60,124 bases of DNA, taken from positions 1 through 60,124 of IMG/VR virus record IMGVR_UViG_3300043429_000521. One strand, given 5' to 3'. This DNA comes from a virus. Positions within the stretch are counted from its first letter, which is position 1, and every line of letters begins with the position of its first letter. The notes beneath the pieces were generated by a model. The model worked only from the letters and a program-made list of their open reading frames with translations. It searched no databases and had not been told where the DNA came from. The translations under genes were made by a program, and so were the position numbers. Positions 1-60,124 of this stretch are shown in pieces.

Positions 1-148
1 TATTTCTAAATTACAATTCGATGATTTGGGGGTTCCGAATGAAACTAGGATTACGGCATTGAATGAAATTCTAAGCAATCTTAATTATAGACAATTTATC
101 AACATGCCTGAGTTGGATTTCTCTGATATAGAAAATATAAAATTTTAA
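1..148 (+). CDS. C-terminal part of an unidentified protein, tail DIENIKF
   Basis: The frame is open from the window edge and ends in TAA at 146-148, so only the last 48 residues are visible. They are mostly polar and match no family I recognise. The last seven residues, DIENIKF, recur almost unchanged at the ends of the next two proteins. The next gene starts three bases after the stop, so the three probably form one operon. The upstream part lies outside the window, so size and function cannot be judged. Confidence 0.75.
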   Translation, partial: ISKLQFDDLGVPNETRITALNEILSNLNYRQFINMPELDFSDIENIKF

Positions 149-154
149 AATATG
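127..154 (+). repeat. Gene-junction repeat, copy 1
   Basis: The 19 bases at 127-145 recur exactly at 316-334. In both copies AAAATATG follows, with one extra T in copy 1. Each copy covers the end of one gene and the start of the next, and encodes the shared IENIKF tail. The extra T explains why the first protein stops after IKF while the second reads on for two residues (KI). The TATAAAAT inside could also be a weak late promoter. Confidence 0.7.
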
Positions 155-343
155 GATTTGCGAAAAGAGATACAAAAAATTCAAAATGAATTCCCATATC
201 AAGGAACTGATTATATTGATGCATTGATTAATTTATGCGAAAATTATCATGGCGAATTAATGTTGAAAGAATATCTGGGCGAATATCCGACAGAAGATAC
301 TTTTAATCTTAGAAGTATAGAAAATATAAAATTTAAAATATGA
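152..343 (+). CDS. Small protein of unknown function with IENIKF tail
   Basis: This is a 63-residue acidic protein that I do not recognise. It has no membrane segment or cysteine motif. Its C-terminus reads SIENIKFKI, that is, the shared IENIKF tail plus two residues. These two arise because one T is missing before the stop found in the preceding gene. The stop overlaps the next ATG as ATGA, so translation is probably coupled. The ATG is preceded by AAAAT, the usual start context in this phage, where Shine-Dalgarno sequences are rare. Confidence 0.7.
   Translation: MDLRKEIQKIQNEFPYQGTDYIDALINLCENYHGELMLKEYLGEYPTEDTFNLRSIENIKFKI
316..342 (+). repeat. Gene-junction repeat, copy 2
   Basis: This is the second copy of the 19-base repeat (316-334), followed by AAAATATG. 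See the copy at 127-154. The third gene of the group keeps the same peptide tail with different codons, so the DNA identity of these two copies probably reflects recent duplication of a tail that is kept for its protein sequence. Confidence 0.7.
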
Positions 344-801
344 TAACCCAGGAAGAATTTAAGAATATTTTTGATGAAATGCATATATTAAGTGCATGGG
401 ATCATGTTGCAATAGATGATGTAGGAACTAGACTTTTTAAACACGTAGACCTACGTCTCAAACAAATACTAAATGATATTGATAACGACCATACTGAAAA
501 ATTAAAAAATGTGGTAAATGCCTTAGAAAAACAACATAAGAAAGAACTTCAAAACGAACGTAATAAAAAGATAGAAGGGTATGAAATGGCGTATAACACT
601 CTTGAAAGAGAAATGCGTTATTTAAGAGGAGAGATAGAAGATTTAAAATCGGAGATAGAAGATTTAAAATCGGAGATAGATGCAGAATATATAGAAAACG
701 AAAGACTGCGTACTATTCTTAAAGAAAAAAATGCGAAGATTATCGCACAGCCTCTTGACATTCCTCTAGATCTAGGTGATATTGAGTCGATCAAATTCTA
801 A
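340..801 (+). CDS. Coiled-coil protein with DIESIKF tail, unknown function
   Basis: This 153-residue protein is highly charged, and residues from about 45 to 130 look like a continuous coiled coil. It contains a seven-residue tandem repeat (EIEDLKS twice plus a partial copy) encoded by a 21-base DNA repeat. The last residues, DIESIKF, match the tails of the two upstream proteins, but the codons differ at most positions, so the tail is conserved as peptide. It could be a rod-like virion or assembly protein. No family is recognised. Confidence 0.7.
   Translation: MITQEEFKNIFDEMHILSAWDHVAIDDVGTRLFKHVDLRLKQILNDIDNDHTEKLKNVVNALEKQHKKELQNERNKKIEGYEMAYNTLEREMRYLRGEIEDLKSEIEDLKSEIDAEYIENERLRTILKEKNAKIIAQPLDIPLDLGDIESIKF
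631..680 (+). repeat. 21-bp tandem repeat inside the coiled-coil gene
   Basis: Two exact 21-base units (631-651 and 652-672) are followed by 8 bases of a third. The period is seven codons, so the repeat adds whole heptads (EIEDLKS) to the coiled coil and could change its length by slippage without shifting the frame. Confidence 0.85.
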
Positions 802-817
802 CCGAATTTGTAAACAT

Positions 818-825
818 TATAAAAT
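818..825 (+). promoter_or_regulatory. Possible late-type promoter, TATAAAAT
   Basis: TATAAAAT followed by ACT and the ATG at 829 resembles the T4 late consensus TATAAATACTATT with one extra A. The spacing to the ATG (3 bases) is shorter than at the better candidates in this window (4-7), so this is weak. Confidence 0.3.
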
Positions 826-828
826 ACT

Positions 829-1239
829 ATGAGTAACCAAAATACAGAAGAAGTACCCAACGAACAGGAACAGACTGGAAAAGTCGAAAAGAAATTCACA
901 CAAGCACTGGACCGTTTAGTGGCTGTGGTAGGTGGTAAAGAAAACCTAAAGATACCTAATAAGGTTCCAAAAGATCAATTAGGAAGTGTCATCTCGGAAC
1001 TTTTCAGCGAGGAGCGGGATGTGGTATTGAAGGATACGAAAGAAAAACTTCGCAACCTTCTGAAGCAATTTGCAGAAATGACAAAGGCTCTTGAAGCAAA
1101 GAAACAAGAACTGGCAAAGCTGGAAAAACAGAAGAAAGAAGAGTTTATTAAAGCTGCTGAAGAACTCTTTAATAAGATTCAAGACGTAGGAGAAGTTGAA
1201 AAACTCTATTATAAAGGTCTAAAAGAAGCTACCGCATAA
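829..1239 (+). CDS. Lysine/glutamate-rich coiled-coil protein, unknown function
   Basis: This 136-residue protein has a disordered acidic N-terminus (residues 1-20), a short globular-looking part with GGKEN (35-39), and a strong coiled coil at about 70-120 rich in Lys, Glu and Ala. It has no cysteine or membrane segment. It is the last gene before a perfect terminator, so it ends the + operon that continues upstream of the window. It lacks the IKF tail of its neighbours. It could be a structural or scaffold-like component; no family is recognised. Confidence 0.75.
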   Translation: MSNQNTEEVPNEQEQTGKVEKKFTQALDRLVAVVGGKENLKIPNKVPKDQLGSVISELFSEERDVVLKDTKEKLRNLLKQFAEMTKALEAKKQELAKLEKQKKEEFIKAAEELFNKIQDVGEVEKLYYKGLKEATA

Positions 1240-1254
1240 AGATAAACGACTAAT

Positions 1255-1286
1255 AAAAAACCCGCTAAGAAATTAGCGGGTTTTTT
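1255..1286. terminator. Bidirectional intrinsic terminator
   Basis: The stem is a perfect 14-bp inverted repeat (1255-1268 with 1273-1286) around a GAAA tetraloop. The GC-rich core is CCCGCTAA, flanked by A6 on one side and T6 on the other, so it should work on both strands. It separates the converging genes ending at 1239 (+) and 1290 (-). Confidence 0.95.
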
Positions 1287-1289
1287 ATT

Positions 1290-2630
1290 TTATCTGAATT
1301 GTTGAGGATTATTCTTCAAGAATGACTGACATTCTTTACGTTTATCATCTCCATAAGGAGTTGTGTAGAGCAATACATATTCATCTAAGTGATCTTGAAG
1401 AAGATAACCATCAGAATATTTCTTTGCAAAGTCACTAGCTTCTTCGTATTTTAATTCTGATGATAGAATGTCATCTAAAATATTAAACATCTGATCACTG
1501 GTATCGAAAAGATATTTCCATCCATCAAAATTATAACAATCTATATTCTGTGCAACACACGGAATGCCTTGCATACCTGCTTCAGTAAGCTTGATATTTG
1601 CTTTGGAACGAGAAAATGCATTATTTTGAAGGGGTGCAATACTTGCATTGACCTTCAATTTCTTAATCATCTCAGGATATTCCGTAATCGGACACCAGTT
1701 ATGAAATTCTATTCCTTTTCCTACAAATTGTTTAAGTTTTAACGGGATTGCACCAAGAAATACCCATTCATACTTTTTATCAACCATAATATCGCGGGCA
1801 ATTGCATCGACGACTCCGCCAAAATCATCTTGCTGATTAACTTTATTGGCAACATCGAAGTGAGTTCCACTTCCTGCATATAAGATACGAGGTTTAGCTT
1901 TATGTTTACGGTACGTTTCGAGGACTCGTTCCTTATCATAGCCACGATCTATCCAGTTTTTAGGAGCATAGTTTGGAATAACAGAAATTTTATCGAAATT
2001 TAGATGCTTCTTATAATGTTGGCGCATATGTTCTGATGGTACTGTCATCTCATCAACATATTTCATCGCCTCAGTAACATTTCTAAGAATAGAGTCGTCG
2101 GTAAATGCAGATTTACATACATTATAATCAGGTATATCAGCGGCAGGACATACAATATCATCGCATTCCCATATAATTCTAAAACCTTTACCAGTTTGAG
2201 ATTTTAGATCATCAGAAACCTTGCGAAGGAATTTGATGAATTCGATCTGTGGTTCTGTACATTGTCTCTGTAATCTTACAGCATCAATACCGCCATAGAA
2301 CTGCCCTATAGTGACCATTTGATACAAGGTCATTACGACAGCCTTGTTATGTGCAAGAAGCTCTTCAGAAGGCCAAAGAAGCCGCCAAAATGCACAACCT
2401 GATTGATCTGCACAGTAATGTATAACCCTTGGTAATCCTTCTCCCGGAGTCGGAAGTTTTATCTCAGACCTATCTTGAAGTTTTACATTAAGTTCTCCAA
2501 ACATCTTAGGCCCATATCCTCGGAAAGGGCTTTTTAAATTAGAAAGTTCTTGCGAATTCTGAGAAGGGTTCCTAACTAACGGAGTTAAATTAGGTACTTG
2601 TTTAAGAGGTTCTTTAACAATAGTAGGCAT
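1290..2630 (-). CDS. GT4-like glycosyltransferase
   Basis: This 446-residue protein has the two-lobed GT-B layout. Near residue 330 the segment FSRSKANIKLTEAGMQGIP matches the donor-binding motif of GT4 enzymes (small residues, Lys, then E-x-G-x-P). The N-terminal 60 residues are low complexity and may be a linker or targeting region. The family transfers a sugar from a nucleotide donor. The target here is unknown, perhaps a virion or surface glycan, as many sugar genes follow. The start codon lies in the arm of a perfect hairpin (2625-2654). It follows gp46 in the same direction. Confidence 0.75.
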   Translation of the reverse strand: MPTIVKEPLKQVPNLTPLVRNPSQNSQELSNLKSPFRGYGPKMFGELNVKLQDRSEIKLPTPGEGLPRVIHYCADQSGCAFWRLLWPSEELLAHNKAVVMTLYQMVTIGQFYGGIDAVRLQRQCTEPQIEFIKFLRKVSDDLKSQTGKGFRIIWECDDIVCPAADIPDYNVCKSAFTDDSILRNVTEAMKYVDEMTVPSEHMRQHYKKHLNFDKISVIPNYAPKNWIDRGYDKERVLETYRKHKAKPRILYAGSGTHFDVANKVNQQDDFGGVVDAIARDIMVDKKYEWVFLGAIPLKLKQFVGKGIEFHNWCPITEYPEMIKKLKVNASIAPLQNNAFSRSKANIKLTEAGMQGIPCVAQNIDCYNFDGWKYLFDTSDQMFNILDDILSSELKYEEASDFAKKYSDGYLLQDHLDEYVLLYTTPYGDDKRKECQSFLKNNPQQFR

Positions 2631-2654
2631 GTTTAATTTTATTTAAACATGCCT
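2625..2654 (-). promoter_or_regulatory. Perfect inverted repeat covering the start codon of the GT4 gene
   Basis: A 12-bp arm at 2625-2636 pairs perfectly with 2643-2654 around a 6-base loop. On the - strand the ATG at 2630 lies in the 3' arm. No T-run follows in the direction of transcription, so it is not an ordinary terminator of gp46. It may hide the start codon in mRNA or bind a protein as an operator. A similar arrangement occurs at 39403-39435. Confidence 0.65.
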
Positions 2655-2664
2655 TTTATCACTA

Positions 2665-4416
2665 TCAAGAATTATTCTTATCTTCTATTCTTGTTATTCC
2701 GTTTTCTTTGATAAGATGTATAACATCGCATCCCGATTCATCAACATTTTCCTTCCTGTGTGTTACAATAAAATAACACTCATCAGAAGATTCTTTCAAC
2801 AATTCTATAATATTGAACATTCCTTTTTCAGATAATGCGGAGTCGAACAATTCGTCCATCACCGTCAAATTAACTGATATATTACTCTGAAGTCTACGAA
2901 TATCTCTAAATGCGAATAACATAGAGAAATCGACTCGTTTAGCTTCACCACCACTCAAAGAACCATAGGAAAAGGCTTCTCCGTCTTTATGCGTAATAGT
3001 TTCTTCAAAATATTCATCAAAGTGAACTCGATAAGGGGAACCTAGTCGAACCATATATTGGTTGATTCTTTCGTTGAAGGATTCTATAACCTTCTTAACC
3101 ATAAGTGATTTTATACCAGTAGGAGATGCCATCTGTTTCACTATATCAGCAAGGCGAACATCCTTATTCCACTTCAACAGTTCGGTCTGTTTATTTGTTA
3201 ATTGTTCAGATGTCTCGACCACTTTATTCATGAACGGATTCTGGAAATCTTTGACCGAATCTAATTGACCATTTAATTTATCAATCTCTCGCTGACTTTC
3301 GGAGAATTTTAATTGTTCTTTAGTCAAAGTGTTGATAGAATTTACTATATCAGAATACGTCTTCTGTAGAAGATCTTTCTCCTTTTTAACAAATTCTATA
3401 CCTTTATCGAGTTTATTTATGAAATCACGTTTTTCTGTAATAGTCTTCTTCAGCGTTTGTTTCTCTTCATCTAATACTTTCGGATTATGTTCGTCAAATG
3501 GACGTTTGCAAGTTGGGCACTCTAATTTTATATTATCAAAATCGTTGAGCTTTTTCTGGAATTCATCTAATGCGAATTTAAGCTCATATCTCTTGGATTG
3601 TGCAATGCCTATTTTTCCATCCTTAGCTTGTATGGCGGTCAACAACTCTTCTTTCTGATTATTGAGTTCATCAATCTTGGCTGAATTATCAATAGGTTGG
3701 ATATCTCGACAATCTTGAATCTTCTGTTCTAATTGCTGAATATCTTTTTTATTCTTCTCTTCTGCCTGATTGAGATACTGTTTATCAGATTCCAAGGTTT
3801 TTACCAATTGATTAACTTGAAATTCCACCTTCCCGCGTTCATCTGCAACGGTTTTATATTCATCCTTCGCCTTTTTAAAAAATTCTGCAAATGCCTCCAA
3901 GCCTAATATACCTTCAATGAACTTAACTTTAGGGTCTTTCCCCTGATTCAAGAATGATAGAGAATCTTTATTAGTCATTACAACCGTATTAGTGAACACT
4001 GTCTTTGATATTCCCAATGCAGCAATAATATCCTTGGTTGTTTCGGCAATAGATTTGGTATATTTCTCCCATTCCCCATCTATCTCTAATATAAGACGAC
4101 TAGGCCCGATAGAACGGGTTATATGATATTGAACGCCGTTAACCTTCAACCATCCTTCAACGAAACAAGTTCCTCTAGTTCTTTTATTTGGGATTAGATT
4201 TAGATTTATCTTTCTATAGGTCTCCCCAAAAATCAAAAAGGATAAAGAATCAACTATTAGAGAGGTCTTACCCACTCCATTTGTATCATCTTCATCCTTA
4301 TTGTATCCCGTTACGAACGTGATACCATTTTTGAACTCTACTTCTATGGGAGTGTTCCCATATGATAGAAAATTTTGTATTCTTATTTTTTGAAATTCGA
4401 CATTCCGATGATGCAT
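2665..4416 (-). CDS. 46: Recombination endonuclease subunit gp46 (SbcC/Rad50-like ATPase)
   Basis: This 583-residue protein is the size of T4 gp46. It has an N-terminal Walker A (NGVGKTSL), two coiled-coil arms around a zinc-hook motif CPTC near residue 300, an ABC signature LSGGE, a Walker B VMDELFD, and an H-loop THR. With gp47 it forms the nuclease/ATPase that resects DNA ends to feed recombination-dependent replication. The partner gp47 is some 15 kb downstream on the same strand, an unusual separation, since in T4 the genes are close together. The assignment is secure. Confidence 0.93.
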   Translation of the reverse strand: MHHRNVEFQKIRIQNFLSYGNTPIEVEFKNGITFVTGYNKDEDDTNGVGKTSLIVDSLSFLIFGETYRKINLNLIPNKRTRGTCFVEGWLKVNGVQYHITRSIGPSRLILEIDGEWEKYTKSIAETTKDIIAALGISKTVFTNTVVMTNKDSLSFLNQGKDPKVKFIEGILGLEAFAEFFKKAKDEYKTVADERGKVEFQVNQLVKTLESDKQYLNQAEEKNKKDIQQLEQKIQDCRDIQPIDNSAKIDELNNQKEELLTAIQAKDGKIGIAQSKRYELKFALDEFQKKLNDFDNIKLECPTCKRPFDEHNPKVLDEEKQTLKKTITEKRDFINKLDKGIEFVKKEKDLLQKTYSDIVNSINTLTKEQLKFSESQREIDKLNGQLDSVKDFQNPFMNKVVETSEQLTNKQTELLKWNKDVRLADIVKQMASPTGIKSLMVKKVIESFNERINQYMVRLGSPYRVHFDEYFEETITHKDGEAFSYGSLSGGEAKRVDFSMLFAFRDIRRLQSNISVNLTVMDELFDSALSEKGMFNIIELLKESSDECYFIVTHRKENVDESGCDVIHLIKENGITRIEDKNNS

Positions 4417-4442
4417 TAGAATACTTTACATCATACTGAATA

Positions 4443-4676
4443 CTATTTCAACGATTCTTGAACTACTTCTAGTTCTGCTCTAGTAATTTCTTTTGCAAGA
4501 AACTTCGTAATAGCATCCTGAAGAAGTTTTGATTTATTTTGTTCTAGTCTCAATTGTTCATCTGCAAGATTTTGTGCAACCGCTTCTTGTTGAACTTCAA
4601 TCCTCGGATCTATCCCGCCGAATTCTGGGCGATTTGCAATGTTACTGTTACCGAATACTTTACCTGTGGTCATCAT
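4443..4676 (-). CDS. Small protein of unknown function
   Basis: This is a 77-residue protein with a flexible N-terminus and a Gln/Glu/Leu-rich helix in the second half. I do not recognise it. The ATG at 4676 is preferred over the TTG at 4682. A late-promoter-like AGTAAATA lies 7 bases upstream, overlapping the stop of the epimerase gene. It lies between that gene and gp46 with short gaps. Confidence 0.65.
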   Translation of the reverse strand: MMTTGKVFGNSNIANRPEFGGIDPRIEVQQEAVAQNLADEQLRLEQNKSKLLQDAITKFLAKEITRAELEVVQESLK

Positions 4677-4682
4677 AGACAA

Positions 4683-5747
4683 TTATTTACTTTCTAATTG
4701 CTTCTTAATCCAGAAATAAGTTTTCTCTAATCCATATATAAGAGGATAATCAGGGGACCAACCAAGTTTTTCCTCAATTAGAGTATTGTCTGAATTTCTT
4801 CCACGAACTCCTAGAGGTCCAGGAATGTGTTTTTTAGTTAGTTTCTTCTTTTCAAAAGAACATGCCAAATCTACCAACTCATTTATAGTGACCATTTCTG
4901 ATGATCCGATATTAACAGGACCGGTAAAATCAGACTCCATCAATCTACGAATACCTTCAATGCATTCATCAATATATAAAAAGCTTCTTGTCTGTTCACC
5001 ATCTCCCCAAATCTCGATTTCACCATTAGATTCGAGAACCTTTCGACATATTGCTGCTGGTGCCTTCTCTTTTCCACCTGTCCAAGTTCCTAAAGGCCCG
5101 AAGATATTATGGAAACGTGCAATACGAACATCTAAACCGTAGTTACGATGATATGCAAGGTACAATCTCTCACTGAAAAGCTTCTCCCACCCATACTCGC
5201 TATCGGGCGCTGCCGGGTACGCCGAATCCTCGCTACAATTAGGATTATCAGGGTCTTCTTGGTTATGTGCGGGATACATACATGCGGAAGATGAATAGAA
5301 GACTTTGGTGTTTGGAGTGTCTACACTTCTAACTATACCTTTTTTATGTTGCTCTATTAAATCTAAGACTATTTTGCAACAATTAAGATTGATTTTTGCG
5401 GAATTTGTCATCACATTTGCATCATTGTTACCAGAAAATATGTAGCCAGCTCCTCCCATGTCTGCCGCTAATTGATATACTTCATCAAATGGTATATATT
5501 CATGTATTGGAGATACTTGATCTTCTACCCAATTATAAGCACCGATATGATATGTATATTTATATTGATCTTTTGATAGATCGGCTATTTTAAAATCATC
5601 TGCTCTTGATTTTTCTTGATATTCAGGATATTTCAAATCTACTCCACGAACCCAATATCCTTCATCTTTAAGCCTATTTACTAGATGATTTCCGATGAAG
5701 CCGCCAGCCCCCAACACCAATGCCGTCTTTTGTTTGTTCATTTTCAT
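4683..5747 (-). CDS. GDP-mannose 3,5-epimerase-like NAD-dependent epimerase
   Basis: This 354-residue short-chain epimerase has a Rossmann motif GAGGFIG near the start, AADMGGAGYI, SSACMYP and YGWEK (catalytic Ser, Tyr and Lys), then RFHNIFGPLGTW, KEKAPAAICRK and GVRGRNSDN. These segments match plant GDP-D-mannose 3,5-epimerase closely along the whole length, including IDECIEG. That enzyme makes GDP-L-galactose or GDP-L-gulose from GDP-mannose. I start it at the ATG at 5747 because AAAT precedes it; an ATG further upstream (5774) and one two codons downstream (5741) are also possible. It lies in a long glycan gene array and probably feeds one of its transferases. Confidence 0.88.
   Translation of the reverse strand: MKMNKQKTALVLGAGGFIGNHLVNRLKDEGYWVRGVDLKYPEYQEKSRADDFKIADLSKDQYKYTYHIGAYNWVEDQVSPIHEYIPFDEVYQLAADMGGAGYIFSGNNDANVMTNSAKINLNCCKIVLDLIEQHKKGIVRSVDTPNTKVFYSSSACMYPAHNQEDPDNPNCSEDSAYPAAPDSEYGWEKLFSERLYLAYHRNYGLDVRIARFHNIFGPLGTWTGGKEKAPAAICRKVLESNGEIEIWGDGEQTRSFLYIDECIEGIRRLMESDFTGPVNIGSSEMVTINELVDLACSFEKKKLTKKHIPGPLGVRGRNSDNTLIEEKLGWSPDYPLIYGLEKTYFWIKKQLESK
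4684..4691 (-). promoter_or_regulatory. Late promoter candidate AGTAAATA
   Basis: On the - strand AGTAAATA matches TATAAATA at six of eight positions and lies 7 bases before the ATG at 4676. The same octamer with the same spacing precedes the + gene at 24431. Confidence 0.45.
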
Positions 5748-5871
5748 ATTTAGTATCGTTATTTTCAGATTCAAACGAAGAGTTTATATGTCTATATTTC
5801 TTCGAGGATGTGTAAGGACATTGATCATAATAATCACTATACAGTTCTTTTTCGTAATTTTTAGGATACAT
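5674..5871 (-). CDS. Possible small protein overlapping the epimerase start
   Basis: A 65-codon frame starts directly after the stop of the preceding gene in the usual AAAAATATG context and fills the 130-base gap before the epimerase, then overlaps its first 74 bases in another frame. The product would be Tyr/Ser/Lys-rich. It is unlike anything I know. The long overlap argues against it, and the start context argues for it. Confidence 0.35.
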   Translation of the reverse strand: MYPKNYEKELYSDYYDQCPYTSSKKYRHINSSFESENNDTKYENEQTKDGIGVGGWRLHRKSSSK

Positions 5872-5878
5872 ATTTTTA

Positions 5879-6574
5879 TTAACGGTTTTCGATATTATAA
5901 CCCATTGTCAGTTCTGATGCATACGTTCCATCATTTCGTAATAATACAAATTCCAAACGACTTCTACATACTTTTATATTCAATTGTTCGATACAATGTT
6001 TTAGATATGTCTCATAATGCATCAATCCTCCGTAGTTAAAATAATCATCTATATATTCTATACGCGAACATATATAATCCATATTTGAAGAATTTGAAAA
6101 ATAGAGTCTGTCATTGTAACCAAACCAATCATCATGGTCGCTGGTATACATATAATTTTTCATATCCCATTCCTCGACACTATTTTCCAGAGAGGAACTG
6201 TTTATGGGTAATATATCTGGACGAATTCTAACTACGCAATCATACTTAAAATTATTATTATTCTCGTATTCTTTTTTAATGTCATTGCACCTTTTCAAAC
6301 AATGTAACTGCCGAAGCATACCTTGTATAAAAACTTCGGGTCTTTTTCTAGCATTATACATTTTTTCATCGTACGTTATGCGATCCTCAGTAAGAATATG
6401 TTTAGTTCTTTTGTCTTTTTCGAAAATTGACATCTTATGAAGATCAGGATCATCGGCCCATGTATATACAAAAAAATCTACATTTGAAAATTTAGACACT
6501 ATGTTTTTATCTATGGAAGGGAAAGTTTTATCTAAACTACGAAGTTCTCCTGAAAAACAAAAAGCAGTTCTCAT
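5879..6574 (-). CDS. Putative glycosyltransferase-like protein
   Basis: The 231-residue protein begins MRTAFCFSGELRSL and has YDCVVRIRPDI near residue 120, which resembles the R-x-R-x-D segment of some bacterial polysaccharide-synthesis transferases. The ATG at 6574 overlaps the stop of the methyltransferase gene as ATGA, so I prefer it over the start four codons upstream. It lies between a methyltransferase and the GDP-mannose epimerase, which fits a role in making a phage-encoded glycan. The exact family is uncertain. Confidence 0.6.
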   Translation of the reverse strand: MRTAFCFSGELRSLDKTFPSIDKNIVSKFSNVDFFVYTWADDPDLHKMSIFEKDKRTKHILTEDRITYDEKMYNARKRPEVFIQGMLRQLHCLKRCNDIKKEYENNNNFKYDCVVRIRPDILPINSSSLENSVEEWDMKNYMYTSDHDDWFGYNDRLYFSNSSNMDYICSRIEYIDDYFNYGGLMHYETYLKHCIEQLNIKVCRSRLEFVLLRNDGTYASELTMGYNIENR

Positions 6575-7083
6575 AATTTTACACAATCCACGAAAATTGT
6601 TTCTATATTATTTATTTTCTCGCCAATAACATGGTGATGATTTAATATATTAGTACATGCCTCTGGGGGATCGGTCAGTATAGCAAACCCCATACATTGT
6701 AAAATAGCTGATAGAGAGTCTTTTTCCCAAATAGTTAAATGCCCATGATTAAAAATTATAGATTTCACAGCGTCTTTTCTAGTCGCCGAACCCCACCCAT
6801 GTTTAGCTATAAAGTCGAAATAATCTTGATCAGCTAATGTGAAAATGCGACTCACGCACGGAACAGCTATTCGCAAAATTCCATTTTTATTGAGAATTCG
6901 GTAACACTCTTCGAAGAAATTCCATGCATCATGAATAGAAACATGTTCTACAACATGTTCTGCAAGAATTTGATCTACAGAATTGTTAACAAAGGGTAGA
7001 GGCTTTGTTATATCTACTTCCCAATCATAATTTTCCCATCCGGGAATTCTATTACCACCACAACCAAATTGTACTCGTCTCAT
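6571..7083 (-). CDS. SAM-dependent methyltransferase (class I)
   Basis: The 170-residue protein has a GCGGNRIPGWENYD motif I region at residues 8-21, then acidic DI, a PF-x-x-x-S-x-D segment typical of small-molecule methyltransferases, and AEHVVEHV near residue 41, a hallmark of this family. Such enzymes often methylate sugars or lipids. Its place between a radical SAM enzyme and a transferase suggests sugar methylation. The ATG is preceded by AAAAAT. Confidence 0.8.
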   Translation of the reverse strand: MRRVQFGCGGNRIPGWENYDWEVDITKPLPFVNNSVDQILAEHVVEHVSIHDAWNFFEECYRILNKNGILRIAVPCVSRIFTLADQDYFDFIAKHGWGSATRKDAVKSIIFNHGHLTIWEKDSLSAILQCMGFAILTDPPEACTNILNHHHVIGEKINNIETIFVDCVKL

Positions 7084-7087
7084 ATTT

Positions 7088-7855
7088 TTATATTCTTACA
7101 GCCCACTCGCACCTCCGACAAATAGAATCTTTAGGAGGGTTTATATTATTTTTATATTTTTCTGCTTTATCCCATATAACAGTATAGGGGTCTTTTAGTA
7201 AATTTCCACTAGGCATAGTTAAACCATAATCCATACAACATATGTAAACATCCCCGTTCGGAAGAACGACATTTTGATGCCACCTATTCATTCCACATGC
7301 GATATTACCTTCCAAGTAATGCACCCCTATATCTAAATTTCCTCCCCTACTTAACATAGTAGGAATCTCGTATGAAATATGTTTAGAACGTAGATATTTA
7401 TCTATCTGATCAGTCACATTACCCATTGCCATATACGAGCCGACTATTCTAGTAGTTAAGAATAACTCATGCGCTTCTATCCATTTATCATCTTGAACCT
7501 TCATAGCCTTTTGATCCGCTACATGTATTCTGAAAAATGCTGGTTTATAACTTTTTAATATCTCCGCCCCCTCAGGCATTAATCCTATTAAAGTACTATA
7601 TACATGAACTTTATGTCCTTTTTCGACAGCATATTTTAACATAAAAGGAGCCTCCTTATTGAGGAAAGGCTCGGCAAAACCTGAAAAATGTATATCAATG
7701 GACGTAGGGACAGTTTCTATTATCTTCTCGAAATCGGATAATGTCATTGAAACATGTTTTTTATCCTCATAAGCAGTATTCAAAGTTTTCTGTGGACAGA
7801 AGGCACATGCCAATCTGCATCCTATACGAGTTGTTATTTCTAGATGGCCGTGCAT
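7088..7855 (-). CDS. Radical SAM enzyme with C-terminal auxiliary cluster region
   Basis: This 255-residue protein has the radical SAM cluster motif at C13, C17 and C20 (CxxxCxxC), followed by GFAEPFLN. The C-terminal part has C and CC positions around LPNGDVYICCMD and ends CRRCEW, which looks like a SPASM-type auxiliary Fe-S region. These proteins use SAM to start radical reactions on peptides or sugars. The neighbours are sugar genes and a methyltransferase. The start overlaps the upstream stop by one base (TAATG). The substrate is unknown. Confidence 0.85.
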   Translation of the reverse strand: MHGHLEITTRIGCRLACAFCPQKTLNTAYEDKKHVSMTLSDFEKIIETVPTSIDIHFSGFAEPFLNKEAPFMLKYAVEKGHKVHVYSTLIGLMPEGAEILKSYKPAFFRIHVADQKAMKVQDDKWIEAHELFLTTRIVGSYMAMGNVTDQIDKYLRSKHISYEIPTMLSRGGNLDIGVHYLEGNIACGMNRWHQNVVLPNGDVYICCMDYGLTMPSGNLLKDPYTVIWDKAEKYKNNINPPKDSICRRCEWAVRI

Positions 7856-8520
7856 TATATTAAATTGTTATTAATCAGTATATTCATATCATTATCTGAT
7901 AGTTGTTGAATGTAAAAGACTTCATCCTTCATATTGAATGGGCGATCTCGGTCATATCCAAATGATAATCGATTTTGACGAACTTGTAAATTTTTAAATT
8001 TGTATTCTGGTAACATATCTTTATCTTTATATTGTGCTAAACATCCAATAACAACAGGAATAATATAATTTCTGACAATGAACAACGATTGTGCCGGTCC
8101 CATAAGTCTACATGAGCCGTATGTAATATCATAATTATCATTTTCTTTCTTCATACGGCTCACAAAATCACCAAATGCTAAACAATCCTGTTCTTTATAT
8201 ATGAAATCCTTTCCATTGACATATGCATCTACCATTCCTAGAACGATTCCTGCTGTCCAACCACACCATATTCCATCTCTTTTCCCGTCTAAATAATCAT
8301 GCACATGTCCTAGATTAGGATATTCTGCGATACTCTTTACATTATCATACTTGGCTATATTATTTGGAACATCTGGACCTAATATACGAATTTGTGTATT
8401 AGGTGCAAATCTCTGTGTATTCGCGATCCATATAGAGAAAAAATCTTCGGCATTTAGATTTGCATATTTTCCAGGATCAACATCCTTTACAAATCCAGTA
8501 TATATAAAATTTTCACTCAT
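7855..8520 (-). CDS. Putative glycosyltransferase-like protein, family unclear
   Basis: The 221-residue protein has a GT-A-like layout: FFSIWIANTQRFAP near residue 28 and GKDFIYKEQDCLAFG near residue 102, where the acidic stretch could be the metal/donor site. It resembles transferases of other large phages only in general character. It overlaps both neighbours (ATGA with the upstream gene, one base with the downstream one), so it belongs to the glycan operon. Confidence 0.5.
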   Translation of the reverse strand: MSENFIYTGFVKDVDPGKYANLNAEDFFSIWIANTQRFAPNTQIRILGPDVPNNIAKYDNVKSIAEYPNLGHVHDYLDGKRDGIWCGWTAGIVLGMVDAYVNGKDFIYKEQDCLAFGDFVSRMKKENDNYDITYGSCRLMGPAQSLFIVRNYIIPVVIGCLAQYKDKDMLPEYKFKNLQVRQNRLSFGYDRDRPFNMKDEVFYIQQLSDNDMNILINNNLI

Positions 8521-9320
8521 TTAATCCTACTTACCATATCATAATTATCAACCCAAGTAAAAAATCTATTCAGCCTGAACTTTTTATCTGGACATTTTTG
8601 CATTATTTGCCATGATCGTTTAGCACCTTCGTATCCATAAAAATTCTCTTTAAACTCTAATTGAGATTCAAATAAATATGCAAAATGGTCAAAGATCCAA
8701 CCTTTTTGTGATGTGAATTCTTTATTCAAAAAACTATCTGTTTTTAAATTTTCCAGAACGGGGGGTTCATGTGATACCCATTTTGATCTATCTCTGATTA
8801 CCCACAACCTCGTCCATGTATCAGTTTTATTCGGATGGGTATCTTCATCAAATATAACAAGTTTAGGCCCAACATAAAAGTTACATTTAAAAATCATACC
8901 GTCAAATCCTTCATTATTTTCAGCAAATTCAAGAACCTCACGAAGTTTATCTTTATTCCATATCTCATCAACATCTATCTGCATCAGAATAGCATCTTGC
9001 AATCTATCCTCTATACATTGGCACATGTCCAATTTTCCATTCCAAAAAGTCTTCTTTCTATGAACAAATATTTTTTCTGGATATCTAGCTTTTAGATTAT
9101 CTATTACACCCGACGTTCCGTCAATAGAACAGCCAAAATAATCACCATCCTGATTAACAAAGAATTTCGGATCTACTAATTTACACCATTTAGTATCTTT
9201 TATAGGGAGAACTACACCTTCAATAATATGCCATTCATCAAATATCTCGGGTATTATATCCCCTTGTAGCGGAATAAACGGCATACCATTCAGAACAATC
9301 GTAAATGCTATTTTTTTCAT
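8517..9320 (-). CDS. Glycosyltransferase, GT-A fold
   Basis: The 267-residue protein begins MKKIAFTIVLNGMPF and has MQIDVDEIW near residue 110, a D-x-D type donor/metal motif, followed by a WTRLWVIRD segment. This resembles family 2 or 17 transferases. The ATG at 9320 overlaps the preceding stop as ATGA and is preferred over the upstream in-frame start. Acceptor and donor cannot be told from sequence. Confidence 0.65.
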   Translation of the reverse strand: MKKIAFTIVLNGMPFIPLQGDIIPEIFDEWHIIEGVVLPIKDTKWCKLVDPKFFVNQDGDYFGCSIDGTSGVIDNLKARYPEKIFVHRKKTFWNGKLDMCQCIEDRLQDAILMQIDVDEIWNKDKLREVLEFAENNEGFDGMIFKCNFYVGPKLVIFDEDTHPNKTDTWTRLWVIRDRSKWVSHEPPVLENLKTDSFLNKEFTSQKGWIFDHFAYLFESQLEFKENFYGYEGAKRSWQIMQKCPDKKFRLNRFFTWVDNYDMVSRIK

Positions 9321-10036
9321 ATTCTTACCCACTCTTTTCTAAAAACTGGTATACCTCTAAGTCTTTCATCAACTAATGGTCTTCCGTAATACCCATGTTT
9401 TAGCAACAGAGTATGTTTATCGACTGTAATATTCAATTGGTCAACCAAATTAACTAGACAGCTTTCAATTAAGATATGCTGGGAGGCTTTCTCTAATACC
9501 GAAAGCCAATCAAAAACACTAGTAGACAGAATAGAGAAATCGATTCTTCTGAACTGATCATTTTCCCACTGTACTTTTCTAACGTAATCTGAAGAATTTT
9601 CCTGAATGATCACATACTGCTCTCGAATATTCAACTTTTTTTGCAATGAAAGTTCTTTATCCATATTCCTTTTAAGATTTAGATTCCATTTTTCCTCAAA
9701 AGGAACATCTGCAAGAAAATATTTATATTCGTCAAATGAATAGATGTCCTGTTTTAAATAATTATCAGAATTGTATGTGCTGGCTCCGGGTATGGTAAAT
9801 GATAAATCAAGTATTTTATTACACATGTTATTAAAGCATACTTGATTAGCCACTCTACAGTCGAAATCGATGGGTATGAATGTAACATATTCTATATAAT
9901 CGACAAAATTATCTATAATATTCCGATCAACGGGCCATATAATTTCATAACCACGATCATAATACCATTTAGCAATGGGGAGACATATGATTATGTCTCC
10001 TATCTTTCCTGGTTGAATTATTCCTAATCTCTTCAT
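9317..10036 (-). CDS. GT9-like (heptosyltransferase-like) glycosyltransferase
   Basis: The 239-residue protein starts with RLGIIQPGKIGDIIICLPIA, which resembles the N-terminal motif of ADP-heptose:LPS heptosyltransferases (G-x-x-G-D-x-x-x-x-x-P-x). At 239 residues it is shorter than the usual 320-350, and the C-terminal donor domain seems reduced. I use the ATG at 10036; the open frame upstream begins with TTG. It sits in the glycan operon. Confidence 0.6.
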   Translation of the reverse strand: MKRLGIIQPGKIGDIIICLPIAKWYYDRGYEIIWPVDRNIIDNFVDYIEYVTFIPIDFDCRVANQVCFNNMCNKILDLSFTIPGASTYNSDNYLKQDIYSFDEYKYFLADVPFEEKWNLNLKRNMDKELSLQKKLNIREQYVIIQENSSDYVRKVQWENDQFRRIDFSILSTSVFDWLSVLEKASQHILIESCLVNLVDQLNITVDKHTLLLKHGYYGRPLVDERLRGIPVFRKEWVRI

Positions 10037-10041
10037 GTCAA

Positions 10042-10278
10042 TCAATCACCGAAATATTTCAATATTTCATCCGAATTTTGATCATTTAACTCCTGTATCT
10101 GTCCATTTCGAATTAAATTATATATTATAAATGAATCTATAATCATCTGTAATTGTTTAATATCTTTTTCTAATATTTCTCTTGAAAATCCCTTTTTACA
10201 ATTTAAAGTAAATTTTTTAAGAAAATACTCGACCAACGATAAATCGATTGTGGATAATTCTTCTGTATTATTCGACAT
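10042..10278 (-). CDS. Small protein of unknown function
   Basis: This is a 78-residue, mostly helical protein rich in Leu, Ile and Lys, with no recognisable motif. It is the first gene of the - strand array downstream of the homing endonuclease insertion, and AAT precedes its ATG. Together with the GT gene at 11268 it flanks the endonuclease. Confidence 0.6.
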   Translation of the reverse strand: MSNNTEELSTIDLSLVEYFLKKFTLNCKKGFSREILEKDIKQLQMIIDSFIIYNLIRNGQIQELNDQNSDEILKYFGD

Positions 10279-10343
10279 ATTGAATCTTATTTAACTCACA
10301 TATATTCATTTCTCTAAAGAAATCTTCTTGAATCTTCGAAAAA

Positions 10344-11267
10344 ATGATAAGTAGTGCTATGCACATAAATAGTGAACCTAATATACGAAAAAGAAATACA
10401 AAAATAAGAAGAAACGAAATTAGAGAATTTTTAAAAAATAATTATATATCGCTAGGAATTAGACCCTGTGCCGATGCTCTAGGTATATCACAAAAATTAG
10501 TGTCATGGTATGCTGCAAATCTCGGATTGTCTATAAGCCCCATCATAAAGGCAAAGAGGGCAAGAGATACCATGATGAATGGGAGAGGTGGTATAAAAGT
10601 TCCTATAGAAAACATAAAAAATGTAAATGAAAATGTTGCATATATACTAGGGCTGATATATGCCGACGGTACTATAAATAGGTGGACAGTATCTGTATCA
10701 GTGGCGGAGGACGATCTTAAAGAAGTTGTTCCAGTTTTTATGAGTATTGGCGATTGGTCTGTGACTAAAACACCTATGACTGCTCGTAGTCGAAAACAGC
10801 TCTTAACTATAAGAACCTCTAATATAGATATTATTAACTTCTTAAAAGAAAATGATTACCATATTAAATCTACTGCGCCTCAATCAAAAATATTAAACCA
10901 TATACCAGAAAATTTGCATTATATGTTTTGGAGAGGATACTTCGACGGAGATGCGCACTGTGGAAAAAGTAAATTCTCAATAAGCTCTAATATAAATCAA
11001 GATTGGTCTTCTGTGGAAAAATTATTCGGTTCTTTGAAAATATCATATAGAATATTTAATCGAACACATAAAAATAAAGACAGAGATAATAGTCATTCAT
11101 CCGTTATAGAAATAAATAAAAATGGTCATGTCACGGCATTATACGACTACATATATCAACACAATAGGTCTATAGGTTTTACAAGAAAACACAATCAATA
11201 CAAATCTAAAGTATCACGATACCACCAATCCATTAAAGAATCCAAATATTCTTTCAATGAATTGTGA
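10344..11267 (+). CDS. LAGLIDADG homing endonuclease, free-standing
   Basis: The 307-residue protein has two LAGLIDADG-type motifs, AYILGLIYADG (about 98-108) and FWRGYFDGDAH (about 193-203), with the acidic residues present. An N-terminal helix-turn-helix-like region (LKNNYISLGIRPCADALGIS) may help to bind DNA. It cuts a specific site and spreads by repair. It lies opposite to all genes around it and fits exactly between two - strand genes with no gap downstream, so it is an intergenic invader and not an intron or intein. It looks intact. Confidence 0.85.
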   Translation: MISSAMHINSEPNIRKRNTKIRRNEIREFLKNNYISLGIRPCADALGISQKLVSWYAANLGLSISPIIKAKRARDTMMNGRGGIKVPIENIKNVNENVAYILGLIYADGTINRWTVSVSVAEDDLKEVVPVFMSIGDWSVTKTPMTARSRKQLLTIRTSNIDIINFLKENDYHIKSTAPQSKILNHIPENLHYMFWRGYFDGDAHCGKSKFSISSNINQDWSSVEKLFGSLKISYRIFNRTHKNKDRDNSHSSVIEINKNGHVTALYDYIYQHNRSIGFTRKHNQYKSKVSRYHQSIKESKYSFNEL

Positions 11268-12149
11268 TCAGTCAGTGATATATCTTATTTGATTCATGTC
11301 CTTTAGATTCATCTCATTAAAGAACTTCTTCTGTCTGTTCTGTTCCTGTTCATCGGGAATAAGGAATCTACCCCACGGTTTTCTCTTACATAAATTATAC
11401 TGGATATTATGAAATATTATATTATTCGCTATCTTAAATAGAGGATTTTTATTAAAGACCTTGTAATTATAGTCTCGTTCAGGGGAAGGAGTATCGACTG
11501 ATGCGGTTCCGTGCCAGATATGGAAAGCGTATGGTGGGAACCCATTACCCATTTCAAACTTATCTCCAAACATCACCATCAGTCCAGCAAAAACAGGATC
11601 AAATGCAGGGGCACCTAACAAGAAGTTACTCCAGAAATATTTTTTATTAAGTTGGAACCACCCCCTCTTCATAACGAAAACGTCATAACCGCCAATCTCA
11701 TATCTCACAGGTTTAACATCTTGACGTAAAATATTATCAAACGATTCAATATGTTCAATATCCATTCGAGATATTGCCATACAATCGGGTTGTTCCTTTA
11801 AAATATATTCAATAAGATGTGGCATTAAAATAACATCGCTATTTGTAAATAACACATAATCAGGATCGTATTTAAAACCAGAAAATATTATTTCTGATAC
11901 TAGTGGCAACTTTTTAGTGGAACCCTTCACCAAAGATTTACTAGAATTCTTTAATCTAAACGATGTATCCACATCATCATAGTGATCTACAAAGGTATTG
12001 CGTTCATCCTCAAATTGGAAGTTGTTTAAATTAATATTACCAGGAAATAACTTCTTTAAATGACGCCAAGAATCCACAGCAATATCTTGGCGATGATATT
12101 TTCCGAAGGTATTTGTAACAAGTTCGATACGAGTGTTATCGTTTTGCAT
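11268..12149 (-). CDS. Putative glycosyltransferase
   Basis: The 293-residue protein has YVLFTNSDVILMPH near residue 100, an N-S-D-V acidic motif of GT-A type enzymes, and later FHIWHGTASV. It resembles proteins of phage and bacterial glycan clusters. Its stop lies directly beside the end of the homing endonuclease gene. The ATG is preceded by AAAAT. It probably adds a sugar in the same pathway as its neighbours. Confidence 0.6.
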   Translation of the reverse strand: MQNDNTRIELVTNTFGKYHRQDIAVDSWRHLKKLFPGNINLNNFQFEDERNTFVDHYDDVDTSFRLKNSSKSLVKGSTKKLPLVSEIIFSGFKYDPDYVLFTNSDVILMPHLIEYILKEQPDCMAISRMDIEHIESFDNILRQDVKPVRYEIGGYDVFVMKRGWFQLNKKYFWSNFLLGAPAFDPVFAGLMVMFGDKFEMGNGFPPYAFHIWHGTASVDTPSPERDYNYKVFNKNPLFKIANNIIFHNIQYNLCKRKPWGRFLIPDEQEQNRQKKFFNEMNLKDMNQIRYITD

Positions 12150-12159
12150 ATTTTCTATA

Positions 12160-12543
12160 TTAGTAGAACGCTTTAATATCTTGTATAATTTGTTTTGGAA
12201 TTTCAGGTTCTTTAAAAAAACATCCCCTGATCATATTATCAGCATATGAATAATATTTAAATGTAGTATACCCCTCTGATAATTTACGTTTAACTATAAC
12301 ATCTAAATTATCTATAAATTCAGATACATGGTCGCATTCTAATAGATGATATTGTGTGGGAATTGATTGGTCCCTGACTTTCCAAAGGAAGCACTCCGCC
12401 TCTCCTACTGTCATTTTAAAATTATGATCAAGATATAGACAAACAGGATGGGACATATCGTTCCACGAAACGATCATACCATTATTCCTGACAGTATTTT
12501 TAATGATCATTTTTATATCAATAGGGGTTATTTCGTTTTGCAT
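12160..12543 (-). CDS. Protein of unknown function
   Basis: The 127-residue protein is mixed alpha/beta in character, with several aromatic residues (FKYYSYAD) and four cysteines that form no motif. It overlaps the end of the upstream GT2 gene by 26 bases and starts in AAAAATATG context. No family is recognised. Confidence 0.65.
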   Translation of the reverse strand: MQNEITPIDIKMIIKNTVRNNGMIVSWNDMSHPVCLYLDHNFKMTVGEAECFLWKVRDQSIPTQYHLLECDHVSEFIDNLDVIVKRKLSEGYTTFKYYSYADNMIRGCFFKEPEIPKQIIQDIKAFY

Positions 12544-13279
12544 ATTTTTTTGTAATCTCTTGCATCTTGCCTTTAAATTTATCTATTGGAATCGGTCCTA
12601 TATCAGTGACTCGATTTCCCCATTTAGTCAGCCAATAGTTATATCCCTCTACTATGCGTTCTTTATGCAGAGGATACCCTACGATAGACGATTTACCAGC
12701 ATCGTTAACCCTCATAAACTGACTTAAATGAAACGGGGATACGAACATACGAAAGGCGGGAGAAAACCCCTTTAAAACACCTTGGTATTCTAAATCAACA
12801 TGCTCCCATGCATTAACATAGGTTTCATCAAATCGAATCTCTTTTAGAAAATCTCGGTGAAAATATGAGAAGTTAGCTTCTACATTATATGAAATCAATG
12901 CCTCAAACTCGGGAAACATCACTTTTACATGGTTTTTATCTTCTTCTCGATAATTATTCCAATTAAAATGTAATAAACCTGTGTGTTTGGAAAAATCTAT
13001 ACAATACCGCCAAACCCCCTCATTAGTTATAAGGCAATCATCTTCTAACACAAAAATATGTTCACATCCTTGGTTTATAAGATTGTCTATAATTATATTT
13101 TTACAAACTCCGACTCCTTTATTTTCAGGTAGTTGGTGCAAATCTTTATAATTATTATATTTTGGGCTTCCACCATCCTTGACATGATAATATCTATCTA
13201 TGAGGGGGTTCTGAATTGCATCAAACGCCTCCTTAAATCGCTCTGGACGATTATATGTTACTATACCAACTCCAATCAT
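12518..13279 (-). CDS. GT2 family glycosyltransferase
   Basis: The 253-residue protein begins MIGVGIVTYNRPERF, the classic GT2 start, and has HIFVLEDDCLIT near residue 75, the D-x-D donor/metal motif. EHVDLEYQ near residue 164 may be the catalytic acidic part. It overlaps neighbours on both sides in the array and is one of at least two clear GT2 genes here. The donor is unknown; dTDP- or UDP-rhamnose or a GDP-hexose made by the phage are candidates. Confidence 0.8.
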   Translation of the reverse strand: MIGVGIVTYNRPERFKEAFDAIQNPLIDRYYHVKDGGSPKYNNYKDLHQLPENKGVGVCKNIIIDNLINQGCEHIFVLEDDCLITNEGVWRYCIDFSKHTGLLHFNWNNYREEDKNHVKVMFPEFEALISYNVEANFSYFHRDFLKEIRFDETYVNAWEHVDLEYQGVLKGFSPAFRMFVSPFHLSQFMRVNDAGKSSIVGYPLHKERIVEGYNYWLTKWGNRVTDIGPIPIDKFKGKMQEITKKYAKRNNPY

Positions 13280-13674
13280 TTCTTTAATAATTCTGGATTT
13301 TCTAGGATATTACCCACTATTTCAAAACCGTCACGAACACCACTAATAAGGGAACCAATATATTCACCATCGGTTTCTTTGCTGAAAAAACAAAATCCGT
13401 GTTTATGAAACCTAATATCACCCAATTCTATTACAGGTCGAACACCGCTTATACGCCGACTATATATGTAGAGATTACATATATCTCCCTCAAAAATTTC
13501 CTTATTAGTCAAATCAGTAAGCCCTGTAAATTGTTGTATTATTACATCTGTTCCTTCGGGATCGTATAAATCCTGAAGGATGCCATCGGAAGAATATATC
13601 TCTATCCTCGCAGGATTTATCCACTCTTTTTGGGATATATCCCACCCTCTGAACTTAGATATTCGATTTTTCAT
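13276..13674 (-). CDS. YopX family protein
   Basis: The 132-residue protein follows the YopX pattern: KFRGWD near the start, QQFTGLTDLTNKEIFEGDI near residues 46-64, and FEIVGNILENPELL at the end. The family is common in phages and its function is not known. It overlaps both neighbours by 4 bases, so it is translated with the AAA protein and the GT2 enzyme. A second, more divergent YopX-like gene lies at 41261. Confidence 0.85.
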   Translation of the reverse strand: MKNRISKFRGWDISQKEWINPARIEIYSSDGILQDLYDPEGTDVIIQQFTGLTDLTNKEIFEGDICNLYIYSRRISGVRPVIELGDIRFHKHGFCFFSKETDGEYIGSLISGVRDGFEIVGNILENPELLKK

Positions 13675-14840
13675 ACCCCAAATCCTATCTTTCTCTCTGC
13701 CTTTTTCTTACCGAATTGATTTTCATCATTATAAATGTCAGCAAGAGTCATATCGTCATCACTATCAAGTTCGATACCATGTACCTTTTTATAAAGATTT
13801 GCAGCCTTATGGTTCACAAGTTTGTCAAACTTATAATGCATAAACATTCTACCTTTGCGTTTCAATGCTTCATCAATCTTACTTTCATCAGTATTAAACG
13901 TTGCAATAATCTTGAAATTGAGAACATCGGCCATGATACCATCACAGAGATTCAAGAGTATTGAAATGGTGCTGTTATCTGCTTGATCTTCACGATTAAC
14001 TAGAATCTTTTCTGCATCCTCAATGATAAGAAGGGATTCTTTTTCTCTACGAATAATGGGAAAGAATGCAGGATCTGAAATAGACTGAACAAAATATGGG
14101 GGAATATAAATCTTCTTTACATCAGGGGTATTGTTTAAGAGATACTTAAGATAATTAGTCTTTCCTGTTCCTGGTTGCCCATTAAACAATACTAATTTAT
14201 TGTTCTGTGATTTAAAATCAGGAATCCAGTTTTGGAGACGCTCATGTACTTGCGCAAAATCATCGTTATAATTATCATTAATATCTAAGTCGTATCCCTT
14301 AATAGGGTACGGTGTCAATACCATTTCATTATATTCATTCTTTTCAAAAAGAAGAATTTTACCCTTAGAATCCAATTCTTCTACATACGAAAAATTATCT
14401 TTAAGAGTATCTATTAAATCATACGATTTAGCAATATCATAATATACTACAAGAGTACTTGCTTTTACCTTTGGAACGGATGTGAGCGATCCATCATCTG
14501 CTGAAATTGCAGTCGGTATATTTCCAAAATTACCTATTTCTACAAACGTTCCTGATGAATGAGAAAATACATATCCATGGGATATATTTCTCATAAAAGA
14601 GGAATTAATACTTAATAGTTTAAATCCTTTATCTTTAAGGACTTTCAGGATGTTTATGAAATCCGAAACCTTATAGTCCATACTTGCTCTTGATGGAAGT
14701 CTATTATATTTTATAACATAGCAATAATCTATATACGACCCCATATCCTTTTGGGGAACAAACTGTTTAATATAGTCCTCTGCTAAGAGGGACGTATCAA
14801 CCTCGAATTCTAATTCTTTGATATTATCAATAAAACTCAT
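13671..14840 (-). CDS. AAA+ ATPase
   Basis: This 389-residue protein has an N-terminal half of unknown fold and a C-terminal AAA domain with Walker A GQPGTGKT (near 225), Walker B LLIIEDAE (near 275), a sensor-like IATFNTD and arginine residues KRKGRM. The layout recalls BCS1-type ATPases that remodel proteins. Its role in the phage is not known. A promoter-like TTGCAT-N16-TATATT lies 6 bases before its ATG. Confidence 0.8.
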   Translation of the reverse strand: MSFIDNIKELEFEVDTSLLAEDYIKQFVPQKDMGSYIDYCYVIKYNRLPSRASMDYKVSDFINILKVLKDKGFKLLSINSSFMRNISHGYVFSHSSGTFVEIGNFGNIPTAISADDGSLTSVPKVKASTLVVYYDIAKSYDLIDTLKDNFSYVEELDSKGKILLFEKNEYNEMVLTPYPIKGYDLDINDNYNDDFAQVHERLQNWIPDFKSQNNKLVLFNGQPGTGKTNYLKYLLNNTPDVKKIYIPPYFVQSISDPAFFPIIRREKESLLIIEDAEKILVNREDQADNSTISILLNLCDGIMADVLNFKIIATFNTDESKIDEALKRKGRMFMHYKFDKLVNHKAANLYKKVHGIELDSDDDMTLADIYNDENQFGKKKAERKIGFGV

Positions 14841-14846
14841 ACACTT

Positions 14847-14874
14847 AATATAAGCAGCTAAGAGTAATATGCAA
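14847..14874 (-). promoter_or_regulatory. Possible promoter before the AAA+ gene
   Basis: On the - strand TTGCAT (14874-14869), a 16-base spacer and TATATT (14852-14847) lie 6 bases before the ATG at 14840. The -35 is poor, but the spacer and the distance to the ATG match the stronger promoters near 58 kb. If used, the mRNA would be leaderless. Confidence 0.4.
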
Positions 14875-15720
14875 CTATGAATTTAGTAAATGTTTTTGCG
14901 AATAGTTCTTTTCTAAGAATTCCATCCGTTCATGTGCCTCTTCAGGACTGGATGAAGGAACTTCGTGTGGGAAGAATCTATGCTTTTCTTTGAATAGTCC
15001 CCAACTATACGAGAAATTCTTCGGGAAGTCTTCCTGTTTACGGATAACACTTTCATTCAAATTTTCATCGACATCTTCTAGATAATTGAATGAATCATAA
15101 ACATCCGGGAACCACCAAAACGGCATACCAAGATTCTTATAATATGTCATAAGATATTGATCCAAATGTTCAGCAGAATTGATATATCGTTCATCGAAAT
15201 ATCCAATATGTGCCAACACATTTGCATGATATATTGCAAATGCATGTGGACCGTGTTTATAAAAATCTACCTTATGTTTAGTATATTGGGCCGTAAGCTT
15301 TTTCTTAGGTGTTCCATCTTCGTTTATATTACCCGCAGCAAATCCCCCATGTAATCCAAATGCCAGTTGTCCTCCCCATATACCAGAATCCATTGCAGTT
15401 TCGATATATACTTCAAAGGCTTTATTATCTTTAATCTTTACATCGTCCTCCATCAAAAATAAAAATTCATAACCCGCATTCTTCATTTCACGAAGGGCTA
15501 TGTTTTTATTAATTCCGACTGGCGATGGATTTCTTTTAGGCTGAATGACTATTACATCCTTAGGATATTCCTTATATCTATCCCCAGCATTAATGACATA
15601 AATCTGTCCGACAGCATTACGGTCAATGCTGTCGATACATTTTTTAAATACATGTTCTCTGTTGCAGGTTATTATTGCTAATGCTGTTTTCTCTTTAAAG
15701 CGGTTAAGAATTTCTGACAT
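14875..15720 (-). CDS. GT2 family glycosyltransferase
   Basis: The 281-residue protein has the GT2 nucleotide-binding start TALAIITCNREHVF, INAGD, and FLFLMEDDVKI near residue 90 as D-x-D motif, with NSAEHLDQY near 190 as a likely catalytic acidic region. It ends the sub-operon that starts with the CoaB/C genes and overlaps the preceding zinc-motif gene by 43 bases. Donor and acceptor are unknown. Confidence 0.8.
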   Translation of the reverse strand: MSEILNRFKEKTALAIITCNREHVFKKCIDSIDRNAVGQIYVINAGDRYKEYPKDVIVIQPKRNPSPVGINKNIALREMKNAGYEFLFLMEDDVKIKDNKAFEVYIETAMDSGIWGGQLAFGLHGGFAAGNINEDGTPKKKLTAQYTKHKVDFYKHGPHAFAIYHANVLAHIGYFDERYINSAEHLDQYLMTYYKNLGMPFWWFPDVYDSFNYLEDVDENLNESVIRKQEDFPKNFSYSWGLFKEKHRFFPHEVPSSSPEEAHERMEFLEKNYSQKHLLNS

Positions 15721-16106
15721 TTCTTTAATTTATCAGTTTGCTTAGTCATTTTCAAGAATTTTTCTCTTTTAAGTAATTCGTCCAAAGACATTTTCAAGTA
15801 TCTTTCATCTTCTTGAAGAATCTCGTACCTACTAGATTCCCTATATGATTTAGATTTTTTTGATTTTTTCAAGGTCTGTATATATTTTATATCGTTTTTT
15901 AATACAAACTTCTCATAGAAATCTTGCCATACTTTTTTATCTGCATTTTTAGAGGGGAGTCGAGCGGTTCCACATATACTCACTTTCACATCCACACACC
16001 CCTTTTCATGGGGAATCCTATTATATGCATGACATGTTGGACAGTAATAGTTTGGACGGTAGTCTTGTCCACCTTTATGACCTTGCTGTGTTGATAGCTT
16101 TTTCAT
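15678..16106 (-). CDS. Small protein with zinc-binding motif, unknown function
   Basis: The 142-residue protein has CPTC at residues 22-25 and two further cysteines (CVDVKVSIC), which could bind one zinc. The second half is Lys/Glu-rich and helical. It overlaps both neighbours (43 and 32 bases), which is typical of this array. No family is recognised. Confidence 0.65.
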   Translation of the reverse strand: MKKLSTQQGHKGGQDYRPNYYCPTCHAYNRIPHEKGCVDVKVSICGTARLPSKNADKKVWQDFYEKFVLKNDIKYIQTLKKSKKSKSYRESSRYEILQEDERYLKMSLDELLKREKFLKMTKQTDKLKKCQKFLTALKRKQH

Positions 16107-16371
16107 ACTCTAACAATTCAAAAAATGCATCCATCTGATACATTAAGGTTTCGCCATTATCACCATCACCGCCTATCTTCCAACAAAAATAATCATCATA
16201 ATCTATAAAATCATGATCACATAGAAATTTCATAAGTCTTTCCGATATAGGATGGTGATCTATTCCTTCTTCCCATCTATTTTTAGTAGTTAATCGCAAT
16301 CTTTGTGCATTTTTATAATCTGCTGATGCTGATTTTTCTACCCATTCCTGTAGTAATTGTTTATTCCTCAT
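16075..16371 (-). CDS. Small protein of unknown function
   Basis: This is a 98-residue acidic protein with aromatic-rich segments (DYDDYFCWKIGGDGDNGE). I use the ATG at 16371, which overlaps the CoaC stop by 11 bases. It is probably co-translated with the CoaB/C genes but shows no cofactor-binding motif. Function unknown. Confidence 0.65.
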   Translation of the reverse strand: MRNKQLLQEWVEKSASADYKNAQRLRLTTKNRWEEGIDHHPISERLMKFLCDHDFIDYDDYFCWKIGGDGDNGETLMYQMDAFFELLEYEKAINTARS

Positions 16372-16921
16372 TTTTAATCTGTTTAACAATATCTTCTATA
16401 TTCGCCATTGCACCCATTCCATAATCGCCACAAAATAATTTCTTTTCAATAGGATCAACAACGGTTATTCCCCAAGATTTTATCTTATCTATATGTTCCT
16501 TAGTTATCGGATGCTCCCACATTTTCACATTCATCGAAGGTGCAATAATGAATTTCTTTTCGAAATCCCATGCACGGGCAACACATGTCAGTAAATTATC
16601 ACAAACACCATTAGCAATCTTTGCAATAGTGTTTGCCGAACATGGTGCGATAACAAAAACATCTGCCCATTTTACTAGTTCAATATGAAGAACCTTACTC
16701 CCTTTTTCATACATAACCCATTCATCATCGTCATCAAACTGTCCATATCTTAATTGTCCTTCTAATTTTAGATCAAAGGACGATACCATATAATATGGCG
16801 GGTTGAACTTTTTAGAGGATTCTGTTAATACAAATTTAACAGAATCCTCTTCATAGTGCTTTTGGAATTTACATACGATGGTAGATGCCACACTACCTGT
16901 CAGGCCATGTAATATATTCAT
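16361..16921 (-). CDS. coaC: Phosphopantothenoylcysteine decarboxylase-like flavoprotein (CoaC)
   Basis: The 186-residue protein covers the whole CoaC domain of bacterial Dfp: GLTGSVAS at the start, HIELVKWAD with the catalytic His79, PCSANT (93-98), PSMN (128-131), and a Cys164-GDYGMG segment that corresponds to the active-site lid. The enzyme uses FMN to decarboxylate phosphopantothenoylcysteine on the way to coenzyme A. The ATG at 16921 overlaps the upstream stop as ATGA. CoaB lies one gene upstream, so a normally fused enzyme is split here. Related flavoprotein decarboxylases that modify peptide cysteines are the main alternative. Confidence 0.85.
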   Translation of the reverse strand: MNILHGLTGSVASTIVCKFQKHYEEDSVKFVLTESSKKFNPPYYMVSSFDLKLEGQLRYGQFDDDDEWVMYEKGSKVLHIELVKWADVFVIAPCSANTIAKIANGVCDNLLTCVARAWDFEKKFIIAPSMNVKMWEHPITKEHIDKIKSWGITVVDPIEKKLFCGDYGMGAMANIEDIVKQIKNEE

Positions 16922-17205
16922 GATAATAAACAAGCTGCACAAATTCGCGCTAATCTCATTCCTCCTGGCGTGGGTTCAAAACGTGCTATAACATGGTGTC
17001 CCTCTATAAAATGCGGATCAAGGGTTTCAATATCAGACGGAATAATACCCCTACACAACATAAGCTTATTACCTCCAAAAGATAGACATCCATCATATCG
17101 AGCTAAAATTATAGTATGTGTGTTTATCACATATCTCTCTAAAATTGTGAATTTATATGGATCGGGTTTACAACCCATTGCTATTTTCTGAATTTGTGTA
17201 CTCAT
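16918..17205 (-). CDS. Small protein between CoaB and CoaC, unknown function
   Basis: The 95-residue protein has beta-rich character (TIILARYDGCLSFGGNKLML) and CAAC near the end. It overlaps CoaB by 38 bases and CoaC by 4, so the three form a tightly coupled unit. A second ATG at residue 10 would cut the CoaB overlap to 11 bases. It may be a partner of the CoA genes, but nothing in the sequence proves it. Confidence 0.65.
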   Translation of the reverse strand: MSTQIQKIAMGCKPDPYKFTILERYVINTHTIILARYDGCLSFGGNKLMLCRGIIPSDIETLDPHFIEGHHVIARFEPTPGGMRLARICAACLLS

Positions 17206-17833
17206 TTATAATATAATCTACTAGTTCTTTTGCATCTTTAACTTCTCGAAAGTTCATATTTTTATTAAATACGAGACGAGATGAATTTCCATTACGAATT
17301 TCTGTCAGATCATTATAAACAACATAATCCGAACCATTATTTAAAACCTTCTGAACGGCGTTATATACTTCTTGATAGGTCGGGCTTACCAACAACTTGA
17401 AACCTACCACCATGGACTTTGGCGATACTTTCCTAAATTCTGGTAGAACCTTCTTGGCTTTTTTAAGACGAATAACCAACTCATCTTCTGAACTTGAAAT
17501 CTTTCCTTCGGTTTTATCGAGAATATAATCTGAAACAGCCGCCGCACTGATAATGATATCAGGTGCGGTCATTCCAGCGATTCCGATGATATCTAAGTAT
17601 GCATAATAATCTCTGTACGCCATTATACTAGAATCAATGCGACCATTGTATACCGCCGTCTGCAATCCTTGTGGAATAGAACTTCCCTTACTGTGCCAAA
17701 AAATCACATCATGGTCCAACTTATCAAACTCTTCAGCAATTTCTGAACCAAAACGTCCAGTTGACATATTGGTGATTTTTCTCACACTGTCTATGGGAAC
17801 ATCTGTTCCGCCACTTGTTATTAATATTTTCAT
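17168..17833 (-). CDS. coaB: Phosphopantothenate-cysteine ligase-like protein (CoaB)
   Basis: The 221-residue protein matches the CoaB half of Dfp: ITSGGTDVPIDSVRKITNMS at the start with the STGRFG turn, APDIIISAAAVSDY near 100, a KISS strand, a Lys-rich KKAKKVL, VGFKL near 150 and YVVYNDL near 180. The enzyme joins cysteine to 4'-phosphopantothenate using a nucleotide triphosphate. CoaC lies one small gene downstream. All key segments are present, so it is probably active. CoA genes of this kind are rarely noted in phages. Confidence 0.87.
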   Translation of the reverse strand: MKILITSGGTDVPIDSVRKITNMSTGRFGSEIAEEFDKLDHDVIFWHSKGSSIPQGLQTAVYNGRIDSSIMAYRDYYAYLDIIGIAGMTAPDIIISAAAVSDYILDKTEGKISSSEDELVIRLKKAKKVLPEFRKVSPKSMVVGFKLLVSPTYQEVYNAVQKVLNNGSDYVVYNDLTEIRNGNSSRLVFNKNMNFREVKDAKELVDYIINEYTNSENSNGL

Positions 17834-18516
17834 TTTTTAAAAGGATCTTTTACTTGGATTTCTTTACCCGTGTCATTTTTAATAGTATATTTAAATTCCC
17901 ACCCATTCTTATCATGCCTGTGATATTCTTGCTTAAATTTACCAAACCTTTCAAAATCCTTACAGAATTTATATAAATCTAAATCTCTTTGGGTTTCTTC
18001 AGAAGGGGAGTCATATTTATACTCTTTTTTAGCCCAATGGTGAAGGGAGCAACTCGGACATACTACAGCAAAATCATCGTTTATAGTATAGTTCTGAGTA
18101 TATACATCATCTGTGAAAGTATATGTTCTTAATTTAAACCATTCAGATAGATGATTATGTGTCTTACATTTATCACATGTTTTAGTAAATTTCTTCAATT
18201 CTTCCGCATCTCTGATATTTTTTCGTCTCGTCAATTCCTCCGTCAATCGGTATTCTGTATAACTTTTTAAGTCATTTTTCGGAATGGTTAGAATATCTTC
18301 ATATGTTTCACCATCATACTTTATCAATTTAGAATGATAATGCGATATCTCACATGCATTAGGAGTATAAAACTTTTTAATAGCATCAAGTATATTATCA
18401 GCCTTCCAACAACTCTGGCACCATTTAGTATTAGTCTCATTCCAACTCCACCATCTGTACTCGATTGGTATTTTGGTTTCCGGGGGCTGAAAAACGGGAA
18501 TTTGTTCTGTGTTCAT
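17830..18516 (-). CDS. Protein with several zinc-binding CxxC motifs, unknown function
   Basis: The 228-residue protein has CQSC (33-36), CDKC (about 114) and CPSC (about 153), which could form one or two zinc ribbons. The rest is rich in Tyr, Lys and Asp. It overlaps CoaB by 4 bases and follows the M23 peptidase gene. Zinc ribbons of this kind bind nucleic acids or proteins, but no family is recognised. Confidence 0.65.
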   Translation of the reverse strand: MNTEQIPVFQPPETKIPIEYRWWSWNETNTKWCQSCWKADNILDAIKKFYTPNACEISHYHSKLIKYDGETYEDILTIPKNDLKSYTEYRLTEELTRRKNIRDAEELKKFTKTCDKCKTHNHLSEWFKLRTYTFTDDVYTQNYTINDDFAVVCPSCSLHHWAKKEYKYDSPSEETQRDLDLYKFCKDFERFGKFKQEYHRHDKNGWEFKYTIKNDTGKEIQVKDPFKK

Positions 18517-18519
18517 AGA

Positions 18520-19092
18520 TTACATTGTTAAAAATTTGATCGGAACTTTTCGATGGTTTAAAATACGAACAAGTTCAGCAGTGGGGTCTTTTAAATAACT
18601 AGGACGGGATTCACGGGTTTGCCATGCGGACCAACCGGTATTAGGATCGTAAGAATTGTCCCATCGTTCTAAATGAAGCATGGTAACGCCGTGTCCCGGA
18701 ATATCTGGACGGAATTTATTAGGGGTCAATACAGGTGTAAGCTCTCCTATTTTCTGACCATATGTGACTTTATCTCCGGCTTTTAAATCAGATTTAAGCT
18801 CTCCATACACATAGTAACCTTCATCATCGCGTATGAGTAATGCATCGGTTTCTAGCCACCAAGGATGACCTTCTGATGCGCCCGTAAACCGTGCATTCGA
18901 AATTACTTCGCCATCTCTAATCGCAAATACCCAATCGCCCGGATTCCCATAAAGATCAACCCCTTCATGAAAGTTATATTTACGTGCAACACCAAATGCA
19001 CCTGGATGTGTGTTGATCGGCAATCCTCTAAATTTTTCAAGATTTATAGGAAACCATCTATATATTTTTGGTATACTTCCTTCTAGACTCAT
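18520..19092 (-). CDS. M23-family peptidase-like protein
   Basis: The 190-residue protein carries the lysostaphin-type core: HEGVDLYGNPGDWVFAIRDG, with H42 and D46 as zinc ligands, and TMLHLERW, with H140 as third ligand. In most members the latter motif is H-x-H; here the first position is M138, so the general base may be missing. No signal peptide is seen. The family cuts peptidoglycan cross-bridges; a virion or lysis role is plausible, if active. It overlaps the upstream gene by 4 bases. Confidence 0.75.
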   Translation of the reverse strand: MSLEGSIPKIYRWFPINLEKFRGLPINTHPGAFGVARKYNFHEGVDLYGNPGDWVFAIRDGEVISNARFTGASEGHPWWLETDALLIRDDEGYYVYGELKSDLKAGDKVTYGQKIGELTPVLTPNKFRPDIPGHGVTMLHLERWDNSYDPNTGWSAWQTRESRPSYLKDPTAELVRILNHRKVPIKFLTM

Positions 19093-19406
19093 ATAGTTCC
19101 ATCTGTTAATTGTTCAATTTTATAAAGTGCTTTTTGTAACTGCCTTGCTTCATCATATCTATGAACAGCTACCCCATAATTTATACTATCTTTCTTTTCA
19201 AAAATCTCTTTTTTAATTAGATCTTTTAATTCAGAGAAAGATGCTTGTCTCTTAGGCGTTTTGGCATCTAGAAGATCTTTATAATCTTTGAATAAGACAT
19301 AGTTACCAGTAGTATCTTCACCAATACATTCATAGGTTTCTTCGAACCAAGTTCTAGTAACCCAATCATATCGTGTAACTTTAGAAAAATCCCTCTCTTC
19401 ACTCAT
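19089..19406 (-). CDS. Small protein of unknown function
   Basis: This is a 105-residue charged protein with a helical second half. The ATG at 19406 overlaps the gp47 stop as ATGA; a GTG two codons upstream is less likely. It lies between gp47 and the M23 peptidase. I do not recognise it. Confidence 0.65.
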   Translation of the reverse strand: MSEERDFSKVTRYDWVTRTWFEETYECIGEDTTGNYVLFKDYKDLLDAKTPKRQASFSELKDLIKKEIFEKKDSINYGVAVHRYDEARQLQKALYKIEQLTDGTI

Positions 19407-20398
19407 ATACACTCATTATAGAGTTGATTGGCTTTCTTTGCAAGGTAAATTTTCTCTTCTTCCGTAACATCTTCAATTAACTCAGTATATTCTTGTATGA
19501 TATCTGATATGCTAACTCCTTTAAATTCTTCGACACTTTTCAAATCACCCACTTCTATTACTTTAGTCGTTCTATTGATAGTCTTGACATCTAATGCATT
19601 ATTGGCTAACATCTGCATCACCTTTTCTGCATGTTCCTCCATAGAAACTTCGATAGCAACAAAATTATTTGCTATTTTATGGTAGTCTTTTTCGCTTCTA
19701 ATATATTCAAATCTTGGGGATATATTATTGGGAATCGCCTCATATGAAAGAGTTTCGGTGTCTAAAACATAGGCATATTTTTCTTCACCAGATTCTCCCC
19801 AATTCAATTGGTAACAAGAACCTGCATAAGTGAGCAATTTATTTTTATAAAATCTTCTCTGGGGTTTGTGATAATGCCCCGACATCAACATTTCACAACG
19901 TTCCATCAGTTCACTCGCAGTAAATCCATGTTCTGCTACTTTACTTGCGCTCATATCAAACCCTTTAATATCAAAGTGTCCAAATATAATCTTTTGCTTC
20001 TCAGGAATATCTTCAAGCTTCGTCCCCCATCCACAAAAAGTTATATCATCAATAGTCGTAACTTTATCATGAACTGTTATATTAGGCCACTCTGATAAAA
20101 GTTTAAGAGAATGGTTTTCCACAGAGTGCTTAGTTGGAACATCGTGATTCCCTAGGACTATATGAATATCAAATTCTTTAAGAATATCAAAGAATTTATA
20201 TGCAGCATTTAATGTTCCGACACAAAGAACATACTGATGATGAAAAATATCACCTAAATGAATTATTTGAGTGATACCTTGTTCATTGCAAAGTTTTTTA
20301 ACCCATTCTGCATATTTCAATGCAGTATCAAAAAACTTTGCATCAGATTTAGAAACGCCTAAGTGTAGGTCGCCAAGGACCATAACTTTCTTATTCAT
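19403..20398 (-). CDS. 47: Recombination endonuclease subunit gp47 (SbcD/Mre11-like)
   Basis: The 331-residue protein, the size of T4 gp47, has all metallophosphoesterase motifs in order: GDLHLG, GDIFH, GNHD, GHF and GHYHKP. It is the nuclease partner of gp46 in end resection. The ATG at 20398 overlaps the preceding gene by 8 bases. It lies downstream of gp55 and a 95-residue protein. The assignment is secure from the motifs and from the presence of gp46 on the same strand. Confidence 0.92.
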   Translation of the reverse strand: MNKKVMVLGDLHLGVSKSDAKFFDTALKYAEWVKKLCNEQGITQIIHLGDIFHHQYVLCVGTLNAAYKFFDILKEFDIHIVLGNHDVPTKHSVENHSLKLLSEWPNITVHDKVTTIDDITFCGWGTKLEDIPEKQKIIFGHFDIKGFDMSASKVAEHGFTASELMERCEMLMSGHYHKPQRRFYKNKLLTYAGSCYQLNWGESGEEKYAYVLDTETLSYEAIPNNISPRFEYIRSEKDYHKIANNFVAIEVSMEEHAEKVMQMLANNALDVKTINRTTKVIEVGDLKSVEEFKGVSISDIIQEYTELIEDVTEEEKIYLAKKANQLYNECI

Positions 20399-20678
20399 AA
20401 TAATATTTAAGGGCAAATACAATACCTACTGGGCCACTCAGCGGTTCAACCCCAACAATTTCATGAGGGAGCAATTCAGGATACGTTTGTTTGACATTCT
20501 TGGACCAATAATATAAAAATCCGTAATTAGGATCAAACCTAATATCTCGTAAACTCCACACTAAGAATCTTAAATACCACGAAGGAAGATGTCTGGTAAA
20601 GACGTTCAGTCTTTCCTCGCATAGCTTTGTATCGCCATAATACCAAGAGAATATCTCATCTGCTAACCATTTTCTCAT
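20391..20678 (-). CDS. Small conserved-looking protein with a capsid-like C-terminal motif
   Basis: This 95-residue protein is rich in aromatic residues. Its C-terminus, EIVGVEPLSGPVGIVFALK, resembles the segment near the N-terminal arm of T4-like major capsid proteins (V-Q-P-x-x-G-P-x-G-L-x-F-A-x-R). It is far too short to be a capsid protein. The gene overlaps gp55 by 4 bases and gp47 by 8. It may be a small partner of capsid or transcription proteins. The likeness is by eye only. Confidence 0.7.
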   Translation of the reverse strand: MRKWLADEIFSWYYGDTKLCEERLNVFTRHLPSWYLRFLVWSLRDIRFDPNYGFLYYWSKNVKQTYPELLPHEIVGVEPLSGPVGIVFALKYYYE

Positions 20679-21409
20679 TCATCAAATATAGCCTCATTCT
20701 CATCAGAATCAATGATTTTCTGCCTACGGACATTTCTAAAATTCTCATTAGAATATAGACGTTCCCACGTTTCTTCTTGAAACGCCCGCTTGGTCTTCTC
20801 TGCATCCTTCTCTTTCTTTATTCGATTAAGATAAGAATGACTCGTTATTCGTGAAAAATATCCAAAAGGATTGGCTTTGAACTTTATATAATCCTTATGA
20901 TCATCTCCCTTGAAATAAGTATCAGTATCTTCGAATGGTTTATTCTGAACTTGTCCCTTTTTATCATAAAAGGTCACAGTGTTGTTGAAATTATCAACTG
21001 CAATAACTTCTGCTGTAGTATAACATTTAAATGAGCAATCTCGAACAGCTTTGATCATTTTTAATATCGCATCGCCAATCATCTCATCCAACCAAGAATA
21101 CCTACAAAAATTAGCACGATATCCCATTTTTGTTGCAATATCATTTATAATAGTAGTTAATCTATCTGATATTTTAGGAAAGCTATGTCTATCATTAATC
21201 TTTTGTAGATCCCAATCATACGAAGATCCTAAAGATTTGTAATAATTGTACAACTCCTGCCACATCTCATCTTTATTAACATAATCTTCGTTAGGAGAAC
21301 CTTCATTCTTCTTACGGCGAGTACGTTTTTTAGGAATATCATCAAGAACTATTTCAAGTTCCTCACGCTCATCTAATATTATTCCATCTTCTTCAATTTC
21401 GTCCCACAT
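20675..21409 (-). CDS. 55: Late sigma factor gp55
   Basis: The 244-residue protein matches T4 gp55 in order: a YVN...W start, then a region-2-like segment YSWLDEMIGDAILKMIKAV, then NPFGYFSRITSHSYLNRIKKEK. T4 gp55 (185 residues) directs host RNA polymerase to TATAAATA late promoters. This one has about 45 extra residues inserted before the NPF segment. Matching TATAAATA-like boxes are found in this window. A possible late box (TACAAATA) lies 4 bases before its own ATG. Confidence 0.83.
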   Translation of the reverse strand: MWDEIEEDGIILDEREELEIVLDDIPKKRTRRKKNEGSPNEDYVNKDEMWQELYNYYKSLGSSYDWDLQKINDRHSFPKISDRLTTIINDIATKMGYRANFCRYSWLDEMIGDAILKMIKAVRDCSFKCYTTAEVIAVDNFNNTVTFYDKKGQVQNKPFEDTDTYFKGDDHKDYIKFKANPFGYFSRITSHSYLNRIKKEKDAEKTKRAFQEETWERLYSNENFRNVRRQKIIDSDENEAIFDE

Positions 21410-21412
21410 AAA

Positions 21413-21985
21413 TTATTTGTACTCAATCTTCACATTTTCATGTATTCTATTTGTAGAATCCAATTTCCATTTTTCTAAAACACAGTTCCAATCTGATCCT
21501 TGACCTGCGATTGGTATATCTGAGCCTCCGATACATGACAAATCTTTTCCCAGGTATAAAGAATAATCTCTATCACACACCTCTTTCGAAGGTAGTTCAG
21601 AATATGTCGCAATAACTCCAGAATGTTGTGATGACCGCAGAATATAAACATATTTTTCTTTGCCTTGTTCTCGTCTATGAGCTTCATCAAATCCAGCCAT
21701 TAATGCATTACTAAACCATGTCAACATAGTATCATTATCCCAGGATATTGTAGGAGCAGTTTTTAATGTTTCTCGCCATTCATTAACCCAATCCCGTGCA
21801 TCAAAGGATTGTGGAAGTTTACTTTTACTTAACTCTTTTTCAGGGGGTTCTTCTGAAATAGGATTATCATATTCATATTTTTTACCAGATGTCGTGATCG
21901 TCCAATTATCATCCGAATAATTTAGCGATGATACTGGGCACATTCCTGTAATATAGAAACATTCTGTTGAATTATTGTTGTTCAT
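21413..21985 (-). CDS. Protein of unknown function
   Basis: The 190-residue protein has a flexible Ser/Glu/Pro-rich N-terminal third, then FDARDWVNEWRETL and a helical centre. The pattern is common in uncharacterised proteins of large phages. It overlaps UvsW by 4 bases and is followed by gp55 after three bases. No motif suggests an activity. Confidence 0.65.
   Translation of the reverse strand: MNNNNSTECFYITGMCPVSSLNYSDDNWTITTSGKKYEYDNPISEEPPEKELSKSKLPQSFDARDWVNEWRETLKTAPTISWDNDTMLTWFSNALMAGFDEAHRREQGKEKYVYILRSSQHSGVIATYSELPSKEVCDRDYSLYLGKDLSCIGGSDIPIAGQGSDWNCVLEKWKLDSTNRIHENVKIEYK
21414..21421 (-). promoter_or_regulatory. Possible late promoter before gp55, TACAAATA
   Basis: On the - strand TACAAATA (7 of 8 to TATAAATA) lies 4 bases before the ATG of gp55. 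It coincides with the last codons of the preceding gene, so it may be chance. If real, gp55 would boost its own late expression. Confidence 0.35.
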
Positions 21986-23409
21986 ATTTTTATTGTTGTT
22001 GTTTTATATTCTATTCTTTGATCTTTATATATTCCTAATCTCTCTTTAAGATGTTTGAAGGAATATGGTAAATTATCGGCTATATCGAAGATAATAGCCT
22101 TATTTTTTGTTTCGTGTTTTCGAACTGTTCGTCCGATTGATTGTACTATTTTCACTGTAGATTTTCCTATATATGTAAACACGGCATAATGTAGATTCTT
22201 GACCGATACACCTGTGGAGAATATGGTACTCATTGCGATACAGATAATACCAGTCTCATTTTCCATGAGATTTGTTATTCTATTACGCTCTTCTATAGGA
22301 GTGTCACCTTGTATGAAGAACACTTTCTTTCCTTCTTTTTTAAGAATATCTAGCAAGGTATTGCCGTAATCAATACGATCAACCATTACGAGTATATTAC
22401 CCGAGAGGCTATGAACTATTTTTTTAACAACTTCATTTCGCGAAGAAAGATTCATAATATAATCTAATTCCTGATTATATTTCTCCGTTGGTTCGTTAGT
22501 TATTCGTGAAAACACCGGTTTTGTTTGGTGATTACAGATGATGACATTTACCTCGATATCAGTGATTGCTCCCTTCTTACGAATATCATAAGAATTTTTC
22601 TCATATACTATAGGTCCGATCTTTCCTAGAACATTCCATATCGTCATGATGTCATCTGGAAGCGTTCCCGTTAATCCAAACTTATGCGGTGTCTGAATAT
22701 TATGTATGACTTTTCCTATTTGAGTTTTTTTATCGCCTATACGATGAACCTCATCCACCACCACCACATCAAAATCTTGAACAATTGAAAGTGTTGCCTT
22801 TATATCAGATACCAGTATCTGATTATTGGCAATGATGATATTCTTGGAAAGATCTGGAACATTTTTATCACCCCATTTAGTAACAGAGGCAATTCCGAAT
22901 TCATATATGAACGAATCATATAACTGATTTAATAGATACGTATTAGGGACACTGATTAATATTTTATAATCAGGTCGATGATCTAGGAAAGTTTTACACA
23001 GTCCTCCAATTAAAACCGATTTTCCTGCCCCTGTAGCGAGTATAGATATACCCCTTCCAGTGGTTAAAAACTCTTTTAAAGTATCTTCTTGGTAATCATA
23101 ATAAGTAAACCCTGGAATTTTTGATATTTCGGTTATGCCAGTAGAAGGTGTAAACTGTTTCCTGAATTCATCGGATATCTCAACTTCGACAGGGATTTTT
23201 AAACCACGAATAAATCCTTCAATTTCATACCAAATCCCCGTCTGGAATGCGCCAGAAGGGGTTATTGCATATATTCTATCGGCAAACTTGCGCGATTGAT
23301 AGTTAGGGTTTTTTATAGAGAATTTTTCTCTAATAAGTTTTAAAATAGTTGGAGAGCACTGTAATGTGCTATTCTTATTTTTTACATCAACCTTTATCTT
23401 TTCAGTCAC
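21982..23409 (-). CDS. uvsW: UvsW-like SF2 DNA helicase
   Basis: The 475-residue protein has helicase motifs I ATGAGKS, II DEVH, III LTGT, and VI QSIGRTVRK, with an N-terminal 100-residue region as in T4 UvsW (502 residues). UvsW unwinds branched DNA and R-loops and moves replication from origin to recombination mode. UvsY is two genes upstream, as in the T4 neighbourhood. It overlaps both neighbours by 4 bases. The assignment rests on motifs, length and context. Confidence 0.9.
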   Translation of the reverse strand: MTEKIKVDVKNKNSTLQCSPTILKLIREKFSIKNPNYQSRKFADRIYAITPSGAFQTGIWYEIEGFIRGLKIPVEVEISDEFRKQFTPSTGITEISKIPGFTYYDYQEDTLKEFLTTGRGISILATGAGKSVLIGGLCKTFLDHRPDYKILISVPNTYLLNQLYDSFIYEFGIASVTKWGDKNVPDLSKNIIIANNQILVSDIKATLSIVQDFDVVVVDEVHRIGDKKTQIGKVIHNIQTPHKFGLTGTLPDDIMTIWNVLGKIGPIVYEKNSYDIRKKGAITDIEVNVIICNHQTKPVFSRITNEPTEKYNQELDYIMNLSSRNEVVKKIVHSLSGNILVMVDRIDYGNTLLDILKKEGKKVFFIQGDTPIEERNRITNLMENETGIICIAMSTIFSTGVSVKNLHYAVFTYIGKSTVKIVQSIGRTVRKHETKNKAIIFDIADNLPYSFKHLKERLGIYKDQRIEYKTTTIKI

Positions 23410-23978
23410 TCATTAGTTTTGAACATCTTATCAGGCTTAATAAAACCTATTAAATATCCTATAAGAGAAGCAATCTTCTCTTCAGGCAGACCAATTAAAC
23501 AATTAACAATATCATCAACATTCTTATGAAAATCAATATGCTTCTTGAATGCATTTTCTATTATTTCAAGTGCAAGTCTTTTATATGATGAAGTATCTTG
23601 TGAGGTGTAGTGAGGTTGTAACAATTCCGCTATTCGTGCATTATCAAGAAAATCGAGCAATCCAAACTGTGCTCCACACGATTCACAATTATCGATTTCA
23701 TAGGAAATATTGTTTATCGTGGAACAATATTCACATTTACGGTAATAAATATTAAATCTATTAGATGAATTACTAGAAGATTCGTAGTGATTAAGAAGCT
23801 GATCTACTCCGCATATACCAGATACTATCAAATTTTCAGTATTATAACAAGCACTTAGTGATGGTGGGTGATTATACATATTCCTGACAACATCTATATA
23901 ATACGAATCATTGGTGTTGCTATATCTCCTTTTCGGTGGAGATGGAGAAATTATATTAGGCCGACATCTACCACTCAT
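23406..23978 (-). CDS. Protein with zinc ribbon, unknown function
   Basis: The 190-residue protein has CEYC (about 81-84) and CESC (about 97-100), a likely zinc ribbon, between a Ser/Pro-rich N-terminus and a helical C-terminal part. It lies between UvsY and UvsW and overlaps UvsW by 4 bases, so it may belong to the recombination set. No family is recognised. Confidence 0.65.
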   Translation of the reverse strand: MSGRCRPNIISPSPPKRRYSNTNDSYYIDVVRNMYNHPPSLSACYNTENLIVSGICGVDQLLNHYESSSNSSNRFNIYYRKCEYCSTINNISYEIDNCESCGAQFGLLDFLDNARIAELLQPHYTSQDTSSYKRLALEIIENAFKKHIDFHKNVDDIVNCLIGLPEEKIASLIGYLIGFIKPDKMFKTNE

Positions 23979-23979
23979 A

Positions 23980-24381
23980 TTACAGTTGTTCCAACTTCAT
24001 CAAATCAACAATCGCTCTAAATTCATAACTCATCTGAGTTAAGACTTTATTAACTGTTCCATCTAAATATTCTACAAGAAGTTCTTGATCTTGGATCTCC
24101 TTTTGTAACTCTCTATAAGTAGGATCGCTTCCTGCTTTTGCTGCCATAACCGCCTTTGACAATTTCAAAGGATTGTCATTATTAAGTTTATCATTTACAA
24201 ATCCGTCCTTTACCGCTACCAAATCATATAATCTTCTCTGTGCTCGTATTTTTCGTATAAGCCATTTTTGTTTAATATTCGCAGATGATAGCATTTTATC
24301 CATCACATTGGTAGAGTCCATCTGTGTATCCATCTCCAATTCTTTTACAAATTCTTCTTGAATTTCTGCTGCACTTTTCAT
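23980..24381 (-). CDS. uvsY: UvsY-like recombination mediator
   Basis: This 133-residue protein is close in length to T4 UvsY (137) and shares its all-helical, charged character and features such as MDSTNVMDKM near residue 21 and the following KWL. UvsY loads the UvsX recombinase on single strands by displacing gp32. Its place next to UvsW supports the call. UvsX and gp32 are not in the window. A promoter-like TTGAAA-N17-TATTTT lies 6 bases before the ATG. Confidence 0.7.
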   Translation of the reverse strand: MKSAAEIQEEFVKELEMDTQMDSTNVMDKMLSSANIKQKWLIRKIRAQRRLYDLVAVKDGFVNDKLNNDNPLKLSKAVMAAKAGSDPTYRELQKEIQDQELLVEYLDGTVNKVLTQMSYEFRAIVDLMKLEQL

Positions 24382-24387
24382 TTATCA

Positions 24388-24416
24388 AAAATATCATATG
24401 TTATATATGATTTCAA
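24388..24416 (-). promoter_or_regulatory. Possible sigma70-type promoter for uvsY
   Basis: On the - strand TTGAAA (24416-24411), 17 bases, then TATTTT (24393-24388) lies 6 bases before the ATG at 24381. The -35 is good and the -10 weak. It sits back to back with the late box of the divergent gene at 24431. The predicted mRNA has no leader. Confidence 0.45.
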
Positions 24417-24423
24417 GTAAATA
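24416..24423 (+). promoter_or_regulatory. Late promoter candidate AGTAAATA
   Basis: AGTAAATA followed by TTATAG resembles the T4 late box TATAAATACTATT and ends 7 bases before the ATG at 24431. It supports that start over the ATG at 24398 and predicts a leaderless late mRNA. Confidence 0.55.
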
Positions 24424-24430
24424 TTATAGT

Positions 24431-25051
24431 ATGACAGAAAATTTCGATAGATTCATAAGAAAAATACTTGCAGAGTCGTTTGCTGAACTTCCTGATGAAT
24501 GCCCTTATGGATTTTGGGTAAGTCCTTCTGGCATTGTTCGGCCTGTTCGCTGGCAACAGCACGGCTCTGATGCAATAAGAATAATAAAAAGCATAGTTAA
24601 TTATACTACAGATTTCTATGAAAAGAATATATCAGACAAGACAGATCATTCTTCTGAAATGATTCTAGCGATTGGTTATCTCCTTAATAGGGGTTGGATT
24701 AAGATTAATAAAGATGTGACACAATATACACCACAACTAAAATATACTGCATCACAAAGTTTAACCGATAAACAGAAAAATGCATTGGGGGATTTAGAAA
24801 TGTTATATGACATTTCTGTAGTTCCTGAGAAGTTTTCACGGGATGCCAATTATGATCAACTATTTGCCGCAATAGGTGCGGAATTCGACAATCCAGCTAA
24901 ACCTCAGAGGAAACCTAAGAAAAAGAAGAACATAAAAGAAGATATATCTGTTGCATCTGTTCTGGGAAATGACGGTCTCTATGATACATCCGATGCACGG
25001 GTTCCTTATATTATAGGAAAAAGACGTAGAAAACGCAAAAAACGTTCATAA
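24431..25051 (+). CDS. Putative packaged head protein with capsid-targeting leader
   Basis: The 206-residue protein starts MTENFDRFIRKILAE then Ser, which fits a T4-type capsid-targeting sequence with a gp21-like cleavage site after Glu15 (L-x-E). The same 15-residue plan occurs at 36163 and 38687. The body has GFWVSPSGIVRPV near residue 30 and ends in a very basic tail (KRRRKRKKRS), suited to contact with packaged DNA. I start it at 24431 because of the leader and the late box just upstream; an ATG 33 bases earlier is in frame. The function of the body is unknown. Confidence 0.7.
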   Translation: MTENFDRFIRKILAESFAELPDECPYGFWVSPSGIVRPVRWQQHGSDAIRIIKSIVNYTTDFYEKNISDKTDHSSEMILAIGYLLNRGWIKINKDVTQYTPQLKYTASQSLTDKQKNALGDLEMLYDISVVPEKFSRDANYDQLFAAIGAEFDNPAKPQRKPKKKKNIKEDISVASVLGNDGLYDTSDARVPYIIGKRRRKRKKRS

Positions 25052-25054
25052 ATA
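25047..25054 (+). promoter_or_regulatory. Late promoter candidate CATAAATA
   Basis: CATAAATA (7 of 8 to TATAAATA) ends 6 bases before the ATG at 25061 and overlaps the stop of the preceding gene. The distance predicts transcription starting at the ATG. Confidence 0.6.
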
Positions 25055-25060
25055 AAGTTT

Positions 25061-25528
25061 ATGAACGAATGGGAAAATATTCCAGAAAATATAGATGATT
25101 ATTTAGGATTTGTATATCTTATAGAGATAGTAAATATTCCCGAGGATTATCCTAAAGATAAACCGACAAAATACTTAGGAAAGAAAATATTCTGGAGTAA
25201 TACTAAGTTAAAACCCCTTAAAGGTAAAACTCGTAGTCGTCGAGTAATGAAAGAATCTGATTGGAAAAAATACTATGGTAGTTCAAACGATTTGAAAGAG
25301 ATTCTTAAAAAATACGGTCCAGACATATTTAAACGTACAATTTTACATTGTTGTGAAACTAAATGGACGATGTCGTATATGGAAACCTTGGAACAAATGC
25401 GCCACGGAGTCTTATTCGATGATAGTTTCTTTAATGGTATAATCCACTTCCGTATTGGTAATTGTCCAAAGGATTTGCGGGAAAAATATAAGAAAATATC
25501 CCAAGAGATCTTCAAAGATATAAAATAA
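25061..25528 (+). CDS. GIY-YIG-like nuclease domain protein
   Basis: The 155-residue protein has GFVYLI (16-21) and KYLGKK (37-42), which fit the GIY and YIG positions of a divergent GIY-YIG nuclease, then ESDWKKYYGSS, a conserved Arg, and a Glu (YMETLEQM). As I recall, similar proteins lie next to terminase genes in T4-like phages. Here it is followed by a terminase-like gene. A role in DNA packaging or processing is inferred; a mobile endonuclease is the alternative. A late box precedes it. Confidence 0.65.
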   Translation: MNEWENIPENIDDYLGFVYLIEIVNIPEDYPKDKPTKYLGKKIFWSNTKLKPLKGKTRSRRVMKESDWKKYYGSSNDLKEILKKYGPDIFKRTILHCCETKWTMSYMETLEQMRHGVLFDDSFFNGIIHFRIGNCPKDLREKYKKISQEIFKDIK

Positions 25529-25531
25529 ATA
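25524..25531 (+). promoter_or_regulatory. Late promoter candidate AATAAATA
   Basis: AATAAATA (7 of 8 to TATAAATA) followed by CCC ends 5 bases before the ATG at 25537. It overlaps the stop codon of the GIY-YIG gene. Confidence 0.6.
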
Positions 25532-25536
25532 CCCAT

Positions 25537-26280
25537 ATGTCAGAAGAAATAGTATATCATGATGTAATTCGTTGGGCAGAAGAAAATATAAGGGTTTCTA
25601 CTTTTTATGAAGAATCGGCACCTATAAAACTATACACACGTCAAAAAGAGATACTAACTAGTTGGAATTCTAATAAAATAAATATACTGGTAGCAAGCAG
25701 ACAAGTCGGAACAACCACCATGATATTGATTGATGCGATTTATCATGCACTTAATTTTTCTGGCTGTAGTATATGTATAGTGTCCACTAAAGAAGCAATA
25801 TCAGATTATAATATAGAAAGAATCATAGACATTGCAAACTTAAAAGAAATTTTATGCCATAAAACTAAAAATAGAATAGCATTTTTAAATGGTTCAGAGA
25901 TAATATTTTTCGAATATTATACACGCGGAGTATGTGGTCGTTCGCTGAATCGCATATATCTAATGGATTATGACTATGCATCATATATATCACATAAAGA
26001 TGTTTTAAGCGCAATAATGCCTCTCATTTCTTCTAAGGCTTCTAATTCCTCTATTGTAATAGCAAGTTGTCCAAATCCTAAAATGGATGATAATGATTAC
26101 GGAATTTTACGGTTGTATGAAAATTCCGTAGAAGGTAAATACCATTACAATTATACTGTTGAAAAATTCTTTTGGAATCAAGTTCCTGATCGTGACGAAA
26201 AATGGAAAGAGCGAATGTTACAAGGTTTAGGTGCGGACAAAGAAGAGATTTTTAAGTATGAATTCAACTGTGGTGAGTAG
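25537..26280 (+). CDS. Terminase ATPase-domain paralogue with lost catalytic residues
   Basis: The 247-residue protein aligns by eye with the ATPase domain of T4 gp17 (610 residues) and has no nuclease domain. The Walker A reads SRQVGTTT (54-61) where gp17 has SRQLGKTT, so the essential Lys is Thr59. The Walker B IYLMDYDY has Met143 and Asp144 where gp17 has Asp and Glu. IVIASCPNP matches the coupling motif and WNQVPDRDEKW the region before the linker. It keeps the fold signature but should not hydrolyse ATP. Possible roles are a regulator or decoy of the real terminase, which lies outside the window. It ends with TAG. Confidence 0.8.
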   Translation: MSEEIVYHDVIRWAEENIRVSTFYEESAPIKLYTRQKEILTSWNSNKINILVASRQVGTTTMILIDAIYHALNFSGCSICIVSTKEAISDYNIERIIDIANLKEILCHKTKNRIAFLNGSEIIFFEYYTRGVCGRSLNRIYLMDYDYASYISHKDVLSAIMPLISSKASNSSIVIASCPNPKMDDNDYGILRLYENSVEGKYHYNYTVEKFFWNQVPDRDEKWKERMLQGLGADKEEIFKYEFNCGE

Positions 26281-26291
26281 TATATTAGGGT

Positions 26292-26771
26292 ATGACATAT
26301 ACCTTAATATCTATTGATGAAGTTCTCTTTAATATAGAAACAGATGTGGTAAATCTTCTCTATGATTACCATTTATTGAATAAATTCACTCCTGATGTTA
26401 AAAAAATAATCATGTATTTTTTTATACACGAATTTAATAACCGTATAAAAGATTCTTCTGTTCGATTCTACCACTCCCATGTTTTATCCGATTCTCATGA
26501 ATTGTTAAAATATTATGACCGGGATAAATTGGATAAGCATATTAATAAAATATGCCAGAAGCTAAAGAAACTCACGGGTAAATTGTTTTTTATAAAAAAT
26601 AATATTAAGGTTCCTTCTAAATCTTCCATAGATGGCTTGGATGGATGTATTGCTGATGAATTAATATTATCCGATTATTCTGAATCTATCGATCCCAGAA
26701 AGCTTAAAGAATTTCTTCATGATAATAATTTAGGAGATATGTTCTCAAATCTTTCTAAAAAACTTTATTAA
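26292..26771 (+). CDS. Protein of unknown function
   Basis: The 159-residue protein is mostly helical, with charged and hydrophobic residues alternating and many His and Lys. It follows the terminase-like gene after 11 bases and ends one base before the stop of the converging peptidase gene, without a terminator hairpin. No family is recognised. Confidence 0.65.
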   Translation: MTYTLISIDEVLFNIETDVVNLLYDYHLLNKFTPDVKKIIMYFFIHEFNNRIKDSSVRFYHSHVLSDSHELLKYYDRDKLDKHINKICQKLKKLTGKLFFIKNNIKVPSKSSIDGLDGCIADELILSDYSESIDPRKLKEFLHDNNLGDMFSNLSKKLY

Positions 26772-26772
26772 C

Positions 26773-27381
26773 TTATTCTAGAGACTTTTTAAGAAATGCC
26801 TCCGAAAACTCTACAGGGCAGTAGTCTAATTGATCCTCAGTTAAGTGTTCTTCAGGAATATATTGTACAACTTCTGGATCACTATATGATGCTGATACGA
26901 AGAATGTCCTAGATTTAACCATTATATTATGTGACATAATGTATCCATTGGATTCCTTTATATATGACGGTATATCAATAAGGAGATTGTTGTCTTTTAT
27001 ACATTGAATAGCTCTTTTATCACAATCTAATTCAAGCCTCTGGATATTTCGAATATCCTCTATATCTATTTCATTGGTCTTTTGTTGTAACCAATCATCA
27101 AATCTCTTATTGGATTTCTGTGCTATTTTCCATAGAGGAATCTTTTCTTGCCATTGTAAAAAATGGGAATATTCGTGGACGAATATTCCATAATTCTCCT
27201 CTAATGAGTCATTATAAAAATGAATCTTGAAAAGCGGAATAGGTCCATAATCTTTATGGGTTCCATCATAAAAAAAATTATAACCGAATTTTCCTACTCG
27301 CTTCCTTTTAGTAAACTCAACTGATACTCCTTCGGAAATCATTCTGCTTATTGCGTTTCCGATAAAAGTTTCCATTTTCAT
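26773..27381 (-). CDS. Putative zinc metallopeptidase (HExxH)
   Basis: The 202-residue protein has VHEYSHFLQW near residue 68, an HExxH zinc motif, and RLELDCDKRAIQ about 45 residues later, which can supply the third ligand Glu as in gluzincins. No signal peptide is seen. It follows directly after an OLD-like ATPase gene on the same strand. The pair may act together, but the target is unknown. Confidence 0.75.
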   Translation of the reverse strand: MKMETFIGNAISRMISEGVSVEFTKRKRVGKFGYNFFYDGTHKDYGPIPLFKIHFYNDSLEENYGIFVHEYSHFLQWQEKIPLWKIAQKSNKRFDDWLQQKTNEIDIEDIRNIQRLELDCDKRAIQCIKDNNLLIDIPSYIKESNGYIMSHNIMVKSRTFFVSASYSDPEVVQYIPEEHLTEDQLDYCPVEFSEAFLKKSLE

Positions 27382-27390
27382 AGAACCTAC

Positions 27391-28185
27391 TTACTTTTTA
27401 GAAAGTCCTTTTATCAAGTTTCGGCAGTCCTTTACATAACCAGGGCTGACATCTAGGATATTAACCTTTTTATATTCTAATATAAAAGGACTGTGGGTGG
27501 CAACTATAAGTTGAAAATGTTCCGATAACTTAACCAAAACGTCGAACAATTCTATCTGTTTAGGAATAGATAATGCCTTTTCTGGTTCGTCCAATAACAA
27601 TGTTATTTTTCCATCTCTAGGAAGAGATTGAATATAAGCCACTTCCAGCTTTGCCAATTCGCGCATCCTTGGATCAAGAATATTAGGAGGAATCACTTCA
27701 AGATTAGGAGGATATTGAATCACCTTCATAATCTTGTTTATCTTATGAATTCTATATTGTCCTGATGATGGTTTAGATGCAAGAATATCCATCTGTTCTG
27801 CTTCTGATGTGATTCCATCTGCTGACTGGCTAGCATTGCTAAAAAACCATGTATTATCGTTCTTACCCATTGCCTCTGAATCATTATAAAATGACGGGGT
27901 TCCATCCCACTCAACGCGGGCATCACACTGTCCAGGGGAATAATTCCTATAACATAATGGGAAGTGTTCAGGCTTATCGTATGCAAGTTTTGGAGGATCG
28001 GAGATCGTACTCCATCCTCCTACTTGGATACCGCAATATGCAGCCATAGTTTTCAATATAGTCGATTTACAACTACCGACATTTCCAAATAAAATATTCA
28101 GATTATCATTAAACTGAAACTTGCGATCTTTAAGATGAGGGAATCCAGTAGCGAATCCAGATAAGAATTGAAACGATTTAATCAT
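27391..28185 (-). CDS. ABC/OLD-like ATPase
   Basis: The 264-residue protein is a compact ABC-type ATPase of the AAA_15/OLD sort: Walker A GNVGSCKST (residues about 34-42, with Cys in place of the usual last Gly), Walker B LLLDEPEKAL and H-loop ATHSPF. A clear LSGGE signature is not seen, and there is no TOPRIM domain. Such ATPases often sense DNA ends in defence or repair. The HExxH peptidase gene is directly downstream. Confidence 0.75.
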   Translation of the reverse strand: MIKSFQFLSGFATGFPHLKDRKFQFNDNLNILFGNVGSCKSTILKTMAAYCGIQVGGWSTISDPPKLAYDKPEHFPLCYRNYSPGQCDARVEWDGTPSFYNDSEAMGKNDNTWFFSNASQSADGITSEAEQMDILASKPSSGQYRIHKINKIMKVIQYPPNLEVIPPNILDPRMRELAKLEVAYIQSLPRDGKITLLLDEPEKALSIPKQIELFDVLVKLSEHFQLIVATHSPFILEYKKVNILDVSPGYVKDCRNLIKGLSKK

Positions 28186-28222
28186 TCAACACACTTATAA
28201 AAATATATCTATTTTTCAAGTT

Positions 28223-28450
28223 TTATTTATAAAATACCACCTCTTCAATAAACTTCGGTTGGCTTCCATCACCCTCTAAAACAGAGAATACGATTGCAGA
28301 GTATTCTGAACGACCAACAAACTTCGCATCACCTATTTGATATAGGTTATGTGTCTTGTATAATGGTTCAGATTTATCTACTCTGAAATTATGATCAAGT
28401 GCCCATGTTAGTATGAGAGATGCTAATTTATTTTTAAATCTTTGAATCAT
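28223..28450 (-). CDS. Small protein of unknown function
   Basis: The 75-residue protein has a basic helical N-terminus and a beta-rich end (SAIVFSVLEGDG). The ATG at 28450 follows the upstream stop by one base (TAATATG), so I use it and not the longer frame. TATAAATA overlaps its stop codon but is 38 bases from the next ATG. Confidence 0.6.
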   Translation of the reverse strand: MIQRFKNKLASLILTWALDHNFRVDKSEPLYKTHNLYQIGDAKFVGRSEYSAIVFSVLEGDGSQPKFIEEVVFYK

Positions 28451-28451
28451 A

Positions 28452-29093
28452 TTAAAATCCTTCCAATTTAATACCATCAAAAACGGTATCTATATTCTGT
28501 GATATTTTTTCGTATGCAGATAGGTCTGTTGAGTTTTTCTTAACAACTGATTGCACCATATTCGCAAATTGATAGTAAGAAATAATATTCTCAAAACCTG
28601 TGATATTCATCGGATTACGTTCTTCAATGAAGAATGTTGTATGCTTTACATGATTTATCTGGTCCTTGATTCTAAAATCATCGCCATGATCGTTTATTGC
28701 AACAGTAAATGCATTACCATCCACAACAACGTCATAGTAGTGTATATCTGAACGGTTTATAGTTTGTTGAACGGTTGGTAACAGCCTAATCTCTGTATTT
28801 GCTATACTTGTAGATTCTCCTCCTACCCATTCACTTTTAAATTTCTCAGGAACATCTGCTATTAATGATGCTATATCACTTTCCAAGTTAGCATCTACAG
28901 AATTATACTGTTCTTCAAGATATTTAAGCTGATTCTCAATATATTCTTTTGCAGATACTTTATTTCCATCGTCATTAGAAAATGTCCCAAACAAAATAAA
29001 ATGTTTATGCAAATCCTCATCAGGTACATGAGACACACCTGCTTCTATTTTTAACTGGTTAGTCCAGTATTCTTTGTTAAATTGTGGTTTCAT
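28452..29093 (-). CDS. Protein of unknown function
   Basis: The 213-residue acidic protein has a helical first half and a beta-rich middle with HYYDVVVDGNAFTVAIND. I see no catalytic motif or membrane segment. It is flanked by small genes of the same operon. No family is recognised. Confidence 0.65.
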   Translation of the reverse strand: MKPQFNKEYWTNQLKIEAGVSHVPDEDLHKHFILFGTFSNDDGNKVSAKEYIENQLKYLEEQYNSVDANLESDIASLIADVPEKFKSEWVGGESTSIANTEIRLLPTVQQTINRSDIHYYDVVVDGNAFTVAINDHGDDFRIKDQINHVKHTTFFIEERNPMNITGFENIISYYQFANMVQSVVKKNSTDLSAYEKISQNIDTVFDGIKLEGF

Positions 29094-29101
29094 ATATTAT
29101 A

Positions 29102-29269
29102 TTATTCTGGTAACTGTATTTTTCGGATATTAATAGAAAGTTTATCGACATAGGTGAGGTTTTCTAAATACTCCCTAAGTACTTTCTCATCTTCATTTAG
29201 ATTTGTTTTATTCCAAATCTTAGAGTCATCATATCGAAAAAACCCTATATAATAGTCTTTAACTTGCAT
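29102..29269 (-). CDS. Small protein, 55 residues, unknown function
   Basis: A 55-codon frame fills the gap between Dda and the 213-residue gene. Its stop is 8 bases before the next ATG, and its codon choice resembles that of its neighbours. The product begins MQVKDYYIGFFRYDDSK and ends KIQLPE. The position and tight spacing support a real gene. No function can be proposed. Confidence 0.65.
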   Translation of the reverse strand: MQVKDYYIGFFRYDDSKIWNKTNLNEDEKVLREYLENLTYVDKLSINIRKIQLPE

Positions 29270-29310
29270 ATACACTATTTTAGTACATGGCTATCATATA
29301 TTCAACAGAA

Positions 29311-30642
29311 TTAAACGATATATAACATTTTTTTAGGCCGAGTCATTGCAGTATATAATATTCTTTTGCGCTCCTCCTCATTCTTATTAAGCATAATATC
29401 ACTATACATTACAAATGTATTATCATAAGTACTTCCTTGTGCATTATGAATAGTATTTGAATATGCATACTTAACTTCTGCAAAGTTCTCTTTAAAATTA
29501 TAGAAATCTTTCCATTTCTTAATTCTCTTAGAGATATCTGCTTCTGATGAGGCATTATCTGCCATATTCTTCAGAGTCTTTGCAAAGGCAACTTCTTCGG
29601 ATTCATGTAAAATATGAATATTATCAACATTCTCAAATCCTTGAACAAGGCAGTCATAATATTTCCATTTATATCCACCTATAGTCGTTTTCTCTTTAAC
29701 TTCAATCTGTTTAACAACTAAATCTTCATTAGTGACAAATCGAGTTTCCGTTCCATCATCAGACCAAATAGGTCGTCCAACTATTAATTTTTCATCGAGA
29801 ACAATCTTTGCGGCTTTATTGCCATATTTAAATGCCCGAACAAATTTGTTATAGTAATCTACAGTAGAATTTCTCCATGCGATTATTTTGCAAAAATTCT
29901 GGTCATAATCGAATGCAGTCGATCCGAAATAATATTTTATAAGATCTGCAAGAATTTTTGTTTGACTATTTGATATAATTACTACTCCTGAATCACCTTG
30001 AATTTCTTTAGTTCCGGGAAGATATTCAAAACTATCTTTAATGACCTTTTGTGAAAGAGCAATAATAGGATTTCCTTCGGCTTGTCGAACAATCTTATCA
30101 AGTTTTACATGTTCTATATTATACTCTACTCGGCGGGTCTCTAGCATCGGAATTGCCATAGTATGGTTCACTGGATTGATTTGGTGCGGATCTCCAACGA
30201 ACAGAACCTTAATATTTCTAAAGTTCTGATTTTCCATCTCTAAAAAGAGTTGGTCGGAAATCATACTAGCTTCGTCCACAATAACCATGTCAAAATTAGG
30301 AAACTTTGACATAATTTTTTTATCCTTGACGAAAATCTCTTTTCCATCTTTGGTAATCTCATGCTTCATCCCTAATAATGAATGAAGCGTACAATAGGTG
30401 ATTTTGTTACGAATTTCCTCTTCTGTAGATTCTTTAATTACTCGCAATCCTTTGTTAGTAGGACATGCAATTGCAATATTAAAGAACATGCTGTTATCCA
30501 TCATCCACTTGACAAAGTGGGACATCATAAATGTCTTTCCTACACCTGCAAAGCCGGACAGTAGGCACATATGTGATTTGTTTCCATTTGCAAACTCTTT
30601 AAGTTTTTCAAATGCAATCTTCTGTTCTTCGTTCAATTCCAT
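29311..30642 (-). CDS. dda: Dda-like SF1B DNA helicase
   Basis: The 443-residue protein, close to T4 Dda (439), has motif I GFAGVGKT, motif II VDEAS, motif III FVGDPHQINPV, and late motifs SNTIHNAQGSTYD and YTAMTRPKK. Dda moves 5' to 3', helps start replication and removes bound proteins. All motifs look intact. It starts in AAATATG context and is followed after 41 bases by the 55-residue gene. Confidence 0.9.
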   Translation of the reverse strand: MELNEEQKIAFEKLKEFANGNKSHMCLLSGFAGVGKTFMMSHFVKWMMDNSMFFNIAIACPTNKGLRVIKESTEEEIRNKITYCTLHSLLGMKHEITKDGKEIFVKDKKIMSKFPNFDMVIVDEASMISDQLFLEMENQNFRNIKVLFVGDPHQINPVNHTMAIPMLETRRVEYNIEHVKLDKIVRQAEGNPIIALSQKVIKDSFEYLPGTKEIQGDSGVVIISNSQTKILADLIKYYFGSTAFDYDQNFCKIIAWRNSTVDYYNKFVRAFKYGNKAAKIVLDEKLIVGRPIWSDDGTETRFVTNEDLVVKQIEVKEKTTIGGYKWKYYDCLVQGFENVDNIHILHESEEVAFAKTLKNMADNASSEADISKRIKKWKDFYNFKENFAEVKYAYSNTIHNAQGSTYDNTFVMYSDIMLNKNEEERKRILYTAMTRPKKMLYIV

Positions 30643-30649
30643 ATTTATT

Positions 30650-30934
30650 TTATTTGATGTGACGAACTACACCATCTTCGTCAGGTGCTCCCCATGTTCT
30701 TTTTTTATTAATTTCAAATTTTTTAATTATTTCGTCGGCCATATCGTAGCCTTGAATTGCACCCATTCCGATACATAACAACATAATATCTGCTATTTCT
30801 GATGCATCAGTGGGGCACTCTTCCAATTCTTTAATCTCCTTTTTTATATGAGCCAACTTAGAAAGATGGGTCGAACCAGGAAATGTTTTTAACTGCCATG
30901 CATGTAATTCTTTTTGAAAGATCCGTAAATCCAT
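30650..30934 (-). CDS. MazG-like nucleotide pyrophosphohydrolase
   Basis: The 94-residue protein fits the small phage MazG/DUF550 type: HIKKEIKELEE, then EIADIMLLCIG with the metal-binding Glu and Asp, GYD and RTWGAPDEDG at the end. Such enzymes hydrolyse nucleoside triphosphates to monophosphates, for example dATP, and may also lower alarmone levels. It lies just upstream of Dda in the same direction. Confidence 0.82.
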   Translation of the reverse strand: MDLRIFQKELHAWQLKTFPGSTHLSKLAHIKKEIKELEECPTDASEIADIMLLCIGMGAIQGYDMADEIIKKFEINKKRTWGAPDEDGVVRHIK

Positions 30935-30964
30935 GTTCTACGATACATGCTAATGAATGCTCGT

Positions 30965-31723
30965 TCAAGCTATTTTCCTTAACCCTGTCGTTTTATGGGT
31001 TCTATGTTCTATCGTTCTAATAAGATTTGCACAGTCTAAAAGATCCTCATGGGTTCCACAATCAAACCAAAATCCAGAATCGATTTCTTGTATTTTAATC
31101 CCATCTCTGTTGTGCAATTCTCGGATGACATCTACAATTTCAAGCTCTCCTCTTGTAGAAGGTTTTAAATTTTTTGCAATATTTATGGCTTCTGTAGACA
31201 AATGATATAGTCCTACTACTGCATTTTCGCTGACATATTCTTTAGGCTTCTCTACAATTCTAACTAATCTACTTAGCTCATCGACTTCTACCACCCCATA
31301 TGCAGATGGATTCTTAACTCTATATGTGAATATAGTATTAGGTTTTGTATCAGAGAAATCATCAATTCCTATGAATGAATTGTCCCCTAATATAAGAATT
31401 ACATCTTTAGCATCTTTGAGGAATTCTTCTGCAATAATAAATGCCTCCGCAATTCCATTAGGTTTCTCTTGAATAGTATATTCTAAATTAAATCCATATT
31501 GAGAGCCATCACCTAGATAATCCTTAAACATCTTCTGTTGATCTTTATCGGCGTTTATGATTAAAATATCAGTAACCCCCATATCTTGTAAAGTACGGAG
31601 AGGAAATTCTATCATAGGTTTATTAAACACTGGTAAAAGTTGCTTAGATATACCAAATTGTGTTATTGGAAATAGTCTAGTAGCCTTTCCTCCCGCCAAC
31701 AAAATTCCATACTTTTTATTCAT
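30965..31723 (-). CDS. rmlA: Glucose-1-phosphate thymidylyltransferase (RmlA-like)
   Basis: The 252-residue protein has GILLAGGKATRLFPIT at the start (G-x-G-T-R type signature with Ala for Gly), KPMIEFPL, GDNSF and VEKPKEY, as in RmlA. It makes dTDP-glucose, or UDP-glucose, from glucose-1-phosphate. It is shorter than the bacterial enzyme (about 290), mainly at the C-terminus. It overlaps RmlB by 8 bases. A perfect TATAAATA lies 6 bases before its ATG, so late transcription is likely. Confidence 0.88.
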   Translation of the reverse strand: MNKKYGILLAGGKATRLFPITQFGISKQLLPVFNKPMIEFPLRTLQDMGVTDILIINADKDQQKMFKDYLGDGSQYGFNLEYTIQEKPNGIAEAFIIAEEFLKDAKDVILILGDNSFIGIDDFSDTKPNTIFTYRVKNPSAYGVVEVDELSRLVRIVEKPKEYVSENAVVGLYHLSTEAINIAKNLKPSTRGELEIVDVIRELHNRDGIKIQEIDSGFWFDCGTHEDLLDCANLIRTIEHRTHKTTGLRKIA

Positions 31724-32702
31724 TAGACTTATTTATATACCAATCAACAGTATATGCAAGTCCTTTATCTAGGTCAGTTCTAGGTGTCCATCCTAGTTCT
31801 CTTTCTGCTTTACTATAATCTATTCGATATGTTCTATCATGTCCAGGACGATCCTTAACGTATTTTATACCAGTAAAAGATGGACAGAAATCATAACACT
31901 TCTTCAGAATATTAGTAACCAGATCAATATTATATACAGTTTTATTTGTTCCGAATAGATAACTTTCTCCTACCTTTCCTTTGGTTATTGCATCAATAAT
32001 CCCGTCACAATGATCATCCACATATATCCAATCCCTAGACTGCTTCCCGTCGCCGTATATAGGCACATCTAAGCCATGTTTATAACACTCTATGGACTTT
32101 GGTATTAGTTTCTCCTTATGCTGACCTGGACCGTAGTTATTTGAGCAATTAGTAACGATTGCAGGAAAGCCGTAGGTATGAATAAATGATTTGACCATCA
32201 ATTCTGCGGAGGCTTTGCTGGCAGAATATGGGTTGTTTGGATGATATGGTATGATTTCAGTAAATGGCTGTCCATTATTATCTTCCACAGAACCAAATAC
32301 TTCGTCAGTCGAAATTTGAATAAACTTTCCATCTATAGAATTTTTCGTCCAATACTTTCGAGCTTCATCCATTAAGTTAAATGCACCAAGGGTATTAGTT
32401 TCTACGAATACTTTACTTGATTCTATGGAATTATCGACATGTGTTTGTGCAGCAAAGTTTACTACCAAATCTATGCCATACATTTCAAATAAACTGTGTA
32501 TTTTATTGATATCACGTTTTATGAAGTGATACCTATTGTCATAATAGGGCATATTTCGGGGATTTATTGCAGAATACGAAAGATTATCAAGATTTATTAT
32601 TTTATTAAATCCTATCTTATCCTGATTTTCATATAAACGACGAATGAAGTTCCATCCAATGAAACCACATCCACCTGTTACCAAAATATTATATTTTTTC
32701 AT
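31716..32702 (-). CDS. rmlB: dTDP-glucose 4,6-dehydratase (RmlB-like)
   Basis: The 328-residue protein has the Rossmann motif TGGCGFIG, then NFAAQTHVD, STDEVFG, PYSASKA (catalytic Tyr and Lys), NNYGPGQ and DRPGHD, all typical of RmlB. It converts dTDP-glucose to the 4-keto-6-deoxy sugar with NAD. I start it at the ATG at 32702, which overlaps the small zinc-motif gene by 14 bases. It works between RmlA and the epimerase-reductase encoded at 32881. Confidence 0.93.
   Translation of the reverse strand: MKKYNILVTGGCGFIGWNFIRRLYENQDKIGFNKIINLDNLSYSAINPRNMPYYDNRYHFIKRDINKIHSLFEMYGIDLVVNFAAQTHVDNSIESSKVFVETNTLGAFNLMDEARKYWTKNSIDGKFIQISTDEVFGSVEDNNGQPFTEIIPYHPNNPYSASKASAELMVKSFIHTYGFPAIVTNCSNNYGPGQHKEKLIPKSIECYKHGLDVPIYGDGKQSRDWIYVDDHCDGIIDAITKGKVGESYLFGTNKTVYNIDLVTNILKKCYDFCPSFTGIKYVKDRPGHDRTYRIDYSKAERELGWTPRTDLDKGLAYTVDWYINKSNE
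31730..31737 (-). promoter_or_regulatory. Consensus late promoter TATAAATA for rmlA
   Basis: On the - strand TATAAATA matches the T4 late consensus at all eight positions and ends 6 bases before the ATG at 31723. It lies within the end of rmlB, so rmlA can be transcribed late and without leader, apart from its operon. Confidence 0.65.
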
Positions 32703-32877
32703 ATTGTTTAGGTTCCCATGGACTCGGACTTGTAGTACAATTACACTTCTTATCAATTACATCCGATTGACATCTACGACAAAACCACCCGAAACTAGGA
32801 GCACCCGCTTGTATATTATACTCTTCGCCTAATTTAGCTAATTCTATACATCTTTCTTTTGATATTGTAAATTTCAT
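32689..32877 (-). CDS. Small protein with zinc-binding cysteines
   Basis: The 62-residue protein has CRRC and CNC, enough for a small zinc site, and starts in AAAATATG context after the stop of the rhamnose gene. It ends 14 bases inside rmlB. It resembles small zinc proteins common in phages. Function unknown. Confidence 0.65.
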   Translation of the reverse strand: MKFTISKERCIELAKLGEEYNIQAGAPSFGWFCRRCQSDVIDKKCNCTTSPSPWEPKQYEKI

Positions 32878-32880
32878 ATT

Positions 32881-33804
32881 TTACCAGAATAACTTCTCTT
32901 CTTTTTTGTTCCATGATTCGAAACATTTTCTTAACGACTCTCTAACGGGTAACATACCACAACCTGCTTTTGCTAATTTGTCAGAAATCAATACGCAATT
33001 ACTTCTCGGAGTTTTAATAACTTTATCGAATTCTTCTTGTGATTCAAAATACTCATACACATCCTTTTTAATTCCATATTCTGCTGCAAGATTAAGAACA
33101 TCTTCTGCATCTATAGGTCCGGGGTTAGTCATATTATATGTTCCATATTCTGCACCATAATTATATAAATTATAACAAGATTGAACAAATTCATCTGTAT
33201 TAGTTAATGAATTTGTAATCGACCAAACTTTAGGATATTTTAGAAGTTTACTGATATAATTCTTTTCTTCGTCTATATGATTAAATGGCATTCTTAAACG
33301 GCATATATAATGTTTATCCCATGTTTTTCTTACAAGAGTTTCTCCAAGAGCTTTTGTACCAGAATACCAAGAACAATTTTTTTGCTTAAATGAAAAATTA
33401 GGCTCGTACTCTTCATCAAAGGGCGTTCCCCATAATGTTTTCTTAAATGCAGGACCAATAGAAGGTATGAAATAAGCACTTTCATATATACATCCACTAG
33501 AGACATGTATCATAGGAACCTTTATTCTCTTACACATTTCCGCTACATGCTCTGCTAATAACGTATTAGCATACAATGCTTCCTCTTTATTATCCTCACA
33601 TGCGTCTACGTTTGGACTCCCGGTATAACCTATACAGTTGATGATTAATCTATATGGTTCGGATTTAATTACTGTGTGAAATGTTCTAGTGTCCGTGCCG
33701 AAACTTGGACGAAAAGATACTGCTTCGTATTTAATTCCCTTATAATCAAAGAATGCTTGAAATCTTTTACTAATATATCCGTTTTTTCCTAAAATTAATA
33801 TCAC
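32881..33804 (-). CDS. Bifunctional 3,5-epimerase/4-reductase of L-rhamnose synthesis (NRS/ER-like)
   Basis: The 307-residue protein resembles the plant NRS/ER and Mimivirus rhamnose enzymes along its length: GKNGYIS at the start, NCIGYTGSPNVDACE (56-70), SSGCIYE with Cys105, PNF, YSGTK with Tyr147 and Lys151, RMPFNH, DEFVQS, NMTNPGPI and PRSNCVL. That enzyme turns the 4-keto-6-deoxy sugar into NDP-L-rhamnose in one protein, which explains why no rmlC is present. The start codon is GTG, as no suitable ATG is nearby. A plain RmlD reductase is the alternative. Confidence 0.85.
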   Translation of the reverse strand: MILILGKNGYISKRFQAFFDYKGIKYEAVSFRPSFGTDTRTFHTVIKSEPYRLIINCIGYTGSPNVDACEDNKEEALYANTLLAEHVAEMCKRIKVPMIHVSSGCIYESAYFIPSIGPAFKKTLWGTPFDEEYEPNFSFKQKNCSWYSGTKALGETLVRKTWDKHYICRLRMPFNHIDEEKNYISKLLKYPKVWSITNSLTNTDEFVQSCYNLYNYGAEYGTYNMTNPGPIDAEDVLNLAAEYGIKKDVYEYFESQEEFDKVIKTPRSNCVLISDKLAKAGCGMLPVRESLRKCFESWNKKEEKLFW

Positions 33805-33840
33805 ATAGACTATTAATTTTATTATATAAGAGAATTCAAA

Positions 33841-34338
33841 TTAAATCTTATAATAATTGCCCAATACTAATAACAACGAAGAATCTATAATATAATCATC
33901 GTTTTCTAAAATATCGCGTATATTATCCTTATTAATTATAAGAGGAACTATTTCTTCCTCTTTATGTAAAACTTGAGGCAATGTATCTGGTGAGTATATT
34001 GCTTTAAACACAATAGCTATTTCATTTGTTAATCCGGGACTTCTGGCGAACTTGCAAAGATATTCTATATGATTTATTTTATATCCAGTTTCTGCTTCCC
34101 CCTCGCCCTTTGTTATATTTTTAATATATTCGTCAGATTCTCCTTCAATAGGAAATGCTCCCATGGGAAATGAAACAACCCATTTGTTCAACGGAGGACG
34201 ATATTGTTTAATACAAACAATATCGTCGGTATTTTCTATTTTTCCCGCAATAATAAGTAAGGTCTTTTTTGCATCAACATATATCCAGTTCATTCCTATA
34301 TATGGAACACTCTTTATATCAAAATAATCATTTTTCAT
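33841..34338 (-). CDS. Nudix-like protein with degenerate Nudix box
   Basis: The 165-residue protein has the layout of ADP-ribose pyrophosphatases: IVCIKQYRPPLNKWVVSFPMGAF, then the Nudix helix region and LCKFARSPGLTNE. The box itself is altered: where active enzymes have R-E-x-x-E-E, this has GEGEAE, and about three residues are inserted. It may be inactive, or bind a nucleotide such as ADP-ribose without cutting it. It is the first of several genes linked to ADP-ribose or restriction. Confidence 0.7.
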   Translation of the reverse strand: MKNDYFDIKSVPYIGMNWIYVDAKKTLLIIAGKIENTDDIVCIKQYRPPLNKWVVSFPMGAFPIEGESDEYIKNITKGEGEAETGYKINHIEYLCKFARSPGLTNEIAIVFKAIYSPDTLPQVLHKEEEIVPLIINKDNIRDILENDDYIIDSSLLLVLGNYYKI

Positions 34339-34341
34339 ATT

Positions 34342-34578
34342 TTATTCAACTCTTTTATTCCAATCAACTATAACTTTATCTCTATCCATAACCAGTGGAC
34401 CTGTTCTGAATGAACATTTCCCACATATTACAGAATACTCAGAAACATCTTTCCAAATACCTGTTTCCATATTCTTTTGTCGTTTTCCGTGTCTAAAAAT
34501 ATATGCTTTAGAATTTCCGCATCCTGGACACGGCTTCAGTATTTCACTACCTTCTATATTATTTTCAAAAGCATTCAT
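34342..34578 (-). CDS. Lar-like zinc protein (possible restriction alleviation)
   Basis: The 78-residue protein has LKPCPGCGNSKAYI, then CGKC and a final VIVDWNKRV. This is the pattern of the Lar family, some members of which reduce type I restriction by helping the methylase. Many Lar-like phage proteins have no proven activity. It lies between the Nudix-like and DUF4326 genes, with 1-3 base gaps. Confidence 0.72.
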   Translation of the reverse strand: MNAFENNIEGSEILKPCPGCGNSKAYIFRHGKRQKNMETGIWKDVSEYSVICGKCSFRTGPLVMDRDKVIVDWNKRVE

Positions 34579-34579
34579 T

Positions 34580-34876
34580 TTATTTCTTTTCGTTCAATAA
34601 TTTGATTAAAATTTCCCCGTGGCATGGCTTCGGGCTGCACCAACAAAATAGATCAAGACCGTCCAATTCTTCTAAACTATCCCATAATTCAGGAGTATTT
34701 CGTATATAGGCTTCATAGGCTAACAAAACATTTTCCCTATCCCATTCAGTATCAGTTGTTATCACAAATGGGTTATGCCATTTTGAACAATGAAAATTAT
34801 ATGTTTTATTTTCTCTTCCTATATACAAACCAGTGGAAGAATTATAAGGATGTTTCTTAACATTTCTAATTTTCAT
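34580..34876 (-). CDS. DUF4326 protein
   Basis: The 98-residue protein fits DUF4326: LYIGREN near residue 17, KWHNPFVI, an LLAYEAYIR helix and LFCWCSPKPCHGEIL near the end, with conserved Cys and His. The function is unknown. In many phages it is found beside NADAR or SLOG genes, as here. It overlaps the NADAR gene by 4 bases. Confidence 0.8.
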   Translation of the reverse strand: MKIRNVKKHPYNSSTGLYIGRENKTYNFHCSKWHNPFVITTDTEWDRENVLLAYEAYIRNTPELWDSLEELDGLDLFCWCSPKPCHGEILIKLLNEKK

Positions 34877-35322
34877 TTCAATAATTGTTCAAATTTTAAA
34901 CTGTTCCTTATTTTCATTAAAAGTTTACCGAGTTCATTACGACCTTCCCCGGTTTCTATATCACACCCCCACCATAAATCATTCCAATTATTCCATTCAA
35001 CAATTTCTTCATCATTTGTGGCTAACAACTTTTGTCCCTGTTCAGTATCCAAACGAAATTTATGTCTGAGTGCTATTTCCATAATACGAAGTTTTTCTTC
35101 TTCGTCCCAATCTTCCCGTATAATATTTATAAATTTACGTATTTTTGTTTTTGCTTTTCTCGGTTCAAGTTCAGAGATATACAAACGGGATATATAATCG
35201 TCATGAGGTAATTTCATTGCTTGATAGAAATTCTCTGGTGCATAGTAAACTATATCCTCGTATTTTAGAGGATCATCAAACGGTATCATATTACTGAACC
35301 AATTTTTGTGCCATTCTTTCAT
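34873..35322 (-). CDS. NADAR (YbiA-like) N-glycosidase
   Basis: The 149-residue protein matches NADAR: FSNMIPFDDP, ENFYQAMK, RLYISELEPRKAK, IREDWDEEEKLRIMEIALRH, a conserved LLAT-N-D-E, VEWN and NELGKLLMKIR. Members cut N-glycosidic bonds of riboflavin intermediates, and some remove ADP-ribose from guanine in DNA and so counter DarT-type toxins. A second NADAR gene lies at 55082. An anti-defence role is plausible but inferred. Confidence 0.85.
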   Translation of the reverse strand: MKEWHKNWFSNMIPFDDPLKYEDIVYYAPENFYQAMKLPHDDYISRLYISELEPRKAKTKIRKFINIIREDWDEEEKLRIMEIALRHKFRLDTEQGQKLLATNDEEIVEWNNWNDLWWGCDIETGEGRNELGKLLMKIRNSLKFEQLLK

Positions 35323-35783
35323 ATTACTCTAAAATTCTTTTCAAATACTTTGTTCGCAAGCCCATCCACATAGTCGTTCCAGGAATTGGTGTTAGTATGT
35401 CCTTTTACCCACTTTAGCTTTATTTTTGATGATAGTTGTTCATCAAGTATTTTCCATAAATCTGCATTGGGTATTTCTTTTTTAAATTTACCTTTTTTGA
35501 AATCCATTCTTTTCCAATTTTGTAGCCACCCCTGATTAACTGCATTTACCACATATTGACTATCAGAATTTATAATAGCCTGTTCCCCGAGTTTATTAAC
35601 TTGTTTCAGTGCAGTTATAACTGCCATAAGTTCCATTCTATTGTTTGTGGTATTTTCTTCTTTACCAACATATTCATGGGTTTTTACTCCATGTTCATTG
35701 ATAATCACATATGCATAGCCGCCTATATTTTTGGCCCCTCTATAATTTATGTTGCATGATCCATCTGTAAAAATTGTGTACAT
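35319..35783 (-). CDS. rnhA: Ribonuclease HI
   Basis: The 154-residue protein has the complete RNase HI site: FTDGSC (Asp), NNRMELMAV (Glu), INSDSQYV (Asp) and WVKGHTN...NDYVDGLA (His and Asp). It cuts RNA in RNA-DNA hybrids, for instance primers. It is close to the E. coli enzyme (155). The ATG at 35783 is preferred over the upstream TTG. A TTGAAA-N17-TATTGT promoter lies just before it. This differs from T4 RNase H, which is a FEN-type nuclease. Confidence 0.93.
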   Translation of the reverse strand: MYTIFTDGSCNINYRGAKNIGGYAYVIINEHGVKTHEYVGKEENTTNNRMELMAVITALKQVNKLGEQAIINSDSQYVVNAVNQGWLQNWKRMDFKKGKFKKEIPNADLWKILDEQLSSKIKLKWVKGHTNTNSWNDYVDGLANKVFEKNFRVI

Positions 35784-35788
35784 AGACC

Positions 35789-35817
35789 ACAATACTACTA
35801 AATCAACACATTTTCAA
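35789..35817 (-). promoter_or_regulatory. Possible sigma70-type promoter for the RNase HI operon
   Basis: On the - strand TTGAAA (35817-35812), 17 bases, then TATTGT (35794-35789) ends 5 bases before the ATG at 35783. It would produce a leaderless mRNA for RNase HI and the genes after it. Confidence 0.45.
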
Positions 35818-35848
35818 TCAAAATTGAACTTTAAAATTATTTAATATT

Positions 35849-36111
35849 AGGTTTGTTGAACCTGTTTTTCTGAGTCCTTTTTACCAAAAGGAACCCCTTC
35901 CCCTAACGACTGTTTTATTTTTTAAAACCTGTTGGAGAAGTGCCTTTAGTAAAAGGGAAAAACAAATTCAGCTTGAACCTTGTTATCTTTCGCCCTGAGA
36001 AATAGTCCGCATACAAAAGACAGCCAAAGACACTTTGAACTATTTCTCTTACCCTGTCCAGGAACCCCTTAAAGTCGGACGCGGAACTGATTTATGATAG
36101 TATGCTATAAC
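35849..36111. other. Structured non-coding region between divergent operons
   Basis: The 379 bases from 35784 to 36162 hold no convincing gene. Inside are AGGTT/AACCT (35849-35863), CCTTTT/AAAAGG (35876-35891), CCTTT/AAAGG (35943-35956) and a perfect 10-bp stem (35997-36006 with 36039-36048). The 11-mer AGGAACCCCTT occurs at 35889 and 36060, and CCTGTT-like words recur. GTCCG (36005) could also pair with CGGAC (36076), competing with the 10-bp stem. The bases look richer in G and C than the flanks. It may encode a small RNA, a leader or a replication origin. Confidence 0.6.
36106..36111 (+). promoter_or_regulatory. Possible extended -10 promoter (TGCTATAAC)
   Basis: TATAAC is preceded by TGC, an extended -10. 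No good -35 is seen at the usual distance (GGAACT). Transcripts would start near 36118, and AAAGGA then lies 8 bases before an ATG at 36136. The promoter at 43871-43899 has a similar TGCTATA. Confidence 0.4.
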
Positions 36112-36149
36112 TAGTTTAAACAAAGGATGTTTACAATGCAAGTGAATTC

Positions 36150-36157
36150 GATAAATA
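36150..36157 (+). promoter_or_regulatory. Late promoter candidate GATAAATA
   Basis: GATAAATA (7 of 8 to TATAAATA) followed by TTTTA ends 5 bases before the ATG at 36163. It predicts a leaderless late mRNA that begins exactly with the capsid-targeting leader. Confidence 0.55.
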
Positions 36158-36162
36158 TTTTA

Positions 36163-38685
36163 ATGAATTTCAAAGATTTTGTTAAAAATAAATTAGTTTT
36201 ACAGGAGGTGTCTTATAATGTGGCAAATAAAATTCCTGCTTTTTTGCAAGGCGTGGCACCGTTTGATCATATATTTGGTGATAAAAAACGTATAGTTGAA
36301 CCTATGAAAAAGGTATCCGAATATCATGATAAAATACGCAATAGCATAATAGAGGATTATGAATTGGATTTTGAAAAATGGATAGGATATAAAATAACTG
36401 ATAAGGATAAGAAAAACCCAATACGAATTGGAAAGTTACTAAGTCAGAGAAAGCAGGCTATAGAGAGATATATTAAAGATGCTACGAATAAATCCGAAAT
36501 AGACAATTATACCATTTTAGGTTTCCAGAATCAGTTAGGAAATATTGATAAATTGTTGAAAGTTACGAATTTACAACAAGCATATTTGGATGCACAAAAG
36601 AGTTCATATTATGTTATATATTCCAGAATGCCTATAGATGTTGTACGAATGAGTGACCATCAATGGACTTCGTGCCATTCAGAAGGAAATGATTATTTTT
36701 ACTGTGCTCTTGCAGATGCTAGTTTAAATGCTGGAATTGCATATGTAGTAACAGAGGAAGATTTACAAAAAATCGATGATTTACAAAAAGATGAAATTTT
36801 TAAAGATTCTGCCAGAGGTATAGACGGTATAATTCCACAAGCTCGTATAAGAATAAGAAGTGTTTATGATGAAGATGGAAACTCTTTAGCAGTTCCGTCA
36901 TTGAAGGTTTATAAAAATAATAAATTTACAATGGCTGAAGATTTTAAAACCCAAGTCATAGATTGGGCGAAGCGCCAAGACACCTCAAATATAGATTGGG
37001 AAAATACTTTAACTCTTCGGGGAGGTTCGTACGAGGATTGGGGTACTGAAATAGATAAAACCATTAAGGATATTTGGGGTAAAGATATATCATACGAACA
37101 TAACAAAGAAGATGAGAGTGATTGGGAAGACGATGTAAGGGGAAGTTATGAACAACAAGAAGAACATTGGTGGGATGAACAGCGGGATGAGTTCAATCCT
37201 GATCCTATCTATGAATACGTATTTGGTTTAGATTCTTTTGGGGATTACTTTGATATAGAATACGATATTAACGGATCGGATTTAAAATTAGCATATATCA
37301 TTCCAGGTAATATTTTAGAAAAAATAAAAAGCTCTCCAAAGTGGGGGTCTGTGGAAATTAAAAAATCGTTACCTACTAGATATGGCTGGGAAAGAGAAGA
37401 CACATTATATGCTAGCATAGGAGAAGATGATAAACTCCACTTTGTTATTGATAAACACTTTAGTGCTCACGATTATGGTGAATATTATGGTCCAGAAGAT
37501 GGTGGACATTTTCGTGACGAGAAATTACGAAGTGATGTACAAGATTATTTTGTTAAAATATTGACTAATTTTGTAGCGGAGGCTTATATGGATGAAGAAG
37601 TCGGATTTACAGAGCTTCGAATGCTTATGAATAAGACTATCTGTGATTTTTATGATGTGGAATACGAAAAGGCCGCACAAGAAGAAGTCGAAGATTTACA
37701 GACATTTGTTGAGAAAAAAGGAAATACAGAAGATGAATTAGGACAATTCATTATTCCTTCGTTTGTTCCACAGATAGAAGCTGGATATGGCGGATATGTT
37801 AGAGAATTGGTCGGTCCTATGGAACAAATCAATAACATAGTTTCTCTAACTTATGAAATTTACGATAAGCTAGGTAGATTCGTAGAAAAGAAATACGAGC
37901 TACCAGATGATATTTCTTTTGATTTATTTTCTCTTTCTATATGTGTGCCTGAGCAAATGACTCCTCGAAAATTTGGAGGGACGGCAGGTGTTGGCGGTTT
38001 CTGGTTTAGAAATGAGAGTACAAAAAGCAGAAAGCCTGTATTAAAAATAGATATTTCAATAAATCAAGAAACTTTAGATTATATAATAGATCATGGAATA
38101 ATATCATCTTCTACTAAGGCACTCATCGATTTACGTGATCAATTCGAACACGAATATCTAGAAGGTGTCAAAACTATATTTGATTTAGAAGATATATTGA
38201 ATAAGTTGATACCGCCTTCTGATTATGAAGATTTAAAAAAACAAGGTCAAATGGAATTGGATTTATCTAGTATAAATAGAGATATGACAACTAAGTTTGA
38301 TGCATTTATTAAGAAGATATTCCAAGAAGGATTGGGCAATATGGGACAAGGGGGCCTCTCTCAACGAGGAGGTGCAGGAACTTCACCTTCAGCAAATTCA
38401 TCTTCTACGGCACCTAAAAAGGTCGCAGGAGGTGTGCAAATGCAATTCTCTAAAGGACCGACCGCATCCAAAACTCCTACTGGAACTTCTAGTCAACCTC
38501 TCGATTACGGGGCTATTTTAAATGATCCGACTGCATTCGAGTTATTTCAATCCGACCCTAACAATATAGAAGGATTTAGGCAACATATGGCAGATCCTAA
38601 AAATTTTAAAAATCTTGAACAATCTATCAAAGATCCGAAGGCATGGACAACGGTTGCACAATTATTAGCATCTCCACAACAATAA
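36163..38685 (+). CDS. Large putative packaged virion protein with capsid-targeting leader
   Basis: The 840-residue protein starts MNFKDFVKNKLVLQE, a T4-type capsid leader with a likely cut after Glu15. The N-terminal domain has MSDHQWTSCHSEGNDYF near residue 165 and then IAYVV, a segment I recall from uncharacterised proteins of large phages. The middle is acidic, and the end (about 720-770) is a Gly/Ser/Thr/Pro-rich linker followed by a short helical domain. In-frame ATGs at 36127 and 36136 exist, the latter with AAAGGA 8 bases upstream, but the leader and late box favour 36163. It may be an internal head or ejected protein. Confidence 0.7.
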   Translation: MNFKDFVKNKLVLQEVSYNVANKIPAFLQGVAPFDHIFGDKKRIVEPMKKVSEYHDKIRNSIIEDYELDFEKWIGYKITDKDKKNPIRIGKLLSQRKQAIERYIKDATNKSEIDNYTILGFQNQLGNIDKLLKVTNLQQAYLDAQKSSYYVIYSRMPIDVVRMSDHQWTSCHSEGNDYFYCALADASLNAGIAYVVTEEDLQKIDDLQKDEIFKDSARGIDGIIPQARIRIRSVYDEDGNSLAVPSLKVYKNNKFTMAEDFKTQVIDWAKRQDTSNIDWENTLTLRGGSYEDWGTEIDKTIKDIWGKDISYEHNKEDESDWEDDVRGSYEQQEEHWWDEQRDEFNPDPIYEYVFGLDSFGDYFDIEYDINGSDLKLAYIIPGNILEKIKSSPKWGSVEIKKSLPTRYGWEREDTLYASIGEDDKLHFVIDKHFSAHDYGEYYGPEDGGHFRDEKLRSDVQDYFVKILTNFVAEAYMDEEVGFTELRMLMNKTICDFYDVEYEKAAQEEVEDLQTFVEKKGNTEDELGQFIIPSFVPQIEAGYGGYVRELVGPMEQINNIVSLTYEIYDKLGRFVEKKYELPDDISFDLFSLSICVPEQMTPRKFGGTAGVGGFWFRNESTKSRKPVLKIDISINQETLDYIIDHGIISSSTKALIDLRDQFEHEYLEGVKTIFDLEDILNKLIPPSDYEDLKKQGQMELDLSSINRDMTTKFDAFIKKIFQEGLGNMGQGGLSQRGGAGTSPSANSSSTAPKKVAGGVQMQFSKGPTASKTPTGTSSQPLDYGAILNDPTAFELFQSDPNNIEGFRQHMADPKNFKNLEQSIKDPKAWTTVAQLLASPQQ

Positions 38686-38686
38686 T

Positions 38687-39388
38687 ATGATCTCAGAATT
38701 CGACAAATATATATATAATCTTATCATAGAGGCAGGTCCACCAAAACCTCCTACAGATGATGAAGAACAAACTGGCTCGCCTGAAGAGTCTTCTGCTGGG
38801 CCTATGGACTCTCCTGGGGATAATCCTGACGATCTCTCCGGGGATATAGAAGAACCAATGCCTACCATGCCAGAAAAGCCTGTATTCCCAGAGGAGATGG
38901 AACTTGCTAAATTGGCTATTCGTGCATTATATTTCAATAAAGATTCTAAAGATGTTCATAATCTCAAACTTCGTGTAGATAAAAGAGAGATACCATTTGA
39001 AATGATTGCAGATTATTTCGAAAAGACTAAAAAGATTTTACCTATTTTAGGCTTTGTCGAATGGGTGATGGATAAATATGAAGGACTTGCTAGTAAATGG
39101 ACAGAACAGCCTAAAATCAAAGGAAAGTCTATAAAAGATAAAATTAAATATTTTAATTCTCTTCCTGAAGAAGAACGTCTGGATAACGGCAAGCGAGTAT
39201 ATTGGGTGCGTATAATTATAAATGCGCTGTTATACGGCTCACCCAGTATGAACATAAATATTGCAGATGTTAATGATCAAAATATTGTAGAAGTGTTTAG
39301 ATTATTGAAACAACACTTTGGTAGAGATACTAGAGGTTTAGTCAGCCCTTCTGTAGAAAACAATTTAGAAGGTCCAGGAGTTTTTTAA
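38687..39388 (+). CDS. Putative packaged head protein with capsid-targeting leader
   Basis: The 233-residue protein starts MISEFDKYIYNLIIE then Ala, the same plan as at 24431 and 36163, with a likely cut after Glu15. Residues 16-65 are a Pro/Glu/Asp/Ser-rich linker and the rest is a helical domain ending LEGPGVF. It follows the 840-residue gene by one base and is probably co-transcribed from its late promoter. The body is not recognised. Confidence 0.7.
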   Translation: MISEFDKYIYNLIIEAGPPKPPTDDEEQTGSPEESSAGPMDSPGDNPDDLSGDIEEPMPTMPEKPVFPEEMELAKLAIRALYFNKDSKDVHNLKLRVDKREIPFEMIADYFEKTKKILPILGFVEWVMDKYEGLASKWTEQPKIKGKSIKDKIKYFNSLPEEERLDNGKRVYWVRIIINALLYGSPSMNINIADVNDQNIVEVFRLLKQHFGRDTRGLVSPSVENNLEGPGVF

Positions 39389-39402
39389 CTTGCTATTGAT
39401 AT

Positions 39403-39435
39403 CATGTGTGTTGTATGTTAAGTACAACACACATG
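39403..39435 (+). promoter_or_regulatory. Perfect inverted repeat covering the metallophosphoesterase start
   Basis: A 13-bp arm (39403-39415) pairs perfectly with 39423-39435 around a 7-base loop. The ATG at 39433 forms the end of the 3' arm. No T-run follows, so it is not a classical terminator. It may hide the start codon, or be an operator or processing site between the late virion genes and the next gene. Compare 2625-2654. Confidence 0.65.
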
Positions 39436-40731
39436 AGTTCAACAAAAGAAACACTCAAAGATAGCGGTTATACATTTAACTACACTGATCGGAAATATGT
39501 TTTTCATACTGAAGAATTAGTAGGAAGAAATTATGTCTTAGACGAATCAAAAATAGATACAATTTTAAAACTTTATTCTAATTTCGATAAAGCACCATTT
39601 ACTGCGGGCGAGATTGCACAACGAACAAGCACGCCCAAAAAGGTTATCGAATATGTAATTAGAAAGCTAGGAATTAATCATAGTTCTATTCCTTATACTG
39701 ATGAAAAAATTAAGGAGTCTGAGCCAGAGAGTTTGGTATCAGATTTGCTCCTTGAAAAAAGGGCAAACATTGAGCAAAAGTTTGAAAGACGAGATTGGAA
39801 ACAGACTATTGCGGATGCAGAGAATTGGAGACTTTTCAATCATAATTATAAAGAGGTATTTGATAATACTTTAAAAAGTTGGAATCCTCCTAAATACGTT
39901 CCGACAAAGGTTGAATACAAACCGACTGGTGATAAGGAATTGGTAATTGGTTGTTCTGATTGGCACTATGGTTTAGTAGCAAGTGAACGATACTTGTATA
40001 ACCAAAAAGAATGGAATATAGAGAAAACTAAGGAATCAGTCGAAAGATATGCAGAAAAATTAGTATCTCATATCGTTGAACGAGGACATCCCTACAAACG
40101 AGTAACACTTGCATTTTTAGGGGACATCCTTCACGGGCTTGATGGTTTTACTGATAAAGGTACTAAGTTAGAAGCCCATCCCTTAAAAGAGGACCAATTA
40201 GAGGAAGCATACAATTCTGTCTTATGCTTTATACAAACACTACTAAGTGTCATAGGTAATATTCGTATCGTTGCTGTACCTGGAAATCATTCAAGTTTTG
40301 GTGATTATTTCCTTCTTAAAATGCTTTCGATTTATTTTAAAGACGATAAGAGACTTACGTTCGAAATAACATCCAAAAGATTTTTAACTTTCGAAATAGG
40401 ATCGAATTTATTCTTACTTGATCACGGATATGCTCCTACTTCCAGAAGTAGATTACCCGCCCCTGGAGCAGGAAGAGAGAATTATTTAAACAGCCTCTTT
40501 ATGGCAAAACCAGAGCAAATGAGAAATGCGAAGCGGTTATACTACTGTTCAGGTGATCAACACCATATGGAGAGTGCTGAACTGACTAATGTCGAAATGT
40601 ATATGTTCTCAACACTAGTCGGTGGTTGTAGACATTCTGATAATTCAGGATATAGATCACGTCCGAGACAGTCGTGTTTGGTCGTCGGGGAGGAAGGCGT
40701 TAACGAATTTTTACACTTCTATTTCGATTAA
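39433..40731 (+). CDS. Metallophosphoesterase with N-terminal helix-turn-helix-like region
   Basis: The 432-residue protein has a winged-helix-like part near residues 45-75 (FTAGEIAQRTSTPKKVIEYV) and a C-terminal calcineurin-like domain: SDWHYG, LGDILHG, PGNHSS, and SGDQHH. The order fits SbcD-like or other DNA-acting phosphodiesterases. Its target is unknown. gp47 is a separate gene, so this is not the gp46 partner. I use the ATG at 39433, at the end of a perfect hairpin. Confidence 0.78.
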   Translation: MSSTKETLKDSGYTFNYTDRKYVFHTEELVGRNYVLDESKIDTILKLYSNFDKAPFTAGEIAQRTSTPKKVIEYVIRKLGINHSSIPYTDEKIKESEPESLVSDLLLEKRANIEQKFERRDWKQTIADAENWRLFNHNYKEVFDNTLKSWNPPKYVPTKVEYKPTGDKELVIGCSDWHYGLVASERYLYNQKEWNIEKTKESVERYAEKLVSHIVERGHPYKRVTLAFLGDILHGLDGFTDKGTKLEAHPLKEDQLEEAYNSVLCFIQTLLSVIGNIRIVAVPGNHSSFGDYFLLKMLSIYFKDDKRLTFEITSKRFLTFEIGSNLFLLDHGYAPTSRSRLPAPGAGRENYLNSLFMAKPEQMRNAKRLYYCSGDQHHMESAELTNVEMYMFSTLVGGCRHSDNSGYRSRPRQSCLVVGEEGVNEFLHFYFD

Positions 40732-40733
40732 TT

Positions 40734-41264
40734 ATGAGTAAAAGAAATATTATAAGAGTTGGTGATATTGTAGAGATTACTAATCCTGAGAAATTTTTAA
40801 GATGTGGATATCCACTTAATACAGAACTGGTCATCCGAAATCATATGACAAAGGATGATGTAAAGAATATAGATAATCTTTTGGATGGAATGGGTATTAA
40901 TGGTCATGGAAAAGAATATAATATCCTCTATGATAAAATCGTTACCGCAATTGCCCGCTATAAACTACAAGATCTAGGATGGGGAGGAAATAATAGGAAT
41001 ATTTATACAGAGAAAGACTTGTCATTAGTAGGTAAAACTTATAAGGTAGTTGAAAAGAGGACCGTCCAAACAGGAACAAGAATAAATGGTTGGTATTATT
41101 CTTACTATAATGAAGGTGAAAGTCCATCCTTTAAAAGTGCAGGATCGCATGTTATACTAAAACTTAGTGAAAATTTAAATAATCTTACACTCAAGAGTGC
41201 ATGGACAATATATTTAACTGATGAATTATTTGAAATTGAAGCAAAGAATGTTAAGAAGTTATGA
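40734..41264 (+). CDS. Protein of unknown function
   Basis: The 176-residue protein has a beta-rich start (RVGDIVEITNPEKF) reminiscent of SH3-like or KOW folds and a C-terminal beta part. It follows the metallophosphoesterase by two bases and overlaps the next gene by 4. No family is recognised. Confidence 0.65.
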   Translation: MSKRNIIRVGDIVEITNPEKFLRCGYPLNTELVIRNHMTKDDVKNIDNLLDGMGINGHGKEYNILYDKIVTAIARYKLQDLGWGGNNRNIYTEKDLSLVGKTYKVVEKRTVQTGTRINGWYYSYYNEGESPSFKSAGSHVILKLSENLNNLTLKSAWTIYLTDELFEIEAKNVKKL

Positions 41265-41611
41265 AATATAGAGTTTGGGATAAGAAAAATAATAAATATT
41301 TTAAACAGGGGGAATGGGAAACTTATGTTTGGGTTGATCATAATGGGAAACCTTTTGAGGTAGATATTACCGTTCATGGCTGTTGGATGAATCCTAAAGA
41401 TGTTTCGGAACAATACGAGATAGAGTATTCAATTGGTCAACGGGATAATAGTGATAATTTATTATATATAAATGATTTGGTGCGTATAAAGGGGGTTGGA
41501 AAAGAATATCTCCATAAGTGTATATATTTTCCGGTTATATTTTATCCCGATTCTTCATACGAATTGATTGGTAATAAAAATGAAAATAAAGAATTATGGG
41601 AAAGTCTTTAA
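41261..41611 (+). CDS. YopX-like protein, divergent
   Basis: The 116-residue protein starts MKYRVWDKKNNKYF and has YEIEYSIGQRDNSDNLLYINDLV, which resembles the YopX pattern with the Q-x-T-G-L-x-D-x-x-G-x-x-I-x-x-x-D core changed. It overlaps the methyltransferase-like gene by 16 bases. The function of the family is unknown. Confidence 0.6.
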   Translation: MKYRVWDKKNNKYFKQGEWETYVWVDHNGKPFEVDITVHGCWMNPKDVSEQYEIEYSIGQRDNSDNLLYINDLVRIKGVGKEYLHKCIYFPVIFYPDSSYELIGNKNENKELWESL

Positions 41612-42099
41612 TACCTACTGATAGTAAAACTAATGATCGAGTATACACGCCTGACGATCTTGCGGAAAGAATCGTAGGTCACTTCAATCCTTTTGGTAAA
41701 AAGTGTCTTGATCCGTGCAAAGGAACTGGTGCATTCGTGAGAGCATTTGAGAAATATGGTATAAATCCCGATTGGTGTGAGATTGATGAAGGACGAGATT
41801 TTTTTGATTATCACGAAAAGGTGGATTGGATTATATCTAATTTCCCTTGGTCTTTGCATCGGGATTTCATGAAACATTCGATGGAAATCTCTGATAATAT
41901 TGTTACATTGGTGACGGTTAATCATGTTCTGGCACTAAAAGCACGAATGAGAGACATTAGACAGATGGGATTTTATGTTAGAGAATTATTATATGTGGAT
42001 ACTCCTAAAGAATTTCCACAATCAGGATTCGCCCTTTCTGCTATTCTTGTGAATAAGAATGAAGGCGATATAAAGGTTATAGACTGGACAACAAAATGA
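41596..42099 (+). CDS. N6-adenine methyltransferase-like protein with altered catalytic motif
   Basis: The 167-residue protein has LDPCKGTGAFVRAF (motif I) near residue 38, then WCEIDEGRDFF and VDWIISNFPWS near 75. The catalytic motif of N6 methylases is D/N-P-P-Y/F/W; here it is NFPW, with Phe for the first Pro. It may still bind SAM, and methylation of DNA is uncertain. No target-recognition domain is visible in this short form. Confidence 0.72.
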   Translation: MGKSLIPTDSKTNDRVYTPDDLAERIVGHFNPFGKKCLDPCKGTGAFVRAFEKYGINPDWCEIDEGRDFFDYHEKVDWIISNFPWSLHRDFMKHSMEISDNIVTLVTVNHVLALKARMRDIRQMGFYVRELLYVDTPKEFPQSGFALSAILVNKNEGDIKVIDWTTK

Positions 42100-42512
42100 A
42101 TTATGCCGAAGAACTGTGGAGAAGTGGAATAGGCGCAACAGAAGCAATAAAATCTGATCCCTTCGAGAGGAAAATCTTTAACTTTATTAAGAATGATCTA
42201 GCAGGCATTATCAATCGGTTTGAGGACGATAGAATAACCTTTGAATTTAATGATAAATTAATTTCTCCTGATTTTTTAGAATCTATAACCAGTATTTTAA
42301 GAGATGTAGGTTTTCGTGAAGAGCGATATGATAAAAAATTGTTACGCGAACGTATTTCTCAATTGTTCGAGCAGATGTTAGAAGATGAGACTTTTATCAT
42401 TGGTAAAAAAGAGTTGCAAAATTCTTTCTGGTTTCCTCTATGTGACCGAGAGTTTAGACTATTATTACATATTAAACATAGTTATGATCAAAACGATTCC
42501 AAATTTCATTAG
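42096..42512 (+). CDS. Protein of unknown function
   Basis: The 138-residue protein is helical and charged, with no motif I recognise. It overlaps the methylase-like gene by 4 bases and the next gene by 29. Its place in the operon is the only clue. Confidence 0.6.
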   Translation: MNYAEELWRSGIGATEAIKSDPFERKIFNFIKNDLAGIINRFEDDRITFEFNDKLISPDFLESITSILRDVGFREERYDKKLLRERISQLFEQMLEDETFIIGKKELQNSFWFPLCDREFRLLLHIKHSYDQNDSKFH

Positions 42513-42960
42513 AAATGTTCCAGAGATTATGGAACATATTAATAACCATTTACATTTATTCAAACCCCGTGAAGGCGATGATGCGCACGAATCATTAATT
42601 CCCGGTGTTTGTTCAAGGTTTACAACTTTAAAATGTTGCGATATGACACAGGAGATGAAGGATGCTGTTTTTGCTGATGCCGATTTTGATCCTGATTTGA
42701 AATATATGTATGATTTTATACAGGTTCAGCGATATGAACCTACTGATTTCATCGCTCCCCATCGTGATGCATATTCAATTAGGAAACTTCATTTAATTAC
42801 ATTGACGGATAGTGATTGTGATGGTTTAGTGTGTGAAATTAATGGGGGAATAGAAAAACTCTATGATAAATCGGGCCAATATATAGATTTTCCGTATGAT
42901 GCAGTACATTGGGTTGATCCCGTGAAACATTTACGGTATAGTATTGTAATAGCAGAATAA
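42484..42960 (+). CDS. 2-oxoglutarate/Fe(II) oxygenase-like protein
   Basis: The 158-residue protein has YEPTDFIAPHRDAYS near residue 85, with H-x-D, and DAVHWVDPVKHLRYSIVI at the end, with a later His and Arg in the usual places of 2OG-Fe(II) oxygenases. Such phage enzymes can hydroxylate nucleic acids, proteins or small molecules. The ATG at 42484 is preferred since the domain starts there. The substrate is unknown. Confidence 0.68.
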   Translation: MIKTIPNFIRNVPEIMEHINNHLHLFKPREGDDAHESLIPGVCSRFTTLKCCDMTQEMKDAVFADADFDPDLKYMYDFIQVQRYEPTDFIAPHRDAYSIRKLHLITLTDSDCDGLVCEINGGIEKLYDKSGQYIDFPYDAVHWVDPVKHLRYSIVIAE

Positions 42961-42961
42961 T

Positions 42962-43165
42962 ATGAACAAAGCACAAGAATTGATCAAAACATTTAAATTA
43001 GCACCCGATTCCTATTATCCTGAGGATGTAAATCCTTATGATTTTCGGACAGGAAAATCTACTGATATGGATAAGACTTTGGAGGAGCAGGAAAGGCTAT
43101 ACAAAGAAGCTAAAGAAAAATGGAAAGACTGTGTTCCTGAAAAATGGTATGGGTGGGGGGATTAG
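42962..43165 (+). CDS. Small protein, possibly the first part of a frameshifted gene
   Basis: The 67-residue protein ends CVPEKWYGWGD at a run of six G (43155-43160). The next gene, in the -1 frame, overlaps by 22 bases and continues with a sequence (NPTPSVWYTVLDQFLEYV) that would follow naturally. The two may be one gene interrupted by an indel, or joined by frameshifting, or two coupled genes. Confidence 0.6.
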   Translation: MNKAQELIKTFKLAPDSYYPEDVNPYDFRTGKSTDMDKTLEEQERLYKEAKEKWKDCVPEKWYGWGD

Positions 43166-43368
43166 GAAATCCTACGCCGAGTGTTTGGTATACTGTTCTT
43201 GATCAATTTTTGGAGTATGTCAAGGAAATTGATCCTAATTTTAAAATATTACAGATCAAAATAAAATTTGGCGGATTACGGTTATATCTAGATTCTAAGA
43301 ACAAACAAATTCAAGAAATGTGTCGTGAATTAGAAGAGGTTATGACCGATAAAAAATTGATTTATTGA
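43144..43368 (+). CDS. Small conserved phage protein, possibly second part of a split gene
   Basis: The 74-residue protein has VWYTVLDQFLEYVKEIDP and ILQIKIKFGGLRLYL, the latter being a motif (Q-I-K-x-K-F-G-x-L-R) common in small phage proteins of unknown role. In many relatives as I recall them, the motif is preceded by a P-x-x-W segment such as the end of the preceding frame. See 42962-43165. Confidence 0.65.
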   Translation: MVWVGGLGNPTPSVWYTVLDQFLEYVKEIDPNFKILQIKIKFGGLRLYLDSKNKQIQEMCRELEEVMTDKKLIY

Positions 43369-43370
43369 TT

Positions 43371-43634
43371 ATGCTCGCTCGAAGAATTCAAACACTTCCC
43401 GAAATAAAACGTATTCTTGATGAATATGATATTTCCGAGCCCGCTGTTATGTCATGGATGTCAAGAGATTCTTTATATCTTGATACAGAAGAATATACAG
43501 ATTCTATCATATATGCTTGTGCGGAGTGTATTAGTGAAAGATCCCATAGAGAATCTGATGAAGATGTTCTATTAATTTATTTAAAGTTGAAGGCGGAATG
43601 TTGGAAATTGACAGCGGAGAATTTGAATACTTAG
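43371..43634 (+). CDS. Small protein of unknown function
   Basis: This is an 87-residue acidic protein, mostly helical, with no recognisable motif. The ATG at 43371 follows the previous stop by two bases; the frame upstream begins with TTG. It lies in a run of small genes before the vWA promoter. Confidence 0.6.
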   Translation: MLARRIQTLPEIKRILDEYDISEPAVMSWMSRDSLYLDTEEYTDSIIYACAECISERSHRESDEDVLLIYLKLKAECWKLTAENLNT

Positions 43635-43635
43635 G

Positions 43636-43869
43636 ATGAATGATTTAGGAAGAGAGTATATTAAACATTGTGCAAAACGCATAGCACACCATAATAGTAA
43701 TTTTTCAGAAAAGTTCAAAACTCCGAAATGGGAGGATAGTTTATTCCAAGAAAGATTGATGCGAATTGGTAGAGAGTTTAGATTATTTGAAGTAGATTCG
43801 TATGATACTAAAAATGTCGAAAGTTTGGTCATTGCTAGTTTACAGGAGAGTTTTTTGTTGAAAAATTGA
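43636..43869 (+). CDS. Small protein of unknown function
   Basis: The 77-residue protein is helical, with HCAKRIAHHN near the start. It has no recognised motif. It is the last gene before the strong promoter of the vWA gene; no hairpin terminator is visible in between, so read-through is likely. Confidence 0.6.
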   Translation: MNDLGREYIKHCAKRIAHHNSNFSEKFKTPKWEDSLFQERLMRIGREFRLFEVDSYDTKNVESLVIASLQESFLLKN

Positions 43870-43870
43870 C

Positions 43871-43899
43871 TGGACAATGCCTAACAAGTGTGCTATATT
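43871..43899 (+). promoter_or_regulatory. Sigma70-type promoter with extended -10 for the vWA gene
   Basis: TGGACA (43871-43876), 17 bases, TATATT (43894-43899), preceded by TGC as an extended -10. The ATG at 43914 is 14 bases after the -10, so the mRNA leader would be only about 8 bases. This is one of the better host-type promoters in the window. Confidence 0.7.
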
Positions 43900-43913
43900 A
43901 AAGCCTCATTTAT

Positions 43914-45932
43914 ATGAAAATTAATATTCCAAAAAACTCAGAAGCATCAGTAAAATCGACAGATTATTTCCTCCTAATTGACAATAGTGGTTCCATTTGG
44001 AACTCGGTTTCGGCTTTAAAGGAAACGGTTAAAGCAGTCGTAGAAAACATGCACGAAACCGACACAATTACGGTTGCAACTTTCTCAAGTCATAATGACT
44101 TCGACTTCTTTGTAAGGGGACTTAAAAAGTCCCAAAATATCCTTGCACTTGTCAATACTAAGATTTCTTCCCGAGGAATGACTAATTTTAATGATTCTCT
44201 TGGAGAATTAAACACTCGTATTTTCGATGATGTTAAACTTACATCAGGAAACACGAATTCTGTATTTTATTTCCTTAGCGATGGTTATGCAAATCATTAC
44301 AATAACGAATCCGATACTCTGAAACTTTGTAAGGCTCTTTCTACTAAGTTCTCCTCTAAGACGGTGGTAGGTTATGGAAGTAACTATAACCGTCGTCTTC
44401 TGCTTGATATGACCGAATCCCTCAACGGTGTTTTCAATCATATTTCAGATTATACCCAACTTAAACAGAGTGGTGAAACTTTAGTCAAGTCTAAGAAAAC
44501 TACCAAAGTTGTTCAGCTTGAGAAGTGCTACGATGTTATTTGGCAAGTCACGGATTCAGAAATTATTCCACTTGTTCGCAAGGATAAGACTGTAGAAGTT
44601 CAAGAGACTGACAAAGAAGGTGAACTTTTTGCGATTGATTATGATGAACTTGATAATCTTCCGGCTGAACAACTCACTGATGGTAAATTTGTCTACTCTC
44701 TTGCATATATTCTTAGTCAGAAAACTAAGGCAAGTCTTGGTGTGAAGGTTCTTAGAACTGCGGGCGATCTTCCTAATTCTAAGATGCTTCAGAAATCTTT
44801 TACAGTTGCTCAGAAAGGTAATGCCGAAAATAAACTTAAAGATCTTGCGCTTGTGGGCGGTGTGATTACTAAATCTGAAGTTGGAAATACGGTTTCTCTC
44901 GAATCCTTTGTAAAATCCATTAAGGATAATCTTGGGAAGGTCGCTATTAACCTCGCATATTCCCCATACAAAGCCGTTACACGCGCAGGAACCGATGCTA
45001 GTAAGGTAGTGTTCAAAACTATTGATACCCATGCAAAGATTGTAGGTATTACCGGAAATGAAGACCGTGCGAATATTTCATTCCTAACGGTTCGTAATGG
45101 AAACCTTGAAGGTATTAATGATTTGGACCTTGCACAGAGGGTAGAAGATTATAATAAAACTGCAACAAATCCAATTACATTCCCTATCGAAGCGCCTACC
45201 TTTAGAAATTATATGTTTGTTGCTAATGGTGATTTCAACTATGATACTATTAGTTTAGAATTTGACGACCCCTCAAATGGAGGAGGTTATACTATCAAAC
45301 CTGCTGAAGCGATTGATCTTTTTGATGAAAATCAAAAAACTGTCAGTATTAAAGATTTTGCATCTGTCTATAAAACTCTTATTGCAGAAAAAGCACATGC
45401 GAGTGTTCTCCGTTTCTATATTAAGGCTAATTCTAAGCAGAAGAATCTTGTCGATCTTCGTGTCCAGAATTATGGAGAAGAAGGTGCAAAACTTCTTGAT
45501 GAAATGGGGCTTGATTCGTTGATGAGATTTAAGCCGAAATCAGAATATAAACCAAAGGATGAGAATGCAGACTTTGTTCCTTTCTTGGAACTTACTGCAC
45601 AGCTAAAAGGCGCTGCAACTATTTCTGCGAGCAAGTCATATGAAAAGTTTGAAAAGAAAGGCAAGCCTAATGTTGGTGATAATATTTGTTGGCCTCTTTT
45701 CGAGAAATATAATGAGATGCTCAAATCCCTTGGCACTGAGACGTTTGTCGAATACTGTCAGAAGACTCTCGAAGGTATTGAAGATACCGTTGACCTACTT
45801 TCTCAGAAAGTTTCATCAATGAAGTTCTTCCTTATTATTACCAATTCATGGTTCTCTGATGTAGAGAAATCTGATAGTTTTGAGTATGATGGTCTTGTAA
45901 TCAATACCAAGGAAACTAAAGAATATCTATAA
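43914..45932 (+). CDS. von Willebrand factor A domain protein
   Basis: The 672-residue protein has an N-terminal vWA domain with a complete MIDAS metal site: D23-N-S25-G-S27, T90 and D123. The remaining 450 residues show no known domain. vWA domains bind partner proteins through a metal ion, often in chaperone or assembly systems. The gene has its own strong promoter and shows more C-ending codons than its neighbours, which suggests high expression. TerY-like and phage tail-linked vWA proteins are alternatives; no MoxR-type ATPase is adjacent. Confidence 0.8.
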   Translation: MKINIPKNSEASVKSTDYFLLIDNSGSIWNSVSALKETVKAVVENMHETDTITVATFSSHNDFDFFVRGLKKSQNILALVNTKISSRGMTNFNDSLGELNTRIFDDVKLTSGNTNSVFYFLSDGYANHYNNESDTLKLCKALSTKFSSKTVVGYGSNYNRRLLLDMTESLNGVFNHISDYTQLKQSGETLVKSKKTTKVVQLEKCYDVIWQVTDSEIIPLVRKDKTVEVQETDKEGELFAIDYDELDNLPAEQLTDGKFVYSLAYILSQKTKASLGVKVLRTAGDLPNSKMLQKSFTVAQKGNAENKLKDLALVGGVITKSEVGNTVSLESFVKSIKDNLGKVAINLAYSPYKAVTRAGTDASKVVFKTIDTHAKIVGITGNEDRANISFLTVRNGNLEGINDLDLAQRVEDYNKTATNPITFPIEAPTFRNYMFVANGDFNYDTISLEFDDPSNGGGYTIKPAEAIDLFDENQKTVSIKDFASVYKTLIAEKAHASVLRFYIKANSKQKNLVDLRVQNYGEEGAKLLDEMGLDSLMRFKPKSEYKPKDENADFVPFLELTAQLKGAATISASKSYEKFEKKGKPNVGDNICWPLFEKYNEMLKSLGTETFVEYCQKTLEGIEDTVDLLSQKVSSMKFFLIITNSWFSDVEKSDSFEYDGLVINTKETKEYL

Positions 45933-45935
45933 TTT

Positions 45936-46394
45936 ATGAATGATGGAGTGATAAAAAGTAACATGGATACTATTAAGCATATCCATGTTGTTAGGGGAAA
46001 TATTTACAAGTTTATCTCTGAGTTAGATAAACGAGCAAGAGAGCACGACCAGTCTAAACTGGAATCACCAGAGCAAGAGATTTTCGGGGAAACCCACGAA
46101 GAACTTGCAAAGGTAGAGTATGGTTCTGATGAATATAAGAAATTATTAGAACGAGTCAAACCTGCAATTGACCACCACTATGCCAACAATCGACATCATC
46201 CAGAATTTCATAAAAACGGAATAGATGATATGAATTTAGTGGATTTGTTAGAAATGCTGGCAGATTGGAAAGCTGCAACTTCGCGGAATAAAAACGGTAA
46301 CATCAGAAAATCTATCGAGATAAATGCGGAGAGATTTAATATGTCACCACAACTAGTGAAGATTTTCGAAAATACTGTAAAGGAATACTTCTAA
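45936..46394 (+). CDS. DUF5662-like protein
   Basis: The 152-residue protein has HIHVVRGNIYKFI, REHDQSKLESPE, and a His-rich IDHHYANNRHHPEFH followed by NLVDLLEMLADWKAA. This matches DUF5662 as I recall it. The conserved His and Asp residues suggest a metal-dependent hydrolase of HD type, but activity is unknown. It follows the vWA gene after three bases and probably shares its transcript. Confidence 0.75.
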   Translation: MNDGVIKSNMDTIKHIHVVRGNIYKFISELDKRAREHDQSKLESPEQEIFGETHEELAKVEYGSDEYKKLLERVKPAIDHHYANNRHHPEFHKNGIDDMNLVDLLEMLADWKAATSRNKNGNIRKSIEINAERFNMSPQLVKIFENTVKEYF

Positions 46395-46397
46395 TTT

Positions 46398-46649
46398 ATG
46401 AGAAAATATTTTTTATTTGATTTGACTGATAACTGGTGCCGAATAATAACGGCAGAGAATGAAGTTGAAGCTGTTGCAAGTATTCTCTCAAATGAGAAGA
46501 ATTGTTTTGGTTGGAGTGTGGACGATTTTCCAGATGGAATTTCGTACATGGACATGGCAGAATATATAGTCGGTCAAATACTAGATTCGCGTGACTTTGA
46601 TTGTTATATATTCGATATAACTGATGAGAAGAATGTCGAAGTTTTATGA
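46398..46649 (+). CDS. Small protein of unknown function
   Basis: The 83-residue acidic protein begins MRKYFLFDLTDNWCRIITAE. It resembles no family I know. The stop overlaps the next ATG as ATGA, so it is coupled to a tiny membrane protein. Confidence 0.65.
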   Translation: MRKYFLFDLTDNWCRIITAENEVEAVASILSNEKNCFGWSVDDFPDGISYMDMAEYIVGQILDSRDFDCYIFDITDEKNVEVL

Positions 46650-46756
46650 ATATTATCAATTATATATCCATTGCAGTTGTAGCATTCTGTATGTGGTATA
46701 TAGTTGAAATAATTTTAGAGTTGATAGATGAGTTGATAGATGAGTTGATGAAATAA
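46646..46756 (+). CDS. Tiny single-span membrane protein (36 residues)
   Basis: The frame starts in an ATGA overlap with the preceding gene and stops one base before the next ATG, so its borders fit a real gene. The product has one hydrophobic stretch (about residues 3-24) and an acidic repeat at its end (ELIDELIDEL) encoded by a 12-base tandem repeat (46718-46741). It could affect the inner membrane, as small phage proteins often do. Confidence 0.6.
   Translation: MNIINYISIAVVAFCMWYIVEIILELIDELIDELMK
46718..46750 (+). repeat. 12-bp tandem repeat in the tiny membrane protein gene
   Basis: Two exact 12-base units (46718-46729, 46730-46741) are followed by 8 bases of a third. Each unit encodes ELID, extending the acidic tail without a frameshift. 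Confidence 0.8.
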
Positions 46757-46757
46757 A

Positions 46758-47111
46758 ATGGCGAGAAGATATAAACAAAAGGGATATATAGGTGTAGATT
46801 TTGATAAAACTCTTGCTACATATGAAAAATGGGTTTCCCCTTCTACATTAGGGGAACCTATTCCTGAAATGGTGGAACGTGTTAAGAAGTGGTTATCTGA
46901 GGGCAAGCTCGTTAAGATTTTCACTGCAAGAGTCGCACCAGATCATCCTATAAATGAACAAGTTGAAGCAGAGCAAGCTATTAAAATGTGGTGTAAGAAA
47001 CACTTAGGCCAAGAACTTGAAGTTACTTGTATAAAATATTCTGCAATGTATGAATTTTGGGACGATAGAGCGGTTGCGGTAGAGCCTAATACCGGAAAGA
47101 GATTAACATAA
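46758..47111 (+). CDS. HAD-superfamily phosphatase-like protein
   Basis: The 117-residue protein has GVDFDKTLA (D-x-D-x-T, nucleophile Asp), VKIFTARV as motif II, and FWDDRAVAV as motif IV. This is a small capless HAD hydrolase such as those that dephosphorylate nucleotides or nucleic acid ends. It starts two bases after the tiny membrane gene. The substrate is not known. Confidence 0.83.
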   Translation: MARRYKQKGYIGVDFDKTLATYEKWVSPSTLGEPIPEMVERVKKWLSEGKLVKIFTARVAPDHPINEQVEAEQAIKMWCKKHLGQELEVTCIKYSAMYEFWDDRAVAVEPNTGKRLT

Positions 47112-47112
47112 T

Positions 47113-47598
47113 ATGGAAGAGGACTATAAAATTTATATACTTTTCAATAAAGTATCAAAGCAGATGACCGCATTCATGACGGATGTATCTCAAATTCCCG
47201 AACAAATACGTAAGAGTCTTTTGATTAAAGAGTTTAAACTTAAAGATTTAGGATTTGATGATGATGAAATTAATCTGACTCGTTTTAAATGGGAAGGTGA
47301 TTATGACACCGGAAGACTAATAGATATTGTCAAAGAGAAGAAGGCAATAGTTACTGAAAAAGAAACTAATGAGCGTTTTCATGACATGTTTTGGAAACGT
47401 TATAATATTTACGAAGTTCTTCAAGAACTTATCATTAATACTCCGATGATCACCGAAAAGGGGCAGAATATGCAAGACTTTTTAAAAAAGGTGTTGCAGA
47501 AAAAAGAAGCCGATGTAAAGTTCTATCAGAACTCGCCGTTACATATATGGGAGTCTGAGGAAGAGACAGTTAAAAGGCAGAAAGATGCATTTAAATAA
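47113..47598 (+). CDS. Protein of unknown function
   Basis: The 161-residue charged protein begins MEEDYKIYILFNKVSKQMTA. It has no motif I know. It overlaps the following phosphoesterase gene by 14 bases and follows the HAD gene by one base. Confidence 0.62.
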   Translation: MEEDYKIYILFNKVSKQMTAFMTDVSQIPEQIRKSLLIKEFKLKDLGFDDDEINLTRFKWEGDYDTGRLIDIVKEKKAIVTEKETNERFHDMFWKRYNIYEVLQELIINTPMITEKGQNMQDFLKKVLQKKEADVKFYQNSPLHIWESEEETVKRQKDAFK

Positions 47599-48382
47599 TA
47601 TCAAACAGTATAACAAAAAGAATGTTTACGCTCTCGGAGACACCCATTCTCTCGATTTCGAGAGTTTGATAAAGCATTATAATTTAAAAGATTTTGTTCT
47701 TATTCATTGTGGTGATGCGGGAGAAGGATTTAATCAGCGATTTATAGATGAATTTGATCTAGATTGTTTAGAGAAATACTGTGAAGAGAACGATGGAGAT
47801 ATTTTAATAGTAAGAGGGAATCATTCTAATCCATCTTTTTATAAACCAAATCATTGGACTGCGAAATACAAAAGAATTACATTTGTTCCCGATTACACCT
47901 ACTATGAAATAAATGGTAAGGTTGTATTATTTGTCGGAGGTGCTACTTCTATTGACAGGACTCGGCGGGATGTAAATCAGGATTATTGGGTGGACGAAAC
48001 GTTCATTCTTCGAGATGACTATGAAACACTACCACAAGCTGATATACTTGTAACACATTCCTGCCCAACTGAAGCACCACCAAATGACGGATTCTCTAAT
48101 ATTGCATGGTATCTGAAGAATGATCCTGCATTGAGAGAAGATTTAATAAAAGAGCGGAAAAATATAAGTCTTCTATATAACCATATAAATCCATCTATTT
48201 TATGGCACGGACACTTTCACGTATCTACATCTACATACATCAACGGAACATGGTTCAGATGTTTCGACATCAATGAACTTGTGGATGTTACTCCCGATCC
48301 ACTGAGTAGGATAAGTTCTTTTGAAAATTCTGCTGTGGTAGAAGATTCGGAGTTGATGGAAATAGAAAAAGACCAGGATTAG
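47585..48382 (+). CDS. Calcineurin-like metallophosphoesterase
   Basis: The 265-residue protein has the motif series GDTHS, CGDAG, RGNHSN, THSCP and HGHFH, complete for a dinuclear metal site. Such enzymes cut phosphodiesters or phosphomonoesters. It is the third stand-alone phosphoesterase in the window besides gp47 (others at 39433 and 57387). A terminator 120 bases downstream ends the operon. Confidence 0.82.
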   Translation: MHLNNIKQYNKKNVYALGDTHSLDFESLIKHYNLKDFVLIHCGDAGEGFNQRFIDEFDLDCLEKYCEENDGDILIVRGNHSNPSFYKPNHWTAKYKRITFVPDYTYYEINGKVVLFVGGATSIDRTRRDVNQDYWVDETFILRDDYETLPQADILVTHSCPTEAPPNDGFSNIAWYLKNDPALREDLIKERKNISLLYNHINPSILWHGHFHVSTSTYINGTWFRCFDINELVDVTPDPLSRISSFENSAVVEDSELMEIEKDQD

Positions 48383-48509
48383 ATTTTGGTTTAACTTCTA
48401 GGGGATATTTATCAATGGAATGATTTACAACAGACCAACAGCCATGTATCCATACAGATGCGACAATTGCTAGACTGAAATAAAGAACAGAACGAGGTAG
48501 AAAAGACAT
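48288..48509 (-). CDS. Possible small secreted or membrane protein, opposite strand
   Basis: A 73-codon frame on the - strand begins inside the terminator stem and overlaps the phosphoesterase gene by 95 bases. The product would start with a signal-like segment (MSFLPRSVLYFSLAIVAS) and has HGC near residue 24, a poor lipobox. It fills a 118-base stretch that otherwise has no gene. The overlap and lack of promoter make it doubtful. Confidence 0.25.
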   Translation of the reverse strand: MSFLPRSVLYFSLAIVASVWIHGCWSVVNHSIDKYPLEVKPKSNPGLFLFPSTPNLLPQQNFQKNLSYSVDRE

Positions 48510-48535
48510 AACTATGTTATTTAGTTATGTCTTTT
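48501..48535 (+). terminator. Intrinsic terminator
   Basis: A perfect 14-bp stem (48501-48514 with 48522-48535) around a 7-base loop is followed by T. The A-rich 5' side may let it work on both strands. It ends the vWA/HAD/phosphoesterase operon just before the late promoter of the lysozyme cassette. The ATG inside the stem (48527) is therefore not likely to be used. Confidence 0.88.
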
Positions 48536-48540
48536 TTGTT

Positions 48541-48548
48541 TGTAAATA
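48541..48548 (+). promoter_or_regulatory. Late promoter TGTAAATA(GTATT)
   Basis: TGTAAATAGTATT matches the 13-base T4 late consensus TATAAATACTATT at 11 positions. It ends 5 bases before the ATG at 48554 and directly follows a terminator, so it should control the effector cassette up to 51541. Confidence 0.72.
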
Positions 48549-48553
48549 GTATT

Positions 48554-49387
48554 ATGAAATTTAATGAGCTTTATAATATACTAACTGATATGAGTGATTC
48601 AGATATTATAGAAGAGTCGGTTTTAAGTTATCTACAGAATCCTAGAAGTCTTATTGCAATGGCTCTTTTGCTAGGTGTGACGCATTATAACTATACAATA
48701 CCGAAGCTCCGAGAGATAGTAACACAGAAGGCTAAAGAGACTCCTCCACAGACCTTACAAGCGATTCAACAAGAGGTTCCGAAGAAGATGGCTACGCCAT
48801 TGGTGGATGCTCTTATTAAACAAATTAGTAAAATAGAGTTTCCAAAAGCGGCAACCAAACAAGAAACACCTTTGACAGATAAATTTATTCAAGATTTATC
48901 TACTATAAAATATCCAGAAAAAATAAAAACGGATGATTTTATCAGCGATGCCTTTAAATATATAAAGAAGCATGAAGGTGTCTATAATACCATGTACAAA
49001 GATATATATGGTAATTTAACTATAGGCATTGGCCATCTCGTAAAGCCTGAAGAAGTGGAGAAGTTTGAAGGAAAAACCTTAACTGATTCTGAAATAGAAG
49101 ATATATTTAGGGTCGATATAAAGAATAAATTAGCACTTATCCAGAGACATTTCGGTGCAGATTTTAATAAATTTTCTAAAAATATGAAAATAGCTATTCT
49201 TGATGGTTATTTCCGAGGGGATTTATCAGGTTCTCCGAAGGCACGACTCTTGCTAAAGAGTCGTAAATTCCCAGAGGCAGCAAAAGAATACCTTGCGAAT
49301 AAGGAATACGAAAAAGCTAAAAAAGCTAAAAGCGGAGTTGCATCCCGTATGGAAAATAATGCAAGAATATTTGCAAGTGGGGGATAA
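48554..49387 (+). CDS. T4-lysozyme-like GH24 muramidase with capsid-targeting leader
   Basis: The 277-residue protein starts MKFNELYNILTDMSD and reaches a gp21-like site (I-x-E, Glu21 before Ser). A hydrophobic stretch follows (LIAMALLLGV, about 31-40), then a linker, then a GH24 domain from about residue 135: KKHEG with the catalytic Glu, YKDIYGNLTIGIGH with the Asp and Thr. The leader plus late promoter suggest packaging in the head and delivery with DNA, unlike an ordinary endolysin. A lysis role is the alternative. Confidence 0.82.
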   Translation: MKFNELYNILTDMSDSDIIEESVLSYLQNPRSLIAMALLLGVTHYNYTIPKLREIVTQKAKETPPQTLQAIQQEVPKKMATPLVDALIKQISKIEFPKAATKQETPLTDKFIQDLSTIKYPEKIKTDDFISDAFKYIKKHEGVYNTMYKDIYGNLTIGIGHLVKPEEVEKFEGKTLTDSEIEDIFRVDIKNKLALIQRHFGADFNKFSKNMKIAILDGYFRGDLSGSPKARLLLKSRKFPEAAKEYLANKEYEKAKKAKSGVASRMENNARIFASGG

Positions 49388-49389
49388 TT

Positions 49390-49782
49390 ATGAAACTACA
49401 AGAACTGTTTGATTTAATCAATATACCGATAACTATAAAGGAAGAAACCATAGATAAAATGGAGTTTTTTCATATAACTAGACATGAAAATCTTCCAAGT
49501 ATTATGAGAAAGGGGCTGGTTCCAGCAATAGGGGAGCGTTCCAACAAAATAGGAGAAGACCGAGATGCTATATATCTTTTCGAGGATAAAGATACGGCAG
49601 AGGATGCACTTATGAACTGGTTAGGAGATGAATATGATGAAGATGAGTCGCTAACTATGTTAAAGGTGGCTATTCCTGTGAATAGTATGAATATATATAA
49701 TATAGTATTCGATGGATTTAGTTATGTAGCATTCAAAGCCATACCACCAGAGTATATATCCGTAGAAGAAGAGATTTTATGA
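49390..49782 (+). CDS. Small ADP-ribosyltransferase-like protein with capsid-targeting leader
   Basis: The 130-residue protein starts MKLQELFDLINIPITIKE, a capsid leader (I-x-E, Glu18). The body fits the ART fold of the diphtheria-toxin/Tpt1 sort: FFHITRHENLPSIMRKGL with His28, AIYLF with Tyr62, and AIPPEYI with Glu121. Such enzymes move ADP-ribose from NAD to proteins, RNA or DNA. It may be an injected modifier like T4 Alt, though not homologous to it by eye. It overlaps the next gene by 4 bases. Confidence 0.68.
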   Translation: MKLQELFDLINIPITIKEETIDKMEFFHITRHENLPSIMRKGLVPAIGERSNKIGEDRDAIYLFEDKDTAEDALMNWLGDEYDEDESLTMLKVAIPVNSMNIYNIVFDGFSYVAFKAIPPEYISVEEEIL

Positions 49783-51002
49783 AACTACAAGAATTATTAC
49801 AATCATTGATTCGTTTGGATATCATAAAAGAGGCCAAACTTCCGGCTGAATCATATGAAAATGGATTTAATATTATTAGTAAGAAGCTTAAAGAGATAGG
49901 CGCATTGACTCAACAATTCATACAGAAGATTCTCCAAGAAGAAGATTTTATTTCTAATGATATCGATGCATTGGATATTGATTCATATTTTATAAAGTCT
50001 GTCAAGGAACTTCATAACAGAATGTTCGAAGATAATATATATAGAACGGTATTCAGTAAAGAGCTTGCTAACTATGATAATTATCTAAAGATGGCTAGAG
50101 AATCTACTGATGGAAATTTTAGATATAGGCTTATATCGGAATATATACCGAATATCCTAAGAGATATAATAGATGTATTGGACAAAGAAAAAAGTAACTA
50201 TTCATTAAGAAATATAATAAACAATATAACTGAATTTGAGAATCGTGCTGTTGGTTATGGATTTACTGCTGAAGAATTGGATCGTCTCCTTCCTATATTC
50301 GCTATAATAAAGGAAGTAGTAAATAAAACAGAAGAGGTTAAGGAATTCGTAGAACGTATAAATACTCTAACCAAATGGAATAGAGGTGAATATTACGATT
50401 CAAGAAACTTCCGCCCCGAAGATCTACAAGAAGAAGAAATTGCCTACCATGCATCTATAGATATAAAAAATATATTTCAAAATGGTTTTCAAAAAGAATA
50501 TACAAAAACGGATAAAGGAGGCTTGGGTGGAGCATCTTATAAAGGAGATATAAGCTTCTCTCTGTCTTTACATATTTGCCAATCGATAATGATTGCACTG
50601 AAGCATATGTGGCTTATTGCGAATGGAAAATATAGAATGGATAAACTCATAGATTATATTAAAAAGTATTCTGCTAACACTGAAACGTCGAATTTTGAGA
50701 ATACTGTAAAACAGTATAAAAGGCGTAAGGGTAGCGAGTTTCCTCCGAAAAGTTCCGCAGATGCTATTGAGTTTTATTTAACTGCACTGTGGTATATGGA
50801 TTCTCCAGTCTATCGAAACCCTGTGTTTATGGACACACAAGGAGATAAGTGGGTTGAAAAGCTTTCTAAGATAGATTACAGTGATATAGGAATTGTAGAA
50901 GCTCGTATAAAAACTACGAATGCTTCCGAATTCCTCGTAGCCGAGCGGGAAATTCGCATACCACCCGAAGATGTTATAGAAATGAAAAGAATTATACAAT
51001 GA
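49779..51002 (+). CDS. Larger ADP-ribosyltransferase-like protein with capsid-targeting leader
   Basis: The 407-residue protein starts MKLQELLQSLIRLDIIKE then Ala, nearly the same leader as the preceding gene. Residues 20-200 are helical and unknown. From about 218 an ART-like domain follows: IAYHASIDIKNIFQNGF with His224, GGLGGASYKGDISFS, and EREIRIPPEDVI near the end with Glu391. It shares the H...IPPE plan with its neighbour but is not a simple duplicate. It overlaps the next gene by 4 bases. Confidence 0.65.
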   Translation: MKLQELLQSLIRLDIIKEAKLPAESYENGFNIISKKLKEIGALTQQFIQKILQEEDFISNDIDALDIDSYFIKSVKELHNRMFEDNIYRTVFSKELANYDNYLKMARESTDGNFRYRLISEYIPNILRDIIDVLDKEKSNYSLRNIINNITEFENRAVGYGFTAEELDRLLPIFAIIKEVVNKTEEVKEFVERINTLTKWNRGEYYDSRNFRPEDLQEEEIAYHASIDIKNIFQNGFQKEYTKTDKGGLGGASYKGDISFSLSLHICQSIMIALKHMWLIANGKYRMDKLIDYIKKYSANTETSNFENTVKQYKRRKGSEFPPKSSADAIEFYLTALWYMDSPVYRNPVFMDTQGDKWVEKLSKIDYSDIGIVEARIKTTNASEFLVAEREIRIPPEDVIEMKRIIQ

Positions 51003-51541
51003 AATTAGATGAACTATATAAAATAATAGAAGAGGGTTCTGCAATAAGAAGTTGGTCATGCCTCATGCTAGACATGTCTTTCTTATCGGAAGAGATGACA
51101 GAGCTTCACGAAGCCATATGTCCGTGTGATGTATATGACGACGAACCAGGACACGGTATCGAATTGGAAACACATGGAACTGTGATCTACGGTATCGATC
51201 CGAGTTATAAACCGCATGATGTCTATAATGCAATAAATTTACGACCTTGCAGATTTAAATTTAAGGGTATCTCTTTATTCGAAAATGAGAAATTTGATGT
51301 TGTGAAGTTTGATATACTTTCTAAGGATTTGCACGATTTACATCAAGAAGTGAAAACCGAACTAGATTGTCCTGGAAACTCCTATCCGAACTACCAACCA
51401 CATACGACAATTTTTTATGCAAAAAAAGGAACTGGAAAATATTATACAAATCTGGAAACCGATTTAATCGGAAAATCCTTTACTTCTAATAAATTTATAT
51501 TTTCCAATCCCTACTCTGAGAAAGTGATTTGGACTGTTTAG
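50999..51541 (+). CDS. 2H phosphoesterase-like protein with capsid-targeting leader
   Basis: The 180-residue protein starts MKLDELYKIIEE then Gly, the shortest leader of the set (Glu12). The body has two H-x-T motifs, ETHGTVIYG (His59, Thr61) and QPHTTIFYA (His135, Thr137), 76 residues apart, which is the hallmark of 2H phosphoesterases. Members cut cyclic nucleotides or RNA 2',3'-ends; Acb1 of T4 breaks CBASS signals. If packaged, it could act at the moment of entry. It is the last gene of the cassette and its stop overlaps the end of a - strand gene by 4 bases. Confidence 0.7.
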   Translation: MKLDELYKIIEEGSAIRSWSCLMLDMSFLSEEMTELHEAICPCDVYDDEPGHGIELETHGTVIYGIDPSYKPHDVYNAINLRPCRFKFKGISLFENEKFDVVKFDILSKDLHDLHQEVKTELDCPGNSYPNYQPHTTIFYAKKGTGKYYTNLETDLIGKSFTSNKFIFSNPYSEKVIWTV

Positions 51542-51714
51542 ATAACTTTATTATTGTTATCTATTAGTCGAACCCTTTCTTCTGGTAAACCTTCAAGACT
51601 ATTACAAAAAGAGGATGCAATATAAAGTGCATCCTCTAATTCTTGTATAACATCTATGCTATGCCACCCACCTAGTTCATAAATCTCTAGGTTGAAAGGG
51701 GGTTGATATTTCAT
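51538..51714 (-). CDS. Small protein, 58 residues, with a terminator inside its gene
   Basis: The frame starts in an ATGA overlap with the kinase gene stop and ends overlapping the + gene by 4 bases, so it fits the gap exactly. The product begins MKYQPPFNLEIYELGGWHS and is acidic. Codons 26-35 coincide with a strong hairpin and T-run. Function unknown. Confidence 0.6.
   Translation of the reverse strand: MKYQPPFNLEIYELGGWHSIDVIQELEDALYIASSFCNSLEGLPEERVRLIDNNNKVI
51610..51637 (-). terminator. Intrinsic terminator inside a small gene
   Basis: A perfect 10-bp stem (51610-51619 with 51628-51637), 8-base loop, and on the - strand a T5 run directly after. It would stop much of the - strand transcription about 70 bases before the end of the 58-residue gene, so that gene may be made only from read-through, or the hairpin may protect the 3' end. 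Confidence 0.65.
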
Positions 51715-52190
51715 TCTATATTAAAAGTTTCATCCCAGCGTTCCATCATTTTCTTAACAGAATCGAAAGGAACCCCGTGAGTATTTTTCCGTACAAACGT
51801 CCATACATCATCATCAGTAAATGTTTTATTACGAAGACGGGGAAGAACATCCAGGAACCAAGGAGAATCAGGCAGAACAAGTTCTACATCATAATCATAC
51901 TCCTTTGCAAGGTCGATATACGGTTTACGTTCTTTAGGCGTAAGATTGGTATTTGAACATACGATAGTTTTTATATCTTCGGACATAAAACGACGCACTT
52001 TATCTTGACACCATTTATGTGCGCAGCCTAATTTTGAGGGAACGAATAAATAATCCCCCGCGCAATTTAACCAATATTGGTCCGCTTCGCATATATACGC
52101 GGAATCTGTTAAGGTATGAGCTTTGGTTGTTTTACCACTCCCTGTTATTCCTTGTAGGATATATAATTTTTTTTCTGTTTTGTTGTTCAT
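51711..52190 (-). CDS. P-loop kinase (polynucleotide kinase-like)
   Basis: The 159-residue protein has Walker A GITGSGKTT near residue 15, then an acidic ADQYW at about 36 and SNTNLTPKERKPYIDLA, a lid region seen in small AAA_33/PNK-type kinases. It may phosphorylate nucleic acid ends or a small molecule. An HNH-RNA ligase gene is on the same strand further upstream, which would suit an RNA repair role. No phosphatase domain is fused. Confidence 0.75.
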   Translation of the reverse strand: MNNKTEKKLYILQGITGSGKTTKAHTLTDSAYICEADQYWLNCAGDYLFVPSKLGCAHKWCQDKVRRFMSEDIKTIVCSNTNLTPKERKPYIDLAKEYDYDVELVLPDSPWFLDVLPRLRNKTFTDDDVWTFVRKNTHGVPFDSVKKMMERWDETFNIE

Positions 52191-52193
52191 TTA

Positions 52194-52201
52194 TGTAAAT
52201 A
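52194..52201 (+). promoter_or_regulatory. Late promoter candidate TGTAAATA before the second homing endonuclease
   Basis: TGTAAATACTTAC resembles TATAAATACTATT and ends 6 bases before the ATG at 52208. It is the same octamer as at 48541. It suggests that the homing endonuclease uses the late programme of the phage. Confidence 0.55.
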
Positions 52202-52207
52202 CTTACT

Positions 52208-53092
52208 ATGGTCAAGGCTAATACAAATATTACTTTTAATTCTTTCTCTAATCCTGAGATTATAGCATATTGTTTGGGTTTTTTATGGGGCGACGGGTGT
52301 TTAAAAGCGCATAAGATGAAATTTCATAAAATATATTATCCATATTTTAATAATAATGCAGAGGATTTTTATTACTTTTTCGAATTAATGAAGAATTTTT
52401 CTATTGAAAAACCGTGGATATGTCACGAAATAAAGCCTAAAACACATACAAATAAATATGGAAGAGTTATTCGTGATGGGCCAGCACTATATGCCATTAT
52501 GTTTGATAAGTCAATAGGTAATTGGCTATTTAATTTAGGTTATCTTGATAAAAGTCGAATATCACCCAGTATGGTTCTGTCAAATATCCCAGAACAATAC
52601 CATTCACACTTTTGGAGAGGACTGGTTGATGCTGATGGGTGTTTCTCGATAAAGGGGAAAAGCGTCAGCTTTTTTAGTATAACTGCTAGTAGGGGATATG
52701 ATTGGTGTGATATAGAGGCTCTGATGGTTCGTCTTGGCATAGTTGGATATAAGATACGAACAGTCTATGTGGATAAAGAAAATAGCGGATATTCCGCATT
52801 GACTATACGAAATTGCCATGATATTAAAATATTAGGCGATTATTTATATAATAATTCTGAGGGAATAAGGCTTGAGAGAAAATATGATATATATTGTATA
52901 TTAGATGCTAGGGCTAAATCAACCATTAAAAAGACTTCAAAATATAGAGGAGTGAGTTTTGACACTTCTCAAAATAAGTGGGTTGCAATCGTTCAGGTTT
53001 CTAAAAAAAGTCATTTTCTGGGACGATTTAATACTGAAGAGGAGGCTAATGATGTTGTTGTAGAATTTAGAAATAAATTATTACGGAATTAG
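52208..53092 (+). CDS. LAGLIDADG homing endonuclease with C-terminal AP2 domain
   Basis: The 294-residue protein has AYCLGFLWGDG (20-30) and FWRGLVDADG (about 137-146), two LAGLIDADG motifs with their acidic residues, and a C-terminal AP2 DNA-binding domain (KYRGVSFDTSQNKWVAIV, then FLGRFNTEEEAN). Such fusions add DNA contact. It lies on the + strand between - strand genes and overlaps the zinc-ribbon gene by 12 bases, so it is a free-standing invader. It looks intact. Confidence 0.87.
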   Translation: MVKANTNITFNSFSNPEIIAYCLGFLWGDGCLKAHKMKFHKIYYPYFNNNAEDFYYFFELMKNFSIEKPWICHEIKPKTHTNKYGRVIRDGPALYAIMFDKSIGNWLFNLGYLDKSRISPSMVLSNIPEQYHSHFWRGLVDADGCFSIKGKSVSFFSITASRGYDWCDIEALMVRLGIVGYKIRTVYVDKENSGYSALTIRNCHDIKILGDYLYNNSEGIRLERKYDIYCILDARAKSTIKKTSKYRGVSFDTSQNKWVAIVQVSKKSHFLGRFNTEEEANDVVVEFRNKLLRN

Positions 53093-53371
53093 TTTATTCT
53101 TTTTCATAATTTTTACGGTTGAGTTTCTAGATGCATTGTTTAAATTTTCTGTAGCTTTTTCGTCTATTTTTTTTAAGAGAGCAATTGTTTGTTCATCGTT
53201 AATGGATGATTTGAATTGTTTCCAGGTTCCGTTTAATTCTTTATTCATATTATCTTTATTTTCAATAGTTTTTGTTACTCGATAAGGAGTCCCACAAAAT
53301 TGACAGTACCATTTATCAGTGCTAGGCCAAGAATTCTCACAGTACTGACACACATATATTACTTCACTCAT
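53081..53371 (-). CDS. Zinc-ribbon protein, unknown function
   Basis: The 96-residue protein has CQYC (8-11) and CQFC (23-26) at its N-terminus, a complete zinc ribbon, followed by a charged helical part. It overlaps the RNA ligase gene by 8 bases. A nucleic-acid or protein adaptor role is likely but not proven. Confidence 0.68.
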   Translation of the reverse strand: MSEVIYVCQYCENSWPSTDKWYCQFCGTPYRVTKTIENKDNMNKELNGTWKQFKSSINDEQTIALLKKIDEKATENLNNASRNSTVKIMKKNKLIP

Positions 53372-54398
53372 AATTTAGTTCGTTCTGTTCTATTTTTTCA
53401 AATTTCCAATGTGAGGAAGTTGTTACATGGTTTTTACGAACATACTTCATTGTATTTGTTCGGAATTGACCATAAGAGAATTCTCCTGCGTTTCGTATAA
53501 CATAGCCTTCATTCTTGCTTTCGTCAATCTTTTTCTCCCATATATGCTCATGAAGTTTTTCAGGTTTATCTTTCCATGTCCCTCGGTAAAGAACCGGAAC
53601 TGTTTGTAAACCTAATAATTCGGCCCATTCAAGGGTGTCATCCCAAGACAGACAAATATTCTTCTCATTCCAGATACTGAACACATAAAAATACGATTTA
53701 AGATTATCATATTTTATAGAATGTTTTGCGAACATATTTTCACCGCAGATTCGCCAATGAGGTGGGATGTCAAATGCAATAGTAGAATGTAATTGTTTTA
53801 CCCAAGATTGAGTCCAATGGCTATTTCCGTCCACACTACGAGCATGAATATAATCATTATACATTGTAGTATTCTCACCATCTAATTTGGATGTGACGAC
53901 TATTTCATTGTTGAAAATAGACATATCACGTTGGATACGGTCATCTTCGCCCATGTAACCACTCCAAGGAACGTGGTACGTCCTTGGGTACTTAACATAT
54001 TGGGTATATCGGTCCAGCATGTTACCTGCTTTTAAAATCTTTTGAACGCTTTCATCATGAAATAATTCACCCGGAGTACGTCTCCCATTAGACATAATAG
54101 TATCACCCCATTTAGTATATACTACATCAGTATAAAAATGAGGGGGAAGAACTTTCTTTTTGATTCCTAATTTTTCACGAATTTCTTCCACAGAAATTTC
54201 TGTTGTTTCTGCTTTCAGGTGACAATTAGCACATAATGAAGCGCCATTGTCGATGTAGTAACCGCCATCAGGAAAAAGTCTTCGCTCCAAAATATGGTGG
54301 GCATCTTGGGCTGGATTGCCGCACATCACACAGGTATGATCATCCCTACGAAAGACACCTTCTCTAAAATCGTCACGGGTTAATAATAAATTATTCAT
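53364..54398 (-). CDS. HNH endonuclease fused to RNA ligase
   Basis: The 344-residue protein has an N-terminal HNH domain (C23/C26, DAHHILERR at 32-40, then C56-ANC59-H) and a C-terminal nucleotidyltransferase domain with all ligase motifs: SKLDGEN with Lys171 (I), CGENMF at 218-223 (III), EGYVIR at 297-302 (IV) and MKYVRK at 317-322 (V). RNA ligases seal breaks in RNA, for example in tRNAs cut by host defence. A nuclease fused to a ligase is unusual and suggests cut-and-reseal or DNA/RNA repair. It overlaps the SLOG gene by 8 bases. Confidence 0.85.
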   Translation of the reverse strand: MNNLLLTRDDFREGVFRRDDHTCVMCGNPAQDAHHILERRLFPDGGYYIDNGASLCANCHLKAETTEISVEEIREKLGIKKKVLPPHFYTDVVYTKWGDTIMSNGRRTPGELFHDESVQKILKAGNMLDRYTQYVKYPRTYHVPWSGYMGEDDRIQRDMSIFNNEIVVTSKLDGENTTMYNDYIHARSVDGNSHWTQSWVKQLHSTIAFDIPPHWRICGENMFAKHSIKYDNLKSYFYVFSIWNEKNICLSWDDTLEWAELLGLQTVPVLYRGTWKDKPEKLHEHIWEKKIDESKNEGYVIRNAGEFSYGQFRTNTMKYVRKNHVTTSSHWKFEKIEQNELNYE

Positions 54399-54912
54399 TT
54401 TCTACACTACTCCATAATATAAAACTGTCAAGCCCATTCTGTTGCCTAGGATCGGCAATATTATATACTCTTATATTATACTCTTGAGCTATACGGAGGG
54501 CTTGTGCAGTACCACCCTTCACTTCTGCATTTTCAGTCCAACAGACAATAAAATCGACAGGAGTTTTTAAATCTTTTCCCATAACTTGATAACAATTACG
54601 TGCCATGAGTTTTCGAACAGGTTCCGTTAATCTTTTCCAATTAGGGTGAAACCGCTCCGCCATTTTTAATGCATCATCACATACATCATATAAAGGGGAT
54701 TTATTTTTATTAAAATCTTTCCAAGGCAGATATATTTCTTTTTGACCATAATTTAGAGTACAACCGACCTCAAATCCTTGATCGCATCCCTCTGCACCAC
54801 CCGAACGGAGGGTATAGCCTAGAATAGCTAACTTCATTGCATATAGCATACATTCATGGAGTTTTTCAGGAGGGCAGGCGCGACTTCCAATTCCGGCATA
54901 AATCTTGTTCAT
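54391..54912 (-). CDS. SLOG-superfamily protein (DprA/LOG-like)
   Basis: The 173-residue protein begins MNKIYAGIGSRACP and has LRSGGAEGCDQGFEVG, EIYLPWKDF, RFHPNW, LMARNCYQVMG and VCWTENAEVKGGTAQALRIA. These are the nucleotide-binding segments of the SLOG fold in a phage-type family. SLOG domains bind or process nucleotides related to NAD or ADP-ribose. The ATG at 54912 is used; the upstream frame begins with TTG. Nearby are a NADAR gene and an ATP-grasp gene, which suggests a conflict-related role. Confidence 0.75.
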   Translation of the reverse strand: MNKIYAGIGSRACPPEKLHECMLYAMKLAILGYTLRSGGAEGCDQGFEVGCTLNYGQKEIYLPWKDFNKNKSPLYDVCDDALKMAERFHPNWKRLTEPVRKLMARNCYQVMGKDLKTPVDFIVCWTENAEVKGGTAQALRIAQEYNIRVYNIADPRQQNGLDSFILWSSVENE

Positions 54913-54913
54913 A

Positions 54914-55078
54914 TCATTCGAAATCGAACCATCTTTCAAACAAAACTTTCCCCATGATATATGCGGGCTCCTCGTAACCTGTGAGTAAGCCTACCAGAGC
55001 AATTATCGTTAATGGCGGAGCGATAATAATTTTAATGGGCACCGTTATTAAATTGCAGATAATTTCTAATAATTTCAT
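54914..55078 (-). CDS. Small membrane protein (54 residues)
   Basis: The frame fits exactly between the NADAR stop (3-base gap) and the SLOG ATG (TGATATG). The product is strongly hydrophobic from residue 10 to 33 (one long or two short spans, with Pro-Pro in the middle) and ends with an aromatic, charged tail. It could be a holin-like or membrane-defence protein. It was missed by a 60-residue size limit but its borders are convincing. Confidence 0.65.
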   Translation of the reverse strand: MKLLEIICNLITVPIKIIIAPPLTIIALVGLLTGYEEPAYIMGKVLFERWFDFE

Positions 55079-55081
55079 ATT

Positions 55082-55723
55082 TTACTCATTTTCTAACATG
55101 TCTCTAACGCGCATCAACGCTTTTCCTAAAAGATTTTGACCATTCCAAGCGTCAACGTTGAATGTATCTTCGTCTTTTGTAGAAGTTCCTATACCCCATA
55201 TTCTATCATACGGGCTCGCTTCTACCAATATATAATTTTTACAAGTATTAACCAAGAAATCCTTTAATTCTGGGTTTTGCTTGAACTTTTGATAATTGAC
55301 TTTTGTGACCCATTTAAGACGACGTTTTGGCCATAATTCATCATTATAATTCTTAACTTGTCGTCCTAATTCTTTTTGTGTTTTGGCATCAGAGGTTAAT
55401 AAGATCTGGTCTGCCGTTTCGTAATCGTGAAACAAGATAGCCTTGCCAAACATCATTGCTTGTTCAGCAGTATTAAATTTCAATTCATATGGTTTGTCGG
55501 GGGTATCATAATAGTCAAAGAATCTTTGAGTATCAATAAAATAATAATCAGTTTCGAATGGATATACAGCTACACATTGATCCAAGTTAATAGTGAATGG
55601 TGCGGACTGATTCTTAAATGATCCAAACCACTGTGAGAATGGTCCGGTATAAAAGGCTAGAATATTATTTTTTAATACGTAACCCCAAGGGTTGTCGTTT
55701 ATATTAGTTGGTATCGTTTTCAT
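55082..55723 (-). CDS. NADAR (YbiA-like) protein, second copy
   Basis: The 213-residue protein has FYTGPFSQWFGSF, FNTAEQAMMFGKAILF, KELGRQVKNY, EASPYDRIWGIG and NLLGKALMRVRDML, the full NADAR pattern including the WGIG motif that the gene at 34873 has only in altered form. It starts at the ATG at 55723, overlapping the ATP-grasp gene by 20 bases. Known activities are N-glycosidic cleavage, including removal of ADP-ribose from DNA guanine in some members. The two copies may have different targets. Confidence 0.87.
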   Translation of the reverse strand: MKTIPTNINDNPWGYVLKNNILAFYTGPFSQWFGSFKNQSAPFTINLDQCVAVYPFETDYYFIDTQRFFDYYDTPDKPYELKFNTAEQAMMFGKAILFHDYETADQILLTSDAKTQKELGRQVKNYNDELWPKRRLKWVTKVNYQKFKQNPELKDFLVNTCKNYILVEASPYDRIWGIGTSTKDEDTFNVDAWNGQNLLGKALMRVRDMLENE

Positions 55724-56501
55724 TAGATTTAAAAATCTGTTGTTGCCATGCAGAGTATATTTTATCCAAATCACATGCATAGAAACTTGCGGTTTCGAAC
55801 ATATTAATTTCGATTAGTGCTGGTTGTTTGAATACACAGTGTTTGAAATTAGCAACATCTATCACAAGATTCGGGATATTTAGAATATATCCCGAATCTT
55901 GCAATCTTTCGAGAACTTTTTCTGCAAAAGTTTTGATTTCTTCATCAAAATAGTGCAGAACATTCTTCTCTCCGTATTGCATATAACGGGACATATCAAC
56001 CAACTTATGATCAATAAAAACACACCGATACTCGTCAGCAATAATTTCAGGATTTGTATTGTACATACAAAGAAGATCATCTCCTACGTTTTGTTGTTTT
56101 AACCATTTATATTCTTTATCGAATTCGTGTTTAGCATAGAACACTTGTCCACTAAATGTTTTATATCCATTGTTAGGGCGAATGAATATAGGATATTCAT
56201 GACTTTCGAAAAACTTATCGAAGAATCCCAATTCATTAAATTGAAGAGTGTGAGGAAAAATCATAAATTCCCGAAGATGCGGAACCCATGAAGTACAGTC
56301 ATACGGTTTGGTATTCACAAGCATCCGCCTTGCCATATTAAGGCTCGTTCTGAACTCTTTCCCTACAAGAGACGGGACTTGAAGCCTAGAAGGGTCTATC
56401 TCCTCGATTTCGAAGTATTTAGCCATTATAGACTTAGTATCCTGAATCTCGTCTTCATAGAAAAGATCAGGCTCAATTAGTAATGTAGGTTTATAACTCA
56501 T
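55704..56501 (-). CDS. ATP-grasp domain protein (DUF4343/R2K-like)
   Basis: The 265-residue protein has PIFIRPNNGYKTFSGQVF near residue 105, ADEYRCVFIDHKLVDMSRY near 155, VIDVANF and ALIEINMFE near the end. This fits the R2K-type ATP-grasp family, which carries two conserved Lys or related residues and is often found in phages and conflict loci. ATP-grasp enzymes form amide or similar bonds with ATP. The substrate is unknown. It overlaps the lipoprotein gene by 4 bases. Confidence 0.72.
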   Translation of the reverse strand: MSYKPTLLIEPDLFYEDEIQDTKSIMAKYFEIEEIDPSRLQVPSLVGKEFRTSLNMARRMLVNTKPYDCTSWVPHLREFMIFPHTLQFNELGFFDKFFESHEYPIFIRPNNGYKTFSGQVFYAKHEFDKEYKWLKQQNVGDDLLCMYNTNPEIIADEYRCVFIDHKLVDMSRYMQYGEKNVLHYFDEEIKTFAEKVLERLQDSGYILNIPNLVIDVANFKHCVFKQPALIEINMFETASFYACDLDKIYSAWQQQIFKSNENDTN

Positions 56502-56725
56502 TTTTTATCTTTCGAAGATGTTTCGTATATAGTATATTCTCCACCCTGTCCATCGTTGAATAGGATAGTTTCGGGGTAATCATCTGAAGAAAAATCTTTG
56601 GTATCAATTTTAAGTCTTCCTAAAATAGTAGTGTTACCGTCTATGAACTTTTTATTAGGTTCTAGAGTATATTCTGAAGGAGACGAACATCCAGCTAACA
56701 ACAAACATAAAAGTATTTTTTTCAT
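56498..56725 (-). CDS. Small lipoprotein
   Basis: The 75-residue protein has a short signal peptide (MKKILLCLLLAGC) with a perfect lipobox LAGC and Ser at +2, so it should be lipidated and sorted to the outer membrane of a Gram-negative host. The mature part of about 62 residues is hydrophilic. Phage lipoproteins of this kind can block receptors against superinfection or serve as o-spanin; no i-spanin partner is next to it. Confidence 0.85.
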   Translation of the reverse strand: MKKILLCLLLAGCSSPSEYTLEPNKKFIDGNTTILGRLKIDTKDFSSDDYPETILFNDGQGGEYTIYETSSKDKK

Positions 56726-56728
56726 TTT

Positions 56729-57169
56729 TTAATTTGGTTTAAAGTCTTTGTTTAATTTAGGAGTTTCCCAGATATAAGGGCGAACACCGCCCTTAGTGTT
56801 GCTTATAACAATATGCAGGCTCTGGACAATGCCTAATTCTTTCATAAGCTTATCTATTTCGGCACTACGAACTTTCATCCAAAAATTCATAAAACCTTTG
56901 GCTTGTCCGCCGACAATAATATCAGGATTGTACTCAAAGTTTATGATTTTACCAGATAAGTGCTTATAAGATTTATATCCAAAAGATTTATTAATCTTGA
57001 TGTTTGTTATAGTAATATGTCCTCCATGTGCAGGATAATTACTAAAAATTCTAAACTCCTTGTCAATAAATTGTTTATAATATTGGATAAAATCCATGGA
57101 AATGGAAACACGAATAGCATCATTCGCGACCCATAATTTTCCAAAAGATTTTATCCAAGTATCATTCAT
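56729..57169 (-). CDS. 2H phosphoesterase-like protein resembling Acb1
   Basis: The 146-residue protein has GGHITITN (His51, Thr53) and LHIVISNTKGG (His119), 68 residues apart. T4 Acb1 (gp57B, 152 residues) has its two H-x-T motifs about 69 residues apart and a similar I-x-N-T-K after the second, as far as I recall. Acb1 hydrolyses cyclic oligonucleotides and so blocks CBASS. Here the second motif is H-x-V, which may alter catalysis. No capsid leader is present, so it would be made after infection. Confidence 0.62.
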   Translation of the reverse strand: MNDTWIKSFGKLWVANDAIRVSISMDFIQYYKQFIDKEFRIFSNYPAHGGHITITNIKINKSFGYKSYKHLSGKIINFEYNPDIIVGGQAKGFMNFWMKVRSAEIDKLMKELGIVQSLHIVISNTKGGVRPYIWETPKLNKDFKPN

Positions 57170-57390
57170 TAATCAACCATAGTCGAAGATTCGGAATTGT
57201 CCAGAGGATAATACTCATAAGATTCTTCTTTTAAAGGAACCGTTGGATATTTGTTTTCATAATTCTCAAGAAATTGAAATGCATTTTCCGCTCTTTCGCC
57301 CCATTCATATTGCCGACCATTGGCCCATGCAATACATTGCCGAATGACATTATCTGCATCAATTAATTGTTCTAAAAGTTTTTCGTTCAT
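57169..57390 (-). CDS. Small protein of unknown function
   Basis: The 73-residue protein has ADNVIRQCIAWANGRQYEWG near residue 12 and FLENYENKYP, a pattern I have seen in small phage proteins without function. It shares one base with the Acb1-like gene and overlaps the phosphoesterase gene by 4 bases. Confidence 0.65.
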   Translation of the reverse strand: MNEKLLEQLIDADNVIRQCIAWANGRQYEWGERAENAFQFLENYENKYPTVPLKEESYEYYPLDNSESSTMVD

Positions 57391-58118
57391 ACGTTATCGT
57401 CTCCGTGATGGTCAAAAATCTTAATAGTTTTCTTGCTCATAATAGTATTAATTTCTTCTACCTTAAAGAAAGCAGTTCCGTTGTGTTTTAGTGCATTATC
57501 AACTCCCACATCGAGAATTTTACCTTCCTGAGAGTCTATGTTTAATTTACTACAATTTCCGTGCGAATGACCACAAAGGGAGAAGAAATTATCATGTTTC
57601 ATTTTGTCCCAGATAAGAGGTGCCATGTGTCGGCAGAAATAGTTATTATTTCCAATTTTGAAATATCCTTCTTCTCCGAAATATACGATACTATTGGTAT
57701 TTTTATGAATACCCGGAATACCTTCACCAGTGTATTTGTATACACTGAATGGGAATATTTTAAAATCTACAATCGGTAAATTTAAAATATTAGTTCCGTA
57801 ATTTTCTAATGAAGTTTTATAAAAACGATTATGATAACCCTCATGATTCCCGAAAATATAGAACATTTGAGCTTGTGTGCGCTTCAGTAGATTAGAGGTT
57901 TGTTCATCGGTGCTATTCAAGCTGTAATCACCTAGATAGATCAGAAGATCCTTATAGGTCAGTTTATCTATATTAGCTTCCAAGAATTTATCATGTTCTT
58001 GATATGATTTGAATCCGCGCGGTTTCCATACAAAATCGCGCTGATGGTTGTAGTGGAAATCGCTTGCTATGTAAATATTATCGTAATCGTTCCGATTAAT
58101 TCGTAATGGGTTATTCAT
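57387..58118 (-). CDS. Calcineurin-like metallophosphoesterase
   Basis: The 243-residue protein has IASDFHYNH, LGDYSLN, FGNHEGY, HMAPLIW and GHSHGN, a complete set of metal-binding motifs. Phage proteins of this type may act on nucleotides or RNA ends. The ATG at 58118 lies 7 bases after a consensus TTGACA-N16-TATAAT promoter; the ATG at 58127 would overlap the -10 box and cannot be in the mRNA. It is the first gene of the - strand early operon. Confidence 0.85.
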   Translation of the reverse strand: MNNPLRINRNDYDNIYIASDFHYNHQRDFVWKPRGFKSYQEHDKFLEANIDKLTYKDLLIYLGDYSLNSTDEQTSNLLKRTQAQMFYIFGNHEGYHNRFYKTSLENYGTNILNLPIVDFKIFPFSVYKYTGEGIPGIHKNTNSIVYFGEEGYFKIGNNNYFCRHMAPLIWDKMKHDNFFSLCGHSHGNCSKLNIDSQEGKILDVGVDNALKHNGTAFFKVEEINTIMSKKTIKIFDHHGDDNV

Positions 58119-58125
58119 ATCACTC

Positions 58126-58153
58126 ATTATAAATCACTATTTTTCGTTGTCAA
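58126..58153 (-). promoter_or_regulatory. Consensus sigma70 promoter, leaderless, - strand
   Basis: On the - strand TTGACA (58153-58148), 16 bases, TATAAT (58131-58126): both boxes match the consensus fully. The ATG at 58118 is 7 bases downstream, so transcription should begin at or next to it. The -35 boxes of this and the + promoter are only three bases apart. Confidence 0.82.
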
Positions 58154-58156
58154 GCC

Positions 58157-58184
58157 TTGACATGAACTTTTCGTCATGTATAGT
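58157..58184 (+). promoter_or_regulatory. Sigma70 promoter, leaderless, + strand
   Basis: TTGACA (58157-58162), 16 bases, TATAGT (58179-58184). The ATG at 58194 is 9 bases downstream. It is the mirror partner of the - strand promoter; the two -35 boxes form an inverted repeat centred at 58155. Confidence 0.8.
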
Positions 58185-58193
58185 AATGCCATT

Positions 58194-58484
58194 ATGGCAG
58201 GCAAAGGTTCTCAAATACGAAAAGGCGCAAATCTAAATGCATACTGGAATAATTATCCATTTCCAGAAAGATTAACAGTTTCTCAATGGATTAGTAAACT
58301 AGGAGAAAAAAATGTTAATATGGATTCGTTTAAACATATTCCTACAGGAACTAAAATTCTAGAAGAAGAATTCTATAAAAATGTAAAATATTTTGAAGAA
58401 TTGTCTGAACAGGATTTAGAAGACTTTAGAAATGATATAGGTTCTATGAGTTTTTCGGAGTGGCAGAAGATTAAAAGAAAATAA
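58194..58484 (+). CDS. Small phage protein with GKGSxxRKGAN start, unknown function
   Basis: The 96-residue protein begins MAGKGSQIRKGANLNAYW, a basic Gly/Lys start followed by YW, seen in many small proteins of large phages. The rest is acidic and helical. The ATG at 58176 overlaps the -10 box and cannot be used, so the start is 58194. The strong promoter suggests early expression, perhaps in host takeover. Confidence 0.75.
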   Translation: MAGKGSQIRKGANLNAYWNNYPFPERLTVSQWISKLGEKNVNMDSFKHIPTGTKILEEEFYKNVKYFEELSEQDLEDFRNDIGSMSFSEWQKIKRK

Positions 58485-58485
58485 A

Positions 58486-58513
58486 TTGACAGTCGCATTT
58501 AACTACCTATACA
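58486..58513 (+). promoter_or_regulatory. Sigma70 promoter, leaderless, + strand
   Basis: TTGACA (58486-58491), 16 bases, TATACA (58508-58513). The ATG at 58521 is 7 bases downstream, so the start codon should lie at the transcription start. Same layout as the pair at 58126-58184. Confidence 0.78.
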
Positions 58514-58520
58514 TTTAAAC

Positions 58521-58934
58521 ATGTTCAACCTATTCAAAAATCATCAGAAGTGGCTAGCGAATGCAATTCCCAACAAAAAGACTGATATTCCCGATTTAAT
58601 GCGGGATGTTCTTTATAAAATGGTAAAGCATTTTGTGGAAGTTGATAAAGGTTTAGAAGTAAATGTTTGGGAGGAGGACGAAGATCATAAGGAAGTTCTA
58701 AAAAAAATAGAAGATATTTATTTTTGGATTGTAGAAGAGCGTCCCCTCATGGTGGAAAAACTATCCCAGATGTGGGATGCATTTCCAGATATTCCTGAAT
58801 CCGAAGATATTAATAAATTTCTTATAGAGTATTCGCTGACGGACACTCTTCAATTTCAGGAAAAACTCTGGAACAAAGATCAAGAGACGCTGAAGATGAT
58901 CATTGATTTGCGAGACTACTTGGTAATAGTATAA
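58521..58934 (+). CDS. Protein of unknown function, early
   Basis: The 137-residue protein has DIPDLMRDVLYKMVKHFVE near residue 22, a stretch recalling uncharacterised proteins of large phages, and a Trp-rich acidic middle (VNVWEEDEDH). It is driven by its own strong promoter. No enzymatic motif is seen. Confidence 0.7.
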   Translation: MFNLFKNHQKWLANAIPNKKTDIPDLMRDVLYKMVKHFVEVDKGLEVNVWEEDEDHKEVLKKIEDIYFWIVEERPLMVEKLSQMWDAFPDIPESEDINKFLIEYSLTDTLQFQEKLWNKDQETLKMIIDLRDYLVIV

Positions 58935-58937
58935 TAT

Positions 58938-59168
58938 ATGAAATATTTAGACATACATAAAAAACAGAAACTCCAAAACACAGAAGTTGATAAGTTTCTA
59001 TCGGAACTACATGCATTATGTAAAAAACATAAGAAATGTATAACTACACAAAAACCAGCATATGCACTATATGTTACGGATTATAGTAAAAATTCGGTTA
59101 AACATATGCTCAGTAACGTAGTATTAGATTTACCAGCAAAAACGAAAGATAAGAAAGATGAAAAATAA
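58938..59168 (+). CDS. Small basic protein of unknown function
   Basis: The 76-residue protein is rich in Lys and has a His/Lys/Cys cluster (CKKHKKC). It overlaps the next gene by 11 bases and follows the 137-residue gene by three. Function unknown. Confidence 0.65.
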   Translation: MKYLDIHKKQKLQNTEVDKFLSELHALCKKHKKCITTQKPAYALYVTDYSKNSVKHMLSNVVLDLPAKTKDKKDEK

Positions 59169-59427
59169 GTATGCGATAATTAAGCAAACATCCAAGTATT
59201 ATGTAGTGATGCATTTTACAGCAGGTGGAATCTTTTCTAATTTTGATTTTATGTATGTAGTGCGTAATAAAGAGGGTGGAACGGAGCACACTTCCATAAT
59301 AGAGGCACAAGAAACTGTTAATAGAATGTTAGATATTGATCGTAAGAAACAAGAAGATGATAATATTAAAATGCGGTTATATAATTTAATTAAAACTGGA
59401 GAAGTAATTGCCACATATGAAAGCTGA
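59158..59427 (+). CDS. Small protein of unknown function
   Basis: The 89-residue protein has a beta-rich first half (YYVVMHFTAGGIFSNFDFMY) and a helical second half. It overlaps both neighbours by 11 bases. No family is recognised. Confidence 0.65.
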   Translation: MKNKYAIIKQTSKYYVVMHFTAGGIFSNFDFMYVVRNKEGGTEHTSIIEAQETVNRMLDIDRKKQEDDNIKMRLYNLIKTGEVIATYES

Positions 59428-59881
59428 TATAATTGAAGGATGCCTTGTAAAAGCATTTAAATTAGGGGAAGTGGAAGCAGTAGTTCATTGTGCTAATTGC
59501 TTCAATACAATGAGGTCTGGAGTGGCTAAAGCTATTGTAGAATCCTTTCCTGAAGCATATGAAGCTGACTGTAAAACAGTTAAAGGTTCTTATGAAAAAC
59601 TTGGAACGTTTTCCGTTACACGCAATAATCTCGGTTATATTTTCAATCTCTATGGACAATTCGATTTTGGTCGATACCCTAAACAATATTTAAATTATGA
59701 AGCCGTCGAAAAGGGGTTGGCTCTTATCAAGATGTTCTGTACTTTAAACGGAATTAAAACAATTGGAATGCCTTCAGGAATGGGATCAGGGCTAGCTGGC
59801 GGAGACAAGTATATTGTCCATAAGCTAATTAATGAATGTTTTGAAGAATCTGAAATAGTAGTAAAATTGTATGAAATCTAA
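59417..59881 (+). CDS. Macro-domain protein (ADP-ribose binding)
   Basis: The 154-residue protein has VVHCANCFNTMRSGVAKAI near residue 22, FPEAYEADCKT, FSVTRN and GIKTIGMPSGMGSGLAGGD, which is the macro fold with its ADP-ribose loops. Members bind ADP-ribose or remove it from proteins or DNA; some reverse toxin damage. The ATG at 59417 is used over an upstream TTG. It overlaps both neighbours (11 bases each) and is transcribed from the early promoters. Confidence 0.85.
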   Translation: MKADIIEGCLVKAFKLGEVEAVVHCANCFNTMRSGVAKAIVESFPEAYEADCKTVKGSYEKLGTFSVTRNNLGYIFNLYGQFDFGRYPKQYLNYEAVEKGLALIKMFCTLNGIKTIGMPSGMGSGLAGGDKYIVHKLINECFEESEIVVKLYEI

Positions 59882-60124
59882 AGACTTTTTGAAATACATA
59901 TCATATCATCCTCTTGAATGGGTTAAAAAGCCGAAACAAGATTATGTATGTGAACTAGATTTTTACTATATTGTTGATTCCGAAGGAAGAGCATTGAGAT
60001 ACGGAAGATCGTCTTGGCAAAGAAATACACAAGAATCCGTAGCGGAGTCAATAAAAAATAAGTTGTATGGTGAAGGATATAAAGTAATCTATGTACCTGT
60101 TTCTTTCGTGAGACATTTAAATGA
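59871..60124 (+). CDS. Partial protein of unknown function, cut by the window end
   Basis: The frame starts at the ATG at 59871, overlapping the macro gene by 11 bases, and stays open to the window edge (84 codons). The visible part has FYYIVDSEGRALRYGRS near residue 35. It is not recognised. The end lies outside the window. Confidence 0.68.
   Translation, partial: MKSKDFLKYISYHPLEWVKKPKQDYVCELDFYYIVDSEGRALRYGRSSWQRNTQESVAESIKNKLYGEGYKVIYVPVSFVRHLN

Follow-up and report, generated by a model that had tools for sequence, protein, structure and literature searches.

T4 propeptides are described as 10-19 residues long and ending in L/I-x-E (PMC9026906), and the known cargo of the T4 head as Alt together with a few small internal proteins acting as restriction-enzyme inhibitors (PMC9026906, PMC3012670); the anti-defence precedent is IPI and, in PMC12373910, Ip2 and Ip3. 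Inner-body and ejection proteins of phiKZ and SPN3US are cut after Glu by a relative of gp21 and ejected, the phiKZ motif being S/A-x-E and several SPN3US propeptides exceeding 100 residues (PMC9026906, PMC5694885). PMC7824862 describes injected polyvalent proteins, large and multidomain, that include ART domains, and jumbo-phage 2H, Nudix, Macro and NADAR enzymes that serve there as counter-defence or RNA-repair tools; a word search of its main text returned neither 'capsid targeting' nor 'leader'. No capsid-targeting leader on a 2H phosphoesterase was found in the titles, beginnings of abstracts and passages searched (PMC9026906, PMC3012670, PMC12373910, PMC9391042, PMC2988020, PMC7824862, PMC5694885), which is no proof of absence.

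The window analysed here, the whole 60,124-nucleotide stretch of IMG/VR record IMGVR_UViG_3300043429_000521, comes from a T4-like bacterial virus, and its reading frames and translations include seven leader-bearing genes, all on the plus strand and named below by their start positions: 24431-25051 (206 aa, with a YGFW motif and a basic C-terminus; leader MTENFDRFIRKILAE, 24431-24475), 36163-38685 (a large protein of 840 aa; leader MNFKDFVKNKLVLQE, 36163-36207), 38687-39388 (233 aa; leader MISEFDKYIYNLIIE, 38687-38731), 48554-49387 (277 aa, a GH24 lysozyme by Pfam; leader up to IIEE, 48554-48616), 49390-49782 (by AF2 and PDB comparison an ART-fold protein resembling the Tpt1/KptA C-lobe; leader MKLQELFDLINIPITIKE, 49390-49443), 49779-51002 (407 aa; leader MKLQELLQSLIRLDIIKE, 49779-49832) and 50999-51541 (a 2H phosphoesterase in which both HxT motifs are present; leader MKLDELYKIIEE, 50999-51034). 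Genes 24431 and 38687 are listed on the strength of reading frame and leave-family-out similarity, and 36163 on that of its family members. All seven frames and leaders proved to be as the earlier note had described them, each a stretch at the N-terminus that fits a propeptide some 10-20 residues long with L/I-x-E at its end (7/7, Glu at 12-21), a pattern that is not specific alone. The last leader Glu is exactly residue 15 in the three genes 24431, 36163 and 38687, again as claimed, residue 18 in 49390 and 49779, 12 in 50999 and 20 or 21 in 48554; in the same order, the Glu is followed by S, V, A, S, E, A and G, so that the preference for Ser, Ala or Gly in the earlier note holds in five.

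Short propeptides with an L/I-x-E ending on unrelated bodies recall IPI-III and Alt of T4, and an ADP-ribosyltransferase is among the T4 cargo, as an ART-fold protein is among the genes here (PMC9026906, PMC3012670). Unlike in T4, the leader sequences and bodies are of other kinds (here a 2H phosphoesterase and a lysozyme, in a relative a CCA-transferase and a NUDIX protein), far more genes are tagged in some relatives, and no gp21-type protease was found on the roughly 98 kb of this phage. The [IL]xE ending and the length of 12-21 residues likewise set these leaders apart from those of phiKZ and SPN3US, respectively. Nothing contradicts the earlier description of the bodies as wholly different from one another, apart from a possible ART likeness shared by 49390 and, judged by eye alone, 49779.

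The first gene of each leader cluster has a candidate late-promoter core, nTAAATA, 12-14 nt ahead of its start: at 24417-24423 (14 nt before the ATG of 24431), 36151-36157 (12 nt before 36163) and 48542-48548 (12 nt before 48554), all on the plus strand, with the remaining four leader genes (38687, 49390, 49779 and 50999) downstream of these on the same strand. The core was chosen after inspection of upstream stretches, that is, on data already seen, and the spacing peak was counted afterwards, over four contigs, where nTAAATA is enriched 12-14 nt before starts. In its exact form, TATAAATA, the T4 late box is absent from the positions just ahead of the seven genes (the window contains 11, with 14 expected); the late promoters claimed for three of them stand in the form of nTAAATA but not of the exact box. 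Because the cores lie after the first ATG of each open reading frame, they support internal ATGs as the starts of 24431 (ORF 24398-25051), 36163 (ORF 36127-38685) and 48554 (ORF 48527-49387).

Within the window, 21 of 93 genes have a bare [LI]xE at residues 10-22, namely the seven and 14 of the 86 others, as do 42 of 288 interior-Met stretches taken as control; being so common, hardly above chance, the motif is by itself no evidence for leaders, and we rejected the census as such. When genes were scored for similarity to leaders picked by eye in another genome (G002), with their own family left out, the seven ranked 1, 2, 3, 4, 7, 12 and 29 of 93 (Mann-Whitney p = 3.8e-5). The leaders exceed chance by leave-family-out similarity, but hardly by the bare motif. 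A profile of 21 2H leaders anchored at the Glu was discarded as a weak detector: at p<0.01 it picked out four of the 91 genes of the window, with 49779 alone among the seven, and other genes score equally high. A possible eighth leader gene on the minus strand (26773-27381; leader MKMETFIGNAISRMISE, HEYSH in the body) found support neither in leave-family-out similarity nor in the late-promoter search and is a weak candidate only. Alone, the seven leaders prove little, and it is the relatives that decide.

The earlier note had proposed looking for a gp21-like protease elsewhere in the genome. No gp21 (S77 protease) was found in the window or in two further fragments of the same phage (G001 and G030), about 98 kb, nor was any head module found on these contigs; among records with homologues, a gp21-type S77 protease is present in 6 of 14 and, in a set of 22, in 10, of which 7 are over the cut-off. 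Six records have both gp21 and a leader-bearing 2H gene (G006, G009, G010, G011, G012 and G026). Near gp21, the gene that best matches the 2H leader of the same record stands directly before gp21 in G006, G009, G012 and G026 and between gp21 and gp23 in G010; in G011 it lies 3.6 kb before gp21, with the second best between gp21 and gp23. Our first head test covered only 13.7-18 kb around gp21, so that the best match lay near gp21 by construction, and it was repeated over whole records, in which these genes rank 2/221 (G006), 22/272 (G009), 17/323 (G012), 11/91 (G026), 3/377 (G010) and 1/360 (G011). In G009, G011, G012 and G026 they score higher than all interior-Met stretches; in G010 they only equal the highest of these and in G006 they do not reach it, leaving the control unbeaten in two of six records. 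The tag is on many genes: 12 in G026, 22 in G012 and 29 in G009 score above every control, and those listed carry much the same tag by eye. Judged by their position, the near-gp21 genes that share the leader are probably prohead-core proteins.

Leader similarity is 30-32 within a clade and 13 across clades. A relative with a 2H protein 42% identical to ours (G005) has gp21, and gp23 with WCIEE-AG in the N-terminal region. Against the N-termini of this relative, only two of the seven window leaders exceed the null maximum of 21: that of 24431 (25), whose best match is a gp22 scaffold candidate, and that of 49779 (23). The relative's own 2H leader finds a best match in the head region just above null (23 vs 22) and none above null over the whole record (25 vs 26), and when it was borrowed for another record (G034) in place of that record's own leader, nothing exceeded the null maximum.

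The two HxT motifs of the 2H protein (H59/T61 and H135/T137) are invariant in 23/23 aligned sequences, and structure comparison matches it to PDB 2H folds at Z 12-14. A leader precedes this Acb1/LigT-type 2H phosphoesterase in 34 of 36 viral-contig homologues, in 25 distinct N-terminal segments, and the leader's Glu12 is kept in at least 90% of the 23 aligned sequences. The AF2 model places residues 1-13 below pLDDT 50 and most of the body well above, with a helix predicted at residues 3-11; in the middling model of 49390 (pLDDT 73.5) the leader is also of low confidence (residues 1-9 and 11-19 below pLDDT 50), and both modelled leaders appear to sit outside the folded body. Like the phage anti-CBASS 2H nuclease Acb1, 50999 has the 2H fold and two HxT motifs, and in the PDB its family profile matches Acb1 best by sequence (E 0.0025); its structural match to Acb1 is close to its matches to CPDase, Usb1 and LigT. 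Unlike Acb1, it carries a leader, and its 18.5 bits against Pfam Acb1 fall below the curated cut-off of 27; cleavage of CBASS cyclic oligonucleotides is putative. The same body without a leader in related phages, which would have told against the earlier note, was encountered in part: a recognisable leader is missing from the 2H genes of five of seven phage-collection records read (Molly_1, Colly_1, LR756511, LR756504 and LR756508), all of which match S77 (four over the cut-off, two of the four barely), and from that of L026, a record that also has S77. In the window, 170 bases separate the 2H gene from an AAA_33 kinase gene, and an RNA ligase gene is present as well; by eye, AAA_33 look-alikes adjoin the 2H gene in L003 (G002), L004, L005 and L006.

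Among the other bodies, the G002 counterpart of 24431 consists of leader and C-tail only (61 aa, the body missing), its leader ending in FLED, not IxE. The 36163 family has the leader in 7/7 members read (the window protein and those of G002, G005, G036, G040, G041 and G042), with, as read by eye, [IL]xE at the same place in six and MxE in that of G005. A second leader-like site, MTTKFDAFIKKIFQE, inside the 36163 protein (residues 708-722; 38284-38328, plus strand) precedes a Gly/Ser-rich linker and is kept in G002. Neither 36163 nor 38687, whose G002 orthologue carries MKSEFESYIHRILFE, has a family over the cut-off, and the 36163 family has no PDB sequence match at E up to 0.1. Gene 48554 matches Pfam Phage_lysozyme at 31.7 bits (E 2.1e-7; cut-off 22.3), with the E, D and T residues present and a hydrophobic stretch after the leader, both by eye; same-place genes of G002, L005 and L006 carry [VIL]EE leaders. 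The modelled 49390 (130 aa in all) has an ART fold (Foldseek against PDB, E 5.4e-4; VIA Z 10.4, rmsd 2.9, 89 aligned) and, like Tpt1/KptA RNA 2'-phosphotransferase, matches its C-terminal lobe (residues 91-181 of 8tg4); unlike Tpt1/KptA it is without the N-terminal lobe, and the likeness implies no activity. Its homologues L077 and L080 each sit within a larger protein as an internal domain and have no leader of this type. For 49779, the single-sequence scan matched only the same phage, and the best PDB matches reach only E 0.08. PADLOC gave only weak DarT (0.005) and LmuC (0.013) matches for the seven proteins. In G005, the CCA-transferase and NUDIX genes carry leaders.

We consider it probable (about 0.8) that the seven leaders are T4-type capsid-targeting propeptides on varied cargo delivered with the DNA. 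This reading is supported by leaders that are kept in relatives, are common with genes beside gp21, lie outside the folded domain and follow late promoters; the lack of gp21 or a head module on this phage's contigs and the leaderless 2H genes weigh on the other side, so that the packaged set proposed in the earlier note is upheld in part, well supported by comparison but not proved. Chance, with the seven hand-picked from short amphipathic N-termini with [IL]xE that are common in AT-rich phage genes, is a most improbable explanation: it could draw on the bare-motif census, on a 2H profile that separates one leader of seven and on the two of seven with a G005 match, but it does not sit with the leave-family-out ranks, with leaders conserved despite divergent bodies, or with a tag common to genes beside gp21 and carried by 12-29 genes per record in three relatives. 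It is also very unlikely that these N-termini serve another localisation in the infected cell, such as tethering to a membrane or replication compartment, with the Glu incidental; the helix predicted in the 2H leader and the hydrophobic stretch of the lysozyme would suit this, whereas the conserved Glu and the same tag on a gene beside gp21 would not.

A core role is a more substantial alternative, though still an unlikely one, under which the leaders would send structural components (gp67/gp68-like or inner-shell) into the head, and not effectors for ejection. In four relatives gp21 has a leader protein next to it, 36163 and 38687 lack a recognised family, the former also a PDB match, and the 36163 protein has its second conserved internal site; against this, the 2H protein (in the alignment) and the lysozyme (by eye) keep their catalytic motifs and CCA-transferase and NUDIX proteins bear leaders in G005, enzymes that would hardly make sense as scaffold. 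We regard it as rather improbable that the 2H protein is synthesised in the cell as an enzyme of RNA repair or of the Acb1 kind, its leader a leftover in some lineages, an account in keeping with the five leaderless phage-collection homologues, the neighbouring AAA_33 kinase genes and the RNA ligase; the variety of leader-bearing segments, 25 distinct ones in 34 contigs, speaks instead for maintenance.

Under the capsid-targeting reading, the cargo proteins would be made from late promoters late in infection, and the leader would bind them to the growing prohead core, where the phage's gp21-type protease would cut after [IL]-x-Glu; the cut cargo would stay in the head beside the DNA and be ejected with it into the host. 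The cargo would be modular, with unrelated bodies and, in one relative, a body missing while leader and tail remain, and would include enzymes (the 2H phosphoesterase, the ART-fold protein of Tpt1/KptA C-lobe type and the GH24 lysozyme). Every cargo protein might then act as an effector, the likely job being help in the first minute: such proteins would clear away cyclic-phosphate or cyclic-nucleotide products of the host's defence, modify a target in the host and aid entry, with RNA repair as a further presumed function. Tentatively, and at rather less than even odds, T4-type heads of many uncultured phages may carry a kit of up to dozens of proteins with lineage-specific capsid-targeting tags, in part nucleotide-signal-clearing and RNA-end-repair enzymes (2H phosphoesterase, Tpt1-like ART, CCA-adding enzyme, NUDIX), that meet first-minute defences before phage transcription. 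If this is true, distant T4-type phages would use the T4 delivery route for enzymes that counter nucleotide signals and broken RNA, the tag together with the gene beside gp21 would offer a simple way to list injected cargo (12 to 29 genes in three relatives), and many hypothetical proteins would become testable virion proteins.

All seven putative capsid-targeting leaders that the earlier note had placed on the genes starting at 24431, 36163, 38687, 48554, 49390, 49779 and 50999 of this T4-like phage, whose entire 60,124-base IMG/VR record is the window, are present at those positions, and its choice of an internal ATG in three genes is supported because a late-promoter core falls between the upstream and internal ATG in each of the three. 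On the precedent of T4, the proteins would be packaged into the head and cut there, and we judge the note probably right on packaging, at roughly four chances in five. The bare leader ending is poor evidence for a leader: [LI]xE occurs at residues 10–22 in 21 of 93 window genes versus 42 of 288 interior Met stretches. A profile of the leaders of 2H phosphoesterases (the 50999 family) classifies the leader genes poorly. Ranked by similarity to the leaders of G002, a 75-kb contig from a relative (UvsW identity 62%), the seven stand at 1, 2, 3, 4, 7, 12 and 29 of 93 (p = 3.8e-5), with each gene's own family left out and, as a caveat, reference leaders that had been read by eye.

Genes 36163, 38687, 48554 and 50999 each have a leader-bearing counterpart in G002, as do two more leader genes (83109-83546 and 85470-86123) on G001, another contig (90 kb) from the window phage. 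In G002, gene 24431 corresponds to a protein of 61 residues that consists of leader and C-terminal tail with the body absent; its leader ends in FLED, not IxE, and a passage on T4 IPIII states that Asp at the cut position permits targeting but not cutting (PMC9026906). Homologues of the 2H protein were found at 37 loci, one being the window phage itself. Under a fixed rule a leader is present in 34 of the 36 others (25 distinct N-terminal segments), the rule's core anchor not fitting the remaining two (L026 and L030). The phage collection holds 2H matches in 13 records, with a leader in two of the seven read, the remaining six being further Maribacter records; the fixed rule found no leader in the 2H genes of Molly_1, Colly_1 and LR756504, and those of LR756511 and LR756508 are without the anchor and leaderless by eye. 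Two of four 2H homologues in bacterial genome contigs have the leader, in neighbourhoods phage-like by eye, and the other two are domains within large proteins.

In the family of the 840-aa 36163 protein, [IL]xE occupies the same position in the six members read (window, G002, G036, G040, G041 and G042), and G039 and G043 gave matches resembling that of G040; the member in G005, a farther relative (51.6 kb; 2H protein 42% identical), has MxE there, and 8 of 14 records searched contained no member. Inside the 36163 protein a second site of leader form precedes a low-complexity linker, and the counterpart in G002 shares it. Around a leader-bearing homologue of 49390 (L079), 7 of 10 genes open with such leaders by eye; this cluster (423-7860) also encodes a protein of 834 aa that matches nothing in Pfam.

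Six records (G006, G009, G010, G011, G012 and G026), representing about three lineages and hence not six independent events, contain both a leader-bearing 2H gene and gp21, the prohead protease gene, with its surroundings. When the N-termini of 15–20 genes within 13.7–18 kb around gp21 were compared with the record's own 2H leader, the best match was the gene immediately before gp21 in four (G006, G009, G012 and G026), lay between gp21 and gp23 in G010, and stood 3.6 kb before gp21 in G011, where the runner-up lay between gp21 and gp23. In each of the six records the top score exceeded every interior-Met score of the region. In T4, gp67 and gp68 adjoin gp21. Both are core proteins, according to a section of PMC9026906. 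Across whole records, read as 20-kb pieces such that genes cut at piece ends were missed, the head genes ranked 2/221 (G006), 22/272 (G009), 17/323 (G012), 11/91 (G026), 3/377 (G010) and 1/360 (G011), scoring above all interior-Met controls in G009, G012, G026 and G011; in G010 the score equals that of the top control, and in G006 it is lower (23 vs 27). The genes outranking the head gene in G009, G012 and G026 are other tagged genes; 29, 22 and 12 genes, respectively, exceed every control, and most of those printed read like M-K-H-I-K-L-[FY]-E-[EQ]-F-x-x-E. Many stand in runs of short genes with bodies different by eye, as in L221-L230 of G009 (for example at 66248-69808) and L198-L210 of G012 (193196-199513), both with the MKHIKLFEEF-x-x-E type of tag. 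Mean similarity between 2H and head leaders was 31.8 within a record, 29.9 between records of one clade and 12.9 between clades, and 10 of 720 permutations reached the observed sum.

G005 has gp21, gp23 and a gp22 scaffold candidate assigned by position. Tested separately, its head region was topped by the 36163-family leader gene (23 vs a null maximum of 22), and over the whole record the best 2H-leader match (25) fell under the null maximum of 26. Its gp21 gene (16387-18156; L058/L060) comprises two S77 pieces inside one 589-aa ORF, seemingly split by an in-frame, intein-like insert; a close relative (L101) has a 223-aa version.

The core nTAAATA lies 12, 13 or 14 nt before an ATG in 35, 21 and 10 cases across the window, G001, G002 and G005 (window examples at 24417, 36151 and 48542), whereas distances of 20–79 nt average 0.7 cases each; six other T4-like head regions had no such peak. 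In T4, a late box sits roughly one turn of the helix upstream of the transcription start, as part of PMC2988020 describes, and with the spacing found here almost no 5' untranslated region is therefore expected, which implies that late mRNAs of this clade are (near-)leaderless.

A megablast of window positions 20000-44000 against 50,697 phage records gave no match. G001 extends the known sequence by about 34 kb and G030, a 38-kb contig whose DNA polymerase is identical, by about 4 kb, for a total of about 98 kb. A terminase-large fragment at 25537-26280 (phrog_5989, 3.3e-10) adjoins a separate ORF within 25061-26280 (+); in G002 the two are fused, by eye, as one 384-aa protein, and a 570-aa protein on G030 (L180:602-2314) may be the full terminase. 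The 95-aa ORF at 20391-20678 (-), similar to one at 25232-25549 of G002, ends in a gp23 major-capsid family stretch (PF07068, E 3.8e-7) that resembles the T4 Gol region, and so may be a small capsid-mimic gene.

The AlphaFold2 model of the 2H protein (23 sequences; mean pLDDT 89.7) is below 50 over residues 1–13 and matches 2H folds from residue 14–18 onward (CPDase 14.1, Usb1 13.6, LigT 12.9, Acb1 12.4); against PDB sequences the family profile hit Acb1 best (E 0.0025), then a LigT-like protein (0.0056). The 49390 model (4 sequences; pLDDT 73.5), with a low-confidence leader, has an ART fold whose Tpt1/KptA match is confined to the C-lobe. The ART-like domain also occurs inside larger proteins (L077 3065-4534, L080 3065-5047) that start, by eye, with a nucleotidyltransferase-like part.

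Gene 48554 encodes a GH24 lysozyme, and leader-bearing proteins of G005 include CCA/poly(A)-polymerase-type (3.2e-24) and NUDIX (1.4e-9) enzymes. The protein encoded at 26773-27381 (-), whose N-terminus (MKMETFIGNAISRMISE) is leader-like and which contains the motif HEYSH, may be further cargo. The window also encodes two NADAR domains (34873-35322 (-), E 2.8e-21; 55082-55780 (-), 1.1e-43), a macro domain (59417-59881 (+), 1.4e-6), an RNA ligase and, close to the 2H gene, an AAA_33 kinase, and in none of these is a leader obvious; the NADAR and macro domains together form an ADP-ribose-processing set. For jumbo phages, Iyer and colleagues (PMC7824862) give 2H, Nudix, Macro and NADAR enzymes two roles, the countering of nucleotide signals and RNA repair. 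On our reading, part of a kit of this type would travel in the phage head. New here are the enzymes among the cargo, how widely the tag is spread, and its occurrence in relatives both next to gp21 and on numerous genes.
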